Origin: an endosymbiont of unidentified scaly snail isolate Monju
GTDB lineage: Bacteria; Pseudomonadota; Gammaproteobacteria; Chromatiales; Chromatiaceae
Length of the DNA stretch: 64,000 nt
Reading direction: 5' to 3'
NCBI RefSeq assembly: GCF_000801295.1
Contig: NZ_AP012978.1
Location: 1-64,000 of the forward strand
Part shown: positions 1 to 64,000 of the stretch, piece after piece
Position numbering within the stretch: the stretch's first letter is position 1
Layout of the letters: every line of letters starts with the position of its first letter
The notes under the pieces: model-generated
The model's database searches: none
What the model saw: only the letters and a program-made list of their open reading frames with translations
What the model was told of the DNA's origin: nothing
Made by a program: the position numbers and the translations under genes

Positions 1-61
1 AAGTAGGTGCTCACTCCTTCTTGTACGGTTCAACAACCTGTATCACGCACCAGACGCTACC

Positions 62-70
62 TGTGGATAA
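62..70 (-). promoter_or_regulatory. DnaA box upstream of dnaA
   Basis: TGTGGATAA is the exact complement of the consensus DnaA box TTATCCACA. It lies about 120 bp before the dnaA start, where gammaproteobacteria commonly carry oriC or dnaA autoregulatory boxes. Only one perfect box is visible in the 189 bp available, and the window edge cuts off the rest of the rpmH-side intergenic region. Confidence 0.7.
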
Positions 71-189
71 CTCAGGCTTCTGGCGCTAGAATCGGACACC
101 GTTCAGACCCATGCCATGGGCTGTTTCCATCACGACAAGACGACCGGCGGCACGCCCGACCGGACGCGCGAACAGGCACGCTTCGGATC

Positions 190-1566
190 TTGACCATCGA
201 TACCTGGAACAATCTTCTGGAACGGCTGAGCAGGGACATCCCCGAACAGCAGTTCAACACCTGGATCCGCCCCTTGCAATGCGTGCAACAGGATGGCAAG
301 TTGCGCTTGATGGCACCCAATGCCTTCGTGCTCGACTGGGTACGCAAGCACTACCTGGCACAGCTGCAGGCCCATCTTGACGAGCTGAGCAACGGCGAGC
401 CGATGGAGATACACCTGGAAATCGGCAGCGCACCCAGGCAAACCCCGATCGTTGCCGGTTCGGTACGAGAGACACCACGACCAGGCTCCGGCGGCGCGAC
501 GGGCGCGCGCACTCCCCCAAGGGAACGCCCGTTAGACGACGATCTGCCGACCACCAACCGCGACTTCACCTTCGACACCTTCGTCGAGGGCAAGTCCAAC
601 CAGCTCGCACGCACCGCGGGTATCCAGGTGGGCGAGAACCCGGGTCGCATGTACAACCCCCTGTTCATCTACGGCGGGGTCGGCCTCGGCAAGACCCACC
701 TGATGCACGCGGTCGGCAATCTGATCAAGCAGAACGACCCATCCGCACGTGTGCTCTACATGCACTCGGAAGGCTTCGTGGCCGAGATGGTCAAGGCCTT
801 GCAACACGGCACCATCGAGCAGTTCAAGCGGCGCATGCGCGGGGTCAATGCGTTGCTGATCGACGACGTGCAGTTCTTTGCCGGCAAGGAGCGTTCGCAG
901 GAAGAGTTCTTCCATACCTTCAACGCCCTGTTCGAGACCCGCCAGCAGATCGTGCTTACCAGCGACCGCTTTCCCAAGGAAGTCGATGGCTTGGAAGACC
1001 GTCTCAAATCACGCTTTGGTTGCGGATTGACGGTGCACATAGAACCCCCCGACCTGGAAACCCGGGTCGCCATCCTGATGAGCAAGTCGCAGCAGCTGTT
1101 CGATACGGAGCTGCCCAGCGAGGTGGCCTTCTTCATTGGCAAGCACGTGCGCTCCAACATCCGTGAACTGGAAGGTGCGCTGCGGCGCATCAACGCCAAT
1201 GCCCAGTTCACGGGGCAATCCATCACCCTGGACTTCGCGCGCGAGGCCCTGCGCGACATGATCGACGCCCAGGCACGCATGGTGACGCTGGAGAACATTC
1301 AGAAAACGGTGGCGGAATACTTCAAGATCCGGGTATCCGACCTGCTCTCGAGCAAACGCAGTCGGACCATCGCCCGGCCGCGCCAGATCGCCATGGCACT
1401 GGCCAAGGAACTGACCAACCACAGCCTGCCCGAGATCGGTGAGGCCTTCGGGGGTCGCGATCACACCACAGTGTTGTACGCTACCCGCAAGGTGGCCGAA
1501 TTACGCGAGTCGGATGTGCATGTGGCCGAAGACTACAACAACCTGTTGAGAACCCTGAGCAGTTGA
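190..1566 (+). CDS. dnaA: chromosomal replication initiator DnaA
   Basis: DnaA binds DnaA boxes, melts oriC and loads DnaB. The 458-residue product shows the N-terminal helicase-loading domain, a variable linker (about residues 85-120), an AAA+ core with Walker [10 protein letters not shown] and Walker [10 protein letters not shown], and the C-terminal box-binding helix-turn-helix signature [15 protein letters not shown]. The frame is open upstream to position 7, but homology to DnaA N-termini ([12 protein letters not shown], then TWIRPLQ) begins at a TTG at 190. I chose that start; no strong Shine-Dalgarno is visible. It is first in the dnaA-dnaN-recF-gyrB cluster. Confidence 0.97.
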
Positions 1567-1794
1567 TGGGGACAAAACCGAGAGTGGCGCGACATGGAGT
1601 CACCGAAGCGATTTATCCACAGGCCGCCAACAGGAGAAAAGGGCTTCCATACCGAATTGACTGACAAGGCAAATCGATGGCAAAGTACCGTCCTGAAAGG
1701 AATTTTTTTTGAAGCCAGGACTTATCCCCTGTGCTAATCACAATAATAAGTGAATTAAATAAAAACTTTATTTATAGATAGCGGAGCGTCGGAC
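1567..1794. other. dnaA-dnaN intergenic region with DnaA box and AT-rich tract
   Basis: This 228 bp gap has a perfect DnaA box, TTATCCACA, at 1613-1621 and a weak one (TTATCCCCT) at 1722-1730. An AT-rich tract at about 1735-1782, unusual in this GC-rich sequence, follows just before dnaN. A box plus an AT-rich stretch resembles a DNA unwinding element; Pseudomonas has origin-like sequences on both sides of dnaA. The tract also probably holds the dnaN promoter. Calling it an origin is inference. Confidence 0.5.
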
Positions 1795-2895
1795 ATGAAG
1801 ATCAACGCCAACAGAGACGAGCTGCTCGGTCCCCTGCTGAAGGTCGGCAGCGTGGTCGAAAGACGCCAGACCCTGCCCATCCTGGCCAATGTGCTGATCT
1901 CGGCCGCACCTGGACGACTACAGTTCACAGCCACTGATCTCGAGGTGGAACTGACCACCTCGGCGAACGCAGACATGGACGGGGAGATGGAATTCACCCT
2001 GCCGGCGCGCAAGCTGATCGATATTTGCAAGGCGCTGCCCGAGGGGGCGGCAGTGACCCTGGAAGTCGAGGGCGACAAGGCCACACTGCGCTCCGGTCGT
2101 GGTCGTTTCACCATGGGGATGTTACCCGCGCAGGACTACCCGGCCATCGAACCTGCCGCTGCCAGCGAACAGCTGAACCTGCCAGAATCGGTGCTCAAGC
2201 GGTTGATTGACAAGACCGCCTTTGCCATGGCGCACCAGGATGTGCGCTATTACCTCAACGGCCTGCTGCTCGAGATCACCGCCAACCGGGTGCGTGCAGT
2301 GGCTACCGACGGACACCGGCTGGCCCTCTGCGACGCCGAACTGGACACCGGCGTGGGCGGAGACATTCAGGTCATCCTCCCGCGCAAGGCGGTACTCGAA
2401 CTGGGGCGGCTGTTGAGCGACGACGACGGAGCATTGCAACTGGAGATCAGCAACAGTCATGCGCGGGTACGCTTTGGCGATACGATCTTTACCACCAAGC
2501 TGATCGACGGACGCTTCCCCGACTATGAACGGGTGATGCCCTCGGGCGATACCCAGGAACTACTGGCCGATCGCGATGGTCTGCGCCAGTCGCTGACCCG
2601 GACTTCGATCCTTTCCAACGAAAAATACCGCGGCATCCGTTTTCGCCTGGCACCGGGATTGTTGCACCTCCAGGCACACAACCCCGAACAGGACGAGGCC
2701 GAAGAGGAGCTGGAGATCGACTATCAGGGCAACGAAATCACCATCGGTTTCAATGTGGGTTATCTGCTCGATGTGCTCAACGTGCTGGATACGGATCAGG
2801 TGAGCATGTCGCTGGTCGATTCCAACTCGAGCACGCTGATGACGCTTGCCGGCTCCACGGAGTGCCGTTACGTGGTCATGCCCATGCGGCTGTAG
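1795..2895 (+). CDS. dnaN: DNA polymerase III sliding clamp, beta subunit
   Basis: The beta clamp encircles DNA and tethers polymerase III and repair partners. The product is 366 residues, the same as the usual family length, and runs without interruption from MKINANRDELLGPLL to the conserved C-terminus YVVMPMRL that forms the partner-binding pocket. Three repeated clamp folds of about 120 residues are expected from the family. It lies 228 bp after dnaA and is followed by a clear intrinsic terminator before recF, so recF may need its own promoter or read-through. Confidence 0.98.
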   Translation: MKINANRDELLGPLLKVGSVVERRQTLPILANVLISAAPGRLQFTATDLEVELTTSANADMDGEMEFTLPARKLIDICKALPEGAAVTLEVEGDKATLRSGRGRFTMGMLPAQDYPAIEPAAASEQLNLPESVLKRLIDKTAFAMAHQDVRYYLNGLLLEITANRVRAVATDGHRLALCDAELDTGVGGDIQVILPRKAVLELGRLLSDDDGALQLEISNSHARVRFGDTIFTTKLIDGRFPDYERVMPSGDTQELLADRDGLRQSLTRTSILSNEKYRGIRFRLAPGLLHLQAHNPEQDEAEEELEIDYQGNEITIGFNVGYLLDVLNVLDTDQVSMSLVDSNSSTLMTLAGSTECRYVVMPMRL

Positions 2896-2930
2896 AGCGG
2901 CCTGGGCAAGAACATTGCCATTGAAAGAAT

Positions 2931-2954
2931 AAAGGGGCGTTCAGCCCCTTTTTT
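2931..2954 (+). terminator. intrinsic terminator after dnaN
   Basis: An 8-bp stem AAAGGGGC / GCCCCTTT with a GTTCA loop is followed by a T-run at 2949-2954. It sits between the dnaN stop and the recF start, so it probably ends or attenuates the dnaN transcript. Confidence 0.85.
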
Positions 2955-2968
2955 CTATACTGCGCGTC

Positions 2969-4039
2969 ATGTTTTCGGAACTCTCGATAAGGGACCTGCG
3001 CATCATTCGTGATCTGCGGCTTGCATTTTCTCCGGGTATCAACCTGGTGATCGGGCCGAACGGTGCCGGCAAGACCTCGGTTATAGAGGCGTTGTACCTG
3101 CTTTCCGTCGGGCGGTCGTTCAGGCACCGGGAGCCGGCACCGCTGATCCGCGAAGGAGCCGAGGCGGCACAAGTGTTCGCGCGTTTCCAAGACCCGGGTG
3201 GGGTGCCGCATGCGCTGGGCATGCGTCGTGAACGTCAACAGCTGGTGGTTCGGCTCGATGGGCGCTCCAGCGTGCGACGCTCGGAGGTGCTGCGCTTGCT
3301 CCCGGTGCAGTTCATCGGCCCAGACCCTCAGCAAATGGTTCAGGGACCGCCCGAGTATCGCAGGCAGGTGCTCGATACCGGATTGTTCCACGTGGAACCG
3401 GAGTACCTCTCGTTGATGCAGCGCTACAGCCGGGCGTTGCAACAACGTAATGCCGCCTTGCGACAGGGCGGTGTACTGGCCCCACAGTGGGATCACGCGC
3501 TGGGGGAAGCAGGTACCGCCATCGATACCATCCGGCGTTCCTATGTCGAGCGCGTGATTACCGGGACTGAGGCCCGGCTTGCGGATTGGAAGCTGAATTT
3601 GTCCGTGAGTTTTCACTATCGGTCCGGATGGCGTGCGGGATTTTCGTTGCAGGAGAGTCTCGAGGCCCATCGCGAGATCGACGCTCGCCAAGGCTACATG
3701 GGTGTCGGTCCCCATCGGGCGGACCTCGTCATCGACACCAATGCCGGGCGGGGAGGCAAGGTCTTGTCGCGGGGGCAGCTGAAAATGCTGGTGGCAGCGT
3801 TAATGATCGCTCAGGCGGAGATTCACCGGGAGCGGCTGGGCCGGGCGCCTGTCCTGCTTTTCGATGATCTCCCGGCAGAACTGGACCGCGCCAACCGCGA
3901 CAAGCTCCTCGCTGGATTGGGCAGTGTCTATCCGCAAATGGTGGTCACATCTTTGGAACTCGATGGCTTGGGGGCCCTCGACGAGGCCAGGGTGTTTCAC
4001 GTGGAACAGGGGGTGCTGTCCAGGCCCGCGGTCGGTTGA
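2969..4039 (+). CDS. recF: DNA replication and repair protein RecF
   Basis: RecF is an SMC-like ATPase that, with RecO and RecR, loads RecA at ssDNA gaps. The 356-residue product has Walker A GPNGAGKTSVIEAL near residue 30, the ABC-type signature SRGQLKMLVAALM near residue 270, and Walker B VLLFDDLPAELD near residue 300. Length and motif order match the family. It lies between dnaN and gyrB, the normal order. The dnaN terminator is only 14 bp upstream, so a promoter may lie within or around that hairpin. Confidence 0.97.
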   Translation: MFSELSIRDLRIIRDLRLAFSPGINLVIGPNGAGKTSVIEALYLLSVGRSFRHREPAPLIREGAEAAQVFARFQDPGGVPHALGMRRERQQLVVRLDGRSSVRRSEVLRLLPVQFIGPDPQQMVQGPPEYRRQVLDTGLFHVEPEYLSLMQRYSRALQQRNAALRQGGVLAPQWDHALGEAGTAIDTIRRSYVERVITGTEARLADWKLNLSVSFHYRSGWRAGFSLQESLEAHREIDARQGYMGVGPHRADLVIDTNAGRGGKVLSRGQLKMLVAALMIAQAEIHRERLGRAPVLLFDDLPAELDRANRDKLLAGLGSVYPQMVVTSLELDGLGALDEARVFHVEQGVLSRPAVG

Positions 4040-4049
4040 GGCTTTCATG

Positions 4050-4055
4050 TATAAT
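4050..4055 (+). promoter_or_regulatory. candidate gyrB -10 element
   Basis: A perfect TATAAT lies between the recF stop and the gyrB ATG, 32 bp upstream of that start. No good -35 hexamer is visible at 16-18 bp, so this is a tentative sigma-70 promoter for gyrB. Confidence 0.45.
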
Positions 4056-4057
4056 GA

Positions 4058-6508
<2,451 letters not shown>

Positions 6509-6752
6509 CCCGAATATTTCACCGGCCGAACAAGGCTCCACCTCCAAGAGGTTGAATGATCGGACAAAAATGGCAAAAAAGAGGCCAATCCTTTGTCCCC
6601 CCGCGTTGTTCTATCCCGATTCCGGCGGGTTCTCGCTCACTGTGGCTTGGTTTTCACTCAAGCGATAGCTTGGGCTATCGCTTTCGTACCAAACCGGTGC
6701 CACAGCGGCTGCGAATTCCGCCGGCCATCGGGATGCCGGTGAAACATCCGGG
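6509..6752 (+). repeat. palindromic dispersed repeat, copy 1
   Basis: This 244 bp element has inverted ends: CCCGAATATTTCACCGG at 6509-6525 and CCGGTGAAACATCCGGG at 6736-6752 (15 of 17 pair). Inside is a hairpin AGCGATAGC (6661-6669) / GCTATCGCT (6674-6682), flanked by longer imperfect arms, so nearly the whole unit can fold back on itself. It begins immediately after the gyrB TAG. CTAG occurs on both sides (6505-6508 and 6753-6756), like a 4-bp target duplication. Copies 2-4 are at 14996, 62949 (inverted) and 13547. Short in-frame ORFs cross it but carry no start or RBS logic, so I treat it as non-coding and MITE-like. Confidence 0.85.
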
Positions 6753-6760
6753 CTAGTCCG

Positions 6761-6816
6761 AAGGCCGGTGAGCCCCACCGGCCTTATCCCCAGAGTTATC
6801 CCCAGAGTTATCCACA
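6761..6816 (+). promoter_or_regulatory. hairpin plus triple DnaA-box array
   Basis: A perfect 10-bp stem (AAGGCCGGTG 6761-6770 / CACCGGCCTT 6776-6785) is followed by three head-to-tail DnaA boxes at exact 12-bp spacing: TTATCCCCA 6784-6792, TTATCCCCA 6796-6804 and TTATCCACA 6808-6816. The last is consensus and the others differ at one base. The first box overlaps the foot of the hairpin. Possible roles are part of the origin, a DnaA-titration site, or control of neighbouring genes. The hairpin lacks a T-run, so it is a weak terminator candidate for gyrB. Confidence 0.7.
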
Positions 6817-6916
6817 GTTCGTTCCACAAGCCAGCGTCGGGTCAGCCTGGTGTACCCGTGCTGTTGCGCGACGGATGAAAATTACCGGAGAGTATCGAAA
6901 GTGAGTGATCGCATCG

Positions 6917-7642
6917 CTATCGAGGTAATTGCGAAGGGAGTTTTTCTACCTCGCCTTCGATCCAATCCTCGACCTCGGCGATGATCTGCTGGGCCTTCTT
7001 GCCGGTACTGGCGATGGGCGCGCCGACACGCACCTCGATGGTGCCGGGGTACTTTTTCACACCCCGTCGTTTCCAGTAGACACCGGCATTGTGCGCCACC
7101 GGCACCACCGGATAGCCGGACTTCTCGGCGAGGATGGCGCCGCCGATACCGTACCGGCGCCGCTCGCCCGGTGCGGTGCGGGTGCCCTCGGGGAAGATCA
7201 CCACGACGCGACCGTCGTCCAGAGCTCGCTTGCCCTCCTTGACCACCTGCAGCACGGCCTTGCGCCCGGCCTTGCGGTCGATGGGGATGGCGCGGCAGAA
7301 ACCCAGGGCCCAGCCGAAGAAGGGGATTTTCAGCAGCTCCTGTTTCAGCACCCAGGACTGGTGCGGCGCCAGCAGACCGCGCAGGGCGATCGTCTCCCAG
7401 GTGGATTGGTGCTTGGCCATGAGAATGGCGCCACCCTGGGGCAGGTGCTCCGCGCCCTCGATGTGGACACGCAGGCAGCAGATCCAGCGTTGCAGGCTGA
7501 TGTTGAGCCGGCCCCAGTGTGTGGCCACCCGGTCGCTGAAGCGGGTACCGAGGAAACGGCCCAGTATCGCGATAGTCAGGCCGTGGCTGACCACGGTCAG
7601 CGACATGAGCACGAAATAGATCAGGGAACGTGACAGGATCAT
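6917..7642 (-). CDS. plsC: 1-acyl-sn-glycerol-3-phosphate acyltransferase
   Basis: This enzyme acylates lysophosphatidic acid to phosphatidic acid at the inner membrane. The 241-residue product has an N-terminal hydrophobic segment (about residues 5-30), motif I KHQSTWET near residue 78 (H-x4-E instead of the commoner H-x4-D, as in some family members), and motif III FPEGTRT near residue 150. It overlaps gmhB upstream by 4 bp and is last in a minus-strand run glyQ-glyS-mazG-like-gmhB-plsC. The gmhB-plsC pairing is common in gammaproteobacteria. Confidence 0.9.
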   Translation of the reverse strand: MILSRSLIYFVLMSLTVVSHGLTIAILGRFLGTRFSDRVATHWGRLNISLQRWICCLRVHIEGAEHLPQGGAILMAKHQSTWETIALRGLLAPHQSWVLKQELLKIPFFGWALGFCRAIPIDRKAGRKAVLQVVKEGKRALDDGRVVVIFPEGTRTAPGERRRYGIGGAILAEKSGYPVVPVAHNAGVYWKRRGVKKYPGTIEVRVGAPIASTGKKAQQIIAEVEDWIEGEVEKLPSQLPR

Positions 7643-8172
7643 CGTTGTGTGAGTATCCAGGAAACGGCATGATCGAGGTCGTCGAAGGCCGGGACCTCGG
7701 GATAATCTGCCCGAGTCGCTATCCCGTGGCCTGTGAGCACCAGCAGCGGCATGGCGTTCGCGGCGCGAGCCGCCTCGATATCGGCGGTGTCGTCGCCGAT
7801 CACCGTGACCGTCTCGAGCGGGGTGTCCAGCCGATCTGCGATCTCGCGCAACATCCCGGTACCGGGCTTGCGGCAGTCACAGTTGCTCGCCTCGGTATGT
7901 GGACAGGTGAGCAGGGCGTCCAGGTGCCCGCCGACGCGTGCCAGACCCTCGGCCAGGCGCGCGTGAATGGCGTTCAGTGTCTCGATGTTCAAGCGTCCCT
8001 CGCCAAGGGCCGGCTGGTTGGTCGTCAGCGCTACCCGATAGCCGGCGTGGTTGAGTCGGGAGACGGCCTCCAGGCTGCCGGGAATGATGCACAGCCCGCT
8101 GACCGACAGCAGGCCGCCGGCGACAGGCTCCAGCAAGACGCCATCACGACCCAGGATGATCAGTGGCTGCAT
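7639..8172 (-). CDS. gmhB: GmhB-like heptose bisphosphatase, nucleophile missing
   Basis: GmhB removes the C7 phosphate of D-glycero-D-manno-heptose 1,7-bisphosphate for LPS core synthesis. The 177-residue HAD protein keeps the zinc loop CPHTEASNCDCRKP near residue 90 and the late acidic motif VIGDDTADIEAA near residue 124. Motif I, normally LDRDG, reads LGRDG at residues 8-12: the first Asp, the phosphate-accepting nucleophile, is Gly (codon GGT, one base from GAT). Motif II is also unusual (TNQPALGEG rather than TNQSG). The locus is the expected one beside plsC and glyS, so I infer an ortholog that has lost or changed activity. Confidence 0.8.
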   Translation of the reverse strand: MQPLIILGRDGVLLEPVAGGLLSVSGLCIIPGSLEAVSRLNHAGYRVALTTNQPALGEGRLNIETLNAIHARLAEGLARVGGHLDALLTCPHTEASNCDCRKPGTGMLREIADRLDTPLETVTVIGDDTADIEAARAANAMPLLVLTGHGIATRADYPEVPAFDDLDHAVSWILTQR

Positions 8173-8181
8173 GGCTGTCGT

Positions 8182-8526
8182 TCACTCCATGTCGCGAAAC
8201 TCGGAGACGCGAATACGCCCGTTGACCATGCGTGACTCGCGCTGCATCAGCTTGTCCATCTTCTCCCAGAAGGCCTGCTTGAGATCGAAGTCGGCCGCGA
8301 TGCCGGTGCCCATCAGCAGGATCAGAAGGTCGGCGACCTCCTCGGCCAGGGCCGCAGTGCTCTTGCCCTTGGTCACGCAACTGGAGATCTCGCCCAGTTC
8401 CTCGGCCATCAAGGCCACCCGGTAGCCGAGTTCCTCGCCCCCGGTGTTGCGGAAATCATGCTTGTCGTGAAACGCCTGTACGGCCGCCAGCATGGCGTCC
8501 CAGGAATCGCGATCCATCGTGTTCAT
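8182..8526 (-). CDS. MazG-like nucleotide pyrophosphohydrolase
   Basis: This 114-residue all-alpha protein has the acidic pattern of MazG/iMazG NTP pyrophosphatases: EELGE near residue 43, then EEVADLLILLMG near residue 62, the usual E-x2-E ... E-x2-D magnesium ligands. Such enzymes hydrolyse NTPs or dNTPs to the monophosphate; the substrate cannot be read from sequence. The ATG overlaps the glyS stop as ATGA, so it is translationally coupled to glyS. A second ATG three codons in is an alternative start. It lies between glyS and gmhB. Confidence 0.75.
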   Translation of the reverse strand: MNTMDRDSWDAMLAAVQAFHDKHDFRNTGGEELGYRVALMAEELGEISSCVTKGKSTAALAEEVADLLILLMGTGIAADFDLKQAFWEKMDKLMQRESRMVNGRIRVSEFRDME

Positions 8527-10610
8527 GCGGATTCGCCTCCACCGGCCTGCAAGCGCCCGATGTCGGCCACCTGGAGGAACAATTCCCGCGCGCGTCGCAA
8601 CAGGGCAAGCCGGTTGTTGCGCACCAGCGGGTCTTCGGCCATCACCATCACCTCGTCGAAGAACCGGTCGGTCGGTTCGCGCAGGCGGGCCAGGGTCTCG
8701 AGCTGCTTGATGTAATCGTCGGTGCGCAGGAGCAGGCCGCCTTCGACCGTCTTGATCTCGTCGAGCAGCACCTGTTCCGCCGTTTCTTCGAAGCGCTCGG
8801 GATCGACGGTCCGGGGGATGTTCTCACCGGCCTTTTTCAGGATGTTGCCGATGCGCTTGTTGGCGGCGATCAGGGCCTCGGCCTCGGGCAGTTTCAGGAA
8901 GGCCTGCACCGCCCGGATGCGTTGCTCGATATCGGCCAGGTCCGGCGGCGCCACCGTGATCACGGCCTCGAAGATGTCGGCCGAGACGCCGGCGTCGGCA
9001 TACAGCCGCCGCAGACGGTCGCGCATGAACTGCCATACCGTCTCCACGACGCCATTGTCATCCAGGCGGTCACCGAGTTGCTCCCGGGCCTGATCCAGGA
9101 GCTCCAGTACATTCAATGAAAGTGAATGCTCACGCAAGATGCGCAGGGCGCCGAGTGCGGCACGCCGCAGTGCGTAGGGATCCTTGTCGCCGGTGGGTTT
9201 CATGCCGATGCCGAAGATGCCGACCAGGGTGTCCAGGCGCTCGGCCAGGGCCACCGCGATGCCGGTGCGGGTCTCGGGCAGACGGTCGCCGGAGAAGCGC
9301 GGCATGTAGAACTCGTCCAGCGCATGCGCCAGCTCGGGGTCCTCGCCGTCGCGCAGTGCCTGGTAGCGGCCCATGATGCCCTGCATGTCCGGAAATTCGT
9401 AGACCATCTCGGTCATCAGGTCGCAGCGACTGAGCATGCCGGCGCGCCTTGCCTTCTCGACATCACCTCCGATCTGTTCCGCGATGCGCGCGGCCAGCGC
9501 TGCCACCCGCTCGGACTTCTCGTACATGGAGCCCAGGCGCTTCTCGAACACCACGTCTCTGAGCGAGTCGATGTGATCCTCGAGGCGCTTCTTGCCATCC
9601 TGCTCCCAGAAGAAGCGGGCGTCGGCCAGGCGCGGGCGGATCACCCGTTCGTTGCCGGCACGGACCATCTCGGGCTCGCGGCTTTCGATGTTGGCGATGG
9701 TAATGAAGTGGTTCAGCAAGCGGCCCTCGGCGTCGAACACCGGGAAATACTTCTGGTTGCCCTTCATGGTGCTCACCAGCGCCTCGTGCGGTACCTCGAG
9801 GAAGTCCGCATCGAAGCTGCCGGCAACCGGTACCGGCCACTCGTTGAGCGCGGTCACCTCGTCGAGCAGGGCCTCGTCGATGTCGGCTACCCCGCCGAGT
9901 TTCTTTGCGGTGGCCTCGACCTGCGCACGAATGCGTGAGCGACGATCCGGAAAGTAAGCGATCACTTTTCCCACATTCTCGAGAATGGCGGCATAGTCGG
10001 CCGGGTCATAGAGGGTGATGCCCTCGGGATGATGGAAACGGTGGCCGCGGGTGACGCGGCCGGCCGGGGTATCCAGCAGGGTGCACTCGACCACGGCGTC
10101 ACCATGCAGAAACACCAGCCAGTGTACCGGGCGCACGAACTGGGCCTCGGAGTCGCCCCAGCGCATGCGCTTGGGGATGGGCAGGCGCTCGAGCGCACGC
10201 TCGGCAATCGCCGGCAGCAGCTCGGCCGCGGGCTGGCCGGGCTGGTGCGAACGGAACACCAGCCATTCACCCTTGTCGGTCTCCAGGCGCTCGAGCTGGT
10301 CCACGGTGGTCCCGCAGGAGCGCGCGAAACCCTCGGCGGCCTTGGTGGGCCGGCCCTCGGCATCGAAGGCGGCCTTCACCGCGGGCCCGCGGCGTTCCAC
10401 GTCGCGGTCGGGCTGGCGTTGCTCGAGATCGCGCACCAGCAGCGCCAGGCGGCGGGGCGTGGCATAGGCGATCACTTCGCCGTGTGCCAGTTGTGCCTCG
10501 GACAGGCCGGTCAGGAAACCTTCCTCGAGGGCGCTGGACAGGCGCTTGAGGGCGGTCGGCGGCAGTTCCTCGGTGCCCAGTTCGAACAACAGATCGGCGC
10601 GATCACTCAT
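8523..10610 (-). CDS. glyS: glycine--tRNA ligase beta subunit
   Basis: GlyS is the large subunit of the bacterial alpha2beta2 glycyl-tRNA synthetase and carries tRNA-binding functions. The 695 residues match the proteobacterial beta subunit (about 690). The N-terminus ([12 protein letters not shown]) and the HD-like central region with [18 protein letters not shown] are typical. It overlaps glyQ by 4 bp upstream and the MazG-like gene by 4 bp downstream, so all three are probably co-transcribed. Confidence 0.97.
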
Positions 10611-11533
10611 GCGCTGGCCTCCTTCGCTTGACGCTCGCGGAGCATGGGGAAGCCCAGGCGCTCGCGGGCTTCGTAATAGGCCTGGGCCACGGCTCGGGCC
10701 AGGGCGCGTACGCGCAGGATGTAGCGCTGGCGTTCGGTCACCGAGATGGCATGCCGGGCATCCAGCAGGTTGAAGGCGTGTGAGGCCTCGAGCACCCGTT
10801 CATAGACGGGCAGGGGCAGTCCCAGTTCGATCAGGCGTTGCGATGCCTTTTCGCACTGGTCGAACAGGCCGAACAGGAATTCCACGTCGGCGTGTTCGAA
10901 GTTGTAGGCCGATTGTTCGACCTCGTTCTGGTGGAACACGTCGCCATAGGTCACGGTGCCCTGCGGGCCGCGGGTCCAGACCAGGTCGTAGACCGATTCC
11001 ACGCCCTGCAGATACATGGCGATGCGCTCCAGTCCGTAGGTGATCTCGCCGGTCACCGGTCGGCAGTCGAGCCCGCCAACCTGCTGGAAATAGGTGAACT
11101 GGGTGACCTCCATGCCGTTCAGCCAGACCTCCCAGCCCAGGCCCCAGGCGCCCAGGGTGGGCGATTCCCAGTTGTCCTCGACGAAGCGGATGTCGTGCAC
11201 CAGTGGGTCGATGCCCAGCAGTTGCAGCGAACCCAGGTACAGCTCCTGGATGTCCTTGGGTGAGGGCTTCATCACCACCTGGAACTGGTAGTAGTGCTGC
11301 AGGCGGTTGGGATTCTCCCCGTAGCGCCCGTCAGTGGGACGGCGCGACGGCTGTACATAGGCGGCGTTCCACGGCTCGGGACCGATGGAACGCAGGAAGG
11401 TCGCGGTGTGGAAGGTGCCCGCGCCCATCTCCATGTCGTAGGGCTGCAGGATCACGCAGCCCTGATCCGCCCAGTAGCGTTGCAGGGCGAAGATCAGCCC
11501 CTGGAAGGTCGATACGTCCGTATCCTGGCTCAT
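10607..11533 (-). CDS. glyQ: glycine--tRNA ligase alpha subunit
   Basis: GlyQ is the catalytic class II subunit of glycyl-tRNA synthetase. The 308-residue product shows the family core, including the near N-terminal [19 protein letters not shown] and the [19 protein letters not shown] region that contacts ATP. It is the first gene of the minus-strand operon glyQ-glyS-(mazG-like)-gmhB-plsC. It faces the plus-strand PP-loop gene, so the roughly 115 bp between them should hold divergent promoters. Confidence 0.97.
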
Positions 11534-11613
11534 GTCTGATGTTTCTCCGCCGGCCGGCGCCGGACCCCGGATAAAAACCGGGGATTATACAGCCTCTGTG
11601 TCTGTCCACTCCT

Positions 11614-11619
11614 TATAAT
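11614..11619 (+). promoter_or_regulatory. candidate -10 element of the PP-loop gene
   Basis: TATAAT lies 31 bp before the chosen ATG at 11651, in the divergent gap to glyQ. No clear -35 is visible. Confidence 0.4.
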
Positions 11620-11650
11620 GTCCCGTTTCACGACATCGACAGGCATCTCC

Positions 11651-12694
11651 ATGACCCGGCAACGCAAGGCACTGGCGCTCATCTCCGGCGGACTCGATTC
11701 GCTGCTCGCGGCGAAGGTGATCCAGGAACAGGGCATCCACGTGGAAGGCGTGAATTTCTTCACCGGCTTCTGTGTGGAGGGGCACACCCATGCCATCCGC
11801 AAGAAGGACCGGGCGAAGCCGAAACGCAACAACGCCCTCTGGGTGGCCGAGCAGCTGGGGATCAAGCTGCATATCATCGACATCGTCGAGGAATACAAGG
11901 ACGTGGTGTTCAATCCGAAGTACGGCTACGGTGCCCATCTCAATCCGTGCCTGGACTGCAAGATCTTCATGGTGCGCAAGGCCGCGGAGTGGATCGAGGA
12001 GCACGGCTTCGATTTTGTCATCACCGGTGAGGTGGTCGGCCAGCGACCCAAGTCACAGCGCAAGGACACCATGCCGGTGGTGCAGCGTGACTCCGGCATT
12101 GGTGACCGCCTGCTGCGCCCGCTGTGCGCGAAGAACCTGCCCCCCACCCTGCCCGAGCGCGAGGGGTGGGTCGACCGCGAGAAGCTGTTCGATTTCTCCG
12201 GCCGTTCGCGCAAGCCGCAGATGGCACTGGCAGCCAGGTATGGCTTCACCGACTATGCCCAGCCGGCTGGCGGCTGCTGTTTCCTGACTGACGAACAATA
12301 CTCGGTAAAGCTGGCCGACCTGTGGAAGGCCCGAGGTGATCGCCAGTACGAGCTCGACGACATCCTGTTGCTCAAGGTCGGCCGGCACATCCGCCCTGCC
12401 CCACACTATAAATTGATCGTGGCACGCGAGGAGGGTGAGGGGAATTTCCTGCAGGGTTACCGCAAGCAGTACCCCCACCTGCGCACCGTCAGCCATGGTG
12501 GTCCCTTCACCCTCATCGACGGCGAGCCCGGTGAGGAAGACATCGAGCTGGCCGCGCGCATTGTCGCCCGTTACAGCCAGGGCAAGCAGGCCGATGTGGT
12601 GGAGGTGGAGTACACCGATCGCCAGGGTGTGGCTCACACCCTGCAGGTGAAGCCGTTGGCAGCCCACGAGATCCCCAGGGCCTGGATACTGTGA
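11651..12694 (+). CDS. PP-loop ATP-pyrophosphatase with NFACT-R-like C-terminus
   Basis: The 347-residue protein begins with a PP-loop, ALISGGLDSLLAAKV, as in the MnmA/ThiI tRNA-thiolation superfamily that adenylates a base or substrate. Cysteines occur in NPCLDCK (near residue 100) and PAGGCCFL (near residue 210), the kind of pair used for sulfur relay or metal binding. The last roughly 90 residues (VGRHIRPAPHYKLIV to LAARIVARYSQGK) look like an NFACT-R (DUF814) domain, known from RqcH/Tae2 family proteins. The start at 11651 is preceded by an AGG motif; an ATG at 11618 would coincide with the -10 element. The substrate is unknown. Confidence 0.7.
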   Translation: MTRQRKALALISGGLDSLLAAKVIQEQGIHVEGVNFFTGFCVEGHTHAIRKKDRAKPKRNNALWVAEQLGIKLHIIDIVEEYKDVVFNPKYGYGAHLNPCLDCKIFMVRKAAEWIEEHGFDFVITGEVVGQRPKSQRKDTMPVVQRDSGIGDRLLRPLCAKNLPPTLPEREGWVDREKLFDFSGRSRKPQMALAARYGFTDYAQPAGGCCFLTDEQYSVKLADLWKARGDRQYELDDILLLKVGRHIRPAPHYKLIVAREEGEGNFLQGYRKQYPHLRTVSHGGPFTLIDGEPGEEDIELAARIVARYSQGKQADVVEVEYTDRQGVAHTLQVKPLAAHEIPRAWIL

Positions 12695-12723
12695 CAATTT
12701 CCCACCTTTGCTAGACTGCCTGC

Positions 12724-13545
12724 ATGCAGGAAGCCCTGGATCGTCTGCCGACCGTCGTGATGGGCGCCGTCAGGCGTTTGTTGCGTCCGCTCGTGCGCCT
12801 GATGATCCGTCATGGCATCACCCTGCCTTCCATCGTCGAACTGCTGAAGCAGGTGATGGTGGAGGTTGCCATCGAGGATTTCCCGGTAGAAGGCAAGCGC
12901 ACCACCGACAGCCGGGTCAGCGTGCTTACCGGGGTTCACCGCAAGGATGTCAAGCGTTTCCGTGAACAGGGATTTCAGCGCAACGACGTGCCCAAGAAGG
13001 TCTCGCTGGGCATGCAGCTGGTCAACGCCTGGATGACCGAACCGCGCTGGCTGGACGAACAGGGCCGGCCCAGGGTATTGCTGCGACTGGCCGACGGAAG
13101 CGGTCGGCCCGATTTCGAGACCCTGGCCAACCACATCAGCAGCGATGTGCGTCCACGTGCGATCCTCGACGAACTGGTCCGCGTGGGTGTGGTGGAAGAG
13201 CGCGACAATCGTGTCGCCCTGCACACCGAGGCCTTCGTGCCAAGATTGTCCGAGGAAGAGAAGCTCTATTATTTCGAGCGTTCCGGCCATGCACACTTGA
13301 TGGCAGGCGTGCGTAACCTGGAAGGTACCGAGCCACCCTTCTTCGACCGCGTGGTGCAGTACCACAATATTCCGGAGACTGCCCTGCCCCGCTTGCGTCA
13401 GATGGTGGAAGAACAAGGCATGACGCTGTTGCGCGAGATCAACCGTGCGGCACGCGAGGTCAACGATTCGCAGGCATCGAAGCGGCACTCCTTTCTGGTC
13501 GGGCTCTACTGTTACCACGAACCTTCGATGGGTAACGATGACTAG
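12724..13545 (+). CDS. DUF6502-type conserved protein
   Basis: This 273-residue soluble protein has an N-terminal part (about residues 1-90) that resembles a winged-helix or DNA-binding fold: RRLLRPLVRLMIRHGITLPSI followed by a segment on VEGKRTTDSRVSVLTGVHRKDVKR. The C-terminal half has no motif I can assign. The family is conserved in proteobacteria without known function; I recall it as DUF6502. The 30 bp to the PP-loop gene suggests co-transcription. A diverged palindromic repeat begins one base after its TAG stop. Confidence 0.6.
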   Translation: MQEALDRLPTVVMGAVRRLLRPLVRLMIRHGITLPSIVELLKQVMVEVAIEDFPVEGKRTTDSRVSVLTGVHRKDVKRFREQGFQRNDVPKKVSLGMQLVNAWMTEPRWLDEQGRPRVLLRLADGSGRPDFETLANHISSDVRPRAILDELVRVGVVEERDNRVALHTEAFVPRLSEEEKLYYFERSGHAHLMAGVRNLEGTEPPFFDRVVQYHNIPETALPRLRQMVEEQGMTLLREINRAAREVNDSQASKRHSFLVGLYCYHEPSMGNDD

Positions 13546-14992
13546 ACCGGAGATGTCGCGCGTCGAACAGCGCCGGGATAGCAGGCGCTTGGCTGCTCGA
13601 GGGCAAACCTCGGGCACGCGCGGCAGTGGCCGGCTACCGTTTGTACCTGGTGTACCTGGCGCTGTTCTCTCCCGATTCCGCCGGCTGTCGGGATCCAGGC
13701 GACATCTCCGGGCTGGGATCTGGCGTCGTTGCGTCCTGGTCTGCTGCCTGGCGTTCTGGCCTCTGCTGGTCGATGGTGCAGCTGCCGCGCGCAATGTCTG
13801 TGCCCTGCCCGGCCTGGCACCGATCCACGACGGTCTGGGTGGGACCGGTCACACGGGTGGCGACGGGGAAGAAGGTCTGGGTGGCACGGGGCTGGTACCC
13901 GGCGATGGTGTCGGTGGAACCGGTCGTCCCTTGGCCGGCCTGCACGATGGTTTGGGCGGAACCGGGCACAGCGGCGATGGCCTGGGCGGGACCGGCCGTC
14001 CATACGAGACCTTGCGTATTCGCGGTGTGGTCACCGGCTTCGGCAGTGTCTGTGTGGATGGTCTCGAAGTGCAGTATTCGCCGGCAACCCCGGTGCATAT
14101 CGACGGCATGGAGGCCACCGCCGGCGCCCTGGCCGTCGGTCAGGTCGTGGATATCGAGGCCCGTCTGCAGGGCGGCAGCATTCATGCCGAGCAGATGCGG
14201 GTATTGCGTCAGCTCGTGGGCACGGTGGAACAGGTCGATGTCTTCGGCGGGCGTGTGCGTGTGGCCGGTACCCTGGTCGACATACCGGAGCGTGTTGCCG
14301 GACTGCGGATCCCGGATCTGCGTTCCGGCCAGCCGGTGATGGTCAGCGGCGTGTGGCGTGCGGATGGCGCCCTGCACGCCACGCGCATCGAAGCGGCTCC
14401 ACGGCACGACATGGTGACCGAGCCGCCACGGCCATTGCGCCATGGCCTGGCGGTACTCCAGGGCGTGGTGGCACAGGTACGGGAAGGATACATTCGACTG
14501 GTGGATGGACCCTCGATTCGCCTGCCGGGCGAGGTTCCGGCCCTGTCCCGGGGTTCCCTGGCCACGGTGGTGGTCGAGGTGAATGGGCGGCCGGACGTCG
14601 TGTCGCGCGCCCTGGCGGTCACCGACATTGACGATCTGCACCACCTGACGGGACGCCCCGAGCCCGAAGTCCCGACCCTGGCCGACCAGCCGGGCCGGGC
14701 CGGTGACGACGAACGGGGGACTCCGTCACATACAGAGTACAATGCGGCAGACACGGCAGGGATGCACCTCGACACCGAGTCTGGTTCACACGAGGTGGAA
14801 CTCGCCGACCAACCGGATTCCACCGAAACACCCGAGATCCCGGAACTGCAGGATGAACCCGATGAGCCGGATTTTCCCCAGGCCCCGGAGCCCCCGGAGT
14901 CACCAGATGAACCCGAGGTGCCCGAGGCACCCGATCTTCCGGAGCAGCCCGAAGTACCCGATGTACCGGAGCCTCCGGACGAAGTGGACTAG
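13538..14992 (+). CDS. DUF5666-like exported protein with glycine repeats and acidic proline tail
   Basis: The 484-residue frame contains a hydrophobic signal-like segment (CVLVCCLAFWPLLV, near residue 68), a run of about five GLGGTG or GVGGTG repeats (near residues 105-160), two to three beta-rich DUF5666-like units (about residues 165-370), and a long tail of Pro, Glu and Asp (about 430-484). The only usable start codons, ATG at 13538 or 13553, lie at or inside a diverged copy of the palindromic repeat. The first roughly 60 residues are therefore repeat-derived and the true start is uncertain. It is probably exported to the periplasm or surface. No partner or function is recognised. Confidence 0.6.
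   Translation: MTRPEMSRVEQRRDSRRLAARGQTSGTRGSGRLPFVPGVPGAVLSRFRRLSGSRRHLRAGIWRRCVLVCCLAFWPLLVDGAAAARNVCALPGLAPIHDGLGGTGHTGGDGEEGLGGTGLVPGDGVGGTGRPLAGLHDGLGGTGHSGDGLGGTGRPYETLRIRGVVTGFGSVCVDGLEVQYSPATPVHIDGMEATAGALAVGQVVDIEARLQGGSIHAEQMRVLRQLVGTVEQVDVFGGRVRVAGTLVDIPERVAGLRIPDLRSGQPVMVSGVWRADGALHATRIEAAPRHDMVTEPPRPLRHGLAVLQGVVAQVREGYIRLVDGPSIRLPGEVPALSRGSLATVVVEVNGRPDVVSRALAVTDIDDLHHLTGRPEPEVPTLADQPGRAGDDERGTPSHTEYNAADTAGMHLDTESGSHEVELADQPDSTETPEIPELQDEPDEPDFPQAPEPPESPDEPEVPEAPDLPEQPEVPDVPEPPDEVD
13547..13711 (+). repeat. palindromic dispersed repeat, copy 4 (short, diverged)
   Basis: The inverted ends CCGGAGATGTCGC (13547-13559) and GCGACATCTCCGG (13699-13711) pair perfectly over 13 bp. They differ in sequence from the other copies, so both ends changed together. 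Inner blocks match copy 2: GTCGAACAGCG, GTTTGTAC, TCCCGAT and CGCCGGCTGTCGGGAT. The middle part with the GCGATAGC hairpin is missing, giving 165 bp instead of about 250. The copy starts one base after the TAG of the DUF6502 gene and is read through by the DUF5666-like frame. Confidence 0.65.
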
Positions 14993-14995
14993 TCA

Positions 14996-15242
14996 GGATG
15001 TTTCACCGGCCGAACAGCGTTTGAAGTCCGGGCTGTTGCGTGATCGAACAAGAATGGCAAAAAGGGACGCCAAGCGACGGTCACGGTTTGTACTCCACGT
15101 TGCTCTATCCCGATGCCAGCGGTTTATCACTCGTTGTGGCCTGTTTTTCACTCGAGCGATAGCTCCGCTATCGCTTCCGCTCCAAATCGGCGCCGAAGCG
15201 GCCGCGAATACCGCCGGCTCTCGGGATGCCGGCGAAACATCC
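14996..15242 (+). repeat. palindromic dispersed repeat, copy 2
   Basis: This 247 bp copy has ends GGATGTTTCACCGGC (14996-15010) and GCCGGCGAAACATCC (15228-15242), which pair in 14 of 15 positions. The internal hairpin is AGCGATAGC (15155-15163) / GCTATCGCT (15167-15175). It begins 4 bp after the DUF5666-like TAG stop (CTAG at 14989-14992), and CTGG follows at the other end. The next gene starts about 70 bp downstream, so the element probably lies in the transcript between the two genes. Confidence 0.8.
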
Positions 15243-15313
15243 GCACTGGCCGGACGATTCCCGAGGGAACAAGCCCGCTTTCTTCTCCCGGATGGCAACA
15301 AGTAGAACCTCCC

Positions 15314-16066
15314 ATGCGAATCGCCTTGCCACTGATGCTGTTGTCTCTGCCGCTGGTTGCCGTGGCGAAAGACGGTACCCGCCTGTCGTTGAGCGTCTAC
15401 GAGGCCACCGGCCACTATGGAAGTCCCGTCCGGACCACGATCCAGAGTGTGGCACTGGGTCTGCGTCATCGCACGGGACACTGGACCTTGCGGGCCAGCA
15501 TCCCCTGGCTGTACATCCGTGGTGCGGCCAACGTCCTGCCTGACGGAGCGACCACCGCGGGGAGCACGACACGCCGCTCGCGCAGAGGCCTGGGAGACGT
15601 GAACCTCTCGGTAGCTCGCCGCCTGTTCTACTACGACCAGGAACTGCGAGCCGGCCTTTCGGCCCGGGTCGCCGTGAAGCTGCCGACCGCCAGTCGCAAT
15701 CAGGGCCTGGGTACTGGGGAACCGGATTTCACCATGGAGCTGGCACCTTATGGTTATCTGGGCAGCCATACCTGGTTCGCGGCCCTCGGCTATCGCAAGT
15801 ACGGTGATACGCCGACGACCGACTATCAGGACGGGTGGTTGCTGCGACTGGGGCTGTCGCGCCCCTTGAGTGACTATCAGGCCATGGGTCTGAGCCAGCG
15901 TTTTCGCCAGAGCAATCGGGCGGGTCGTGACGATCAGCAGAGCCTGATGTTGTTTCACGACCTGCGCCTGGAGCAGGGCTGGCGGACCCAGACCTATCTC
16001 ATTCGGGGCTTCTCGGATGCGACCGCCGAATGGGCTGGCGGGCTGTCGTTGATCAAGGCGTTCTGA
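15314..16066 (+). CDS. putative outer-membrane beta-barrel protein
   Basis: The 250-residue product starts with a clear Sec signal peptide (MRIALPLMLLSLPLVAVAKD) and then shows alternating hydrophobic and polar strands with many aromatic girdle-type residues, ending in ...LIKAF with a terminal Phe, the usual outer-membrane insertion signature. It resembles small transporter-like barrels of uncertain function. The start at 15314 follows AGTAGAACCTCCC, only a weak RBS. The frame is open further upstream through the repeat, but that part is not credible as protein. It sits after the DUF5666-like gene and may be transcribed with it. Confidence 0.65.
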   Translation: MRIALPLMLLSLPLVAVAKDGTRLSLSVYEATGHYGSPVRTTIQSVALGLRHRTGHWTLRASIPWLYIRGAANVLPDGATTAGSTTRRSRRGLGDVNLSVARRLFYYDQELRAGLSARVAVKLPTASRNQGLGTGEPDFTMELAPYGYLGSHTWFAALGYRKYGDTPTTDYQDGWLLRLGLSRPLSDYQAMGLSQRFRQSNRAGRDDQQSLMLFHDLRLEQGWRTQTYLIRGFSDATAEWAGGLSLIKAF

Positions 16067-16115
16067 TCTATTCTCCTTCCTTACGCAAAACGTGACCTGG
16101 GTCTCTTTTCTTCCA

Positions 16116-16143
16116 TTACGTGGGAAAATATCACATATATAAT
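16116..16143 (+). promoter_or_regulatory. candidate sigma-70 promoter for the 16170-20858 operon
   Basis: A perfect TATAAT at 16138-16143 has a TTACGT -35-like hexamer at 16116-16121 with 16-bp spacing. The 16070-16169 gap is AT-rich compared with its surroundings, and a strong purine-rich RBS (GGAGAAAAAAC) precedes the ATG at 16170. Confidence 0.5.
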
Positions 16144-16169
16144 GAACGACCAGGTACTGGAGAAAAAAC

Positions 16170-17285
16170 ATGTCGGTGGAAGTCATCAATCCCGGAGCCA
16201 ACAGCGGGCGGAAGCAGCAACTGCTGGATCAGGAACGCCTGCTTCGGGCCAAGCGCGGTTTTTCCACACGTCGTTTTGATCCGGCGTCGGCGCATGGCCT
16301 GTCGAGCAGGAACTATCGTCCTCGTGCAGGCGATCTGGTGTTGGCGCAAGTGGTCCATGTCGGCCACCACAAGCGCATCGAACAACCGGATGGACGGCGA
16401 GCGCACCTGTTTGCCGGCGACGAGATTCTGCTGGCCTATGGCAACCGTTATGCACCCGATCAATTCGAGGTCGTGGTGCCTTCCGATCTCGGTGAATGTG
16501 ACCTGGTAGCCGCTGGCGGCATCGCCGCCCAGGTGGTCTCGCAGCACCGCAATACCTCGGAGGCCACGCGTATTCGCCCGTTGGGGGTGTTGCTGGATGC
16601 CCGAGGCAAGGTGCTCAACCTGCGGCGCTATGGGCTGCGTACGGCGACACCCGCGCCGTCGTATCCGCCAGTGATCGCGGTACTCGGCACCTCCATGAAT
16701 GCCGGCAAGACCACCGCCCTGTCACGCCTGGTTCTGGGGCTGCGACGGGCGGGTCTGCGCGCGGAGGCCTGCAAGGTCACCGGGACCGGGGCTGGTGGAG
16801 ACTACTGGATGATGCGTGATGCCGGCGCGGTGCTGGTCAGTGATTTCACCGACATGGGCTACGCGACGACGCATGGTCTGAACGGACAGGAGATCGAGGC
16901 CATCCTGGAGGGCCTGGTCAGCCATGCGGTGACGGCCGTTCCGGATGTCATCCTGCTGGAAGTGGCCGATGGCCTGCTGCAACCGGAGACCCGCCAGCTC
17001 GTGGAAAACCCCCGCTTCCGGGAACGGGTCGACGGTGTGGTATTCGCCGCCAGCGATGCCATGGGAGCGGTAGCGGGTGCGCAACGCCTGCAGGATAAAA
17101 AACTGCCGCTGCTGGCGGTGACCGGCAGCTTCACCGCCTCGCCGCTGGCGGTTCAGGAAGTGGTGCCTGTGCTCGAGGTGCCGGTACTGCTGAAGACAGA
17201 GCTCTCCGACCCGCAGGTGGCCGGGGGACTGCTCGACCTGCTGAGGTCCGAATTGCAGGGACATGAGGCTACCGGTCCTCTATAA
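16170..17285 (+). CDS. P-loop NTPase of the MobB/BioD/DUF1611-like type
   Basis: The 371-residue protein has an N-terminal half without recognisable motifs (about residues 1-165) and a C-terminal P-loop domain with Walker A VLGTSMNAGKTTALSRLV near residue 172, a following KVTGTGAGGDYW segment, and an acidic strand PDVILLEVADGLL near residue 275. This layout resembles MobB, dethiobiotin synthetase and DUF1611 proteins, which use ATP or GTP on small molecules. It opens a five-gene operon and overlaps the ABC exporter by 23 bp, so a link to an exported or modified compound is likely. The substrate is unknown. Confidence 0.55.
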   Translation: MSVEVINPGANSGRKQQLLDQERLLRAKRGFSTRRFDPASAHGLSSRNYRPRAGDLVLAQVVHVGHHKRIEQPDGRRAHLFAGDEILLAYGNRYAPDQFEVVVPSDLGECDLVAAGGIAAQVVSQHRNTSEATRIRPLGVLLDARGKVLNLRRYGLRTATPAPSYPPVIAVLGTSMNAGKTTALSRLVLGLRRAGLRAEACKVTGTGAGGDYWMMRDAGAVLVSDFTDMGYATTHGLNGQEIEAILEGLVSHAVTAVPDVILLEVADGLLQPETRQLVENPRFRERVDGVVFAASDAMGAVAGAQRLQDKKLPLLAVTGSFTASPLAVQEVVPVLEVPVLLKTELSDPQVAGGLLDLLRSELQGHEATGPL

Positions 17286-19013
17286 GGGGCGCCGCCGGCG
17301 TCACCTGTTGGCGTTGTTCGGCAATGGTCTGCTCCAGGCCCTGCTGGCCACGGCTCTGGCCTGGCAGGCGCAAGCCATGTTCGATGGGCAGGTGCTGGCA
17401 CCGGCTGGGGATTACCGGTCGGCCCTGGAATACGCCGCCCGCCTGCTGTTGCTGTCGGTCTTGATCGCGCTGTTGCGTCGGCGCGAACGCATCGACGCCG
17501 AACTGCTCGGCCAGCTCTATGTGCGCGATCTGCGCAAGCGCCTGTTTGCCCGATTGTTACGCAGTCAACACGCGAGCATCGTCGCGCAGCGCCGTGGTCA
17601 ATTGCTGATCCGCTTTGTGAGCGACCTGAATGCGGTGCGCCAGTGGGTCAGCCTGGGGCTTGCGCGCCTGGGTGTCGCTGCGATCGTGATTTCCCTGGTG
17701 ATGGTGGCCCTGTGGTGGCTGCATCCCCTGTTCATGCTGACGGTCGGCGGCAGTCTCGTTTTGACTACTGCCGCCTTGTGGCGCCAGGGTGTCACCTTGC
17801 GCCAGGCGATCGCTGAGGTAAGGCGTCGTCAGGGCTACCTGGCTGCCAACATGACCGAGAAGATCGCCGCAGTCTCCACCATCCAGTTGTTTGGGCAGGC
17901 AGAACGTGAACGTCGCCGGTTGGCGCGGCAGAACCGTCGGGTGATCCAGGCGGCTGGCGAGAAGGCCGCTGCCATCGGCAGCCTGCGGGCGATCACCGAG
18001 ATCGGCGCCGGGCTCGCGTTTGCCGCCGGGTTGCTGGTGACGGCCCTTCTCGTCTCGGAGGGGCAGGCGAGCGCCGGCACCTTCGTCGCCGTGTTCGCCC
18101 TCATCGGTTTTCTCTCCACGCCCCTGCGTGATATCAGCCGGGTGCACGAGTACTGGTTGGCCAACCGGGTGGCGCTGGCGAACATCCAGCGACTGATGTG
18201 CCGCATCCGCCCGCTGCAACTCGCCGAGGTTGCCTACCGGGACAGCGCGTTTTCCGGGACCCTGGTGTTCGACGAGCTCTCTCTCGAGGGCAGCCTGACC
18301 TCCTTCAGCGCCAGTGTCGAGGTCGGACGGCGGGTCGCTCTGGTGGGTCCCAATGGGGCGGGAAAGACCTCCCTGCTGCATGCCATCGTGCGCCTGCGCG
18401 AGGCCGACGGGGGCGACATCCGTATCGACGGGGTGTCGATCCGCGATCTGCCGCTGGAACAGCTGCACGGTCTTGTGGCCTATGTCGGTAACGATGTCCC
18501 CCTGTTGCGGGCCACCTTGCGTGAAAACCTGTTGTACGGGACGAGGCAGGTGTCCGAGGACGCCCTGCCCTGCAGGCGGTCATTCGCTGTTGCGGTATCG
18601 ACGAACTGGTTCGACGCCTGCCCGAGGGCCTGGATGTGCGTCTGCAGGAAGGTGGCGTCAATCTCTCGCAGGGCCAACGTGCCCGCGTGGCCCTGGCGCG
18701 GGCCTTGCTGAGGCGACCATGTATCCTGCTGCTCGACGAGGCCGATGCCCATCTGGATCTGGTCGCGGTCAAGGCATTCAATCAGGTGCTGGCGGATTTC
18801 CCGGGTACGGTGATCATGGCGACGCACCGACGCGATGCCGTCCGCCAGGCGGATATCGTCTAGCACCTGCAGGACGGGCGCTTGGTGGCACGTGGTTGTC
18901 CGGACGAACTCCTGCAGGGCGATGGCCCGACCCGTCAGCTGTTCAGTGGACCCCGTCCATGGCGCGAGACCCATGAAGGTTCGGGGCAGCGTCGCAGGAG
19001 GGACCGGAAATGA
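17263..19013 (+). pseudogene. ABC exporter (fused TM and ATPase), frameshift plus stop
   Basis: The intact reading would be a type IV half-transporter of about 581 residues: five to six transmembrane segments (residues 10-300), then an ATPase with Walker A GPNGAGKTSLL, signature NLSQGQRAR, Walker B CILLLDEADAHLD and H-loop MATHR. A tandem CCCTG duplication at 18563-18572 shifts the frame after VSEDAL, so the first frame ends at 18711. Removing one unit restores ...EDALQAVIRCCGIDEL. The restored frame then meets TAG at 18861-18863 before continuing with HLQDGRLVARG to a TGA at 19011-19013 that overlaps the next ATG. Two lesions in one gene suggest a recent pseudogene or sequence error. Confidence 0.85.
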
Positions 19014-19777
19014 ACGGCATCATTCATTGTCGACCCCCCCAGGAGGTTTCTGGAGAATGCAGTGGCACGACCTTCCAGTACATTGCCGATACGCAACCGC
19101 CCCTGCCCTGCCTGGTCCACCGTCCGCCGGGGGACGAGGCCCCGCGCGGCCTGCTGCTCCCGCTGTTCTCGCAACGGGATTATTCCGACTACCAGCGTCT
19201 CGGACGAAAGGGGCGGGGGCCGCGGGCGGATCTCGCCTTGCTGAAGGCCATCGAGCAGGCCCGGGCCTACCTGGCGTTGCGTGACGAGCGCTTCGATCTC
19301 CTGGGATATTCGGGCGGTGCCCAGTTCGCGCACCGTTTTGCCCTCCTGCACCCACAGCGCGTGCGGCGCATCGGCCTGGGAGCAGCCGGCTGGTACACCT
19401 GGCCCGATCCGCGGGTCCCCTACCCCAGGGGGACGGGCGCCACCGCCGCCATGCCGGGCGAGCGATTCGATCTCGCGGGACTGCTGCGTACCCCCATACT
19501 GGTCTGGGTCGGCGACCGGGACCGCGAGCGCGATTCGGCATTGAATACCAGTGAGCGCATCGATCGGATGCAGGGCGGTCACCGCGTCGCCCGTGCCGTC
19601 AACTGGGTGAGGGCCATGCGTCAAGCCGGCCTCCGCCTCGGCATCCGCACAGAAATCCGCCTGCAATTGTTGCCGGGCGTCACCCATGCCTTCGTGGAGG
19701 CGGATCGGATCGGCGGCATCGGCCGGCTGGTGTTCGACGACTTCTATGATTCTCCGACTGGCGAGGACACGACATGA
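19010..19777 (+). CDS. alpha/beta-hydrolase family protein
   Basis: The 255-residue protein has the nucleophile elbow GYSGG (near residue 100) and a candidate triad Asp in WVGDRDRERD (near residue 167) and His in GVTHAF (near residue 225), in alpha/beta-hydrolase order. There is no signal peptide, so it is probably cytoplasmic. Its ATG overlaps the original stop of the broken ABC exporter (ATGA), and its own stop overlaps the next gene by 4 bp. It therefore belongs to the 16170-20858 operon. An esterase, thioesterase or peptidase role on the operon's unknown substrate is inference. Confidence 0.65.
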   Translation: MNGIIHCRPPQEVSGECSGTTFQYIADTQPPLPCLVHRPPGDEAPRGLLLPLFSQRDYSDYQRLGRKGRGPRADLALLKAIEQARAYLALRDERFDLLGYSGGAQFAHRFALLHPQRVRRIGLGAAGWYTWPDPRVPYPRGTGATAAMPGERFDLAGLLRTPILVWVGDRDRERDSALNTSERIDRMQGGHRVARAVNWVRAMRQAGLRLGIRTEIRLQLLPGVTHAFVEADRIGGIGRLVFDDFYDSPTGEDTT

Positions 19778-20433
19778 ATCGAAATTTCCTTTGGACGATG
19801 GGTTGGCTCGGGTGCCTGGCAGTCGCCGGTGCCCCGGCCTGGGGGGCACCGGCACCAGGCACCATCGCGGTGTATTCCGATGGCCGGGTGGTCAAGCTGC
19901 TGGAAACCAGGCAGAAAGCCACGGTCTGGCAGGACCATCGCCTGCGCCGCATCACCTATCCCGCCAATCCGGTGCTGCCGCCGCGTCAGCGCATCGGGCT
20001 GGATGGTCGCCTGCAATACCGCGAGATCCTCGACCAGGGCAATCCGGCCGGCCTGCTCGAGGCAGCTCCGGGCACCACGGTGGACTTCCGCACGCAACGG
20101 GTGAATGCGAAGGGCGTGACCTCGTCCCGCAACTACCAGTGCACAGCCCTGGGACCTGACCGTGTCCGCGTACTGGGTCGCGACGAACCGGTAAGGCGAT
20201 TTCGCTGCGAGCGCTATACCGTGCACCACAAGCTCTGGACCCGGCAGGTGAAAGAGATCCGCGAACTGGCCTACAGCCCGCGCCTGCGCCTGATTGTCGA
20301 TCAAGTGCGGCGTCGCCCCGCCAAGGGCACGGTGCGCGAACGCCGTCTGGTCGCATTGATCCCGCCGGGCAAGTACCGCTACGCCGATCTGCGATCGCTG
20401 CTTGCTGCACAACACGGAGGTACCGCCCAATGA
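19774..20433 (+). CDS. exported protein of unknown function
   Basis: The 219-residue product has a signal peptide (hydrophobic about residues 6-22, then APAWG/APAPG cleavage context). The mature part is rich in Arg and beta-prone segments, with two Cys (QCTAL and FRCERY, about 25 residues apart) that could form a disulfide. I recognise no domain. It overlaps the hydrolase upstream and the lipoprotein downstream, each by 4 bp, so it is an integral member of the operon and probably acts in the periplasm. Confidence 0.6.
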   Translation: MNRNFLWTMGWLGCLAVAGAPAWGAPAPGTIAVYSDGRVVKLLETRQKATVWQDHRLRRITYPANPVLPPRQRIGLDGRLQYREILDQGNPAGLLEAAPGTTVDFRTQRVNAKGVTSSRNYQCTALGPDRVRVLGRDEPVRRFRCERYTVHHKLWTRQVKEIRELAYSPRLRLIVDQVRRRPAKGTVRERRLVALIPPGKYRYADLRSLLAAQHGGTAQ

Positions 20434-20858
20434 AACGCGTGTTGCCCTGGATCGCCGCCGCGCTGCTCGCCGGTTGCATGAGTTCGGTGCCGTCGTTGCC
20501 CTCGTCGCCGCAACGTCTGGATGCCAGTGCAGTGCGTGCCTTGTTCGCGGACCACACCGTGGAGTCCTACAACCGCAACAACCAGCTCACTTCCTTCACC
20601 TATTACCACCCCGACGGCCGGGTGCTGCAACAACGCTTCTGGTCGTATCGCGCCGGCAGCTGGCGCGTGTTGCCGGACGGACGCATCTGCCTGAAATTCA
20701 CCCGCGAGCGTTGCCGTCCCATCGAGCGCGTGGGTGGCGTCTATTACAAGGTGGTTCCCAGGAAGGGACGGGCTGTACGCTATCGCCAGTTCCTGCCGGG
20801 CAACCGCCTGCTGGCGAAGGGGGCCTCCTGGCCGCGAGGGCCGCAATTCCATCCCTGA
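20430..20858 (+). CDS. small lipoprotein, DUF995-like
   Basis: The 142-residue product has a lipoprotein signal with lipobox LLAGC (Cys near residue 16). The mature part follows a pattern like DUF995 proteins: ALFADHTVESYNRNN, FTYYHPDGRV, SWRVLPDGRICLKF and YYKVVP. Ser follows the lipid-anchored Cys neighbourhood (CMSS), so outer-membrane sorting is plausible. It is last in the 16170-20858 operon and is followed by a GC-rich hairpin. Confidence 0.6.
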   Translation: MKRVLPWIAAALLAGCMSSVPSLPSSPQRLDASAVRALFADHTVESYNRNNQLTSFTYYHPDGRVLQQRFWSYRAGSWRVLPDGRICLKFTRERCRPIERVGGVYYKVVPRKGRAVRYRQFLPGNRLLAKGASWPRGPQFHP

Positions 20859-20868
20859 ACTACCGATG

Positions 20869-20904
20869 CCCCGCGCATGCGGGGCGCGATCGGCCGGCTA
20901 TAAT
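20869..20904 (+). promoter_or_regulatory. hairpin and candidate tusA promoter
   Basis: CCCCGC GCAT GCGGGG (20869-20884) forms a 6-bp stem without a T-run, at the end of the preceding operon. A perfect TATAAT follows at 20899-20904, 31 bp before tusA. The string CTATAATGCGCGCAG here recurs exactly at 27645-27659, before another small gene. Confidence 0.45.
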
Positions 20905-20934
20905 GCGCGCAGTCCCAGCACCCGGTCCTGCGCC

Positions 20935-21174
20935 ATGTCCCAACGCCATGTCCTCGATTGCCACCGCCTACTCTGTCCCCTGCCCGTGATCCGGGTGCAG
21001 GATCGGGTGGCGCAGCTTGCCCCCGGCGACGAGCTCGAGGCGGTGTGCACCGACTCCGGTGCGCTCAGCGACATTCCGGCCTGGTGCCGGCTCAACGGCC
21101 ACCAGGTGCTCGAGACCCGCGAGAACGACGGTGAATACGTGGTGGTGCTGCGTGTAGGGGGCGACCCGGCATGA
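20935..21174 (+). CDS. tusA: TusA-family sulfur carrier protein
   Basis: TusA proteins carry persulfide sulfur to tRNA thiolation, molybdenum cofactor synthesis or, in sulfur oxidisers, to the Dsr/Hdr systems. The 79-residue product is full length, with the signature CPLP at about residue 14 (LDCHRLLCPLPVIR) and the usual two-layer pattern. Its TGA overlaps the ATG of the cation efflux gene. It has its own -10 upstream. Which sulfur pathway it serves cannot be told from this window. Confidence 0.85.
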   Translation: MSQRHVLDCHRLLCPLPVIRVQDRVAQLAPGDELEAVCTDSGALSDIPAWCRLNGHQVLETRENDGEYVVVLRVGGDPA

Positions 21175-22328
21175 ACGGTGTGACCACACCCATGCTCGAG
21201 GAGCGCACCCGGGCCAGCCAGCGGGTCACCCTGGTTGGTGCGGTGATCAACCTGCTGCTCTCCGTGCTCAAGCTGGTGGCCGGCTGGCTGGCGGGATCCG
21301 CGGCCCTGGTCGCCGACGGCATCCATTCACTGTCCGATCTGGTGTCCGATGCCCTGGTCTGGTTCGCGGCGCACCATGCCGCACAGGAACCCGACGAGGA
21401 ACACCCTTACGGTCATGGCCGCTTCGAGACGGCGGCCACCCTGGGCCTGGGGATCCTGCTCGGCCTGGTGGCCCTGGGGATCGTCTGGGACGCGGTGCAA
21501 CGCGTCTCCAAGGGCGACTATCCCTCGCCTGGTGCACTGGCGGCGGTGTGGGCGGCGGCGATCTCCATACTCGCGAAGGAGGCGTTGTACTGGTACACCA
21601 TCCTCACCGCGCGCCGGGTGAACTCCAGGATGCTGGCGGCCAACGCATGGCATCACCGCAGCGATGCGATCTCCTCGATCGTGGTGCTGCTCGGTATCCT
21701 CGGCGCAATGGCCGGCTGGCCCTACCTGGACGCGGTGGCCGCGGTGGTGGTCGGCGCCATGGTGGCCAAGATCGGCTGGGACCTGGGCTGGGAGGCCATG
21801 CAGGAGCTGGTGGACGCCGCGCTGGACCCCGAACAGGTGCGTGCGGCCGAAGTCGCGATCTGCTCGGTGGACGGGGTACGCTCCATCCACATGCTGCGCA
21901 CCCGCCGGCAAGGGCACCAGGCCGCGGCGGATGTGCACGTGCAGGTGGATCCCCGGCTCTCGGTATCCGAGGGGCACATGATCAGCATCGCCGTGGAAGA
22001 GCGCCTGAAGGAGGCCGTCGAGGCGATCAACGACGTGACCGTGCACATCGACCCGGAAAACGACGAGGTCGGCCCGCCCTGCTGTAATCTGCCCCTGCGC
22101 AGCGAAGCGTTGCGCCTGCTGCGAGGCTACTGGCCCGATCTGCCCGAGGGACATGACATCGTGTTGCACTATCTGTCGGGCCGGATAGACGTGGACCTCG
22201 AGCTGCCCCTCGCTCGTTGTGACCGGGACGAGGCGGTGGCGCTGCGTGAGTACCTGCAACAGGCTCTCGAAGTCGATCCCCGTTTCGGGGATGTGCATGT
22301 CAAGTACCGCCTGGATGCACCAGAATAG
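21171..22328 (+). CDS. cation diffusion facilitator (CDF) transporter
   Basis: CDF proteins export divalent metals (Zn, Fe, Mn, Cd) by proton antiport. The 385-residue product has six predicted membrane segments, the two metal-site motifs HSLSD (near residue 53) and HHRSD (near residue 160), and a cytoplasmic C-terminal metal-sensing domain. That domain is longer than in the E. coli FieF type, with an added CC-containing tail (GPPCCNLPLR, near residue 303) of about 85 residues. It is translationally coupled to tusA (ATGA). The metal is not readable from sequence. Confidence 0.85.
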   Translation: MNGVTTPMLEERTRASQRVTLVGAVINLLLSVLKLVAGWLAGSAALVADGIHSLSDLVSDALVWFAAHHAAQEPDEEHPYGHGRFETAATLGLGILLGLVALGIVWDAVQRVSKGDYPSPGALAAVWAAAISILAKEALYWYTILTARRVNSRMLAANAWHHRSDAISSIVVLLGILGAMAGWPYLDAVAAVVVGAMVAKIGWDLGWEAMQELVDAALDPEQVRAAEVAICSVDGVRSIHMLRTRRQGHQAAADVHVQVDPRLSVSEGHMISIAVEERLKEAVEAINDVTVHIDPENDEVGPPCCNLPLRSEALRLLRGYWPDLPEGHDIVLHYLSGRIDVDLELPLARCDRDEAVALREYLQQALEVDPRFGDVHVKYRLDAPE

Positions 22329-22344
22329 CGCGTTCCTGTCGCAT

Positions 22345-22361
22345 TGGCACCATAACGGTGC
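22345..22361 (+). promoter_or_regulatory. NtrC-type enhancer site upstream of glnA
   Basis: TGGCACCATAACGGTGC is a dyad close to the NtrC consensus TGCACCA-N3-TGGTGCA. It lies about 145 bp upstream of the sigma-54 promoter, a normal enhancer distance. Confidence 0.65.
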
Positions 22362-22503
22362 GACTATCGCCGAGGTCGGGCGCGGAGGCGACGAAAATGC
22401 CCTGCCATGGGCATGCCATTTCGTGCCGGATCCTCTATAGTTCGCAGCCATATCGGCAACGATGACCGGCTGCAGGGGTTGTTGCCGCAAAGCATCCGTC
22501 TGG

Positions 22504-22519
22504 TGGCATATTGTTTGCC
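22504..22519 (+). promoter_or_regulatory. sigma-54 promoter of glnA
   Basis: TGGCAT-N5-TTGC has the invariant GG (-24) and GC (-12) with correct spacing. It lies about 100 bp before the glnA ATG. Together with the upstream NtrC site and linked ntrBC, this indicates nitrogen-limitation control. Confidence 0.8.
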
Positions 22520-22619
22520 TTTATACTGAACACCCTGTCGGTCTTGCACCGATCAGGACCGGAATTTTGAACAGGCTGCCTGAAGACAGCCTTCCCCTAA
22601 CCTTCTTGGAGAGATCGAG

Positions 22620-24029
22620 ATGGCCGCAAAAAACGTCCTGAAGATGATCAAGGACAATGACGTCAAGTACGTCGATTTCCGTTTCACCGATACCCGCGGC
22701 AAGGAGCAGCACGTCACCGTGCCTGCTTCCACCATTGACGAGGACCTGTTCGAGGATGGCAAGATGTTCGACGGTTCCTCCATCGCCGGCTGGAAGGGTA
22801 TCAATGAGTCCGACATGATCCTGATGCCGGATGCGGATACTGCCGTGATGGACCCGTTCACCGACGAGTCCACCATGATCCTGCGCTGCGACATCCTCGA
22901 GCCCTCCACCATGGAAGGCTACGAGCGGGATCCGCGCTCGGTGGCCAAGCGCGCCGAAGCCTACCTGAAGTCCACCGGCATTGCCGACACCGCCTACTTC
23001 GGTCCCGAGCCGGAGTTCTTCGTGCTCGACGACGTGCGCTGGAGCGTGACCATGGCCGGCTCCATGGTGCAGATCGATTCCGAAGAGGCCGAGTGGAACT
23101 CGGAGAAGGTCTACGAGGACGGCAACATCGGTCACCGTCCGGGTGTCAAGGGTGGCTACTTCCCGGTGCCGCCGGTCGATTCCCTGCACGACCTGCGTTC
23201 GGCCATGTGTGACGCCCTCGAGGAGATGGGCGTGACCGTCGAGGTGCACCACCACGAGGTGGCCACCGCCGGTCAATGCGAGATCGGCACCCAGTTCAAC
23301 ACCCTGGTCAAGCGCGCTGACTGGAATCAGATCCTCAAGTACTGCGTGCACAACGTCGCCCATGCCTACGGCAAGACCGCGACCTTCATGCCCAAGCCCA
23401 TCGTGGGCGACAACGGCTCCGGCATGCACGTCCACCAGTCGCTGGCAAAGGACGGCGAGAACATCTTCGCCGGTGACCAGTACGGCGGCCTGAGCGAGAC
23501 CGCGCTGTACTACATCGGCGGTATCATCAAGCACGCCCGTGCGCTGAATGCGTTCACCAACGCCTCGACCAACTCCTACAAGCGCCTGGTGCCTGGCTTC
23601 GAGGCCCCGGTGATGCTGGCCTACTCGGCCCGTAACCGCTCCGCCTCCATTCGTATTCCCTGGGTCGCCAGCCCCAAGGCACGCCGCATCGAGGTGCGCT
23701 TTCCCGACCCGACCGCCAACCCCTACCTGGCCTTCTCGGCCATGATGATGGCCGGTCTGGACGGTATCCAGAACAAGATCCACCCGGGCGACGCCGCCGA
23801 CAAGGATCTCTACGACCTGCCGCCGGAAGAGGCAGCAGCCATCCCGACCGTGTGCCACAGCCTGGATCAGGCCCTGGAGGCCCTGGACGCCGACCGTGAC
23901 TTCCTGAAGGCCGGTGGTGTGTTCACCGACGACCTGATCGACGGCTACATCGAGCTGAAGATGGAGGAGGTCACGCAACTGCGCATGACCACCCACCCGA
24001 TCGAGTTCGATCTGTACTACAGCCTGTAA
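22620..24029 (+). CDS. glnA: glutamine synthetase type I
   Basis: GlnA condenses glutamate and ammonia to glutamine using ATP, as a cytoplasmic dodecamer. The 469 residues equal the E. coli length. Visible features are FDGSSIAGW near residue 55, the active-site [13 protein letters not shown] near residue 218, the ATP site region [10 protein letters not shown] near residue 265, and the adenylylation loop with Tyr in [10 protein letters not shown] near residue 398, so GlnE control is likely. The start follows a GGAGA RBS. It is expressed from the sigma-54 promoter and ends at a strong terminator, with ntrBC downstream. Confidence 0.98.
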
Positions 24030-24057
24030 GCCAGGCACCCGTACACGGGTCGTAGCA

Positions 24058-24088
24058 GGCCCGCAGCCGTCAGGCTGCGGGCCTTTTT
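24058..24088 (+). terminator. intrinsic terminator of glnA
   Basis: A perfect 11-bp stem, GGCCCGCAGCC / GGCTGCGGGCC, with a GTCA loop is followed by five T, 29 bp after the glnA stop. Confidence 0.95.
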
Positions 24089-24230
24089 CGTGGTGTGGTG
24101 GTGTCATCGTTCGCGACGGAGGCGCCGCTCCCATGTGCAGGAGGCCCGTCCCCGGGCCGAATGCCCGCCGTCTCCGGGGACAAACGGTCTGCCGCTTGGC
24201 AGTGGGCGGGGACTGCTCTATGCTCGGAGC

Positions 24231-24882
24231 ATGTCCAGGTATTCCCTCCTGTTGCTGCTCCTCCTGCCGTGGTCCGCGCAGGCGGTGATCTGCAAGTCGG
24301 TGGACGCCAAGGGTGGGGTCGCCTATTCCGATGTGCCGGCAGCCGAATGCAAGCATCCGGTCAGGTTGCCGGAGGTCTCCCGTTACGCACCGCCCCCTGT
24401 CGGCGCCGAGCCGCCGGCCGATAATGGCACGACCAATGTCGCGGTATACCGAGATGCGCATCGAGCAGCCGGCCGCCGGTGGCACGGTACGCAGTAACGA
24501 GGGCAAGGTTCCGGTGGCGACCCTGGGCTCCACCCTCACAGGGGTCTCTCCAGGCACCCACAGCCTGGGGGCTCGCATCGTGGACGCGGCGGGGCGCGTG
24601 CTGTATTCGACCGGATCCATCCCCTTCACCCTGCATCGCGAGGCGAAGGAGACGACCATTCCCACGACACCGCCAGAAGGTGCCTACCAGCCACGTTACG
24701 TCCCTCCGTCGAACGGCAAGACGGATTTTCAGCCGACCAATCCCGTACAGCCGTTCAAGCCCAGCCCCGAGAAACCCGACTACTCTTCCCAATCGCAACC
24801 GGATTACGCACCCAGCACCACACCCATCCCGCCGTCGTCGGGCACGACCCACCCCGCCTTTGCCCCCAACTATCGCCCATGA
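24231..24882 (+). pseudogene. DUF4124 secreted protein, +1 frameshift
   Basis: The first frame encodes a signal peptide (MSRYSLLLLLLLPWSAQA) and a DUF4124-type start (VICKSVDAKGGVAYSDVPAAEC). It then derails after NGTTNVA near 24443. The next frame carries the expected continuation, YTEMRIEQPAAGGTVRSNEG ... LGSTLTGVSPGTHSL, ending in a Pro/Ser-rich tail at 24882. Dropping one G in GCGGTATAC (24443-24444) joins the two into about 216 residues. Such proteins are periplasmic and of unknown function; this class is common beside glnA-ntrBC in related bacteria, as I recall. Confidence 0.75.
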
Positions 24883-24907
24883 GACATGCACCATTCTGGT
24901 GCATGTC
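24883..24907. promoter_or_regulatory. perfect NtrC-type dyad upstream of ntrBC
   Basis: GACATGCACCA-TTC-TGGTGCATGTC is a perfect inverted repeat with 11-bp arms. Its core TGCACCA-N3-TGGTGCA (24887-24903) matches the NtrC consensus. It lies about 190 bp before ntrB, so autoregulation of ntrBC by NtrC is the simplest reading. Confidence 0.75.
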
Positions 24908-25098
24908 CGTTCGCAAAGTGTCAGAATCGGAGCCGGACGTGGTGACGTGCCCCGGCCGTTCCATGAACCGTCATTGCAGGGGCTGATGGCGCTGGATTCA
25001 GGGTCATGAGCCGTTCAGGATGTCCTCGTTACGCCAGGCCGGATCGCAGCACAGCCCGTGCTGGCCACGGTGGCCCGAAACTTGCTCTCTCTTTGCAT

Positions 25099-26178
25099 AT
25101 GAACGCCGTCCCCTGTCCCGAGACCCGCATTCTCGACAACCTGGTCACCGGAGTCCTGGTCTTCGACTCGGAAGGCCGGGTGCTGTATCTGAACCAGATG
25201 GCCGAGGCCATGCTGGGCCTGAGCGCACGCCACGTGATCGGGCAGCGGCCGGAGCCCCATATCTGCTGCGACGGTCAACCGCTCATCGATCTGGTCGGCA
25301 GCGCGCGTGAGGGCGAGGTGATCGGCAAGCGTGGCGCCACCCTGGTGCGTGCCGACCGTGAGCTGATCACCGTGGATTGCACCATTACTCACGCGCCCGA
25401 GGAACCGCCGCGCACCATTGTGGAACTGCAGCAGGTGGACCGGCAGTTACGTATACGTCGCGAGAACCAGCTCATCACCCAGCAGGCGGCAACCCGGGAC
25501 CTGTTGCGTGGTCTGGCACACGAGATCAAGAACCCCCTGGGTGGCCTGCGCGGGGCAGCACAGCTGCTGGCAGCCGAGTTGCCCGAGCCGGGACTCGAGG
25601 AGTACACCCGCATCATCATCGAGGAGGCCGACCGCCTGAAGTCCCTGGTCGATGCCCTGCTGGGACCGAACCGCCGACCCGAGTATCGGCCGGTGAATAT
25701 CCACCAGGTCCTCGAGCGGGTACGCAGCCTGGTCCTGGCCGAGGCCGGTGACCGCGAGCTGGTGATCGAGCGTGACTACGATCCCAGCATCCCCGAGCTG
25801 ATCGGTGATGCCGACCAGCTCATCCAGGCCGTGCTCAACATCGTGCGCAACGCCGTACAGGCGCTGCAAGGCGTCGAGCGCCCGCGTATTCGTCTGAAGA
25901 CGCGTATTGCACGAAATTTCACCATCGGCGCGGTACGTCACCGCCTGGTGGCCCGTGTGGAGATCCGTGACAACGGACCGGGCATCCCCGAGGCCATTGC
26001 CGACACCCTGTTCCTGCCGATGGTCACCTCCGGCAGCGGCACGGGCCTGGGCCTGTCCATTGCCCAGTCACTGATCACCCAGCACAGGGGGCTGGTGGAA
26101 TGCAGCAGCCGGCCGGGAGAGACCGTATTCACCCTGTTGCTGCCCTTGCCCGGCAACCGCAATGCGCAGGAGGCTTGA
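25099..26178 (+). CDS. ntrB: nitrogen regulation sensor histidine kinase NtrB
   Basis: NtrB (GlnL) phosphorylates or dephosphorylates NtrC under PII control. The 359-residue soluble kinase has an N-terminal PAS domain (about residues 5-110), the phospho-acceptor helix LAHEIKNPLGGLRGAAQLL (His near residue 140), and a GHKL ATPase with N box IVRNAVQAL and G boxes DNGPGIP and GSGTGLGLS. I chose ATG 25099, where NtrB homology begins; the frame is open to ATG 25006. The stop is 1 bp before the ntrC start. Confidence 0.95.
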   Translation: MNAVPCPETRILDNLVTGVLVFDSEGRVLYLNQMAEAMLGLSARHVIGQRPEPHICCDGQPLIDLVGSAREGEVIGKRGATLVRADRELITVDCTITHAPEEPPRTIVELQQVDRQLRIRRENQLITQQAATRDLLRGLAHEIKNPLGGLRGAAQLLAAELPEPGLEEYTRIIIEEADRLKSLVDALLGPNRRPEYRPVNIHQVLERVRSLVLAEAGDRELVIERDYDPSIPELIGDADQLIQAVLNIVRNAVQALQGVERPRIRLKTRIARNFTIGAVRHRLVARVEIRDNGPGIPEAIADTLFLPMVTSGSGTGLGLSIAQSLITQHRGLVECSSRPGETVFTLLLPLPGNRNAQEA

Positions 26179-26179
26179 G

Positions 26180-27598
26180 ATGAACACCCCGAACACCGTC
26201 TGGGTTATCGACGACGACCGTTCCATCCGCTGGGTACTCGAGAAGGCCCTGCAGAAGGCCGGTATGACGGTGCGCAGCTTCGAGCGCGCCGATGGTGTGC
26301 TCGAGGCCCTGGAGCGGGAGAAACCCGACGCCATTCTCTCCGACATCCGCATGCCCGGCATGGACGGCATCGCCCTGCTGGAACAGATTCAGGCGCGTCA
26401 CCCCGAGATTCCGGTGATCATCATGACCGCGCATTCCGATCTCGACAGCGCCGTGTCCGCCTACCACAGCGGTGCCTTCGAATACCTGCCCAAGCCGTTC
26501 GATGTCACCGAGGCGGTCGATCAGGTCAGGCGCGCCTGCCGCCTGCGTCGAGAGCGCCTGGCCGATGCCAGCAGCAGCGAGGAGAGCGGCGCCGAGATCA
26601 TCGGCGAGGCCCCGGCCATGCAGGAGGTGTTTCGCGCCATCGGTCGCCTGGCGCGCTCCAATATCACCGTACTCATCAATGGCGAGTCGGGCACCGGCAA
26701 GGAGCTGGTGGCACATGCACTGCACCATCACAGCCCGCGCGCGAGTGGCCCCTTCATTGCGCTGAACATGGCTGCCATCCCGCACGATCTGCTCGAGTCC
26801 GAACTGTTCGGCCACGAGAAGGGGGCCTTTACAGGAGCGCAGGCACGCCGCCCCGGGCGTTTCGAGCAGGCGAATGGAGGCACCCTGTTCCTCGACGAGA
26901 TCGGCGATATGCCCTTCGAGTTACAGACCCGCCTGCTGCGGGTGTTGGCCGATGGCGAGTTCTACCGCGTGGGTGGGCACGAGCTGGTGAAGGTCGATGT
27001 GCGCATCATCGCCGCCACGCACCAGGACCTGGAGCGCCTGGTCGCCGAGGGGCGTTTTCGTGAAGACCTGTTCCACCGTCTCAATGTCATCCGTATCCAC
27101 ATCCCGGCCCTGCGCGAGCGACGCGAGGACATCCCCCTGCTGATGCGGCACTTCCTCAAGCAGGCGGCACGTGAGCTCGATGTCGAGGCCAAGCGCCTGC
27201 TGCCGGAGACCGAGGCCCTGTTGCGCAGGCTCGACTGGCCGGGCAATGTGCGCCAGCTCGAGAACACCGCGCGCTGGCTCACGGTGATGGCCTCGGGCCG
27301 CGAGATCCACCCCGACGATCTGCCGCCCGAACTGCGCGAGGCCACGTCCCAGGCCCCTGGCGGCGGCGATTGGCAGGACGCCTTGCGTGCCTGGGCCCGT
27401 GCCGAACTGGCCAGCGGTCGCCGCGATCTGCTCGAAGAGGCCCTGCCGGCCTTCGAAACGGTGATGATCCGCGTCGCCCTGGAGCAGACGGGGGGGCGGC
27501 GCCAGGAGGCGGCGCGCCTGCTGGGCTGGGGCCGCAACACCCTCACGCGCAAGATCAAGGAGTTGGGTCTGGAAGAGGATCTGAAGGACGCCAGCTGA
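26180..27598 (+). CDS. ntrC: nitrogen regulation response regulator NtrC
   Basis: NtrC (GlnG) activates sigma-54 promoters when nitrogen is low. The 472-residue product has a receiver domain with the phospho-Asp in LSDIRMPGMDG (near residue 54), a sigma-54 AAA+ domain with Walker A GESGTGKE and the GAFTGA loop (near residue 215), and a C-terminal Fis-type helix-turn-helix (GGRRQEAARLLGWGRNTLTRK). The ATG at 26180 follows AGGAGG at 26168-26173, which settles the start over ATG 26162. Confidence 0.97.
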   Translation: MNTPNTVWVIDDDRSIRWVLEKALQKAGMTVRSFERADGVLEALEREKPDAILSDIRMPGMDGIALLEQIQARHPEIPVIIMTAHSDLDSAVSAYHSGAFEYLPKPFDVTEAVDQVRRACRLRRERLADASSSEESGAEIIGEAPAMQEVFRAIGRLARSNITVLINGESGTGKELVAHALHHHSPRASGPFIALNMAAIPHDLLESELFGHEKGAFTGAQARRPGRFEQANGGTLFLDEIGDMPFELQTRLLRVLADGEFYRVGGHELVKVDVRIIAATHQDLERLVAEGRFREDLFHRLNVIRIHIPALRERREDIPLLMRHFLKQAARELDVEAKRLLPETEALLRRLDWPGNVRQLENTARWLTVMASGREIHPDDLPPELREATSQAPGGGDWQDALRAWARAELASGRRDLLEEALPAFETVMIRVALEQTGGRRQEAARLLGWGRNTLTRKIKELGLEEDLKDAS

Positions 27599-27645
27599 GC
27601 CCCCAACCCGGGGGAATGCAGCGGAATCACCGCGGCCGGCGACCC

Positions 27646-27651
27646 TATAAT
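27646..27651 (+). promoter_or_regulatory. candidate -10 element before the 27689 gene
   Basis: TATAAT lies 38 bp before the ATG at 27689. The surrounding 15 bp (CTATAATGCGCGCAG) are identical to the tusA promoter region at 20898-20912. No clear -35 is seen. Confidence 0.4.
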
Positions 27652-27688
27652 GCGCGCAGCATCTCTGTCTCAATCACGAGGGGAATCC

Positions 27689-28093
27689 ATGGACAGCACC
27701 AGTATCGACCTGGTTGGGTCGAAGATCAGCCAGGTGAAGATCGAGGGTGACACCGTGGCCATCCGTTTCGAACCGGCCTATCTCATCAAGACCATGACCG
27801 GCTCGGTGGAGCGTACCCGCTGGTGGCAGAATGGCTGGCTGGTGTTCGAGGGCGCCGAGTTGGAGGACAGCGCGGTGCTCGATGCCCTGCCGGCCGAGTG
27901 CGCCGGGGGAGATGTGGGCGAGAACATCTACACCTACCGTGACATGTTGCCGGTGCCGTTGGAGAGTCATGGACAGGCGCATTGCGCGTTGAAGCTGGCC
28001 GGCAGCGAGCACCTGTTGAAGGTGAACGCAGCGGCGGTGCGTCTCGACCTGGAAGACGTCGCCAGGTACATCGAGCACATCCGTCCCGAATAG
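27689..28093 (+). CDS. conserved hypothetical protein
   Basis: This 134-residue soluble protein has no signal peptide, membrane segment or known motif. It is acidic overall and alternates beta-type stretches (KISQVKIEGDTVAIRFEPAYLIKTM) with turns. The ATG is preceded by GAGGGGAATCC, a good RBS. It lies between ntrC and the convergent CNB-HDOD gene and appears monocistronic with its own -10. I do not recognise the family. Confidence 0.55.
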   Translation: MDSTSIDLVGSKISQVKIEGDTVAIRFEPAYLIKTMTGSVERTRWWQNGWLVFEGAELEDSAVLDALPAECAGGDVGENIYTYRDMLPVPLESHGQAHCALKLAGSEHLLKVNAAAVRLDLEDVARYIEHIRPE

Positions 28094-28115
28094 GGCCGGC
28101 GGGCAAGCTTCCCGC

Positions 28116-29375
28116 TCAGCCTTCCAGAATATGGTTGGCGCCATTCAGTGCGCCGTTGGCCGCTTCCATGATCCGCAGACTGATCTCCGGCGGCGCGTCG
28201 CGCAGGCCGAGCCGCGCCACAGCGGGCATCTCGTCCAGCGAAGGGCCCTGGAGCAGGGCGCCCTGGCCGATGTCGGCATGGCGGTCGGCGACGATCACCA
28301 CGTCGGCATAATCCGCGGGTCCGTTGTGATCGCGCATGGGATCCAGGGCATCGTGCAGCGCATGGCGCAACTGAAATCCGAGAGGCCACATCGAGGCGAT
28401 CAGCCGCGTGACCTCGTTGGCGTATTCGTCGATGGCCTGTTTCAGGCTCCGGGCGTCGATCTTGCGGTCGGTGCGATTGACATAGGTGAGCAGCACCGGT
28501 ACCCCCAGGCGATGCAGCAGGCCGGCGCTGGCGGCCACATCGGGATCCAGGCGTTCACCGAGACGGGCCAGCACATAGGCGATCGCCGAGACGCGCAGGC
28601 TGCGTTCCCACCAGCTGCGCATGGCCGCCAGGATGGCGGGGGTGCGGGAGCGCAGCGTCTCGCGCAGTACGCAGCTGAACACGATCGAGATGGTCCTCTC
28701 GTACCCGAGTTGGCGCACTGCCTGGCCGACGTGATCGATGCGGTCCCTGCCTGTCGCGTGGTTGGCGGCGCGGATCAGCTTGGCCGAGAGTACCGGTTCC
28801 ACCATCAGTGCCTGGGCGATCTGCTCCGGATCGTTCTCCATGTCCAGGATGGCGCGTCCGATCATGGCGCCAACTTCCGGTGGTGACTCCATGGCCAGGC
28901 GATCGGCCTCCAGATCGGACAGGATGCTACTGATGAAGAGCGTCTCCGAGCTGCTGTTCAGGAGGGTCTCGCTTTCCTCGACCAGGTAGTTCTCGTCCAC
29001 GATGATCGAGGACGCACGCTCGAATTGCAGCAGGTCTTCGAGAAGCTGATTGGACACCCGGATGTACTTGACCGGCGTGCGAGCGGTTACCCGGTAGAGC
29101 GATGGCCGCAGGCGGCTGATGGGCATGCGCGCCGCCGGGTCGTCGGCGGAGATGATCCGGGTATGGCCATCGCTGGCGCGCAGTTCAACCTCTCCTTCCA
29201 GCAGGTACAGGGTGGTATTTTCGGTGCTGCCGAGTTCCAGCAGGCGGGTGCCGGCCTTGGCCGTGCTTATCCTGAGTTGTCGCGCCAAGTCTTCACGCTC
29301 GACCGGGCTGAGGGCCTGGAAGCGCTGAAAATGGGCGAGCACGCTGGGGCTGGGGTGGATTCCTGGTTCAGGCAT
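28116..29375 (-). CDS. cyclic-nucleotide-binding domain plus HDOD regulator
   Basis: The 419-residue protein has an N-terminal CNB-like beta barrel (about residues 10-125, GTRLLELGSTENTTLYLLEGEVEL) and a C-terminal HDOD domain (about 190-400). HDOD domains are HD-superfamily relatives without the metal residues and act as signalling scaffolds. I chose ATG 29375 because AAGGA sits 5 bp upstream; the frame extends to 29432. The next gene pair upstream (29522-30768) has the same two-domain layout, so this looks like a tandem duplication. Confidence 0.8.
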   Translation of the reverse strand: MPEPGIHPSPSVLAHFQRFQALSPVEREDLARQLRISTAKAGTRLLELGSTENTTLYLLEGEVELRASDGHTRIISADDPAARMPISRLRPSLYRVTARTPVKYIRVSNQLLEDLLQFERASSIIVDENYLVEESETLLNSSSETLFISSILSDLEADRLAMESPPEVGAMIGRAILDMENDPEQIAQALMVEPVLSAKLIRAANHATGRDRIDHVGQAVRQLGYERTISIVFSCVLRETLRSRTPAILAAMRSWWERSLRVSAIAYVLARLGERLDPDVAASAGLLHRLGVPVLLTYVNRTDRKIDARSLKQAIDEYANEVTRLIASMWPLGFQLRHALHDALDPMRDHNGPADYADVVIVADRHADIGQGALLQGPSLDEMPAVARLGLRDAPPEISLRIMEAANGALNGANHILEG

Positions 29376-29521
29376 GAGCGTCCTTGTACTCCTCGTGGCC
29401 CGCTGGAAAACGCGATGGTCATCACGGATCACGTTTTTCCGTAATCTTATTGAACCACAAGCCCTCTCGAGCAGAGTGGATTTACATGTAGGAATTTTCT
29501 GAAAGTTGTCGTTTTCCCGAC

Positions 29522-30343
29522 TCAGTCACCGAGCAGTTCCAGCAGATCAAGCACTTCGCGTCGTGCCTCTTCGAGCAAGCCGGCGAGTGCGCCGGGCGAA
29601 CAGTCCGGCAATTGCAGGCGCTCGCAGGCGGCCGTCACCCTGGGTGTATCGGTAGCCGGCGAATCGAGTCGGCTGACCGCGATCAGCAGGAGGTCGCCGT
29701 ATTCGCTGGCGGTTTCGGTGTCTGCCTGGGTCAGGGCCTCGGTGGCGGCCACCAGGGTGTACTGAAACTCCCAGCGCGACAGGATGGTGGTGGTGAGGCG
29801 TGGCCCCAGCCGGCGGAGCAGGCCATCCAGGCGGACGGCGTCCTCGATCAGTTCCGGGAAGTCCCGCGCGTAGGCGAGGAGCGCCACCTCGCCGAGGTTG
29901 TGTACCAGGCCGACCAGCAAGGCGATTTCAGGGTTCAGGCCAGAACAACGTTGGGCCAGGACGTGGCAGACGGCCGCCACCTGGCGGGCGCGTCCCCAGC
30001 ATTGCTGCATGCGCCGGGCCAGCGAGGGGGCATGGCAGCGAAACAGTTCACGCAAGGCGAAGGAGACTACCAGCCGGTGGGTCGTCTCCAGTCCGATGCG
30101 GGCGATCGCTTCCGGCAGGGTGGCAATCGGCTGTGTGCCCCCGTAGCGGGCACTGTTGGCGACGCGGATCAGTTTGGCGGTGATGGCGGGATCGTTCTCG
30201 ATCACATGGGCCACCCGACCGGCATCGGCCAGTTCGTGTTGCACGGCCTGGCCCACGCGGATTGCCACATCGGGCAGGCTGGGCAGCAGCAGTTGCTGGC
30301 TGTTGAGGTCTTCGTAGAGCTGGTAGGTCAGCTGATCTTCCAC
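29522..30343 (-). CDS. HDOD domain protein, C-terminal half of a split CNB-HDOD gene
   Basis: The 273-residue frame is a whole HDOD domain (LPSLPDVAIRVGQAV ... LIRVANSARYGG ... GLVHNLGEVALL). Its first possible start is a GTG at 30343 with no RBS. The frame stays open further upstream and reads HHQVHEIIEPAPTGGDEVEDQ, which looks like a natural linker. With one base added near 30390 it would join the CNB frame (30328-30768) into about 415 residues, close to the 419 of its neighbour at 28116. I infer a broken paralogue, although coupled expression of two proteins is possible. Confidence 0.7.
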   Translation of the reverse strand: MEDQLTYQLYEDLNSQQLLLPSLPDVAIRVGQAVQHELADAGRVAHVIENDPAITAKLIRVANSARYGGTQPIATLPEAIARIGLETTHRLVVSFALRELFRCHAPSLARRMQQCWGRARQVAAVCHVLAQRCSGLNPEIALLVGLVHNLGEVALLAYARDFPELIEDAVRLDGLLRRLGPRLTTTILSRWEFQYTLVAATEALTQADTETASEYGDLLLIAVSRLDSPATDTPRVTAACERLQLPDCSPGALAGLLEEARREVLDLLELLGD

Positions 30344-30768
30344 TTCGTCGCCGCCAGTAGGTGCCGGTTCGATGATTTCGTGGACCTGATGGTGGGCGGT
30401 GTCTCTGGCGGCTGTCCTGCCGCCACCGCATCGGCAGGGAGCGTCACGTAGGTGACCGGGGTTTTCGCCACCACGCGATAGCGGCTGGGACGCAGACGGG
30501 CGATGGGTACTTGTCCCGAAGGCTCGTCGTGGCGGATGTGCCGGGTGCCGCCGTCCGCGGCTTGCAGCTCGATCTCGCCCTCGAGCAGGTACAGCAGGTG
30601 GTCGTCGGTCTCGCCCAGATCGAGCAGGACACTGCCCCGGGGAGCGTGTTGCAAGGGGGTGACGGCCGCCAGCGCGGCGAGGGCCTCGGGCTCCAGCCGG
30701 TCGAGCAGTTGCAGACGCGCAAGCTGGGTGGTCGTGGGATGGGTGTCGGGGATGACGGTTTGCAGCAT
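30328..30768 (-). CDS. CNB-like domain protein, N-terminal half of a split CNB-HDOD gene
   Basis: The 146-residue frame carries a CNB-type barrel (GSVLLDLGETDDHLLYLLEGEIEL, near residues 45-70; then VPIARLRPSRYRVVAKTPVTYV), clearly paralogous to the N-terminus of the gene at 28116. After about residue 110 the frame turns into low-quality sequence (PPTIRSTKSSNRHLL) and ends 16 bp inside the HDOD frame. The switch point near 30390 is where a -1 lesion would explain both products. Confidence 0.65.
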   Translation of the reverse strand: MLQTVIPDTHPTTTQLARLQLLDRLEPEALAALAAVTPLQHAPRGSVLLDLGETDDHLLYLLEGEIELQAADGGTRHIRHDEPSGQVPIARLRPSRYRVVAKTPVTYVTLPADAVAAGQPPETPPTIRSTKSSNRHLLAATKWKIS

Positions 30769-30841
30769 GGTGCCGGGACCTTGGGACTCTTCCTGTTTCG
30801 TCTAGCGACCATGACGCTGCAAACTTGAACTCCCGGACACG

Positions 30842-30869
30842 AAAAAACCCGCCATAGGCGGGTCTTTTT
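30842..30869 (-). terminator. bidirectional-type intrinsic terminator
   Basis: Stem ACCCGCC / GGCGGGT (30847-30853, 30857-30863), loop ATA, flanked by an A-run on the left and T-run on the right. On the minus strand it ends the small gene at 30892-31113. Confidence 0.85.
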
Positions 30870-30891
30870 CAGGCGAAATGCCCGGGGCCGA

Positions 30892-31113
30892 TCAGGGCTC
30901 GGAACCCACGATCTGGTGCGACAGCTCCACCACGCGCATGGCCTTTTCCATGTACACCTGGCGGTAGTCCTTCAGCAGACCGTCCTTGCTTGCCCAGTAG
31001 TCCTTGCCGGAAATGCCCCCGTCGTGCTCGCGCTCGATGAACTTCTTCTGCAGCTCGAGCATTTCGTTGATGAGCTTTTCCTTTTCGGCCTTCAGTGCTT
31101 CCACGTCGCTCAT
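30892..31113 (-). CDS. small coiled-coil protein of unknown function
   Basis: The 73-residue product (starting MSDVEALKAEKEKLINEML) is mostly predicted helix, with a heptad-like N-terminal half rich in Lys and Glu, then a GGISGKDYWASKDG turn and a second helix. AGGAG lies 7 bp before the chosen ATG at 31113; the frame's upstream extension lacks coding character. A terminator follows. It is monocistronic. I do not recognise the family. Confidence 0.6.
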   Translation of the reverse strand: MSDVEALKAEKEKLINEMLELQKKFIEREHDGGISGKDYWASKDGLLKDYRQVYMEKAMRVVELSHQIVGSEP

Positions 31114-31491
31114 TGTGGATCTCCTGAACGTCGTTGCATGCCGTGACCGGGATTGATCACGGAGCGCGAATATAACACGACGCTGATATTCGACAAACCT
31201 GCCCGGATGGGATAGTTCCGGGGGGGTGCCGTTATACGGTGGTGTGTCTGGACGGATCCTGCGCCATTTTGTAGCCAAACCAGACCGATAAACTCCGTTG
31301 AAAAGCACAATTGAGTCAAACTACAGATGAGCCACCATTGTCGAGGGAGAGGTTCTCTGTGACTTTTGACACGCCAAAACTCGTAAAACGCGCTCCGCTC
31401 CGGCAAGTCGGCCCCGCATTGCGGGCTGCCGCGCAGCGGCGCTTGTGTCCGGCCGTGTCAAATGATTGCGCGAAAAGGATTGAACGCCCGT
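31114..31491. other. 378 bp intergenic region with nested inverted repeats
   Basis: No convincing gene. It holds the promoter side of the small coiled-coil gene and a spaced inverted repeat, TTTGACACGCC (31365-31375) and GGCCGTGTCAAA (31451-31462). Inside that is a GC-rich hairpin CCCGCATTGCGGG near 31410. It may be a decayed repeat element or the 3' end of the pyrD-like transcript. Confidence 0.4.
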
Positions 31492-32457
31492 TCAGCAGCC
31501 GCAACCCCGTACCGGCGGTTCGTTGAGCCTCAGCGCACCGGTGAGCCGGGAGACCGACTCCAGCCCGTGGCGATCCAGGTAGTCGAGGATGCCCTGGTTG
31601 ATCTTCGGCAGGATCAGCGGGTCGTAGAACAGGGCGGTACCCACACCCACCGCGGTGGCGCCGGCGAGCAGGAACTCGATGGCATCCGAGGCAGAGGTCA
31701 CCCCGCCCTGGCCGATGATGGGCACCCCGTGTTCGCGCGCCACCTGGTAGACCTGGTGGGTCTTGAGCACGGCCACCGGCTTGATCGCCGGGCCGGACAG
31801 CCCGCCCTGGTTGTTGCCGATGAAGGGGGTACGCGACTCGATGTCGATGGCCATGCCCATCAGGGTGTTGATCACCGCGAAGGCATCGGTCCCGGCCTCG
31901 ATGCAGCGCCGTGCGTTCTCGGCGATATCGGTCTGGTTGGGCGAGAGCTTGGTGATCAGCGGCTTGCTCGTCGCCTTGCGGCAGGCCTCGACCACCCGCG
32001 CCGACATGGCCGGATCGTTGCCGAAGGCCACGCCCCCTTCCTTGACGTTGGGACAGGAGATGTTGATCTCGATCGCGTCGATGGGCGAGTCGTCGAAGCG
32101 TTCGGTGACCGCGATGTACTCCTCGATGGTCGAGCCCGAAACGTTGGCGATGAAGCGGGTTTCCGAAAAATCCAGGGTGGGCAGGATCTCGTCCACCACC
32201 CGGTCCACCCCGGGGTTCTGCAGGCCGATGGCATTGAGCATGCCACCCGGGGTTTCGTACACCCGGTGCGGCACGTTACCCGGGCGCGGGCTGCCGGTGG
32301 TGCCCTTCAGGCAGACCGCGCCGGCATCCCGGTTGGAGAAGCCGGCAACCCGCGTGTACTCTTCGCCGAAGCCCACGCAGCCCGAGAGCAGCACCAGCGG
32401 GGTGGCAAAGTCCAGGCCGCAGAAATCGACGTGCAGGCGAGGGTCGGGGGTGGTCAT
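31492..32457 (-). CDS. pyrD: dihydroorotate dehydrogenase, class 1 (PyrDB-like)
   Basis: The enzyme oxidises dihydroorotate to orotate with FMN. The 321-residue TIM-barrel protein has the class 1 signature NISCPNVKEGGVAFG near residue 133, where Cys is the catalytic base, and the FMN site GQGGVTSASDA near residue 250. It lacks the N-terminal membrane helices of the class 2 enzyme usual in gammaproteobacteria. Class 1B needs PyrK, which is not next to it. The C-terminus ends in RGCGC. The start lies 17 bp from the divergent trmL start, so the promoters overlap. Confidence 0.85.
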   Translation of the reverse strand: MTTPDPRLHVDFCGLDFATPLVLLSGCVGFGEEYTRVAGFSNRDAGAVCLKGTTGSPRPGNVPHRVYETPGGMLNAIGLQNPGVDRVVDEILPTLDFSETRFIANVSGSTIEEYIAVTERFDDSPIDAIEINISCPNVKEGGVAFGNDPAMSARVVEACRKATSKPLITKLSPNQTDIAENARRCIEAGTDAFAVINTLMGMAIDIESRTPFIGNNQGGLSGPAIKPVAVLKTHQVYQVAREHGVPIIGQGGVTSASDAIEFLLAGATAVGVGTALFYDPLILPKINQGILDYLDRHGLESVSRLTGALRLNEPPVRGCGC

Positions 32458-32474
32458 CAGCGGGGTGTCCTCGA

Positions 32475-32945
32475 GTGTTTCACGTGGTTCTGTATCAACC
32501 GGAGATTCCGCCCAACACGGGCAACATCATCCGCCTGTGCGCCAACACCGGCGCGCGCCTGCACCTGGTCGGACCGCTCGGATTCGAACTGGACGACCGG
32601 CGCCTGCGGCGTGCGGGGCTGGACTATCACGAGTATGCCGAGGTGGTGCAGTATCCCCGGCTGGACGACTTCCTGCAACGGGTGCGGCCGGCTCGGCTGT
32701 TCGCCCTGAGTACCCGCGGCGAGGAGCGTTTCGACGCGCCGGCCTATTGTCCGGGCGATGCCTTCCTGTTCGGTCCCGAGACACGCGGCCTGCCCGATGC
32801 GGTGCTCGACGGCGTGCCCGCGGAACACCGCTTGCGCCTTCCCATGCGCCCGGGACAGCGCAGTCTGAACCTGTCGAATGCGGTGGCGGTGATGCTGTTC
32901 GAGGCGTGGCGTCAGCAGGGTTTCGTGGGGGCGGCGGAGGAATAG
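32475..32945 (+). CDS. trmL: tRNA (cytidine/uridine-34) 2'-O-methyltransferase
   Basis: TrmL methylates the wobble ribose of tRNA-Leu isoacceptors with SAM. The 156-residue SPOUT protein starts FHVVLYQPEIPPNTGNIIR and has the trefoil-knot motifs FLFGPETRGLP near residue 95 and LPMRPGQRSLNLSNAVAVML near residue 120. Length matches the family. It is divergent from the pyrD-like gene. Confidence 0.93.
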   Translation: MFHVVLYQPEIPPNTGNIIRLCANTGARLHLVGPLGFELDDRRLRRAGLDYHEYAEVVQYPRLDDFLQRVRPARLFALSTRGEERFDAPAYCPGDAFLFGPETRGLPDAVLDGVPAEHRLRLPMRPGQRSLNLSNAVAVMLFEAWRQQGFVGAAEE

Positions 32946-33000
32946 CGTGATGAACATCCCGCCCGGACCGGGTGGGATGGGGCGAGCTGATTTCTCGGTT

Positions 33001-33168
33001 TCAGGCGGGTTTCCCCGTCTCGATACGATCGACCCAGCAGGCCATGCAGAACAGCACCCGGGGGCGTACGCGCTTGCGCAGTGCCTCGGGCATCTGCCGA
33101 TTGGGCAGGCAGACCATCACGCGGTTGCGGAAGCGGAAGGAGAAGGTGCGGCGGATGGCCTTGAGCAT
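33001..33168 (-). CDS. small CxxC protein
   Basis: The 55-residue basic product ends with FCMACW, a CxxC motif, plus an earlier Cys (VMVCLPNR); the rest is rich in Arg. ATG 33168 is preceded by AGGG at a good distance; an ATG at 33198 is possible but lacks an RBS. An AT-rich palindrome lies about 30 bp upstream. The CxxC and the operator-like site suggest a redox- or metal-linked small protein, but the gene is short and unproven. Confidence 0.45.
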   Translation of the reverse strand: MLKAIRRTFSFRFRNRVMVCLPNRQMPEALRKRVRPRVLFCMACWVDRIETGKPA

Positions 33169-33196
33169 GGTGGGGACCCTGAGGTTGGTTTTAATC

Positions 33197-33212
33197 ATTA
33201 GAACATTCTAAT
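33197..33212. promoter_or_regulatory. AT-rich palindromic operator candidate
   Basis: ATTAGAACATTCTAAT has perfect 7-bp arms ATTAGAA / TTCTAAT and stands out in GC-rich DNA. It lies just upstream of the small CxxC gene. Its size and AT content resemble ArsR-family operators; this window encodes an ArsR-type repressor at 58410. Confidence 0.5.
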
Positions 33213-33318
33213 ATTCAGAGGTCAATGTCCTGACCTGGCACCATCTCTTCCGCCGGGGGCTGGGTCTCCTGTACGGGAAGCCAGGCTTCCTGTGCGCAAT
33301 CACCGTCGAAGCTTCCTC

Positions 33319-33324
33319 TATAAT
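33319..33324 (+). promoter_or_regulatory. candidate -10 of the lptM-lysA operon
   Basis: TATAAT lies 35 bp before the lptM ATG. No strong -35 is visible. Confidence 0.4.
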
Positions 33325-33358
33325 TCGGCTTTCGTTCAATCTTTCACGGATCGCCGCC

Positions 33359-33469
33359 ATGCGCCTGTTGTCCCTCCTGTTGCTGAGCCTCGTGCTGCTG
33401 AGTGCCTGTGGCCAGCGCGGACCCCTGTACCTGCCCGACCGTACGGACGCCCCCCAGGAGGCGCGCTGA
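33359..33469 (+). CDS. lptM: LPS-assembly lipoprotein LptM (YifL)
   Basis: This 36-residue lipoprotein helps maturation of the LptD-LptE translocon at the outer membrane. It has a lipoprotein signal with lipobox LLSAC and the family hallmark CGQRGPLYLP directly after the lipidated Cys. It sits in its usual place just before lysA, 1 bp away. Confidence 0.85.
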   Translation: MRLLSLLLLSLVLLSACGQRGPLYLPDRTDAPQEAR

Positions 33470-33470
33470 G

Positions 33471-34718
33471 ATGGACCACTTCGCGTACCGCGACGGCGAG
33501 CTGCATGCCGAAGAGGTCCCCTTGCGCGCGATCGCCGAGTGCCATGGGACCCCGGCCTACGTGTATTCCCGCGCTACCCTGGAACGTCACTGGCGCGCCT
33601 TCGACGCGGCCTTTGCCGACCGGCCACACCTGGTCTGCTACGCGGTGAAGGCCAATTCCAACCTGGCGGTGCTGAACGTGCTGGCGCGCCTGGGTTCGGG
33701 TTTCGACATCGTCTCGGTGGGCGAGCTGGAGCGGGTGCTGGCCGCGGGCGGCGATCCGGACCGGGTGGTGTTCTCCGGCGTGGGCAAGCGCGCCGACGAG
33801 ATGGCGCGCGCGCTGGAGGTCGGCATCCGCTGCTTCAACATTGAGTCGGTCTCCGAGCTGGCGCGCCTGGAAGCCGTTGCCGCGGCGCACGGGGTACAGG
33901 CCCCGGTGGCGCTGCGTGTCAACCCGGACGTGGATGCGAAGACCCACCCCTATATCTCCACCGGCCTGCGCGAGAACAAGTTCGGCATCGACATCGCACA
34001 GGCCGGGGACATCTATCGGCGCGTCGCCGACAGCGCCTACCTGGAGGTCTCGGGCATCGATTGCCACATCGGCTCGCAGCTCACCGAGCTGTCGCCCTTT
34101 CTCGACGCCCTCGACCGCGTGCTGGAGTTGCTGGGACGCCTGCGCGATGCCGGTATCGCCATCGACCACCTGGATCTGGGCGGCGGTCTCGGGGCGCGCT
34201 ATCGCGACGAGACCCCGCCCGAGCCCGGCGACTATGCCGCGGCGCTGGCACAGCGCCTGGGTGATCTCGATTGCGAGCTGTTCGTCGAGCCGGGGCGCGC
34301 CATTGCCGCCAACGCGGGCGTGCTGCTCACGTGTGTCGAATACCTCAAGCGCACCGAGGCACGAAACTTCGCCATCGTGGATGCGGCCATGAACGACCTG
34401 CTGCGCCCCGCGCTGTACCAGGCGTGGCAGGAAATCGTCACCGTGGAACAGCACCCCGAGGGCGAGACCGACACCTGGGACCTGGTCGGCCCGGTGTGCG
34501 AGACCGGCGACTTCCTGGGCAAGGACCGCCGGCTCACCCTGCGCGAGGGCAGCTTGCTGGCGGTGCGTTCGGCCGGTGCCTATGGCTTCACCATGGCCTC
34601 CAACTACAACAGCCGGCCGCGCCCGCCGGAGCTGCTGGTCGATGGCGAACGGGTGCATGTCGCGCGCCCGCGCGAGACGCTCGACGACCTGTTCGGGCGC
34701 GAGGCCGTGCTCCCCTGA
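33471..34718 (+). CDS. lysA: diaminopimelate decarboxylase
   Basis: LysA decarboxylates meso-diaminopimelate to lysine. The 415-residue PLP enzyme has the Schiff-base Lys in YAVKANSNLAVL (near residue 58), the conserved HIGSQ (near residue 200) and the C-terminal CETGD and YNSRPRPPELLV. Start 33471 is chosen because homology begins at HFAYRDGELHAE; the frame is open to 33402. The TGA overlaps the methyltransferase ATG (TGATG). It belongs to lptM-lysA-MTase-dapF-DUF484-xerC. Confidence 0.96.
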   Translation: MDHFAYRDGELHAEEVPLRAIAECHGTPAYVYSRATLERHWRAFDAAFADRPHLVCYAVKANSNLAVLNVLARLGSGFDIVSVGELERVLAAGGDPDRVVFSGVGKRADEMARALEVGIRCFNIESVSELARLEAVAAAHGVQAPVALRVNPDVDAKTHPYISTGLRENKFGIDIAQAGDIYRRVADSAYLEVSGIDCHIGSQLTELSPFLDALDRVLELLGRLRDAGIAIDHLDLGGGLGARYRDETPPEPGDYAAALAQRLGDLDCELFVEPGRAIAANAGVLLTCVEYLKRTEARNFAIVDAAMNDLLRPALYQAWQEIVTVEQHPEGETDTWDLVGPVCETGDFLGKDRRLTLREGSLLAVRSAGAYGFTMASNYNSRPRPPELLVDGERVHVARPRETLDDLFGREAVLP

Positions 34719-35395
34719 TGCAGCGCGTGCCCGAACCCGAGGAGCTGATGGATGACCCGGCGCAGGCCGCCGCCTATGCCGGGGCCGATTTCAGCGAGGC
34801 CAACGAGTTGTTCATCCGCCTGTTGCGGCAACTGGTGCCGCAGGGCCTGCGCGGACGTGCACTGGACCTGGGCTGCGGTCCGGCCGACATTCCCATCGCG
34901 CTGTTGCGCGAGTACCCGGCGCTGCGTATCGACGCGATCGACGGCGCGCCGTCGATGCTCGAACAGGCTCGCCAGCGCCTGGCGCTGCACCCTGGGGTGG
35001 GCGAGCGCCTGCATCTCTCCTGCCAGCGCATTCCCAGCGCCGAACTGCCCGCCGGCGGTTACGATTGCGTGATGAGCAACAGCCTGTTGCATCACCTGCG
35101 CGAGCTCGGGGATCTGTGGCTGAACATCGCGCACTGCGCGGCGCGCGGCGCGGCCGTGCTGGTGATGGACCTGGCGCGCCCGGAGTCCCCCCTGGCGCTG
35201 GATGCCCTGGTCGAGACCTATGCCCTGAATGCGCCGGAGATCCTGCGCCGCGATTTCCGCAACTCGCTTTGCGCGGCCTGGACGGTGGACGAAGTGCGGG
35301 AACAGATTGCCGAGCTCGGCCTGCGCGGGCTGGAGGTGAGCATGGTCAGCGACCGGCACTGGGCGGCGCGCGGCCATCTGGCCGGAGCGGACTGA
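34718..35395 (+). CDS. class I SAM-dependent methyltransferase
   Basis: The 225-residue protein has the Rossmann-type SAM motif I ALDLGCGPADIPIAL near residue 50, an acidic motif II in RIDAIDGAPSML, and a motif V-like SNSLLHHLRELGDLW. It resembles UbiE/Methyltransf_25 members; the substrate is unknown. It is inserted between lysA and dapF, with overlap to lysA and 12 bp to dapF, so it is co-transcribed with them. Confidence 0.75.
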   Translation: MQRVPEPEELMDDPAQAAAYAGADFSEANELFIRLLRQLVPQGLRGRALDLGCGPADIPIALLREYPALRIDAIDGAPSMLEQARQRLALHPGVGERLHLSCQRIPSAELPAGGYDCVMSNSLLHHLRELGDLWLNIAHCAARGAAVLVMDLARPESPLALDALVETYALNAPEILRRDFRNSLCAAWTVDEVREQIAELGLRGLEVSMVSDRHWAARGHLAGAD

Positions 35396-35407
35396 GTGGA
35401 GGAAAAC

Positions 35408-36241
35408 ATGCGACTGCACTTCAGCAAGATGCAGGGTCTGGGCAACGATTTCGTGGTGATCGACGCCACGCGCCGCCCGGTCGAACTGGATCCCGGGCAG
35501 CTGCGTCACCTCGCCGATCGTCGCTTCGGCGTCGGTTGCGACCAGATCCTGCTGGTCGAGCCGCCACGCCTGCCGGGTACCGATTTTCATTACCGCATCT
35601 TCAACGCCGATGGCTCCGAGGTGGAACAGTGCGGCAACGGCGCGCGCTGCTTCGCCCGTTTCGTGCGCGACCACGGGCTCACCGACAAGGACGTGATCCC
35701 GGTCGGCACCGCCGGTGGTCCCATCACGCTCCAGGTGCTCGACGACGGCCAGGTGCGGGTGGACATGGGAGCACCCTCCCTGGAGCCGGCCGATCTGCCC
35801 TTCGAGGCAGAGGAGCGCGCCTCGACCTACACCCTGGCGTTGGATAACGGCGAAGCGGTCACCCTCAGCGCGGTGTCGATGGGCAACCCGCATGCCGTGC
35901 TGCTCGTGGACCAGGTGGCAGATGCCCCGGTCGAGACCCTGGGCCCGCGAATCGAGCATCACCCGCGCTTTCCCCGGCGGGTGAACGTGGGTTTCATGGC
36001 GGTGCGCAACCGGCACGAGATCGACCTGCGTGTCTGGGAACGCGGAGCCGGCGAGACCCTGGCTTGCGGCACCGGGGCCTGTGCTGCGGTGGTCGCCGGC
36101 CGCCTGCGCGGACTGCTGGAGGAGCCGGTGACGGTCCACCTGCCGGGTGGGGATCTTGTGATAAGCTGGGACGGAGAAGGCCAGCCCGTCTGCATGACCG
36201 GTCCGGCCACCGAGGTATTCGAGGGCGACATCGCGTTATGA
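35408..36241 (+). CDS. dapF: diaminopimelate epimerase
   Basis: DapF interconverts LL- and meso-diaminopimelate for lysine and peptidoglycan. The 277-residue product has both catalytic cysteines, in QCGNGARC (near residue 75) and ACGTGAC (near residue 220). ATG 35408 follows GGAGGAAAAC and aligns with the family N-terminus ([11 protein letters not shown]), so I prefer it to the in-frame GTG at 35396. It overlaps the DUF484 gene (ATGA). Confidence 0.96.
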
Positions 36242-36921
36242 GTCTGCAGCACGACGACAAGCCGGCGGACACCGATTTCGAGCAGGTGGTTGCCGACTAC
36301 CTGATCGCTCACCCGGACTTCCTGGTCCGCCACCCCGAGGTGCTGGCCGAAATCGACATCCCGCACCCCACTGGTAGCGCGGTCTCGCTGATCGAGCGCC
36401 AGGTGCGCATCCTGCGCGAGCAGAATCACCACATGCGCGACCAGCTCGCCGATCTGGTCGCCATCGCCCGCGAGAACGATACCCTGGCAAGGCGCCTGCA
36501 CCGGCTCACCCTGGCGCTGATCGAGGCCCGTGCCTTCGACGAGGTCCTCAACACCCTGCAGGACGAGCTGCGCAACCTGTTTCATGCCGATGCGGTGGAA
36601 ATGAAGCTCTTCTCTGCAGAGGAGCTGGCCGCGCACAAGGCCGAGCATGGTCCGGCGATGTTCACCGACTTCATTGAATGTGAGCGTCCGACCTGCGGCA
36701 AGCTGCCGGCCGAGCAGCTGGAGTACCTGTTCGGTTCGCAGGCCGCCGAGACCGGCTCGGTGGCCCTGATCCCGCTGCATGCCCCGCCACTGGTCGGCGT
36801 GCTGGCGATCGGCAGCCACGATCCGCAGCGTTTTCATGCCGAGAAGAGCGTGGATTTCCTCAAGCGCCTGGCGGATATCGTCAGTGCCACCCTGAGTGCC
36901 GTCTCCAGTCCAGGATCATGA
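36238..36921 (+). CDS. DUF484 family protein
   Basis: The 227-residue protein has an N-terminal helical region ([29 protein letters not shown], in segments near residues 18-45), a coiled-coil stretch on [21 protein letters not shown] and a GAF-like C-terminal domain. DUF484 lies between dapF and xerC in many gammaproteobacteria; its function is not established. It overlaps both neighbours by 4 bp. Confidence 0.85.
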
Positions 36922-37826
36922 GTTCCCAGGCGGAAGACACCTGGCTGTTGGACTACCTGGACCACCTCCGTTACGAGCGCCGCCTGTCGCCGCGCACCCT
37001 GGATGCCTACCGTCGCGATCTGGAAGACTACCTCGCCTGGTGCCGGGACCAGGGGTGCCCGCCGTGGGAGGGTGCCGATGCCCAGCAGCTGCGCCGTTAT
37101 GCCGCGGCCCGTCACCGACAGGGCCTGTCGGCGCGCAGCCTGTCGCGCCGGCTCTCGGCGTTGCGTGGCCTGTTCACCTTCCTGTTGCGCGAATCCCGGG
37201 TGCGTATCAATCCCGTCGCCGAGGTACGCGCGCCGCGGGCTGTCCGCCGTCTGCCCGCTGCCCTCGACGTGGACCAGGTTGGCCGCCTGATGGATGTTCC
37301 GGGCGAAGACCCGCTGGCGAGGCGCGACCGCGCCATCCTCGAGCTCTTCTATTCCAGCGGGCTGCGGCTGTCCGAGCTGGCGGGGCTGGATGTCGGTGAC
37401 CTGCCCGGCCCGGACGCGCTGTTGCGGGTGACCGGCAAGGGCCGCAAGGACCGCCAGGTGCCGGTGGGCAGACAGGCGCGCGAGGCTATCGAGGACTGGT
37501 TGCAGGTCCGTGAACAACTGGCGCACAAGGGTGAGCCGGCGCTGTTCGTGGGCCGACATGGCCGCCGCCTGAGCCCGCGTGCCATCGAGCAGCGGGTCGC
37601 CCTGCATGCTCGCCGACAGGGGCTGCCCGTACACGTTCATCCGCACATGCTGCGACACTCCTTCGCCAGTCATCTGCTGGAATCCTCGGGCGAGTTGCGC
37701 GCGGTTCAAGAACTGCTCGGGCATGCCGATATCGCGACCACGGAAATCTACACGCATCTCGATTTCCAGCACTTGGCTCAAGTCTATGACCAGGCGCATC
37801 CGCGCGCCCGCAGGCGGAGCGACTGA
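36918..37826 (+). CDS. xerC: tyrosine recombinase XerC
   Basis: XerC with XerD resolves chromosome dimers at dif during division. The 302-residue product has a SAM-like N-terminal core-binding domain and the catalytic set: R in SSGLRLSELAGL, K in GKGRKDRQVPV, HxxR in HMLRHSFASHLL, H in LGHADI and nucleophile Y in TEIYTHLDF. Its location after DUF484 is typical. It overlaps DUF484 by ATGA. Confidence 0.96.
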   Translation: MSSQAEDTWLLDYLDHLRYERRLSPRTLDAYRRDLEDYLAWCRDQGCPPWEGADAQQLRRYAAARHRQGLSARSLSRRLSALRGLFTFLLRESRVRINPVAEVRAPRAVRRLPAALDVDQVGRLMDVPGEDPLARRDRAILELFYSSGLRLSELAGLDVGDLPGPDALLRVTGKGRKDRQVPVGRQAREAIEDWLQVREQLAHKGEPALFVGRHGRRLSPRAIEQRVALHARRQGLPVHVHPHMLRHSFASHLLESSGELRAVQELLGHADIATTEIYTHLDFQHLAQVYDQAHPRARRRSD

Positions 37827-37845
37827 AGCACCGGGAGAAGCGCAA

Positions 37846-38691
37846 ATGGCTCTCATCGATACTCGCCGTTGCCGCCGACTCGTGACGGGCCTGCTGTTGT
37901 TCTGCCTGAGTGTCCCGTCCCTGGCCGGGACCCTGCGCCTGGGCGTCTTCCCCTATTTCTCCGCCGAGCAACTGGTCGCCCTGCACCGCCCGCTGAAGGA
38001 CTACCTGGCGAAGACCACCGGGTTGCACATCCGCCTGGTGTCAGCACCGGACTTTCACACGTTCAAGCGTCGTACCCTGGAAGGCCACTACGACTTGCTC
38101 ATCACCGCCCCCCATCTCGGACGGGTGGCCGAGCAGCGGGCGGGTTATCGCTGGCTGGGGGTGACGATCAATCGCTCGGAAGCCGTGTTTGTTGCCCCGC
38201 GGGACACCGATATCCGACAGCTCGCCGATCTGCGGAGCAAGCGCCTGGCTCTTCCGCCGCGCCTGGCGATCATTCACCAGATGGCGCTCGAGGCCCTGGA
38301 GGGCGTGGGGCTGAAGCCGGGCAGGGATCTCACCATCATGCCCCGCCGCACGCACGACCAGGCCCTGTACGCGGTGATTCGGGGCGATGCCGATGCCGCC
38401 GCCATCGCTCGCCCCACCTGGCTGCGCTACAATGCCCCTGGAAAAGAGCGCCTGCAGGTCATCGGGCGCTCCGCCTCCATCCCTGGTTTCGCTGTGATGG
38501 CCCATTCCCGACTCGCCCCTGAACTACGCGAACGCCTGCGCAAGGCGCTTCACGCCTTCGCCGGCACGCGCGAGGGCAAGGCCTATTTCAGCAGCACGGG
38601 GCTGGGAGGGGTGCGCGCGATCGAGACGGCCGACCGGGCACTGCTCGATCACTACCTGGCGCGTATTCAGGCAGCGCTCAAGGGGGAGTGA
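37846..38691 (+). CDS. PhnD/SsuA-like periplasmic binding protein
   Basis: The 281-residue product has a signal peptide (LVTGLLLFCLSVPSLAG) and a type II periplasmic-binding fold like phosphonate or phosphate-ester binders (LRLGVFPYFSAEQLVALHRPLKDYL; DLLITAPHLGR). No ABC permease or ATPase is adjacent. The next gene, 7 bp downstream, is a membrane GGDEF-EAL protein, so the pair may sense a periplasmic ligand rather than transport it. It starts 19 bp after xerC. Confidence 0.75.
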   Translation: MALIDTRRCRRLVTGLLLFCLSVPSLAGTLRLGVFPYFSAEQLVALHRPLKDYLAKTTGLHIRLVSAPDFHTFKRRTLEGHYDLLITAPHLGRVAEQRAGYRWLGVTINRSEAVFVAPRDTDIRQLADLRSKRLALPPRLAIIHQMALEALEGVGLKPGRDLTIMPRRTHDQALYAVIRGDADAAAIARPTWLRYNAPGKERLQVIGRSASIPGFAVMAHSRLAPELRERLRKALHAFAGTREGKAYFSSTGLGGVRAIETADRALLDHYLARIQAALKGE

Positions 38692-38698
38692 GGTACGC

Positions 38699-41527
38699 AT
38701 GGCCCGTTCTCTGACCCTGCGCATCCTGCTGCCGGTGATCGGGGTCCAGTTGCTGGTGTTCACGGTGGGTGGCTGGGTGCTCGATTCGAGCATGAAGCAC
38801 CACGCCGAGCGCCAGTTCGAGACCCAGATCCAGCCGATTCGCGCCCTGATCAATACGGTGCTCGCGCCGCCCCTGTTTGCCGAGGACATGGGGTCGCTCA
38901 AGCGCCGCGCGAACGAAATCATGGAGGCCAACCCCTCACTGGCCTGGCTGGTGGTGGACGATACCGAAGACCGGGTGCTGGTCGAGCTTGGTCCGGCGCC
39001 GCACATCGAGCCCGAACCCTCCGCTACCCTGGACCAGGGCTTTGCCGACGGGACCTATCGGCTGGGCTTCCCGTTGCGCCTGAGCGGCGAGGACGTCGGC
39101 TTCGTCCATGTCGGCGTGCGCCTGGACTCTCTGCATGCTTTCGTGCAATCGTTTGAACGCACCCTGGTGGGCATCGGCCTGGTCAGCCTGGCCTTGTCGG
39201 CTCTGCTCACCGGTCTCACCGTGTGGAAACGCACCCGCCAGTTGCGCGAACTGGGCGAGGCCACCGAGGCCCTCACCCGCGGCGAGGTGCCCGAGGTGGT
39301 GACCCACGGGCACGACGACGAGGTCGGGCGCCTGGCCCGCGCCTTCAATACCATGGCGCACGTGATCGAGGAACGCCGCCAGGCCCACGACCGCGAACGC
39401 AGCCGGCTGCGCGCCATCGCCGACTATACCTTCGCCTGGGAGATCTGGATCGATCCCGAGGGCCGGTTGATCTGGACCAACCCCTCGGCCCTGCGGGTCA
39501 CTGGCTACACCCCGGAAGAGTTGCTGGTGATGGAAGACTTTCCCCGCCCGCTGATGAGCGACGATGCCGCCTGCGACAAGGCGACCTGGCAGCGCATCCT
39601 GCGTGAACCCGAGGGCGGCGACGTGGAATGCCCGTTACTGCGCCGTGACGGCAACTGTATCTGGGTGTCCATGTACTGGCAGCCACTGCTCGATGCCGAT
39701 GGCCATTTGCTCGGCAAGCGGGCCTCATTCATCGACGTGAGCGAGCGACGGCGTGCCCAGGAGTCTCTCGAGGCCTCGTTGCGTGAACTGCGTGCCGTCG
39801 AACTGCGCCAGCAGGAACTGCTGGCCCGCTCCGAGCGTCAACAGGCCCGCTTCCGCGCCCTGCTTTCGGCCATGAACCTGGGCATCCTGTTCGAGACCCC
39901 CGAAAAACGGGTGGAATACGTCAACCCCGCCTTCATCGACATGTGGGCACTGGATCCCGAAGTCAGCCTGGTCGGACGCCCGGTGAACGAGGTGCTGGAA
40001 CTGTCCCGCTATAAGTTCGCCCATCCCATGCGCGGTTCGCACGGCGTGCTGCATGTCGAGAACACCCACGAGGTGAGCGAGCAGTTCGAGATCCATCTTG
40101 GCGACGGCCGTATCCTCACCCAGGTCTCCTATCCCGTGCACGACAACGAAGGCCGCACCATCGGTCGCCTCTGGCTGTACGAGGATGTGACCAACGAGCG
40201 CCAGACCGCCGAGCAGCTCATCTACCTGGCCGAGCGTGATTCGCTCACCGGCCTGTACAACCGGCATCGTTTCCAGATCGAGATGGAACGCATGATCGGC
40301 ATGTCGCAACGCTTCGGCCACCGCTTCGCCCTGCTGTATTTCGACCTCGACGAGTTCAAGTACATCAACGATACCTTCGGCCACCGCGAGGGCGACACCG
40401 TGCTCACGCGCATTGCCGGCGAACTGGCCCAGGTTGTGCGCAAGAACGACGTGCTGGCGCGCCTGGGCGGCGACGAGTTTGCCATTATCACCCTGGTCAA
40501 CAAGGACCTCGACGAGGTGAAGCAACTGGCGCACCGCATTGTCAACGCGGTCGCGCGCATCCCCTTCCGCTTCCACAGTCAGAACATCCGCATCACCACC
40601 AGCATCGGGATCTCGGTGTATCCCGATCTGGCGCGCGACATCGAGACCCTGGTGGCGCAGGCCGATGCGGCCATGTACCAGGCCAAGGCGCAAGGCAAGA
40701 ACACTTGGTCGATGTACGACCGCTCGCGCGACGCCACCTCCACCATGATGGCGCACATGACCTGGGCGCAGCGCATCGAATACGGCCTGGAGAGCAACCT
40801 GTTCGAGCTGCATTTCCAGGGCGTCTACCGCGTGCCCTCGCGCGAGCTGGCGCACCTCGAGGCCCTGGTGCGACTGCGCGACAGCGACGATCCCGACAAC
40901 CTCTACATGCCCGGCCAGTTCATCCCCATCGCCGAGAAGAACGGCAAGATCCTGGCCATCGACCAGTGGGTGGTGCGCCAGGTGATCCGTCTGCTGGCCA
41001 AGCATCCGGCCATGCCGCCGGTGGCGGTCAACATCTCTGGCCGTTCCTTCGACGACCCCTCGCTGCCGCAGCGCATCCGCCGGTGGCTCAACGACGCGGG
41101 CGTGGCTCCCGAGCGCCTGCTGGTGGAGCTCACCGAGACCGCCGCAGTGTCCGACATCCAGGACGCGCAGCGTTTCATCGAAGGCCTGCACCAGGCCGGC
41201 TGTCGGGTGTGCCTGGACGACTTCGGCGCCGGCTTTTCCTCCTTTGCCTATCTCAAGCACATCACCGCGGATATCCTCAAGATCGACGGCCAGTTCATCC
41301 ACGACCTGCCCAACAATCCCGAAAACCAGATCTTCCTGCGCGCCATGCTCGACGTGGCCACCGGGCTGCACAAGACCACCATCGCCGAGTTCGTGGACAG
41401 TCCGGCCGTGTTCGAGATGCTCGCCCAATTCGGTATCGATCTGGCCCAGGGCTACTACCTCGACAAGCCCCGGCCCGACCATCCCGCCATCCCGGGGAGA
41501 GAGGCCTCGGCCGAGAATTCGAGCTGA
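38699..41527 (+). CDS. membrane PAS-GGDEF-EAL cyclic-di-GMP protein
   Basis: The 942-residue protein makes and/or degrades c-di-GMP. In order: N-terminal TM (about residues 8-26), periplasmic domain, second TM (about 155-178), HAMP (about 180-235), two PAS domains (about 240-360 and 380-500), GGDEF (LGGDEFA near residue 595, with inhibitory RxxD in RKND upstream) and EAL (LEALVRLRD near residue 720, with NISGRSF, DDFGAGFSS and KIDGQF). Both catalytic sets look intact. The PhnD-like partner lies just upstream. Confidence 0.88.
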   Translation: MARSLTLRILLPVIGVQLLVFTVGGWVLDSSMKHHAERQFETQIQPIRALINTVLAPPLFAEDMGSLKRRANEIMEANPSLAWLVVDDTEDRVLVELGPAPHIEPEPSATLDQGFADGTYRLGFPLRLSGEDVGFVHVGVRLDSLHAFVQSFERTLVGIGLVSLALSALLTGLTVWKRTRQLRELGEATEALTRGEVPEVVTHGHDDEVGRLARAFNTMAHVIEERRQAHDRERSRLRAIADYTFAWEIWIDPEGRLIWTNPSALRVTGYTPEELLVMEDFPRPLMSDDAACDKATWQRILREPEGGDVECPLLRRDGNCIWVSMYWQPLLDADGHLLGKRASFIDVSERRRAQESLEASLRELRAVELRQQELLARSERQQARFRALLSAMNLGILFETPEKRVEYVNPAFIDMWALDPEVSLVGRPVNEVLELSRYKFAHPMRGSHGVLHVENTHEVSEQFEIHLGDGRILTQVSYPVHDNEGRTIGRLWLYEDVTNERQTAEQLIYLAERDSLTGLYNRHRFQIEMERMIGMSQRFGHRFALLYFDLDEFKYINDTFGHREGDTVLTRIAGELAQVVRKNDVLARLGGDEFAIITLVNKDLDEVKQLAHRIVNAVARIPFRFHSQNIRITTSIGISVYPDLARDIETLVAQADAAMYQAKAQGKNTWSMYDRSRDATSTMMAHMTWAQRIEYGLESNLFELHFQGVYRVPSRELAHLEALVRLRDSDDPDNLYMPGQFIPIAEKNGKILAIDQWVVRQVIRLLAKHPAMPPVAVNISGRSFDDPSLPQRIRRWLNDAGVAPERLLVELTETAAVSDIQDAQRFIEGLHQAGCRVCLDDFGAGFSSFAYLKHITADILKIDGQFIHDLPNNPENQIFLRAMLDVATGLHKTTIAEFVDSPAVFEMLAQFGIDLAQGYYLDKPRPDHPAIPGREASAENSS

Positions 41528-41615
41528 TTCTCCCTGTCCGCGCCTCGTGGCGCAGGTCCTGCGGGTCGAGTCGCGGTAGAATCCTCTCTTCTTCAACCGG
41601 CTTCAGGACATTCCC

Positions 41616-42161
41616 GTGCAGGAGATTCGTGGAACCACCATTCTCTCGGTCCGTCGAGGCGGCCGTGTCGTGATCGGCGGCGACGGCCAGGTGTCGATGG
41701 GCAACACCGTCATGAAGGGCAATGCGCGCAAGGTGCGGCGCCTCTACAAGGGGCAGGTGCTGGCCGGTTTCGCCGGAGCCACCGCCGATGCCTTTACTCT
41801 GTTCGAGCGTTTCGAGGGCAAGCTCGAGAAACATTCCGGCAACCTGGTGCGCGCCGCCGTGGAACTGGCCAAGGACTGGCGCACCGACCGCATGTTGCGC
41901 CGCCTGGAGGCCCTGCTGGTGGTGGCCGATGCCGAGGCCTCGCTGATCCTCACCGGCACCGGCGACGTGGTCGAGCCCGAGGACAGCCTGATGGCCATCG
42001 GTTCTGGCGGCAGTTACGCCCAGGCCGCAGCGCGCGCCCTGCTGGACAACACCGAGCTGTCCGCGCGCGAGATCGTCGAGAGAGGCCTGAACATCGCCGC
42101 CGACATCTGTGTGTACACCAACCACAACCTGGTTATCGAGGAACTCGACAGCAATGTCTGA
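41616..42161 (+). CDS. hslV: ATP-dependent protease subunit HslV
   Basis: HslV (ClpQ) is the dodecameric peptidase of the HslUV protease. The 181-residue product starts at GTG and has a short leader MQEIRG before the catalytic Thr of [10 protein letters not shown]. Conserved features include [20 protein letters not shown] and GSGGSYA. It overlaps hslU by 8 bp. Confidence 0.96.
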
Positions 42162-43488
42162 TACCACTCCCGAAGAGATCGTCCATGAGCTCGACAAGCA
42201 CATCGTTGGCCAGCAGGAGGCCAAGCGCGCGGTAGCCATCGCGCTGCGCAACCGCTGGCGGCGGATGCGTGTCGATCCGGCACTGCGCAACGAGATCACG
42301 CCAAAGAACATCCTCATGATCGGTCCCACCGGGGTGGGCAAGACCGAGATCGCGCGCCGCCTGGCGCGCCTGGCTGATGCGCCCTTCATCAAGGTCGAGG
42401 CCACCAAGTTCACCGAGGTGGGCTATGTGGGCCGCGAGGTCGATTCCATCATCCGTGACCTCGCCGATTCGGCGGTGAAGATGGTGCGCGAGCAGGAGAT
42501 GGAAAAGGTACGCGACGTGGCCCGCGAGGCCGCCGAGGAGCGGGTGCTCGACGCCCTGCTGCCGCCACCGCGCACCACCAGCTGGGAGGCCGAGGCCGCC
42601 ACCCCGCCGGCCTCGGGCACGCGCGAGAAGTTCCGCGAGAGGCTGCGTGCCGGCGAGCTCGACGAACGCGAGATCGAGATCGAGGTAACGGGGCCGCAGC
42701 TGGGCGTGGAGATCATGGCCCCGCCCGGCATGGAGGAGATGACCAGCCAGTTGCAGAGCCTGTTCCAGAACATCGGCAGCGGTCGCAGCAAGCGCCGCAA
42801 GCTGCGCATCCGCGATGCCATGAAGCTGCTCACCGACGAGGAGGCCGCGCGCCGGATCAACGAGGAAGACCTGAAGCTGCGCGCCATCGAACGGGTCGAG
42901 CAGCAGGGCATCGTTTTCATCGACGAGCTCGACAAGGTCACCAGCCGCGCCGAGGCGCATGGCGCCGATGTCTCGCGCGAGGGCGTGCAGCGTGACCTGC
43001 TGCCGCTGGTCGAGGGCTGCACCGTCACCACCAAGCACGGCATGGTGCGAACCGATCACATCCTGTTCATCGCCTCGGGCGCCTTCCACCTGAGCAAACC
43101 CTCGGACCTGATCCCCGAGCTGCAGGGCCGCCTGCCGATCCGCGTGGAGCTGAGCGCCCTGTCGGTGGAAGACTTCGTGCGCATCCTCACCGAGCCCGAT
43201 GCTTCGCTCACCGAGCAATACCAGGCGCTCATGGCTACCGAGGGGGTGGACCTGGAGTTCACCGAGGACGGCATCCGGCGCATCGCCGAGATCGCCTGGC
43301 AGGTCAACGAACGCACCGAGAACATCGGTGCGCGTCGCCTGCACACGGTGATGGAGCGGCTGCTCGAGGAAGTCTCCTTCATGGCCCCGCGTTACCAGGG
43401 GCAGACCATCACCATCGATGCCGCCTACGTGGACCGTCACCTCGAGGCCCTGTCGGAAAACGAGGATCTCAGCCGCTACATCCTCTGA
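42154..43488 (+). CDS. hslU: ATP-dependent protease ATPase subunit HslU
   Basis: HslU (ClpY) unfolds substrates and feeds them to HslV. The 444-residue AAA+ protein has Walker [16 protein letters not shown] (near residue 58), Walker [11 protein letters not shown] (near residue 255), the I-domain between them, and the C-terminal sensor region with [16 protein letters not shown] 42154 is chosen inside the hslV end. Its last 13 bp overlap the convergent hydrogenase-protease gene. Confidence 0.97.
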
Positions 43489-43886
43489 AGGGCCTGCTGG
43501 GCCAGGCGCAGCAGGCAAGCTTCCCAGTCATTGCCGAGACCGAGCAGCACCAGGCGTGGCGGCAACAGGCCCAGTGGCTGCGCCAGTGCCAGCGCCTCAC
43601 TGACCCCCAGTGCATGCGCGGAGCCGGTGACGGGGGCGGTCAGCAGGTCGTGGTCACGCAGCAGCCGGGAAGCGGTGGCGCCGGGTGGCAGCGCATCGAG
43701 CAGCAGGGCCGCATCCACCTCACGCAGCGCGGGCAGCAGATCGAGCCCGGGATGGAGGATGCGGCGATGCACCCCCTCCCAGCCGCTGTCAGCCGGAGGC
43801 CATTCCTCCAGCCGCTTCAGCGCCTGCCAACCCGCGCGGTCTCCCGGATGGTGCGATCCGATGCCCGCCAGCAGCAGACGTCTCAT
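43476..43886 (-). CDS. [NiFe] hydrogenase maturation protease
   Basis: This 136-residue HycI/HupD-family endopeptidase would clip the C-terminus of the large subunit after Ni insertion. It has [13 protein letters not shown] near residue 8 (family: GxGNxxxxDD/E), an acidic [10 protein letters not shown] near residue 70 and the His of [13 protein letters not shown]. The usual Asn is replaced by Ser. Its ATG overlaps the hydA stop (ATGA). It is the last gene of hydBGDA. Confidence 0.8.
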
Positions 43887-45194
43887 CGCTGGTGCACTTT
43901 CAGCCGCAGGAAATGGGTGGCGCAAGAGATGCAGGGATCGTAGTTGCGTATCACCTGCTCGGCGTGATGGCGCAGATCCTCCGCCGGGTGTCGCAGGCCG
44001 AAGGCCTCCAGGCTCAGGCGCAGGTCTTCTTCGATCCGTGCCTGGTTCTGACTGGTGGGCGGTACGGATCCGTGCCTGTCGTACCCGTCCCGCGTCATCG
44101 AACTGGTAGCGATGCCACAACAGGCCGCGCGGCGCCTCGGTGGCTCCGAAGCCCACGCCCTCGCGTGCCCGCCAGGGCTGTGCCGGTGTATGCGGCTGGT
44201 AGTCTGCCAGCAGGCGGGCCGCTTCGTGCACGGCCAGCAGGATCTCGACCGCGCGCGCGACGATACCGTGAAAGGGGTTGGCGCTGGGAAAGGACAGGCC
44301 GGTGGCGCGCAGGCCGGTGGCGCGCAGGGCGGCGGCCACCGGCGGCGGCAGGCGGTCGTGGTTGAGGTTCAGGCGCGCCAGGGGTCCCACGAGGTAGGGT
44401 CGCCCGTGCAGGTGTGCGTGCAGGGCCGTGGAGTACGGCTGCTGGCGCTCGCTGAAATGCGCCTCGAAGTCGGCGGCATCGATCGCCAGGCCGTCGCTGG
44501 AGACGATGCTGCCGGCGTACAGCGGGTATTCTTCGGGGTGGCGCAGGGCCACGCTCACGAAGGCCTGGCGTATTTCGGGGAGAGGCAGGGTGGCGCACCA
44601 GGCGAGCAGTGCCTCGGCTTCGTCCCGCGCATCCAGCAGGCGTTCGCGCAAGGCCGCCACGGCTGCGGCCGCCGGCGCGCGCGCGAAACCGCCGGGCACC
44701 ACGCCCACGGGGTGTACCGAGCGGCCACCGAACAGGGCGATGAGGTCGTTGCCCAGTGCCTGCAGGCGCAGCCCGCGCCGCAGCACCTCCGGGTGTTCCC
44801 CGGCCATGGCCATGGCGTCATCGAAGCCGAGAAAATCCGGGAGCGCCAGCAGGTGGATGTGCAGGGCGTGGCTCTGCAACCATTCGCCGCAATAGAACAC
44901 GCGGCGCATGGCGGTGATCCACGGATCGGGCACCATGCCGAAGGCCTGTTCGATGGCCTGGCTGGCACTCATCTGGTAGGCGACGGGGCAGATGCCGCAG
45001 ATGCGCGCCACTGCGTCCAGCAACTCGCCGGGATCGCGCCCCTCGAGCAGTTTCTCGAAATAGCGCGGCGGCTCGAAGATGCGCAGCCGGAGTTCGCGGA
45101 TGCCGCGGTCGTCGATCTCCAGCTCCAGCGCCCCCTCGCCCTCGACACGGGTCAGCGCCGGCACCCGGATACTGATGCGTCGTCCCTCACCCAT
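43883..45194 (-). pseudogene. hydA: group 3b [NiFe] hydrogenase alpha subunit, frameshifted
   Basis: The first frame (from 45194) has RVEGEGALELE and the L1 nickel motif ICGICPVAYQMSASQA near residue 64. It then loses homology after VRQARI near 44065. The second frame continues exactly with [15 protein letters not shown] and the L2 motif [11 protein letters not shown], ending KVHQR at 43883. One extra base in ATCCGTACC (plus-strand GG at 44064-44065) explains both; the restored protein is about 436 residues. Unless corrected, the subunit lacks two of the four Ni-ligand Cys. The overlaps with the protease and hydD are intact, so the lesion is recent or an error. Confidence 0.85.
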
Positions 45195-45981
45195 CCTTCA
45201 CCTCGTCGCGCAATGCCAGGCCGGGTGTGCGGAAGGCCTCGGCCTGGCTGTGGAAGAACAGCAGCCTGCGTGCCAGGGTTTCGGGGGGTTGGCCCTGTAC
45301 CCGCAGGTAACGTGTCAGGCTGGTGACCTCCGCCGAGCTGGCGACCGGACCGGAGCACCACCCGTAACAAGGACGACCGAGGCCCGGGCACAGGGCGCCA
45401 CAGCTGCTGCGCACCACCGGCCCGAGGCAGGGTTTGCTCGCGCTTGCCAGTACACAGACGTGGCCGGCGCGCTTGCAGGCCTGGCACAGGATCTCGGTTT
45501 CGGCCGGCGGCGGCACGCCACGCACCAGGCTGGCCAATGCGGACACCACCTGACGGGTGGTCACGGGGCAGCCCCACAGTTCGAGATCGACCTCCACGTG
45601 CGCGCGCACCGGCTCGGCCTGCGCCAGACTGTCGATGAACTCGGGACGGGCATAGAGGGCGGTGCGCCAGGCGGCCTCCCTTGCATCGAGATTGCGTAGG
45701 GCCTGCAGGCCACCGGAGGTGGCACAGGCCCCCATGGTCACCAGCCAACGGCTGTGCTGGCGCACCTGGCGGATGCGCGCGGCCTCCTCGGCGGTGGAGA
45801 TGCTGCCTTCCACCAGGGCGATGTCGACTTCGGCTTCCGGGGCATTCGGTCCTGCCTCGAGGAAGTGCACGATCTCCACCGTACTGGCCAGCTCCAGCAG
45901 GGCCTCGCCCGCGTTCAGCAGCGCGAGTTGGCAGCCGTCACAGGAACTGAACTTGTGCACCGCCAGGCGGAGTCGGTCCAT
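45187..45981 (-). CDS. hydD: group 3b hydrogenase delta (small) subunit
   Basis: HydD is the small electron-transfer subunit with [4Fe-4S] clusters that pairs with HydA. The 264-residue product begins with the proximal cluster ligands FSSCDGCQLALLN and continues with GACATSGGLQALRN, a WGCPVT segment, and a distal Cys-rich region CQACKRAGHVC ... SSCGALCPG. Start 45981 is chosen from homology and overlap with hydG. It overlaps hydA by 8 bp. Confidence 0.88.
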   Translation of the reverse strand: MDRLRLAVHKFSSCDGCQLALLNAGEALLELASTVEIVHFLEAGPNAPEAEVDIALVEGSISTAEEAARIRQVRQHSRWLVTMGACATSGGLQALRNLDAREAAWRTALYARPEFIDSLAQAEPVRAHVEVDLELWGCPVTTRQVVSALASLVRGVPPPAETEILCQACKRAGHVCVLASASKPCLGPVVRSSCGALCPGLGRPCYGWCSGPVASSAEVTSLTRYLRVQGQPPETLARRLLFFHSQAEAFRTPGLALRDEVKDG

Positions 45982-46811
45982 CACAGCCCCCGAATGCCCA
46001 GCAAGGGGCGCAGCGTCGGCCAGGGCAGAACCGGGCCGTCGCGGCACACGAACAGGGGGCCGAGCTGGCAGTGGCCGCAGTGTCCGACACCGCAGTGCAT
46101 GTTGCGCTCCAGACTCAACCAGATGTCTTCGGCCGCCACGCCGTGCTGCTCCAGTGCCCGGGCCACGGCGGTCATCATCGGTTCGGGACCGCAGATCATG
46201 GCCAGCGCGCCGGCGCAGCCACCCGGGAGGCGGTCCAGCAATTCGGTCACCAGCCCCTGGTGCCCGGGCCAGCCGGGGCCTGCCACATCGGCAGCCAGCA
46301 GCACCCGGGTGTCGGGTTGCTGTGCCCAGGCCTCGTACTGTGCGCGCCACAGCAGGTCGTCGCTGTGACGCACGCCCTGCAGGATGGTGAGCCGCCCGTA
46401 ATGTGAGCGGCGCCGCATCACATGGCGGATCACCGAGACTGCCGGGGCGCATCCAAGGCCGCCGGTGATCACCAGCAGGTCGCGCCCGCCGGCGGCATCC
46501 AGGGGCCAGCCCTGTCCGAAAGGGCCCCGCAAGCCCAGCCGGTCGCCGGGGCGTAGCTGTGCCAGGGCGCGGGTCACCCGCCCCACCGCGCGCACTGTAT
46601 GTGCAAGCGATTCGCGCTCGTCCACGTCCGAGGCGATGGAGATCGGTACCTCGCCCACGCCCGGCAGGTACAGCATGTCGAACTGTCCCGGAGCGAAACG
46701 CCAGTTCGTGCGTTGTGCCGGATCGGTGAAGCGCAGTCGCAGGGTGAAGATATCGCGTCCCTCGGCGATGTGCTCGACCACTTCTACCTCCGCGGGTGGG
46801 GTCTCAGGCAT
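45981..46811 (-). CDS. hydG: group 3b hydrogenase gamma subunit, FAD/NAD(P) reductase
   Basis: HydG passes electrons between NAD(P)(H) and the hydrogenase. The 276-residue FNR-type protein has a FAD domain (about residues 5-105, FAPGQFDMLYLPGVGEVPISIAS), an NAD-binding GGLGCAPAVSVIRHV near residue 120 and a C-terminal [2Fe-2S] motif RNMHCGVGHCGHCQLGP. It overlaps hydB by 8 bp and abuts hydD. Confidence 0.9.
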   Translation of the reverse strand: MPETPPAEVEVVEHIAEGRDIFTLRLRFTDPAQRTNWRFAPGQFDMLYLPGVGEVPISIASDVDERESLAHTVRAVGRVTRALAQLRPGDRLGLRGPFGQGWPLDAAGGRDLLVITGGLGCAPAVSVIRHVMRRRSHYGRLTILQGVRHSDDLLWRAQYEAWAQQPDTRVLLAADVAGPGWPGHQGLVTELLDRLPGGCAGALAMICGPEPMMTAVARALEQHGVAAEDIWLSLERNMHCGVGHCGHCQLGPLFVCRDGPVLPWPTLRPLLGIRGL

Positions 46812-47904
46812 GGGGCGGCTCCATCAGGGTCGTCGCCTCGCTGACGAGATCGATGCCGACCGGACACCAGCTGATGCATCGTCCGCAGCCGACACAACCG
46901 CTGCGTCCGTACTGTGCGACCCAGGTATCGAGTTTGTGGGTGAGCCATTGCCGGTAGCGCATGGCCACCTGGGTGCGCAACGGCCGGCCGTGCAGCAGGC
47001 TGTGACCGTCGGCAAAACAGGAGTCCCAGAGCCGCCAGTGTGCCGAGGTGTCCGCTGCCAGGGCCGGGCGCTCCTCGTGCCGATGGCAGAAGCAGGTGGG
47101 GCAGACGGCGGTGCAGTTACCGCAGGCCAGGCAACGTCCCTCAAGAGCCTGCCAGCGTGCGTCCTCGGCGAGTGCCAGCAGGCTTCCGGGCAGGTCCGGC
47201 GGCAGTTGGCGGTGTTGCGCGGCGCGCGCGGCCTCGTGCTCGCGGTGCGCGGCCTGGCATTGTTCGGCACTTGCGGCGGGCAGCGCCAGGGTGTGCATCA
47301 GGTGCCGGCCGGCCGCGGAACCGGCCTGTACCACGAAGCCGTCGTCCAGTTCGTGCAATGCCAGATCGAAACCGCTTTGGCATTCCGGGCCGTCACCGGT
47401 ATCGGCGCAGAAGCAGGTGGTTGCGGGATGGGAGCAGTGCATGCCCACCAGGAACAGGGCCTCGCGGCGTGCGCGATAGTCGGTGTCGGCGGGTTCGCGG
47501 AGGAAATGCCGGTCGAACAGGTCGAGGGCGGCCAGGTCGCAGGCGCGAACACCGAGTACGGCCAGCGGCTCTGCGCGCGCCTTCGCGGCGGTGAAATGCA
47601 ATCGGCCATCGGCATCGCGGCCGACCTCCCACATCGGCGCCTCGGGCGGAAGCAGCAGGGGTTTGAGGGCCCCGGGGCCATTGGCCCAGGCGAAGCATCG
47701 TGGTCCCTCGTCCCGCAGCAGTCGGTAACTGCCGGGCCCCTGGCGATCGTGCCAGCCGACGGGCAATTCGGTGGCCCGCATGATCTCGCGGTAGACGATG
47801 GCGCCACCCTCTGCCACGGGGCCGATACAGCGTCCATGCTCCGCGCGCAGACGGTCTATCAGTGTCTGCAGCTGCTCGCGCGGCAGGAAGCGTGGTTGCG
47901 CCAT
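46804..47904 (-). CDS. hydB: group 3b hydrogenase beta subunit, iron-sulfur protein
   Basis: HydB is the first gene of the operon. The 366-residue product carries two ferredoxin-type clusters, CLACGNCTAVCPTCFC near residue 235 and CVGCGRCISWCPVG near residue 340, and an upstream ACDLAALDLFDRHFL segment typical of sulfhydrogenase beta subunits. ATG 47904 has a GGGAG RBS. The promoter should lie in the 192 bp gap to the divergent DUF971 gene. No hypA-F accessory genes are in the window. Confidence 0.88.
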   Translation of the reverse strand: MAQPRFLPREQLQTLIDRLRAEHGRCIGPVAEGGAIVYREIMRATELPVGWHDRQGPGSYRLLRDEGPRCFAWANGPGALKPLLLPPEAPMWEVGRDADGRLHFTAAKARAEPLAVLGVRACDLAALDLFDRHFLREPADTDYRARREALFLVGMHCSHPATTCFCADTGDGPECQSGFDLALHELDDGFVVQAGSAAGRHLMHTLALPAASAEQCQAAHREHEAARAAQHRQLPPDLPGSLLALAEDARWQALEGRCLACGNCTAVCPTCFCHRHEERPALAADTSAHWRLWDSCFADGHSLLHGRPLRTQVAMRYRQWLTHKLDTWVAQYGRSGCVGCGRCISWCPVGIDLVSEATTLMEPPHA

Positions 47905-48096
47905 GTCGATCTCCCGGGGTCTGTCTCCCGGTATAGCACAGGCCCGGGCGAGGCACCGGTCTGAACACCATCGGCTTGAGCAGGAGCAAGAAAGTCCCGG
48001 GAATGCGTGGCGGCAGGTGACTACCTCCCCTTGCGGGGGGTGAAAAGGTGGCGGGGTCTCGCCACAATAGACGGGTTTCCAATTCATCGTGGATCA

Positions 48097-48474
48097 ATGA
48101 ACATGCTCAACACGCCCAATCCCACCGAACTCAACCTGCACCGCTTGTCGCGCGTGCTGGAAATCAGCTTCGACGACGGCAGCAACTTCAAGCTGCCGGC
48201 CGAGTACCTGCGCGTCTATTCGCCTTCGGCCGACGTGGCCGGGCATGGCCCGGGCCAGCGCAAGGTGCCGCTGGGCAAGGAGGGCGTCGGCATCGACCGC
48301 CTCGAGCCGGTGGGCAACTACGCCATCCAGATCGTGTTCGATGATGGTCACGACACCGGCATCTATTCCTGGGAAACCCTGTACAATCTGGGGAAACACT
48401 ACGACGCCCTTTGGGCGGCCTACCTCGAAGAACTGAAGGAGAAGGGCTATACCCGCAAGGACCCGTCGTCCTGA
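48097..48474 (+). CDS. DUF971 (GBBH-like N-terminal domain) protein
   Basis: This 125-residue protein matches the small stand-alone DUF971 family: [25 protein letters not shown] ... [28 protein letters not shown]. The fold is known from the N-terminus of gamma-butyrobetaine hydroxylase; in stand-alone form it is often linked to iron-sulfur or ubiquinone genes. It precedes ubiE by 22 bp. ATG 48097 or 48103 are both possible; neither has a strong RBS. Confidence 0.8.
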
Positions 48475-48496
48475 AACCCGACGCAGGAACCAGGGC

Positions 48497-49246
48497 ATGA
48501 GCGAGCAGGACACCACCCATTTCGGCTTCCGCCAGGTACCCAAGCAGGAGAAGGCGCGCCTGGTGCGCGGGGTCTTCGACTCGGTGGCCGAAAAATACGA
48601 CATCATGAACGACCTGATGTCCTTCGGTGTGCATCGGCTGTGGAAGCGTTTCGCCATCGAGCTGGCCGGGGTGCGTCCCGGGCAGACGGTGCTGGACCTG
48701 GCCTCGGGCACCGGCGATCTCGCCGACCGCTTTGCCGGCCTGGTCGGTCCGCAGGGGCTGGTGGTGATGTCCGACATCAACGCCAGCATGCTCTCGGTGG
48801 GCCGCGACCGCATGCTCGACCGTGGGCACGCCGGCAACATGGCCTTCGCCCTGATCAATGCCGAGCAACTGCCGATCGCCGACGCCAGCGTGGACCTGGT
48901 GACCATCGCCTTCGGGCTGCGCAACGTCACCGACAAGGAGTCGGCACTGGCCGAGATGTACCGGGTGCTGCGCCCCGGTGGGCGCGCCCTGGTGCTGGAA
49001 TTCTCCCACCCCACCAGCCGGCCGCTGGAGAAGCTCTACGATATCTACTCCTTCGGCGTGCTGCCGCGCATGGGCCAGCTGGTGGCCAACGACGCCGAGA
49101 GTTACCGCTACCTGGCCGAGTCCATCCGCATGCACCCTGACCAGGAGACCCTCAAGGGGATGATGGAGGCGGCCGGTTTCGAGCGCTGCGACGTGCACAA
49201 CCTCACCGGCGGCATCGTCGCCATCCATCGCGGCTTCCGGCTCTGA
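48497..49246 (+). CDS. ubiE: ubiquinone/menaquinone C-methyltransferase
   Basis: UbiE methylates the quinone ring in ubiquinone (and menaquinone) synthesis with SAM. The 249-residue product has the SAM motif [15 protein letters not shown] near residue 78, the family GLRNVTD near residue 150 and [21 protein letters not shown] (in parts) near residue 170. It starts ubiE-ubiJ-ubiB, the normal gene order. Confidence 0.96.
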
Positions 49247-49257
49247 GGGCGGGCGCC

Positions 49258-49620
49258 ATGAGCGTGCGCGAGCTTGCCCTGCAGGCCATCGAGACGGCGC
49301 TCAACGCGCTGATCGAGCGCGATCCCGAAGCGCGCAAACGGCTCGCTGCCTGGCACGGCCGCGTGATCGCCATCGCCCTGCGCGGCACCGGGCTCACCTT
49401 CTACTTCGTGCCCGATGCGGCCGGCCGCCTGCAACTGCTCGGCCGCTACGAGGGCGAGCCCGACGCGCTCATCGAGGGCAGTCCGATCGACCTGATGCGC
49501 GCCTCGGACAAGCGCGAGGGCCTGGCGCAGCTGTTCGCGGGCCATGTGCGCCTGCACGGCGACACCGAGCTGGCGCGCATCGACTGGCTCGAGCAACGCC
49601 TGCGGGATCGCGAATCATGA
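49258..49620 (+). CDS. ubiJ: ubiquinone accessory factor UbiJ, short form
   Basis: UbiJ has an SCP2 lipid-binding domain that delivers ubiquinone intermediates to the Ubi complex. The 120-residue product covers only that domain (ALNALIERDPEARKRLAAWHG ... ALIEGSPIDLM ... GHVRLHGDTELARIDWLEQ) and ends, whereas E. coli UbiJ is about 200 residues with a C-terminal coiled coil. The stop overlaps the ubiB ATG, so the short form looks genuine rather than broken. Confidence 0.8.
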   Translation: MSVRELALQAIETALNALIERDPEARKRLAAWHGRVIAIALRGTGLTFYFVPDAAGRLQLLGRYEGEPDALIEGSPIDLMRASDKREGLAQLFAGHVRLHGDTELARIDWLEQRLRDRES

Positions 49621-51272
49621 TGCCGTTGCGCGAGGCCCTGCGCGTGGTGCATATCGCCTGGGTGCTGGCGCGCCACGGGCTCGACGAGATCCTGCTCGCC
49701 ACCCACCTGTTCCGACCGATCCGCTTCCTGCGCTATCTCTCGCCCTTCTGGCTGGCCAGCCTGGGCCGGCGACCACCGCGCGGGGTGCGTATCCGCCGCG
49801 CGCTCGAGGACCTGGGTCCCATCTATGTCAAGTTCGGGCAGATCCTCTCCACCCGTCGCGACCTGCTGCCCGACGACATCGCCGAGGAACTGAGCAAGCT
49901 GCAGGACCAGGTGCCGCCCTTCCCCGGCGAGCAGGCGCGTGCCATCATCGAGCAGTCCCTGGGTGCGCCGGTCTCCGAGCTGTTCGCCGAGTTCCAGGTC
50001 GAGCCGCTGGCCTCGGCGTCCATCGCCCAGGTACATGCCGCGCGCCTGCACGACGGCTCCGAGGTGATCGTCAAGGTGGTGCGCCCCGGCATCGAGAAGA
50101 CCATCCGGCGTGATGTCGAACTGCTCTACACCATTGCCCGGCTGGCACGGCGCTACTCGCGCGAGGCGCGTCGCCTGCGTCCGGTAGAGGTGGTCGAGGA
50201 ATACGACCGTACCATCCACGACGAACTGGACCTGATGCGCGAGGCGGCGAACTGCGCCCAGCTGCGGCGCAACTTCGAGCGCAGCGAGATGCTCATCGTG
50301 CCGCAGGTGTACTGGGACTACACCCGGCGCAATGTCATGGTGCAGGAACGGGTCTACGGCATCCCGGTGGACCGGGTCGAGGACCTGAAGCGCGCCGGTA
50401 TCGATCTCAAGCGCCTGGGTGAGTATGGGGTGGAGATCTTCTTCACTCAGGTCTTCCGCGACAACTTCTTCCATGCCGACATGCACCCGGGCAACATCTT
50501 CGTAACGCCCGAGGGACGCTACATCAGCGTGGACTTCGGCATCATGGGCACCCTGACCACCGAGGACCAGCGCTACCTGGCGGAGAACCTGCTGGCCTTC
50601 TTCCACCGCGACTACCGCCGGGTGGCCGAGCTGCACGTGGAGTCCGGCTGGGTGCCGCCGAACACCCGGGTCGAGGAGTTAGAGGCGGCGATCCGCACCG
50701 TCAGCGAGCCCATCTGGGAGAAGCCCATTGCCGAGATCTCCTTCGGCCAGTTCCTGCTGCGCCTGTTCCAGACCGCGCGCCGCTTCGATATGGAGGTCCA
50801 GCCCCAGCTGGTGCTGTTGCAGAAGACCCTGCTCAACATCGAGGGCCTGGGGCGCATGCTCTACCCCGACCTGGACCTGTGGAGCACCGCCAAGCCCTTC
50901 ATGGAACGCTGGATGGCGCAACAGGTCGGTCCGCGCGCGTTCGCCCGCCGAGTGAAGGAGTCGCTGCCGCAACTCTCCGAGGAACTGCCCGAGATCCCGC
51001 ACCTGGCCTGGCGATTGCTCAAGAAGGCCAACGAGGGCGAACTGGAGATCCGCTGGCGCTCCGACGAGCTGGAGCGCCTGCGCCGCGAGCTGCATGCCGG
51101 TCAGCGTGCTACCCGGCAGACCATCGTCGGTGGCAGTCTGCTGCTCGGCGGCCTGCTGCTCAACCTGGGGACGGCACCGCTGTTGCCGAGCATCGGCAAC
51201 CCGCCGCTGGCCCTTGGCCTGAGCGGCGTCGGACTGGCGCTGTTGCTCCGCCAGTTACTGAGACAACCCTAG
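49617..51272 (+). CDS. ubiB: ubiquinone biosynthesis ATPase/kinase-like UbiB
   Basis: UbiB is an atypical kinase-fold protein needed for ubiquinone assembly. The 551-residue product has the KxGQ motif YVKFGQILSTR (near residue 80), the A-rich loop PLASASIAQVHAA (near residue 130), HADMHPGNIFV and SVDFG (near residues 290-308) and two C-terminal hydrophobic helices. It ends at a TAG inside CTAG. A palindromic repeat-containing element follows directly. Confidence 0.95.
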   Translation: MMPLREALRVVHIAWVLARHGLDEILLATHLFRPIRFLRYLSPFWLASLGRRPPRGVRIRRALEDLGPIYVKFGQILSTRRDLLPDDIAEELSKLQDQVPPFPGEQARAIIEQSLGAPVSELFAEFQVEPLASASIAQVHAARLHDGSEVIVKVVRPGIEKTIRRDVELLYTIARLARRYSREARRLRPVEVVEEYDRTIHDELDLMREAANCAQLRRNFERSEMLIVPQVYWDYTRRNVMVQERVYGIPVDRVEDLKRAGIDLKRLGEYGVEIFFTQVFRDNFFHADMHPGNIFVTPEGRYISVDFGIMGTLTTEDQRYLAENLLAFFHRDYRRVAELHVESGWVPPNTRVEELEAAIRTVSEPIWEKPIAEISFGQFLLRLFQTARRFDMEVQPQLVLLQKTLLNIEGLGRMLYPDLDLWSTAKPFMERWMAQQVGPRAFARRVKESLPQLSEELPEIPHLAWRLLKKANEGELEIRWRSDELERLRRELHAGQRATRQTIVGGSLLLGGLLLNLGTAPLLPSIGNPPLALGLSGVGLALLLRQLLRQP

Positions 51273-51470
51273 TAAAGCAACGCTCAGAGCGCTCCCCGTG
51301 GGCGGGCCTCAGGGCGTCCATCCACGGTGTTGCGCTGGCTTGACATGGAAAATGGCCATGCCTGCTGCCTGCTGCCTGCTGCCTGCTGCCTGCTGCCTGC
51401 TGCCTGCTGCCTGCTGCCTGTGCGCCTTGTGGCTGAACGCCCTGAGACCCGCTGAGGGTCGCTTTACTTC
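51271..51470. repeat. palindromic element with CCTGCTG heptamer array
   Basis: Outer arms AGTAAAGCAACGCTCAGAGCG and the matching CGCTGAGGGTCGCTTTACT (from about 51451) pair imperfectly. Inner arms GCCTCAGGGCGT (near 51306) and ACGCCCTGAGAC (near 51439) pair with one mismatch. Between them, 51361-51420 is CCTGCTG repeated 8.6 times. The whole follows the CTAG stop of ubiB. Read as protein the repeat would be a Cys/Leu/Pro/Ala peptide, but no gene is supported. Copy number of the heptamer is likely to vary. Confidence 0.75.
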
Positions 51471-51482
51471 GGGTTTTCTCTG

Positions 51483-52689
51483 TTACTTCGCGGGGACTGA
51501 ACGCACACCGGAGTCGGGCGTCCAGGGCACCTTGATCTGCTCTTCCACCTCGACCGATTCGATCTCGCGCAGCGGCACGTAGGCTTCCACCGTGCCACCG
51601 GGTACACGCTGCTCGAGCTGTGCTTCGCCGTTGACCACCGCGATCAGCACCCCTTCACGGGACGGCTGGCCACGCGGCCGGATACGTACTTTCTCTCCCA
51701 GGTGGTCGCCCAGGCGCGCGACCGAGGTCGGCCGGTAACGCCGCTGGATGCGATAGCCGGCGTGCGGCCTCCCCGCAGCGGATTCGGGGGCGTCGACGGT
51801 CGCGGACGGCGTCGTGGCGCGGGGGCGGGGTCGGAAGTGGATCTCGAGTGGCAGCACGGGGCGCCCGTTGACCACCAGGCTCATGCCCAGGCGACCGACG
51901 ATCTGCTCCGGCGGAATAGCCGCCAGTTGCAGCGGGGCCAGGGGTTCGGGGGGGCGAAGCTCCAGTTCGATGCGCCCCCAGTGGCGCTGATAGTCGGCCA
52001 GCGCCCGTTGCAGGGCCTCGCCGACCTCGATGCCGGCCGCTGCCAGTTGTGCCCGGGTCTGCGCAAGCGACACCTCGGCATAGGCTTCGGGCCCGGACAG
52101 GCCGAGTCGTTCGGCGCAATGGCGTGCCAGTTGCTGGCCGAAATCGGGATCGATCTCGAACGCCAGGCGCGCGCCATCGAGCCGCGCCCGCGCCACGCGG
52201 TGGTCTTGCAGGTCTTCCGGCACCAGGCCGAGCAGCCGCATCTCCAATTCCACCCGCTCGATGTCGTGGAGATCCAGCGTCAGCCACATTGCCAGTCGCT
52301 CGGCGGCGCGGTCGAAGGCGTAGCGACTGTGTATGTCCAGGTGCAGGGCGTTCATCCCCAGTGCCTGCAACAGCTGGGGGTCGAGGGTGAAGGTGGCACA
52401 GGTGGATTCCGGGGCCGTGGCGGCCTGACGCGTGTTGCGGCGTTGATGGGCGATGATCTCCTCGAGCGGCACGCTCACGTCGAAGGCGGTGAGCGCCAGC
52501 TGCTCGGGCAGGGGTTGCGTGCCCGCGCCGAACCCGTTGCGAAGATCGAACAGGAAGGCAGGGTCTCCGGTCTCCCGGCGGACCCGCTCGATGGTGATGG
52601 CGCGATCGAAGGCCCGCGGTCGGAGTCGGATGTCGATGACCGAGGTGGCACCATCCCAGTCGGTTTCGTGTTCTACGGCGCACCTTCAT
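51483..52689 (-). pseudogene. hypothetical protein, +1 frameshift near the start
   Basis: The main frame (51483-52478, GTG start without RBS) encodes 331 residues with no domain I recognise. The C-terminal third has basic and beta-rich segments (YRIQRRYRPTSVARLGDHLGEKV). The same frame reads upstream as well-behaved coding sequence (HETDWDGATSVIDIRLRPRA, then FDRAITIERVRRETGDPAF) for about 65 more codons without any start codon. ATG 52689 would supply MKVR if one base in GCGCCGTAG (plus-strand GG at 52677-52678) were removed, giving about 401 residues. It lies last in the minus-strand gpmI-envC-ctpA-yibQ run. Confidence 0.6.
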
Positions 52690-52731
52690 TCCCTTTGGTT
52701 CGTGGGCCGACAGTGTTCCGCTGGCCGGGTA

Positions 52732-53283
52732 TCAGGGACGGACCAGGGCCTGTTCCACTTCTTCGCGTTTTGCCCGCCCTTCCAGTGCCTCGATCAGTTC
52801 GAGGGCAAAATCCATGGCCGTGCCCGGTCCGCGCGAGGTGATGATCTGGCCATCACGCACCACCGGCCGGTCGAGCACCTGAATGCTGGGCTGTTCGACG
52901 GCCGCCAGCACCCCCGGGTACGCCGTGGCCTCACGCCCATCCAGCAGGCCGGCGCTGGCCAGCACCTTGGGCGCGGCGCAGATGGCGGCGGTGAAGCGCC
53001 CCTGTTCGGCCATGTCGCGCAACAGACGCTGGATGCGCGGATCGTCGTTGAGATGATCAGCCCCGGGGAGGCCACCGGGCAACACGATCATGTCGAAGGA
53101 CTGGTCCAGCACATCATCCAGGGTGGTGTCGGGCATCAGCACGGTGCCGCGGCTGCAGCGCACCAGGCCGTCGTCCAGGCCGGCGGCGACCACCTCGACA
53201 CCGGCGCGGCGCAGCAGATCGATGATGGTTACGGCTTCGAGCTCTTCGCAACCTGGGGCAAGGGGGACGAGGACGCGTGCCAT
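52732..53283 (-). CDS. DJ-1/PfpI family protein (YajL-like)
   Basis: The 183-residue protein matches the DJ-1/ThiJ family: ARVLVPLAPGCEELEAVTIIDLLRRAG near the start, DMIVLPGGLPGADHL near residue 64 and the reactive Cys in TAAICAAPKVLA near residue 100. Such proteins act in oxidative stress or as glyoxalase/deglycase-like enzymes; the exact role is not shown. Its start overlaps the end of yibQ by 55 bp. Confidence 0.88.
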   Translation of the reverse strand: MARVLVPLAPGCEELEAVTIIDLLRRAGVEVVAAGLDDGLVRCSRGTVLMPDTTLDDVLDQSFDMIVLPGGLPGADHLNDDPRIQRLLRDMAEQGRFTAAICAAPKVLASAGLLDGREATAYPGVLAAVEQPSIQVLDRPVVRDGQIITSRGPGTAMDFALELIEALEGRAKREEVEQALVRP

Positions 53284-54015
53284 GTTTCGGGACTCCTCTG
53301 GTAAGCGATCACACGGGAAACCGGCTGCAGTTCGATCCCCTGTTCGCGCAAGCGGGGCAGTTCACGCCGCAGCACCTCGAGGGTCTCGGGGTAGGGATGG
53401 CCGATGGCGATGGCCGAACCCTTGAGCCGGGCCAGCCGCGCCGCCTGGTACAGGCTCTCGCGGATTCGTACAGGGTCGCGCATGTTGTCGAGAAAGACGT
53501 CGCGGCGTGCCGTGGCGATGCCCATGGTGCGCGCCGTGCGTTGCGCCACGGAGCGGGGATTGGTGCGGCTGTCCACGAAGAAGAGATTGCCGTGCCGCCG
53601 CAAGGCCTCCATCAGCCAGTGCATGCTGGCGTGCTCGCCAGTGAGCAGGCTGCCCATGTGGTTGTTGACTCCCACGGCATGCGGCACCGAGCGCAGGTTG
53701 GCCGCCAGTACCGCCTCCAGGTCGACCCGGGTGTGGTCCAGGGTGAGCCCGCCCGGCCCCAGGGCGCGGTGAGTCACCGAGTCCATGGGCTGATGCAGCA
53801 TCACCTCGTGGCCCAGCCGCGAGGCCGCCTCGGCGGTCTGGCGGCTGGCACTCAGGCGCGGCAGGATGGAGAGGGTGACCTCGGGCGGCAGTGCCAGCAC
53901 TTCGCGGGCCACCTCGGCGTTGTTGCCGACATCGTCGATGATGATCGCCAGCAGCCCCGCAGCACGCGCCAGGCCGGTGGTCAGGATCAGGCCAGGCGAG
54001 CAGCAGCGAGCGCAT
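53229..54015 (-). pseudogene. yibQ: YibQ divergent polysaccharide deacetylase, +1 frameshift
   Basis: The long frame (from 53912) has the family core: LSILPRLSASRQTAEAA, EVMLHQPMDS, NNHMGSLLT, FVDSRTNPRS and AIAIGHPYPETL. The start ATG at 54015 reads MRSLLLAW, then goes out of frame. Removing one C in TGGCCTGATC (near 53990) gives MRSLLLAWLILTTGLARAAG and then IIIDDVGNNAEVARE, a signal plus the deacetylase start. The restored length is about 261. It lies between ctpA and the DJ-1 gene, the usual envC-ctpA-yibQ order. Confidence 0.8.
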
Positions 54016-55337
54016 CAGGTGCCGTCCTGGATGCGCAGAATGGCCACGCCCTTGAGCAGGAGCAGCGCCTCGCCGAGAGGGTAGTCCTTCTCGATCAGCG
54101 ACGGGTCCCTGGCGGTCGCGCCGTCTGGCTGTTCTGCCTTGTCGGGATGGCTGGTGGGATTGTCCAGATGGTGCGCCAGCTGTGATTCGCGCAGCAGGGT
54201 CTGGTCCTCGGCCGCGCGTTTGAGCTCCACCGTTTCGAGCGGGATGTCGGGCACGATGCCCTCGGCCTGGATGGAGCGCCCCTTGGGGGTGTAGTAACGC
54301 GCGGTGGTGAGCTTGATCGCGGTCTTGTCGTTGACCGGCACGATGGTCTGCACCGAACCCTTGCCGAAGGTCCGCTGGCCCATCACCACCGCGCGATGAT
54401 GGTCCTGCAGGGCGCCGGCCACGATCTCGGAGGCCGATGCCGAACCGCCGTTGACCAGCACCACCATGGGGGCGCCGTCGAGGATGTCGTCGGGTGCGGC
54501 CTCGAAGCGCAGCTGCGAGTCGCGTACCCGGCCCCGGGTGTAGACGATGGTCCCTTCCGGCAGGAAGGCGTCGGCCACGGCCACCGCGGCCTGCAATACG
54601 CCACCGGGGTTGTTGCGCAGATCGAGCACCAGGCCCTTGAACGGCCCCTTGTTCTCGCGGCGCAAATTGCGAATGGCCTCGCGCATGTCGTCGGCGGTGT
54701 TGGCCTGGAACTGCGCCAGCCGCACGTAGGCGAAGCCGGGCTCGAGCAGGCGTGCCTTGACACTACGGGTCTTGATGATGGCGCGTTCGACGGTGACGGA
54801 GAAGGGGGCCTCGCGTCCCTTGCGCACGATCTGCAGGGTGACCCGGGTACCCGGCTTGCCGCGCATCAGCTTGACCGCCTCATTGAGGGTCAGCCCCTTC
54901 ACCGCCTGGTCGTCGATGCGGATGATGATGTCGCCGGCCTGGATGCCGGCGCGCTGGGCGGGGGTGTCGTCGATGGGGGCGATAACCTTGACGAAGCCGT
55001 CTTCCATGCCGACCTCGATGCCCAGGCCGCCGAACTCGCCACTGGTGCCCACCCGCAATTCGTCGAATTCGTCTTCATCGAGATAGGCAGAGTGCGGGTC
55101 CAGGCCACTGAGCATGCCGCGGATGGCGTCACGCAACAGCTCGCGGTCGTCCACCGGCTCGACATAGTCCTGCTTGATGCGGCCGTAGACCTCGGCGAAG
55201 ACCCGCAGCTCCTCCAGCGGGATACCGCTTTCCGCCTTGTCTTGCGAGGGGGGTTGTGGCGAGCGTGCCACTACGGGAGAGACGAGGCCCGCCAACAGGC
55301 AGAACAGTCCGGTCAACGCAATGCGGCTTCTTTTCAT
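54015..55337 (-). CDS. ctpA: C-terminal processing peptidase, S41 family
   Basis: This periplasmic serine protease trims or degrades proteins that include cell-wall enzymes. The 440-residue product has a signal peptide (ALTGLFCLLAGLVSPVVA), a PDZ domain (about residues 90-180, GGLGIEVGMEDGFVKVIAP) and the S41 core with catalytic Ser in NGGSASASEI and Lys in FGKGSVQ. ATG 55337 has a GAGGAG RBS. It follows envC in the same operon. Confidence 0.93.
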   Translation of the reverse strand: MKRSRIALTGLFCLLAGLVSPVVARSPQPPSQDKAESGIPLEELRVFAEVYGRIKQDYVEPVDDRELLRDAIRGMLSGLDPHSAYLDEDEFDELRVGTSGEFGGLGIEVGMEDGFVKVIAPIDDTPAQRAGIQAGDIIIRIDDQAVKGLTLNEAVKLMRGKPGTRVTLQIVRKGREAPFSVTVERAIIKTRSVKARLLEPGFAYVRLAQFQANTADDMREAIRNLRRENKGPFKGLVLDLRNNPGGVLQAAVAVADAFLPEGTIVYTRGRVRDSQLRFEAAPDDILDGAPMVVLVNGGSASASEIVAGALQDHHRAVVMGQRTFGKGSVQTIVPVNDKTAIKLTTARYYTPKGRSIQAEGIVPDIPLETVELKRAAEDQTLLRESQLAHHLDNPTSHPDKAEQPDGATARDPSLIEKDYPLGEALLLLKGVAILRIQDGT

Positions 55338-55365
55338 GCTCTCCTCTCTGCCCGGCGCAGCCTGC

Positions 55366-56583
55366 TCAGCTGACGCGTCGTCCCCTGGGTCTGCGGCACC
55401 AGCGTATCGGGTCCACCGGTTTGCCGTTGTGACGGATCGCAAAATAGACACCGGTCTCCTTGCGCCCGCCCGTGTTGCCCGCCGCGGCGATGGGCTCGCC
55501 CGCTTCGACCCAGTCGCCCGCTTCCTTGAACAGGCTCTGGTTGTGCCCATAGAGGGTCATGTAGCCATTGCCGTGGTCGATGATGATCAGCAGACCGAAG
55601 CCACGCAGCCAGTCGGCGAAGGCCACCCGGCCGGCGTGGATGGCATGCACCTCGTGCCCCTCGGGAGCGCCGATCATAACACCATCCCAGCGCAGCTTGC
55701 CGATCTTGGGATCGCCAAAGGCCTTGCGGATCACGCCCTTGAGCGGCCAGGGCAGGCGGCCCTTCGCCCGCGGGAAAGGGATCTGCTCGGCCGGGGTGGC
55801 GGGGATGTCGGCCAGCGCTTCCTGCAGGCCACGCAGCAGGGCCTGAAGTTGTTTTTCATCCTTGTGCAGGCGCGCCAGTTCCGAGCCCTGGCCCTGGATC
55901 TCGCGCGCCAGTTGCGCGATGACCGCCCGCCGCTTCTGTTGCTGCGCCTCGAGCGCCAGCTTGCGTTCCTCCTGCTCGGCCTGCAGGCGGCGCAGGCGTT
56001 CCTGCTCGTGGGCGATCTCGGCGCGGGTTTCGGCCAGTGCCTGCAGGCGTTCGCGGATCTGCGACATGCGCCGCGCACGCTCGCGATTGAGGTAATCGTA
56101 GTAGGCCAGCACCCGGGTGACTGCCGCCGGATCCTGTTGACTGAGCAGGATGCGCAGCTGTTCCTGGCGACCCATGGCATAGGCGGCGCGGACCTGGCGC
56201 ATCAGCAGTTCACGCTGTTCTGCCAGTGCGCGCTGTTGGGTCGCTTCCTGCTGGTGCAGCGCATCGAGGCGCTGGTTGGTGCGTTCCAGGCGCCCGCGCA
56301 GCACGCGCAGGCGGCGCGCCAGCCGGCCGATGGTCTGTTCGCTTTCCTCGAGTTGGCGGTTGAGCGTGGTGTGCTGGCCGCGGGCCTGGCGGATGCGCTC
56401 CCGCAGGGCGGCGATGCGTTCACGCAACTGCGCCAGTTGATGCTCCTGGTCTCGCACATCGGCAGCCGCTGCCGGCGGGCCGGCGAGTGATACCAGCGCC
56501 CACACAAGAAGGGGCAGGCCGAATCGCTTCAGCCTGCCCCCGGGGTCATGACGTCGAGCGATCACGAAGGTCGGGTCAGTCAT
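55366..56583 (-). CDS. envC: murein hydrolase activator EnvC
   Basis: EnvC activates amidases AmiA/AmiB at the septum. The 405-residue product has a signal sequence after a charged leader, a long coiled coil (about residues 45-260, many Arg/Gln/Glu heptads) and a LytM/M23 domain (about 300-400). The metal ligands of active M23 enzymes are altered ([12 protein letters not shown]), as in EnvC, so it is an activator rather than a hydrolase. It overlaps gpmI by 8 bp. Confidence 0.9.
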
Positions 56584-58111
56584 CGTCTCCCAGCAGCGAC
56601 TTGCCGGTCATCTCGATGGGCTGCTCCAGGCCCATGATGCGCAGCAGGGTGGGGGCCACGTCACACAGGGCGCCATTGTCCTTGAGTGTGTCGAACTGAC
56701 GGCCCACGTAGACCAGGGGTACCGGGTTGGTGGTGTGCGCGGTATGGGCCTGGCCGATCTCCGGGTCGCGCATCTGCTCGGCATTGCCGTGGTCGGCGGT
56801 GATCAGTATCTCGCCGCCGACCACGCGCGCCGCGGCCACCACCCGGCCGATGCATTCGTCGAGCACCTCGATGGCCTGCACGGCGGCGTCGAAATTGCCG
56901 GAATGGCCCACCATGTCACCGTTGGCGTAGTTGCAGATGATGGCGTCGTAGGTGCCGCCGCGGATTGCTTCGACCAGCTTTTCGGTGACCTCGCGCGCAC
57001 TCATCTCCGGCTGCAGGTCGTAGGTGGCGATCTGCGGCGAAGGCACCAGAACGCGGTCCTCGCCCTCGAAGGGTTGTTCCAGCCCGCCGTTGAAGAAAAA
57101 GGTCACGTGCGCATACTTTTCGGTCTCGGCGATGCGCAGCTGGCGCAGGCCGAGACGGGCGATGTACTCGCCGAAGGTGTTGGTCAGGCGCTCCGGCGGA
57201 TAGGCCACCGGGATGTCGAATTCCTTGTTGTACTGGGTGAGCGAGACGTAGCGCGCGATCTTCGGTGTGGCTCGGCGCTCGAAGCAGTCGAAGTCCGGCT
57301 CGATGAAGGGGCGAGTGATCTGGCGCGCGCGGTCGGAGCGGTAGTTCATGTTGATGATGACATCCCCGTCTTCGACCGGGATCGGTGTGCCGATGCGCGT
57401 GGGCGAGACGAACTCGTCGGTCTCGCCACGTTCGTAGGCGGCGTGCAGCGCGGTGATGCTGTCGTCATGGGCGTACTCGTCCTCGCCCAGGGTGATCAGG
57501 TCGTAGGCCTTGCGGATGCGCTCCCAGCGGTGGTCGCGGTCCATGGCGAAATAGCGCCCGATCATGGTGGCCAGGCGCCCCCCGCCGACCTCGCTGAACA
57601 CCTCGCCCAGTTTGCGCAGCGAGGCCTCAGCCGACTTGGGCGGCATGTCGCGGCCGTCGAGGAAGGCATGCACCACGGTCTCGGCGCCGCGTTCGACTGC
57701 CAGGCGCACCATGGCGTGGATGTGTTCCTCGTGGCTGTGCACCCCACCGGGCGAGAGCAGTCCCAGGATGTGCACCCGACGGCCATGGGCGACAGCGGCG
57801 TCCACCGCGTCGGTGAGCGTCAGGTTGGAGTAGAAGGACCCGGTGCGGATCGAGCGACTGACCCGGGTGAATTCCTGGTACACCACGCGGCCGGCGCCCA
57901 GGTTGAGGTGGCCCACCTCGGAATTGCCCATCTGACCGCCCGGCAGGCCCACTGCCGAGCCCGAGGTGCGCAGGGCGGTGTGAGGACACTCTGCCCAGAG
58001 GCGATCCCAGTTTGGCTTGCGAGCCGCCGCGATGGCGTTGTATTCCTGTTTGTCGCTCAAGCCCCAGCCATCGAGGATCAACAGGATGGCGGGTCTGACC
58101 TTGCTGCTCAT
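56576..58111 (-). CDS. gpmI: phosphoglycerate mutase, cofactor-independent
   Basis: GpmI interconverts 3- and 2-phosphoglycerate with Mn. The 511-residue product has [10 protein letters not shown] at the start, the catalytic Ser in [14 protein letters not shown] near residue 60, and metal-site motifs such as [11 protein letters not shown] and [14 protein letters not shown] 58111 is preferred to an upstream in-frame GTG. It leads the operon gpmI-envC-ctpA-yibQ. Confidence 0.96.
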
Positions 58112-58409
58112 GTCGTCTGTCACCACGCATCGCCACGCCGGGGCATGGCGACCATCAGAAGTTCAAAGGGATGGGGTCGGAAAGGCGCGCCGGCGCCCGC
58201 AGCCACGCGAAGAATGTGTTCAATTAAACCATAGGTGGCAACCCCAAGGCCAACCATGCATCCGTCACGGATAAAGCGGGTTTTACCCGTAATCAAAGAA
58301 AAAAAGGTCGCCAACCGGCGTCCTTTTCGGTTTAATTTAATTCGGACGAGTATTACAATATCAGCAAGCAGGAATGCAGGCCCCGGCAACCGGAAGGAGT
58401 GACAGGTTG
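58112..58409. other. intergenic region between gpmI and the BigR-like regulator
   Basis: 298 bp, partly AT-rich (58295-58370, with A and T runs). An imperfect hairpin GGTCGCC AACC GGCGTCC sits at about 58316-58332 between an A-run and a T-run. No gene is seen. It should hold divergent promoters for gpmI and the regulator. Confidence 0.4.
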
Positions 58410-58769
58410 ATGAATTTCACCATCGAGGACTCGGATCCCCTCGTGAACGACGATACCGAAAACGAACTCGGTCTGCTGCATGGCGACGAAGATATCGACC
58501 GCGCCTCGCGGGCACTCAAGGCGATGTCGCATCCCCTGCGCCTCAAGATTCTCTGCACCCTGGGTGACCAGGAGGTCAGCGTGCAGGAGATCGTAGAGCG
58601 CGTCGGCACCTCGCAGAGCAACATCTCGCAGCATCTTGTGATCCTGCACGATAAGGGTATCCTCACCTCCCGCAAGGACGCCAACCGCGTCTTCTACCGT
58701 GTGAGCGACAACCGTACGCTGCAGCTCATCGGCATGATGCGCGAGGTGTTCTGCTCCAGCGGTCACTGA
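58410..58769 (+). CDS. ArsR-family repressor, BigR/SqrR-like two-cysteine type
   Basis: The 119-residue winged-helix protein has RALKAMSHPLRLKILCTLG and QSNISQHLVILHDKGIL, with Cys49 and Cys115 (ILC and VFC). The metal box ELCVCDL of ArsR/SmtB is absent. BigR and SqrR carry Cys at these same two positions and form a tetrasulfide when reactive sulfur is present, which relieves repression. A rhodanese lies downstream. AAGGAG at 58393-58398 supports a start at 58407/58410 over ATG 58374. Confidence 0.8.
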   Translation: MNFTIEDSDPLVNDDTENELGLLHGDEDIDRASRALKAMSHPLRLKILCTLGDQEVSVQEIVERVGTSQSNISQHLVILHDKGILTSRKDANRVFYRVSDNRTLQLIGMMREVFCSSGH

Positions 58770-58875
58770 GCGACTCGCCGGGCCGACCGGCGCGACCTTG
58801 CAACGACGATCCTGACAGCATCGACAGGAACGGGGCCATCGCGTCCCGTTTCTTCGTGGTGGAGACCCGGACCCC

Positions 58876-59298
58876 ATGCAACAGTACCTCGAATTCGCGG
58901 CCAATCACCCTGTGCTGATCGGCGCCTTCGTGCTCATCCTGGGCGCCCTGATCTGGAACCTGCTGCGCGAAGGCACCAGCGGCCTGAACATCGGCCCGGC
59001 CGAGGCCACACTCAAGATCAACCACGAGGATGCCGTGGTGGTGGACGTGCGCTCGATCAAGGAATTTTCCGAAGGCCACATCCTGCATGCCGAGAACATC
59101 CCGCTCAACGGGTTGAAGAACCAGTTGCCGGCGCTGGAGAAGTACCGCCAGCGCCCGATCATCATGGTGTGCCGCAGTGGCTCCCGATCGGGCGTGGCCG
59201 CCACCACCCTGCGCAAGGCAGGTTTCGAGCAGGTGTACAACCTGCGTGGCGGCATGCTGGCCTGGGAAAGCGCCGGCCTGCCGGTGACACACCGCTAA
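58876..59298 (+). CDS. membrane-anchored rhodanese-like sulfurtransferase
   Basis: The 140-residue product has one N-terminal TM helix (about residues 10-28) and a single rhodanese domain with the active Cys in MVCRSGSRSG near residue 98. Such proteins accept or pass persulfide sulfur. It lies between a sulfur-sensing-type regulator and secB; in many gammaproteobacteria this position before secB holds a rhodanese of this kind. Confidence 0.9.
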   Translation: MQQYLEFAANHPVLIGAFVLILGALIWNLLREGTSGLNIGPAEATLKINHEDAVVVDVRSIKEFSEGHILHAENIPLNGLKNQLPALEKYRQRPIIMVCRSGSRSGVAATTLRKAGFEQVYNLRGGMLAWESAGLPVTHR

Positions 59299-59316
59299 CC
59301 ACAGGAACCACAAGCC

Positions 59317-59781
59317 ATGACCGATGACGCACAGGCCGAGAACGCCCCTCAGTTTGCCATTCAGCGGATCTATGTGAAGGATCTGTCCTTCGAGTCGCCC
59401 AATGCCCCACAGATCTTCCTGGAGGACGGCGCGCCCGAGATCCAGGTCGGATTGCAGACCGAGGTGACCGCCCTTGGTGACGAGACCTACGAGGTGGTGC
59501 TCACCGTAAATGTGGAGGCCAGGCTCGCCGAGCGCACCATCTACCTGGTGGAGGTGCAACAGGCCGGTATCTTCCTGGCCCGCAACTTCCCCGAGGACCA
59601 GCTGGGCCCCCTGCTCGGCATCGGTGCCCCCAACGCCTTGCTGCCCTATGCGCGCGAATTGATCTCGGACCTGACCACCCGCGGCACCTTCGCGCCGTTC
59701 ATCCTGCAGCCGGTCAACTTCGAGGCCATGTACGCCCAGCAGCAGGCCGACGCGCCGACCGACGAGCCTGCCACCCACTGA
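59317..59781 (+). CDS. secB: protein-export chaperone SecB
   Basis: SecB keeps preproteins unfolded and hands them to SecA. The 154-residue product has the family pattern: QRIYVKDLSFESPNAPQIF near residue 15, the hydrophobic groove segments, and LLPYARELISDLTTRGTF near residue 108. The C-terminal acidic tail is short. It lies 18 bp after the rhodanese gene and 9 bp before gpsA. Confidence 0.96.
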   Translation: MTDDAQAENAPQFAIQRIYVKDLSFESPNAPQIFLEDGAPEIQVGLQTEVTALGDETYEVVLTVNVEARLAERTIYLVEVQQAGIFLARNFPEDQLGPLLGIGAPNALLPYARELISDLTTRGTFAPFILQPVNFEAMYAQQQADAPTDEPATH

Positions 59782-59790
59782 GCCTCGGCC

Positions 59791-60795
59791 ATGGCGGACG
59801 AGCGCATCGGGGTACTCGGCGCTGGTTCCTGGGGTACCGCCCTGGCAATCGACTTCGCGCGCCACCGGCCGCTCAGCCTCTGGTCGCACAGCAGCGAAGA
59901 GGTCGCCGCCTTGCAGCGTGATCGCGAGAACCGGCACTACCTGCCCGGCATCCCCTTCCCCGAGGCCCTGGCGCTGGAAGACGACCTCGGCCGCCTGCTG
60001 GAAGACTGCGGCGAGGTGTTGATCGTGGTGCCCAGCCATGCCTTTGCCGGGCTCTGCGCGCGGATCGCGGAGCTGGCTCCCGGGCTGTCTTCGCTGTCCT
60101 GGGCCACCAAGGGCTTCGAGCCCGAAAGCGGCAGGTTGCTCAGCGAAGTGGCCGCTCACTATTTCCCACAGGCGACGCTCGGCGTGCTGTCCGGCCCCAC
60201 CTTTGCCCGCGAAGTCGCCCAGGGATTGCCGACGGCCATCACCATTGCCTCCACCGATCCCGCGCACGCGCGGCGCCTGGCCGACTGGATGCGCAGTGAC
60301 CACTTTCGGGTGTACACCAGCGGTGACCTGGTGGGGGTGCAGGTCGGTGGCGCGGCCAAGAACGTGATGGCCATTGCCGCTGGCATCTCCGACGGCCTGG
60401 GTTTCGGCGCCAATGCGCGCGCGGCGCTGATCACCCGGGGCCTGTCCGAGATCACTCGCCTGGGGCTGGCACTGGGCGGGCGCGCCGAGACCTTCATGGG
60501 CCTGGCAGGGCTGGGCGACCTGGTGCTCACCTGTACCGATGACCAATCGCGCAACCGGCGCCTGGGCCTGGCCCTGGCCGCCGGACAGTCGCTGGATCAC
60601 GCGCGCGCGGCCATCGGTCAGGAAGTCGAGGGCGTGGGCACCGCACGCGAGGTGCACCGCAAGGCGCAGGAGCTGGGAATCGAGATGCCGATCACCGAGC
60701 AGACCTGGCGTGTGCTCTACCAGGGACTGCCCCCACGCGAGGCCGTCCACAACCTGCTGTCGCGACAGCCTCGGGCCGAGGAGGTTTTCCGATGA
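59791..60795 (+). CDS. gpsA: glycerol-3-phosphate dehydrogenase [NAD(P)+]
   Basis: GpsA makes sn-glycerol-3-phosphate from dihydroxyacetone phosphate for phospholipid synthesis. The 334-residue product has the dinucleotide site GVLGAGSWGTALA at the start and the catalytic Lys region GGAAKNVMAIAAG near residue 190. It follows secB in the usual order and overlaps the next gene by 4 bp. Confidence 0.96.
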   Translation: MADERIGVLGAGSWGTALAIDFARHRPLSLWSHSSEEVAALQRDRENRHYLPGIPFPEALALEDDLGRLLEDCGEVLIVVPSHAFAGLCARIAELAPGLSSLSWATKGFEPESGRLLSEVAAHYFPQATLGVLSGPTFAREVAQGLPTAITIASTDPAHARRLADWMRSDHFRVYTSGDLVGVQVGGAAKNVMAIAAGISDGLGFGANARAALITRGLSEITRLGLALGGRAETFMGLAGLGDLVLTCTDDQSRNRRLGLALAAGQSLDHARAAIGQEVEGVGTAREVHRKAQELGIEMPITEQTWRVLYQGLPPREAVHNLLSRQPRAEEVFR

Positions 60796-61337
60796 ACGAT
60801 TCCGCTGACTACCTGCTGCCCGAGGAGCTCGACAAGCTGCAGAGCGTGCTGGTCGAGCACATGTCGACCTCGGGTAGCATGCCGCTGGATGCCGCGCATG
60901 GTTATCTCTCCGCGCTGGCTGCGCACACCGATCGCGTGGATCACGCGGCGGTGCTCGGCGAGATCGCCGGCGAGCACGGCATCGAGCCCCTGCTGCGCAA
61001 GTTTCACGAGCAGATCCTGCGCGACCTGGAAAGTGGCGAATACGGGCCACTGATCATGCAGATGCCGCGCGAGGACGGCAGCATGCTGCCCCTGCCCTAT
61101 GGCTGGTGCGAGGGCTATGTCCTGGGTCTGAATACCGCTGGCGAGGACCGGCGCGAACTGGCGGCTGCCGACGAACAGGCCGCGGCGCGGCTCACGCCCA
61201 TCTATGCCTTCCTGATGTACGAAGAGTCGCAGATGTTCGATCCACCCGACGAGCAGGCGCACCGCGAGACGGTCGGCGAACTGGGCGAGAGCGCGGTGTG
61301 GCTGTATCGCTGGTGGCAGCAGCGGGGCGGCGCGTGA
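60792..61337 (+). CDS. UPF0149 / YecA-family protein
   Basis: The 181-residue helical protein matches the UPF0149 (YgfB/YecA) family: SGSMPLDAAHGYLSALAAH near residue 28, PLPYGWCEGYVLGL near residue 100 and TPIYAFLMYEESQ. It lacks the C-terminal SEC-C zinc motif of YecA. Function is unknown. It overlaps gpsA and the next gene by 4 bp, so it is co-transcribed. Confidence 0.85.
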   Translation: MNDSADYLLPEELDKLQSVLVEHMSTSGSMPLDAAHGYLSALAAHTDRVDHAAVLGEIAGEHGIEPLLRKFHEQILRDLESGEYGPLIMQMPREDGSMLPLPYGWCEGYVLGLNTAGEDRRELAAADEQAAARLTPIYAFLMYEESQMFDPPDEQAHRETVGELGESAVWLYRWWQQRGGA

Positions 61338-61945
61338 GACGCGGCCTGCTGGTGCTGCTGCTGGCGCTGTGTGGCCTGGCCGCTGCGGCCCATGTCACCG
61401 ACCGGCTGGTCATTGGCCTGTACGAGACGCCAGCGTTGCAAGGCGAGCCACAGCGCCTGCTGGCCAGTGGTACGCCGATCGAGGTGCTGGCACGTCGCGC
61501 CGGCAAGGCGCAGGTGCGGCTGGGAGACGGCACCACGGGCTGGATCGAGGCGCGTTACGTTTCGGAAGAGAAGCCGGCGGCCATGCAGTTGCTGGAGGCG
61601 CGCGCCGAGATCCGCCGCCTGCGCCAGCGCCTGGCCGGCGTGCGTGCCGGCATCGAGCTCGCCAGGGCACGGGAGCGCATTGCCGAGCTGGAGCAGGCGC
61701 TGGCCGAGCTGCCGTCCCTGCGGGCGGCTGCCGCCGAGCGCGACGAGCTGGCCAGGCGCTTGCAACAAGTCCGCGACCTGCTCGGTGCGGAGGCTGCAGA
61801 GGGGGTCGCTTCCTCCCCTGCCTCACGCAGCGGCGCCGACTATTCCTGGAGCCTGGCGGGCTTGCTGATGTTGGCCGGCTTCGTCGCCGGTGTGGCGCTG
61901 GTCAAGCTGCGGCTGCGCCGGCGTTACCGTGGCCTGCGGCTTTAG
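61334..61945 (+). CDS. SH3-domain membrane protein (TIGR04211/YgiM type)
   Basis: The 203-residue product, GTG start overlapping the previous stop (GTGA), has a signal peptide, a bacterial SH3 domain (about residues 25-85, GTPIEVLARRAGKAQVRLGDGTTGWI), a coiled coil (about 90-150) and a C-terminal TM helix (about 172-192). This layout matches the YgiM family of envelope proteins. Confidence 0.85.
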   Translation: MRRGLLVLLLALCGLAAAAHVTDRLVIGLYETPALQGEPQRLLASGTPIEVLARRAGKAQVRLGDGTTGWIEARYVSEEKPAAMQLLEARAEIRRLRQRLAGVRAGIELARARERIAELEQALAELPSLRAAAAERDELARRLQQVRDLLGAEAAEGVASSPASRSGADYSWSLAGLLMLAGFVAGVALVKLRLRRRYRGLRL

Positions 61946-62045
61946 GGAACCTCTGACTAATTCTGACGCGAGCAGATTGTGGTGAAAATCGTCGGGTTCG
62001 AGTGCCGGCAACGCAGCTCCCTGACCTGGTCGAGCTCCCCCTTGC

Positions 62046-62885
62046 CTATTTGCCCTTGGCGGCGGCGTATTCGAAGGAGTCGTAGTGGATCTGCGCGTCG
62101 GGCACGCTGGCTGAATGCAGCGCGTCCAGCGCTGCCTTGACCATCACCGGCGGGCCGGCCATGTAGAAGTCGTGGGCCGCCAGGTCGTCGATGTCGGCCA
62201 GCACCGCCTCGTGCACGAAACCGGTACGCCCCGTCCAGTCGGCATCGGGCTCGGAGAGCACCGGTACATAACGAAAGTTGGCATGCTCGCGCGCCCACTG
62301 TTCGGGCAGGTCCGGCAGGTAGAGGTCGCGCTGCGAGCGCACCCCCCAGTACAAAGTCATCGGCCGCTCGATACCCTTGTGGAAGGCATGCTCGATCTGC
62401 GACTTGAGCGGGGCCAGGCCGGTGCCGCCGCCGATGAACAGCATGGGGCGCGGCGAGGCCTCGTCGAGCACGAAGTCGATGTATTGCCCGGCGCGGAACT
62501 GCAGGCGCTGGGTGTCCGGCAGCTTGAGCCAGAGGCGGACCACGTCGTGTGCCAGGTGGTCGATACCCTGCACCCGTGCCGGCAGCACGCGCACCTCGAT
62601 CTGCTCCAGGCTCTCGACCTCGCGCGCCTCGAGCACCAGGTCGCTGTGCGGATGAGCCACGCAGGGCAGGCAGCGGTCTTCGGGTTCATGCTCCAGCGCC
62701 TCGGGCGGACCGTCGGGGTACTCCACCTCGCCTTGCGCGAGGATGGCGGTGCAGGTCCCGCAGCGCCCGCTGCGGCAACCGTATGGGAGACCGATGCCCT
62801 CGCGGATGGCCGCGTCGAGGACCGTTTCTCCGGACTCGACAGAGAATTCGCGCCCGCTGGGCAGAAGCGTGACCTTGAAACTCAT
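62046..62885 (-). CDS. 2Fe-2S/FAD reductase lacking the FAD-binding segment
   Basis: The 279-residue product resembles CDP-6-deoxyglucoseen reductase (AscD/RfbI) and related ferredoxin-FNR fusions: ferredoxin domain with GCRSGRCGTC near residue 37, then QYIDFVL, then directly ASPRPMLFIGGGTGLAPLKS. In the family about 56 residues lie between these, including the RxYS FAD motif (RRSYSIAN) and the IEGPxG strand. Here they are gone, in frame. The NAD(P) half is intact. The protein should not bind FAD normally. ATG 62885 is chosen; ATG 62924 is the alternative. Confidence 0.75.
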   Translation of the reverse strand: MSFKVTLLPSGREFSVESGETVLDAAIREGIGLPYGCRSGRCGTCTAILAQGEVEYPDGPPEALEHEPEDRCLPCVAHPHSDLVLEAREVESLEQIEVRVLPARVQGIDHLAHDVVRLWLKLPDTQRLQFRAGQYIDFVLDEASPRPMLFIGGGTGLAPLKSQIEHAFHKGIERPMTLYWGVRSQRDLYLPDLPEQWAREHANFRYVPVLSEPDADWTGRTGFVHEAVLADIDDLAAHDFYMAGPPVMVKAALDALHSASVPDAQIHYDSFEYAAAKGK

Positions 62886-62948
62886 GGCGTTGGTGCCGTG
62901 CAGAATGATGAGAGAATAGGGCATTCTCGGCGATCGGCCGGGACAATT

Positions 62949-63207
62949 AACCCGAATATTTCACCGGTATCCCGAGAACCGGCGGAATTCGCAGCCGTTG
63001 TGGCGCCGGTTTGGAGCGAAAGGGATAGCTGAAGCTATCGCTTGAGCGAAAACCAAGCCACAGCGAGCGAGAAACCGCCGGAATCGGGATAGAACAATGC
63101 GCGCCACAAACGGTAACCGATGATTGGCATTCCTTGTGTGCCATTTTTGCTCGATCATTCCGCCCTTTGAGCTTGGAGCGTTGTTCGGCCGGTGAAATAT
63201 TCGGGTT
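62949..63207 (-). repeat. palindromic dispersed repeat, copy 3 (inverted)
   Basis: The best preserved copy: 259 bp with perfect 19-bp inverted ends, AACCCGAATATTTCACCGG (62949-62967) and its complement at 63189-63207. Its reverse complement aligns along its whole length with copy 1, including CCGAACAA, ATGATCG-GCAAAAATGGCA and the GATAGC/GCTATC hairpin. It lies between the divergent reductase and epimerase genes. TTAA and TTGA flank it. Confidence 0.85.
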
Positions 63208-63258
63208 GAAAACCCTGAGCCTGCTGGTGATTGAAGGAATGGCGGACCGGAGTGGAAG

Positions 63259-64000
63259 ATGGCCCTGATCGTGGGATGTGGTGCTGTGGGGCGCCGGCTG
63301 GCGCACGCCCTGTCGAGCGCGGGTGAGCCTGTGCGTGGCGTGGTGCGTTCGCCGGACTCGGCGCAGGCGTTGGCCGAGGAGGGCATCGAGACGCTGGTCT
63401 GCAATCTCGACGAGGAGAGCCTGCCGCCGGGTGCGAGCGCGGGCGAGGCAGTCTGGTACCTGGTGCCGCCCCCCGCGCAGGGCCGTGAGGACACCCGCCT
63501 GCAAGGTTTCCTCGCCGGGCTGCAGAACAGCGGCCAGCCGCGTCGCATCCTGCTGATCAGCACCAGTGGAGTCTATGGTGACTGCGGTGGCGACTGGGTC
63601 GACGAGACTCGGGTACCGAATCCGCGAGTCGATCGCGCACATCGTCGCCTGGACGCAGAGCGGCGGCTGCTGGCCTGGCGCGAGGCGAGCGGTGGTGAGG
63701 CGGTGATCTTCCGTGTCGCCGGCATCTATGGGCCGGGCAAGCTGCCGCTCGAGCGCCTGCGCCGCGGCCTGCCCATGATCGCACCGGAGCAGGCGCCCTG
63801 GACCAACCGCATCCACCTGGACGACCTGGTGCAGGCCTGCGTGCTGGGCATGCGACACGGCCGCGATGGCGAGATCTACAATGTCAGCGACGGCCATCCG
63901 GGCAACATGGCCGACTACTTCAACCGCGTGGCCGATCTGGCCGGCCTGCCGCGCCCGCCGCTGATCGACCCGGCCGAGGCCGGGGAACGCCTGTCGGCGG
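63259..64000 (+). CDS. NAD(P)-dependent epimerase/dehydratase family protein (partial)
   Basis: The first 247 residues are in the window; the 3' end is cut. The start has a dinucleotide site ALIVGCGAVGRRLAHAL, then VWYLVPPP, STSGVYGDCGG (near residue 100) and FRVAGIYGPGKLPLERL (near residue 155), as in extended SDR proteins of the YeeZ-like type. GGAG precedes the ATG. The substrate is unknown. Confidence 0.8.
   Translation, partial: MALIVGCGAVGRRLAHALSSAGEPVRGVVRSPDSAQALAEEGIETLVCNLDEESLPPGASAGEAVWYLVPPPAQGREDTRLQGFLAGLQNSGQPRRILLISTSGVYGDCGGDWVDETRVPNPRVDRAHRRLDAERRLLAWREASGGEAVIFRVAGIYGPGKLPLERLRRGLPMIAPEQAPWTNRIHLDDLVQACVLGMRHGRDGEIYNVSDGHPGNMADYFNRVADLAGLPRPPLIDPAEAGERLSA

Follow-up and report, generated by a model that had tools for sequence, protein, structure and literature searches.

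The window, a stretch of 64,000 nucleotides from the 2.6 Mb genome of a probable deep-sea vent snail symbiont (G000), carries four copies of a palindromic repeat, all lying next to or between genes. Three of the copies retain a long inner hairpin (P3). The copies and hairpins are located as follows:

6505..6756, + strand: copy 1, consisting of CTAG (6505-6508), an element of 244 bp (6509-6752) and CTAG (6753-6756)
6612..6735, + strand: inner long hairpin (P3) of copy 1
13542..13716, + strand: copy 2, consisting of CTAG (13542-13545), a short form of 166 bp (13547-13712) and CTGG
14989..15249, + strand: copy 3, consisting of CTAG (14989-14992), an element of 253 bp (14993-15245) and CTGG
15106..15228, + strand: inner long hairpin (P3) of copy 3, with the tip GCGATAGC / GCTATCGC
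62947..63209, - strand: copy 4, consisting of TTAA (62947-62950), an inverted element of 255 bp (62951-63205) and TTGA
62968..63091, - strand: inner long hairpin (P3) of copy 4

The original prediction had placed four copies with inverted ends at these positions, and all four were recovered, the start given for copy 3 (14996) lying 3 bp inside the true start at 14993. Terminal inverted repeats occur in every copy, with lengths and complementarities of 22 nt and 91%, 16 nt and 94%, 20 nt and 85%, and 19 nt and 100% for copies 1 to 4, respectively, and the proposed paired changes between left and right ends were likewise observed. The GCGATAGC hairpin is present in three of the four copies, as predicted, with 10, 9 and 6 exact pairs. 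In copy 2 the long inner hairpin is reduced while the terminal and second stems are retained with paired changes. Three of the four copies sit on a TAG stop codon: the left CTAG provides the stop codon of gyrB at copy 1, of a DUF6502 gene (12724-13545) at copy 2 and of the gene for a DUF5666 protein at copy 3. Copy 4 is flanked by two divergent genes. In the sister species (G003), gyrB is followed by other sequence and the element of copy 1 is absent; the places of copies 2, 3 and 4 are occupied, and the left end of the counterpart of copy 2 was not recognised.

Both searches proposed with the original prediction returned further copies. BLASTN of copy 3 against its own genome yielded 20 places (21 rows, one being the opposite strand of another) with a best non-self match of E 2e-64, and a chance origin of the copies is excluded. 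A covariance model restricted to the inner hairpin (124 columns, built from 25 of 34 aligned copies) matched at least 23 distinct places in G000 (35 rows minus 12 on the opposite strand) and at least 18 in G003 (28 minus 10), the weakest matches having E values of about 5e-4 and 2e-4. These counts are lower bounds because 150 of 1254 first-look candidates were scored in G000 and 150 of 1291 in G003. As the model spans only the inner hairpin, copies without it are missed; copy 2, in which most of the hairpin is absent, gave a partial match of 12.7 bits (E 0.33). The family, about 254 bp long, occupies approximately 25 places in G000 and at least 18 in G003. No match to the element was obtained in plasmid and phage collections.

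Counts of size, flanks and gene position refer to 37 copies, 19 from G000 and 18 from G003. This set excludes the fragments at 2354654 and 1827504 (G000), locus L048 (G003), and places where nothing but a terminal repeat or a model match was found (e.g. L060-L066 and L226-L229); it includes L034a of G003, the left end of which was guessed. The copies range from 139 to 256 bp; those of about 250 bp have many indels, and the element seems to encode no transposase. Many copies per genome and terminal inverted repeats are traits of bacterial MITEs. The repeat belongs to this known kind of non-autonomous element; the family itself was not found described in the literature searched.

The copies end in the terminal inverted repeats CCCGAATATTTCACC / CCCGGATGTTTCACC, and outside these lies a 4-bp target, YTAR, in most cases CTAG or TTAA. 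YTAR occurs at 25 of the 64,000 positions of the window. It is present on both sides of 8 of 19 copies in G000 and 8 of 18 in G003, with identical flanking 4-mers in 6 of 19 and 6 of 18. Element-free orthologous sites with a single YTAR were found in both directions between the two species. Of 22 copies checked, five had such a site, giving the combination of target duplication and empty site seen in bacterial MITEs: L016 (TTAA), L012 and L013 (both CTAG) are copies of G000 with an empty site in G003, and L039 (TTAA) and L040a (CTAG, with an adjoining 7-base gap) are copies of G003 with an empty site in G000. For the remaining 17, the site had changed, showed one side only, was filled or a remnant, read GTAG (L020) or could not be matched; at eight element-free sites (L009, L011, L015, L022, L040b, L041, L047 and L050) bases were altered or missing and no clean YTAR was left. 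Other MITE families of the genus have identical YTAR on both sides in 12 of 15 copies, L223 being excluded because a single end was found. We concluded that YTAR is duplicated on insertion and that insertions differ between the sister species. REP/BIME-type repeats moved by a RAYT (Y1) transposase are palindromic, intergenic and dispersed as well; however, a length of about 250 bp, terminal inverted repeats and a 4-bp target duplication are not REP-like, and the empty sites also disfavour this origin, the chance of which we regard as negligible.

To identify elements with the same ends, we examined 57 fetched loci matching the IS1380 transposase domain PF13701. Thirteen distinct elements had two inward-facing ends, all 13 with YTAR on both sides and seven with identical 4-mers on both sides. 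Six of these (L101-L104, L123 and L124) measure 1569-1764 bp and carry a long transposase frame, while the other seven, all from G001, are shorter pieces of 971-1478 bp; two of the latter (L140 and L148) lie between CTAA and TTAG, an inverted rather than a direct repeat. At its left (CCCGAATATTTCA) and right (CCCGGATGTTTCA) ends, the MITE is identical over 13 bases, and in the same polarity, to the IS1380 elements of G045 (L103 and L124), a genome from the same bacterial family as G000. The elements of G046 and G058 (L101, L102 and L123) differ by one base per end. Sixteen of the 57 loci had only unpaired ends beside YTAR and 25 had neither, some of these being cut by contig borders or broken; in L110, L112, L114 and L132, however, such ends are missing although the match is long. 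We discounted three further inward pairs: those of L121 and L126 lack a YTAR pair and were regarded as chance, and L144 is the same place as L140. The transposases were identified by NF033539.1 (E 7e-124 for L123 and 4e-111 for L131) and PF13701 (E as low as 5e-169). One point against this kinship is that the IS1380 member IS1247 is listed in PMC3281130 with a 5-bp duplication. Autonomous elements with matching ends are thus provided by the IS1380 elements of G045, G046 and G058, with pieces in G001. The MITE shares with them the 13 terminal bases (identical in G045), the left/right asymmetry and the YTAR flanks. In contrast, it is about 250 bp long, has a different interior and contains no detected transposase; compared by eye, the likeness is confined to the ends, and the MITE cannot readily be derived from a known copy by deletion. 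A search of the whole G000 genome with PF13701 detected no IS1380 transposase, and the repeat is therefore not a member of the IS1380 family proper, which encodes one.

IS701 and the IS5 group have YTAR-type targets, and a YTAR preference is not unique to these IS1380 elements. Because of this target, IS701 (PF13546) had been tried first as the partner. PF13546 matched in 13 of 57 genomes of the bacterial family, but neither in G000 nor in G007, the two of this genus's eight genomes that were searched, and the PF13546 loci L071-L100 contained six terminal-repeat-like matches, none beside YTAR. IS701 was rejected on these grounds, and mobilisation by any non-IS1380 transposase with YTAR targets appears highly improbable. 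In G001, an 878-bp tandem unit with one IS1380 end was also discarded as an autonomous element, as by eye it contained only a short transposase-like frame and a response-regulator-like piece. The statement of the original prediction that no transposase is linked holds genome-wide in G000 for both PF13701 and PF13546. Its suggestion of a MITE agrees with the terminal repeats, the YTAR duplications, the empty sites and the insertion sequence family with the same ends. Judging from these sequence comparisons, the repeat is very likely a non-autonomous MITE, about 254 bp long, that an IS1380-family transposase mobilised in trans. Such a transposase was not found in G000 today and very probably mobilised the copies earlier.

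The copies share a Y-shaped fold consisting of a terminal stem, a short second stem and the long inner hairpin. Fold z-scores ran from -4.2 to -10.5. In an alignment of 34 copies (omitting copy 2, L021, L034a, L044, L049 and L050), 19 pairs had double changes compared to 5.7 after shuffling (0/500), exceeding both shuffled and slid controls; thus the arms do covary when more copies are aligned, as had been anticipated. In contrast to this count-based test, the RNAalifold covariation term was near zero (-0.32). In two copies one arm has been copied from the other, resulting in perfect arms of 32 and 46 bp. Fold and covariation would also be expected of a structured RNA, attenuator or terminator held for its function at gene ends and spread by duplication or conversion. 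We compared five orthologous pairs (L021/L043 was skipped because L021 is omitted from the alignment). Paired positions differed slightly less than unpaired ones (55/477 versus 110/739; 11.5% versus 14.9%, p 0.10), but among 47 changed pairs only 3 were compensated, 19 were kept by one-side changes and 25 were broken. At shared loci, changes are almost as frequent at paired sites as at unpaired ones, so that the fold seems to be maintained while the element spreads and not as a settled RNA function. Both sources proposed earlier for the paired changes, selection on structure and gene conversion of ends, thus gained support from the covariation and the arm copying, respectively; retained function at fixed loci did not.

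In both genomes together, 14 of 37 copies lie directly at a stop codon compared to 12 of 49 background YTAR sites (p 0.24); G000 alone has 10 of 19 (p 0.04). Inside called genes were 43 of 92 background YTAR sites and 2 of 37 copies, both in doubtful calls. A special targeting of stop codons was rejected, the excess not being significant for both genomes together, and the genome-wide stop-codon position is little more than YTAR rarity explains. Rfam gave no match at the gathering score for the window and seven loci, and no terminator-like site occurred in 6400-6900, the sole region scanned. Together with the decay of pairing at inherited loci, this speaks against the predicted structured RNA or attenuator as a retained function, which we consider very unlikely.

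Under mobilisation by IS1380, the transposase would have recognised approximately 13-15 terminal bases; YTAR would have been cut with a 4-bp stagger and the element joined to it. Both strands of CTAG and TTAA contain TAG or TAA, so that duplication of the target would restore the stop codon and make insertion at a gene end harmless. Either selection during mobility or template switching, with one arm copied onto the other, may have preserved the Y-shaped foldback in copies that were spreading; once a copy became fixed, the foldback would decay.

Correia elements (CREE) are bacterial MITEs that differ from the snail-symbiont MITE in ends, size and host; they are named in PMC4133298. The TIMEs described in that paper are likewise non-autonomous (262 bp) but have Tn3-derived 38 bp ends and a 5-6 bp duplication. 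MITEPye1 of Paracoccus yeei, according to PMC11578231, is similarly small, without transposase and mostly intergenic, has terminal and direct repeats and a long stem-loop fold, and is thought to be moved by an insertion sequence with the same ends; in contrast, it is linked to IS1182 and not IS1380, and has 1-3 chromosomal copies. The present comparison names a probable driver for the symbiont's repeat family and provides pairs of sites before and after insertion between a symbiont and a free-living relative. Here a fold seems conserved as long as mobile copies are compared but decays where the element is fixed, which calls for caution when RNA genes are called from repeat covariation.

The genus has two more MITE families, the G006 and G004 types, whose interiors are unlike and which also fold back (one copy of each was folded). 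Most copies of the G000/G003, G006 and G004 types measure 242-256 bp and have common ends, a common target and a terminal stem around a long hairpin and a second domain. The Y-shaped foldback itself might be required for the spread of MITEs driven by IS1380, a tentative and rather unlikely model; if true, it would mean that the element's DNA or RNA is recognised as a structure when the element transposes or becomes established. A distant likeness between the G006 and G004 types is possible, 6 of 200 shuffles being as good.

Four copies of one dispersed repeat, as the original prediction had claimed, were recovered in the window. They belong to a family of about 254 bp that we read as a MITE moved in trans by an IS1380-type transposase.

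6509-6752, + strand: copy 1, repeat family member
13547-13712, + strand: copy 2, repeat family member
14993-15245, + strand: copy 3, repeat family member
62951-63205, - strand: copy 4, repeat family member

The genome (G000) is a single contig of 2,597,759 bases, of which the window is the first 64,000; contig C1 of the sister species (G003) has 2,745,378 bases. PMC9381778, on scaly-foot snail symbionts, gives 2.60 Mb for the published symbiont genome and names CTD079 as the closest known free-living relative. BLASTN of copy 3 against its own genome returned 20 distinct places (21 rows). Twenty-five family copies served to build a covariance model of the inner hairpin. It located 23 distinct places in G000 and 18 in G003; the congeneric genomes G002, G004, G006 and G007 had fewer, and G001 and G005 none. 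These counts are all minimal, since only 150 first-look candidates were scored per genome. With copy 2 and a BLASTN fragment at 1827504, the total in G000 is about 25 places. By BLASTN, the family occurs in 6 of 38 genomes including G000 itself; all five positive relatives (of 37) are among the seven of its genus. In plasmid and phage collections, it was not found at the BLASTN sensitivity used.

The copies are flanked by a 4-bp target, YTAR, mostly CTAG or TTAA. Among 19 copies of G000 with both ends placed, YTAR occurs on the left in 13, on the right in 11 and on both sides in 8, with identical 4-mers in 6; the corresponding figures in G003, from 18 copies of which one has its left end guessed, are 13, 10, 8 and 6. 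As background, YTAR stands at 25 of the 64,000 positions in the window, a number that includes the sites of the copies themselves. The 18-base terminal repeat (≤3 mismatches) matched in all eight genomes of the genus, 9 to 92 times per genome, and the reversed pattern used as a control gave 0 or 1 match per strand. In G006, G005 and G004 the same ends bound families with other insides; 13 of the 15 copies placed measure 235-244 bp and two 139 bp, and 12 carry identical YTAR on both sides. The 139-bp forms of the G006 family, L217 and L225, keep both ends and by eye lack the long inner hairpin; their flanks are TCAG/TTAG and TTAA/TTAA, respectively. A more distant family member, L226 (G000:C1:1084500-1085300), has the ends CCCGGATATCGCACCAAG and a 12-bp second stem, indicating that older sub-families exist in G000.

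The claim that no transposase is linked to the repeat holds as regards IS1380, as a PF13701 profile search gave no match in G000. Within the bacterial family, 22 of 57 genomes gave matches (17 over the cut-off); within the genus, four of eight did (three over the cut-off). G003 holds a decayed piece, G002 two weak matches, and G004 one longer match without the MITE-type ends; in G001, a stretch starting CCCGAATATTTCACAAATAA beside YTAR runs on into the initial portion of an IS1380-type transposase. The transposases of L123 and L131 hit the IS1380 family transposase model NF033539.1. A search for the MITE end, allowing ≤2 mismatches, covered each of the 57 PF13701 loci fetched (L101-L157). Inward-facing pairs were present in 16, or 13 distinct elements after exclusion of L121 and L126, which look like chance, and L144, which repeats L140. 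All 13 have YTAR on both sides, with identical 4-mers in 7. The other 41 loci, several of them truncated, comprise 16 with at least one end beside YTAR and 25 without; the long matches lacking MITE-type ends (L110, L112, L114, L132) indicate that such ends mark only part of the IS1380 family. The G045 elements share the left end CCCGAATATTTCA and right end CCCGGATGTTTCA with the MITE, in the same polarity relative to the transposase. Those of G046 and G058 are one base off at each end, whereas those of G057 differ by more. An IS1380 piece in a Uliginosibacterium MAG adjoins the end CCCGGATATTTCACCGGC. In PMC3281130, the IS1380 member IS1247 is listed with 16/13 repeats and with a duplication of 5 bp, unlike the 4 bp of the MITE. 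In the largely open-access literature searched, no title among those listed named IS1380-driven MITEs or YTAR-target MITEs of this kind, and no listed title on MITEs in Chromatiaceae or at stop codons named such elements.

Loci L051 (G001:C22:9500-16500, from 2999) and L052 (1763-4399) of G001 consist of head-to-tail tandem units of about 878 bp. Each starts with CTAA and the IS1380 end CCCGAATATTTCATCCGC; inspection by eye shows in it a short frame resembling a transposase and a piece resembling a response regulator. This end has at least about 50 matches in G001; among the matches listed, more than 10 lie at about base 100 of a contig.

Orthologous sites were compared by joining the flanks without the element, for 11 G003 copies (sought in G000) and for 11 G000 copies (sought in G003) to which no fetched G003 copy is a full partner. 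One clean YTAR stood at the element-free junction of L016 and L039 (TTAA) and of L012 and L013 (CTAG). L040a showed a single CTAG with a 7-base gap adjoining, and L020 read GTAG. Eight others (L009, L011, L015, L022, L040b, L041, L047, L050) aligned through the junction with bases changed, added or missing. At the G003 site of L010, a full copy in G000, 33 extra bases are a remnant of the element (L064, G003:C1:2135128; L177). Six (L017, L036, L037, L042, L044, L049) were matched on one side only, filled or unclear, with a diverged terminal repeat at the G003 site of L017; the joined flanks of L018 gave no match in G003. G003 carries a partner at the corresponding position for copies 2, 3 and 4 and for L014, L019, L021 and L023, and has other sequence at the gyrB site of copy 1.

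Copy 1 lies at the TAG stop of gyrB, copy 2 at that of a DUF6502 gene and copy 3 at that of a DUF5666 gene; copy 4 is placed between divergent genes. At L021 and at L039, the two neighbouring genes converge with the element exactly between them, and both terminate at the duplicated site. A simple gene caller made for the analysis placed 10 of 19 copies in G000 and 4 of 18 in G003 in contact with a stop codon, but overlooked copy 3 and L034b, both of which lie at one as well. In 198 kb, 92 further YTAR sites were classified: 43 fall within genes, 37 are intergenic and 12 coincide with stops. Stop-codon contact in both genomes together was 14/37 against 12/49 (p 0.24), and p was 0.04 for G000 alone. 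The caller set L034b and L044 within genes, and its first version also gave frames running across copy 4 (62947-63897) and across a portion of copy 3 (15113-16066); we judge these frames spurious or over-extended, and the value of 0/37 copies entered in the inside-gene test depends on that judgement.

Three parts make up the predicted fold: the terminal stem, a second stem, of the GAACAACGC/GCGTTGTTC type, and a long hairpin that copy 2 has in reduced form; single-copy z values were -4.2 (copy 3), -6.2 (L012) and -5.8 (copy 2). In an alignment of 34 copies, 94.8% of cells pair. The paired arm changes noted originally recur there: double-sided changes affect 19 of 48 pairs (5.7 in shuffles, at most 8 in a slid control) and 32 cells (7.7 in shuffles, at most 10 when slid); 0/500 shuffles reach this, and relatedness of the copies can inflate such a count. 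The RNAalifold covariation term is only -0.32. Distant members such as L226 and copy 2 keep the second stem with other letters. Inside the ends, a G000 copy showed no sequence likeness to a copy of G006 (125 of 200 shuffles as good) or to one of G004 (55 of 200); for G006 against G004, 6 of 200 shuffles equalled the match. The G006 and G004 copies nevertheless both fold with z -10.5; a terminal stem is joined by one long hairpin and by a second domain, their order being the reverse of that in the G000 copies. Perfect inner arms span 32 bp in L018 and 46 bp in L022, compared with longest exact inverted repeats of 4-13 bp in the other 32 copies. The right arm of each is a repeat of its left arm, a pattern that suggests template-switch correction, a known mechanism acting on quasi-palindromes.

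At fixed loci, five orthologous pairs differed at 55 of 477 paired versus 110 of 739 unpaired positions (p 0.10). Of 47 pairs with changes, 25 had lost pairing in one of the two copies, 19 still paired after a change on one side and 3 were compensated. Over six aligned pairs, element identity was 78.9-97.6%, comparable with the 79.4-93.8% of their flanks, in which coding and non-coding sequence are mixed. Thus, nothing in these comparisons shows a maintained role for the fold at fixed loci, though a weak one is possible.

Downstream of gyrB and copy 1, near dnaA-gyrB, positions 6784-6817 hold three DnaA-box-like 9-mers, TTATCCCCAGAG twice and then TTATCCACAG; TTATCCACA occurs further at 1613 and, reversed, at 62. 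Five imperfect repeats of about 20 nt (GACGGTCTGGGTGGGACCGG type) lie at 13829-13995 inside the DUF5666 frame.
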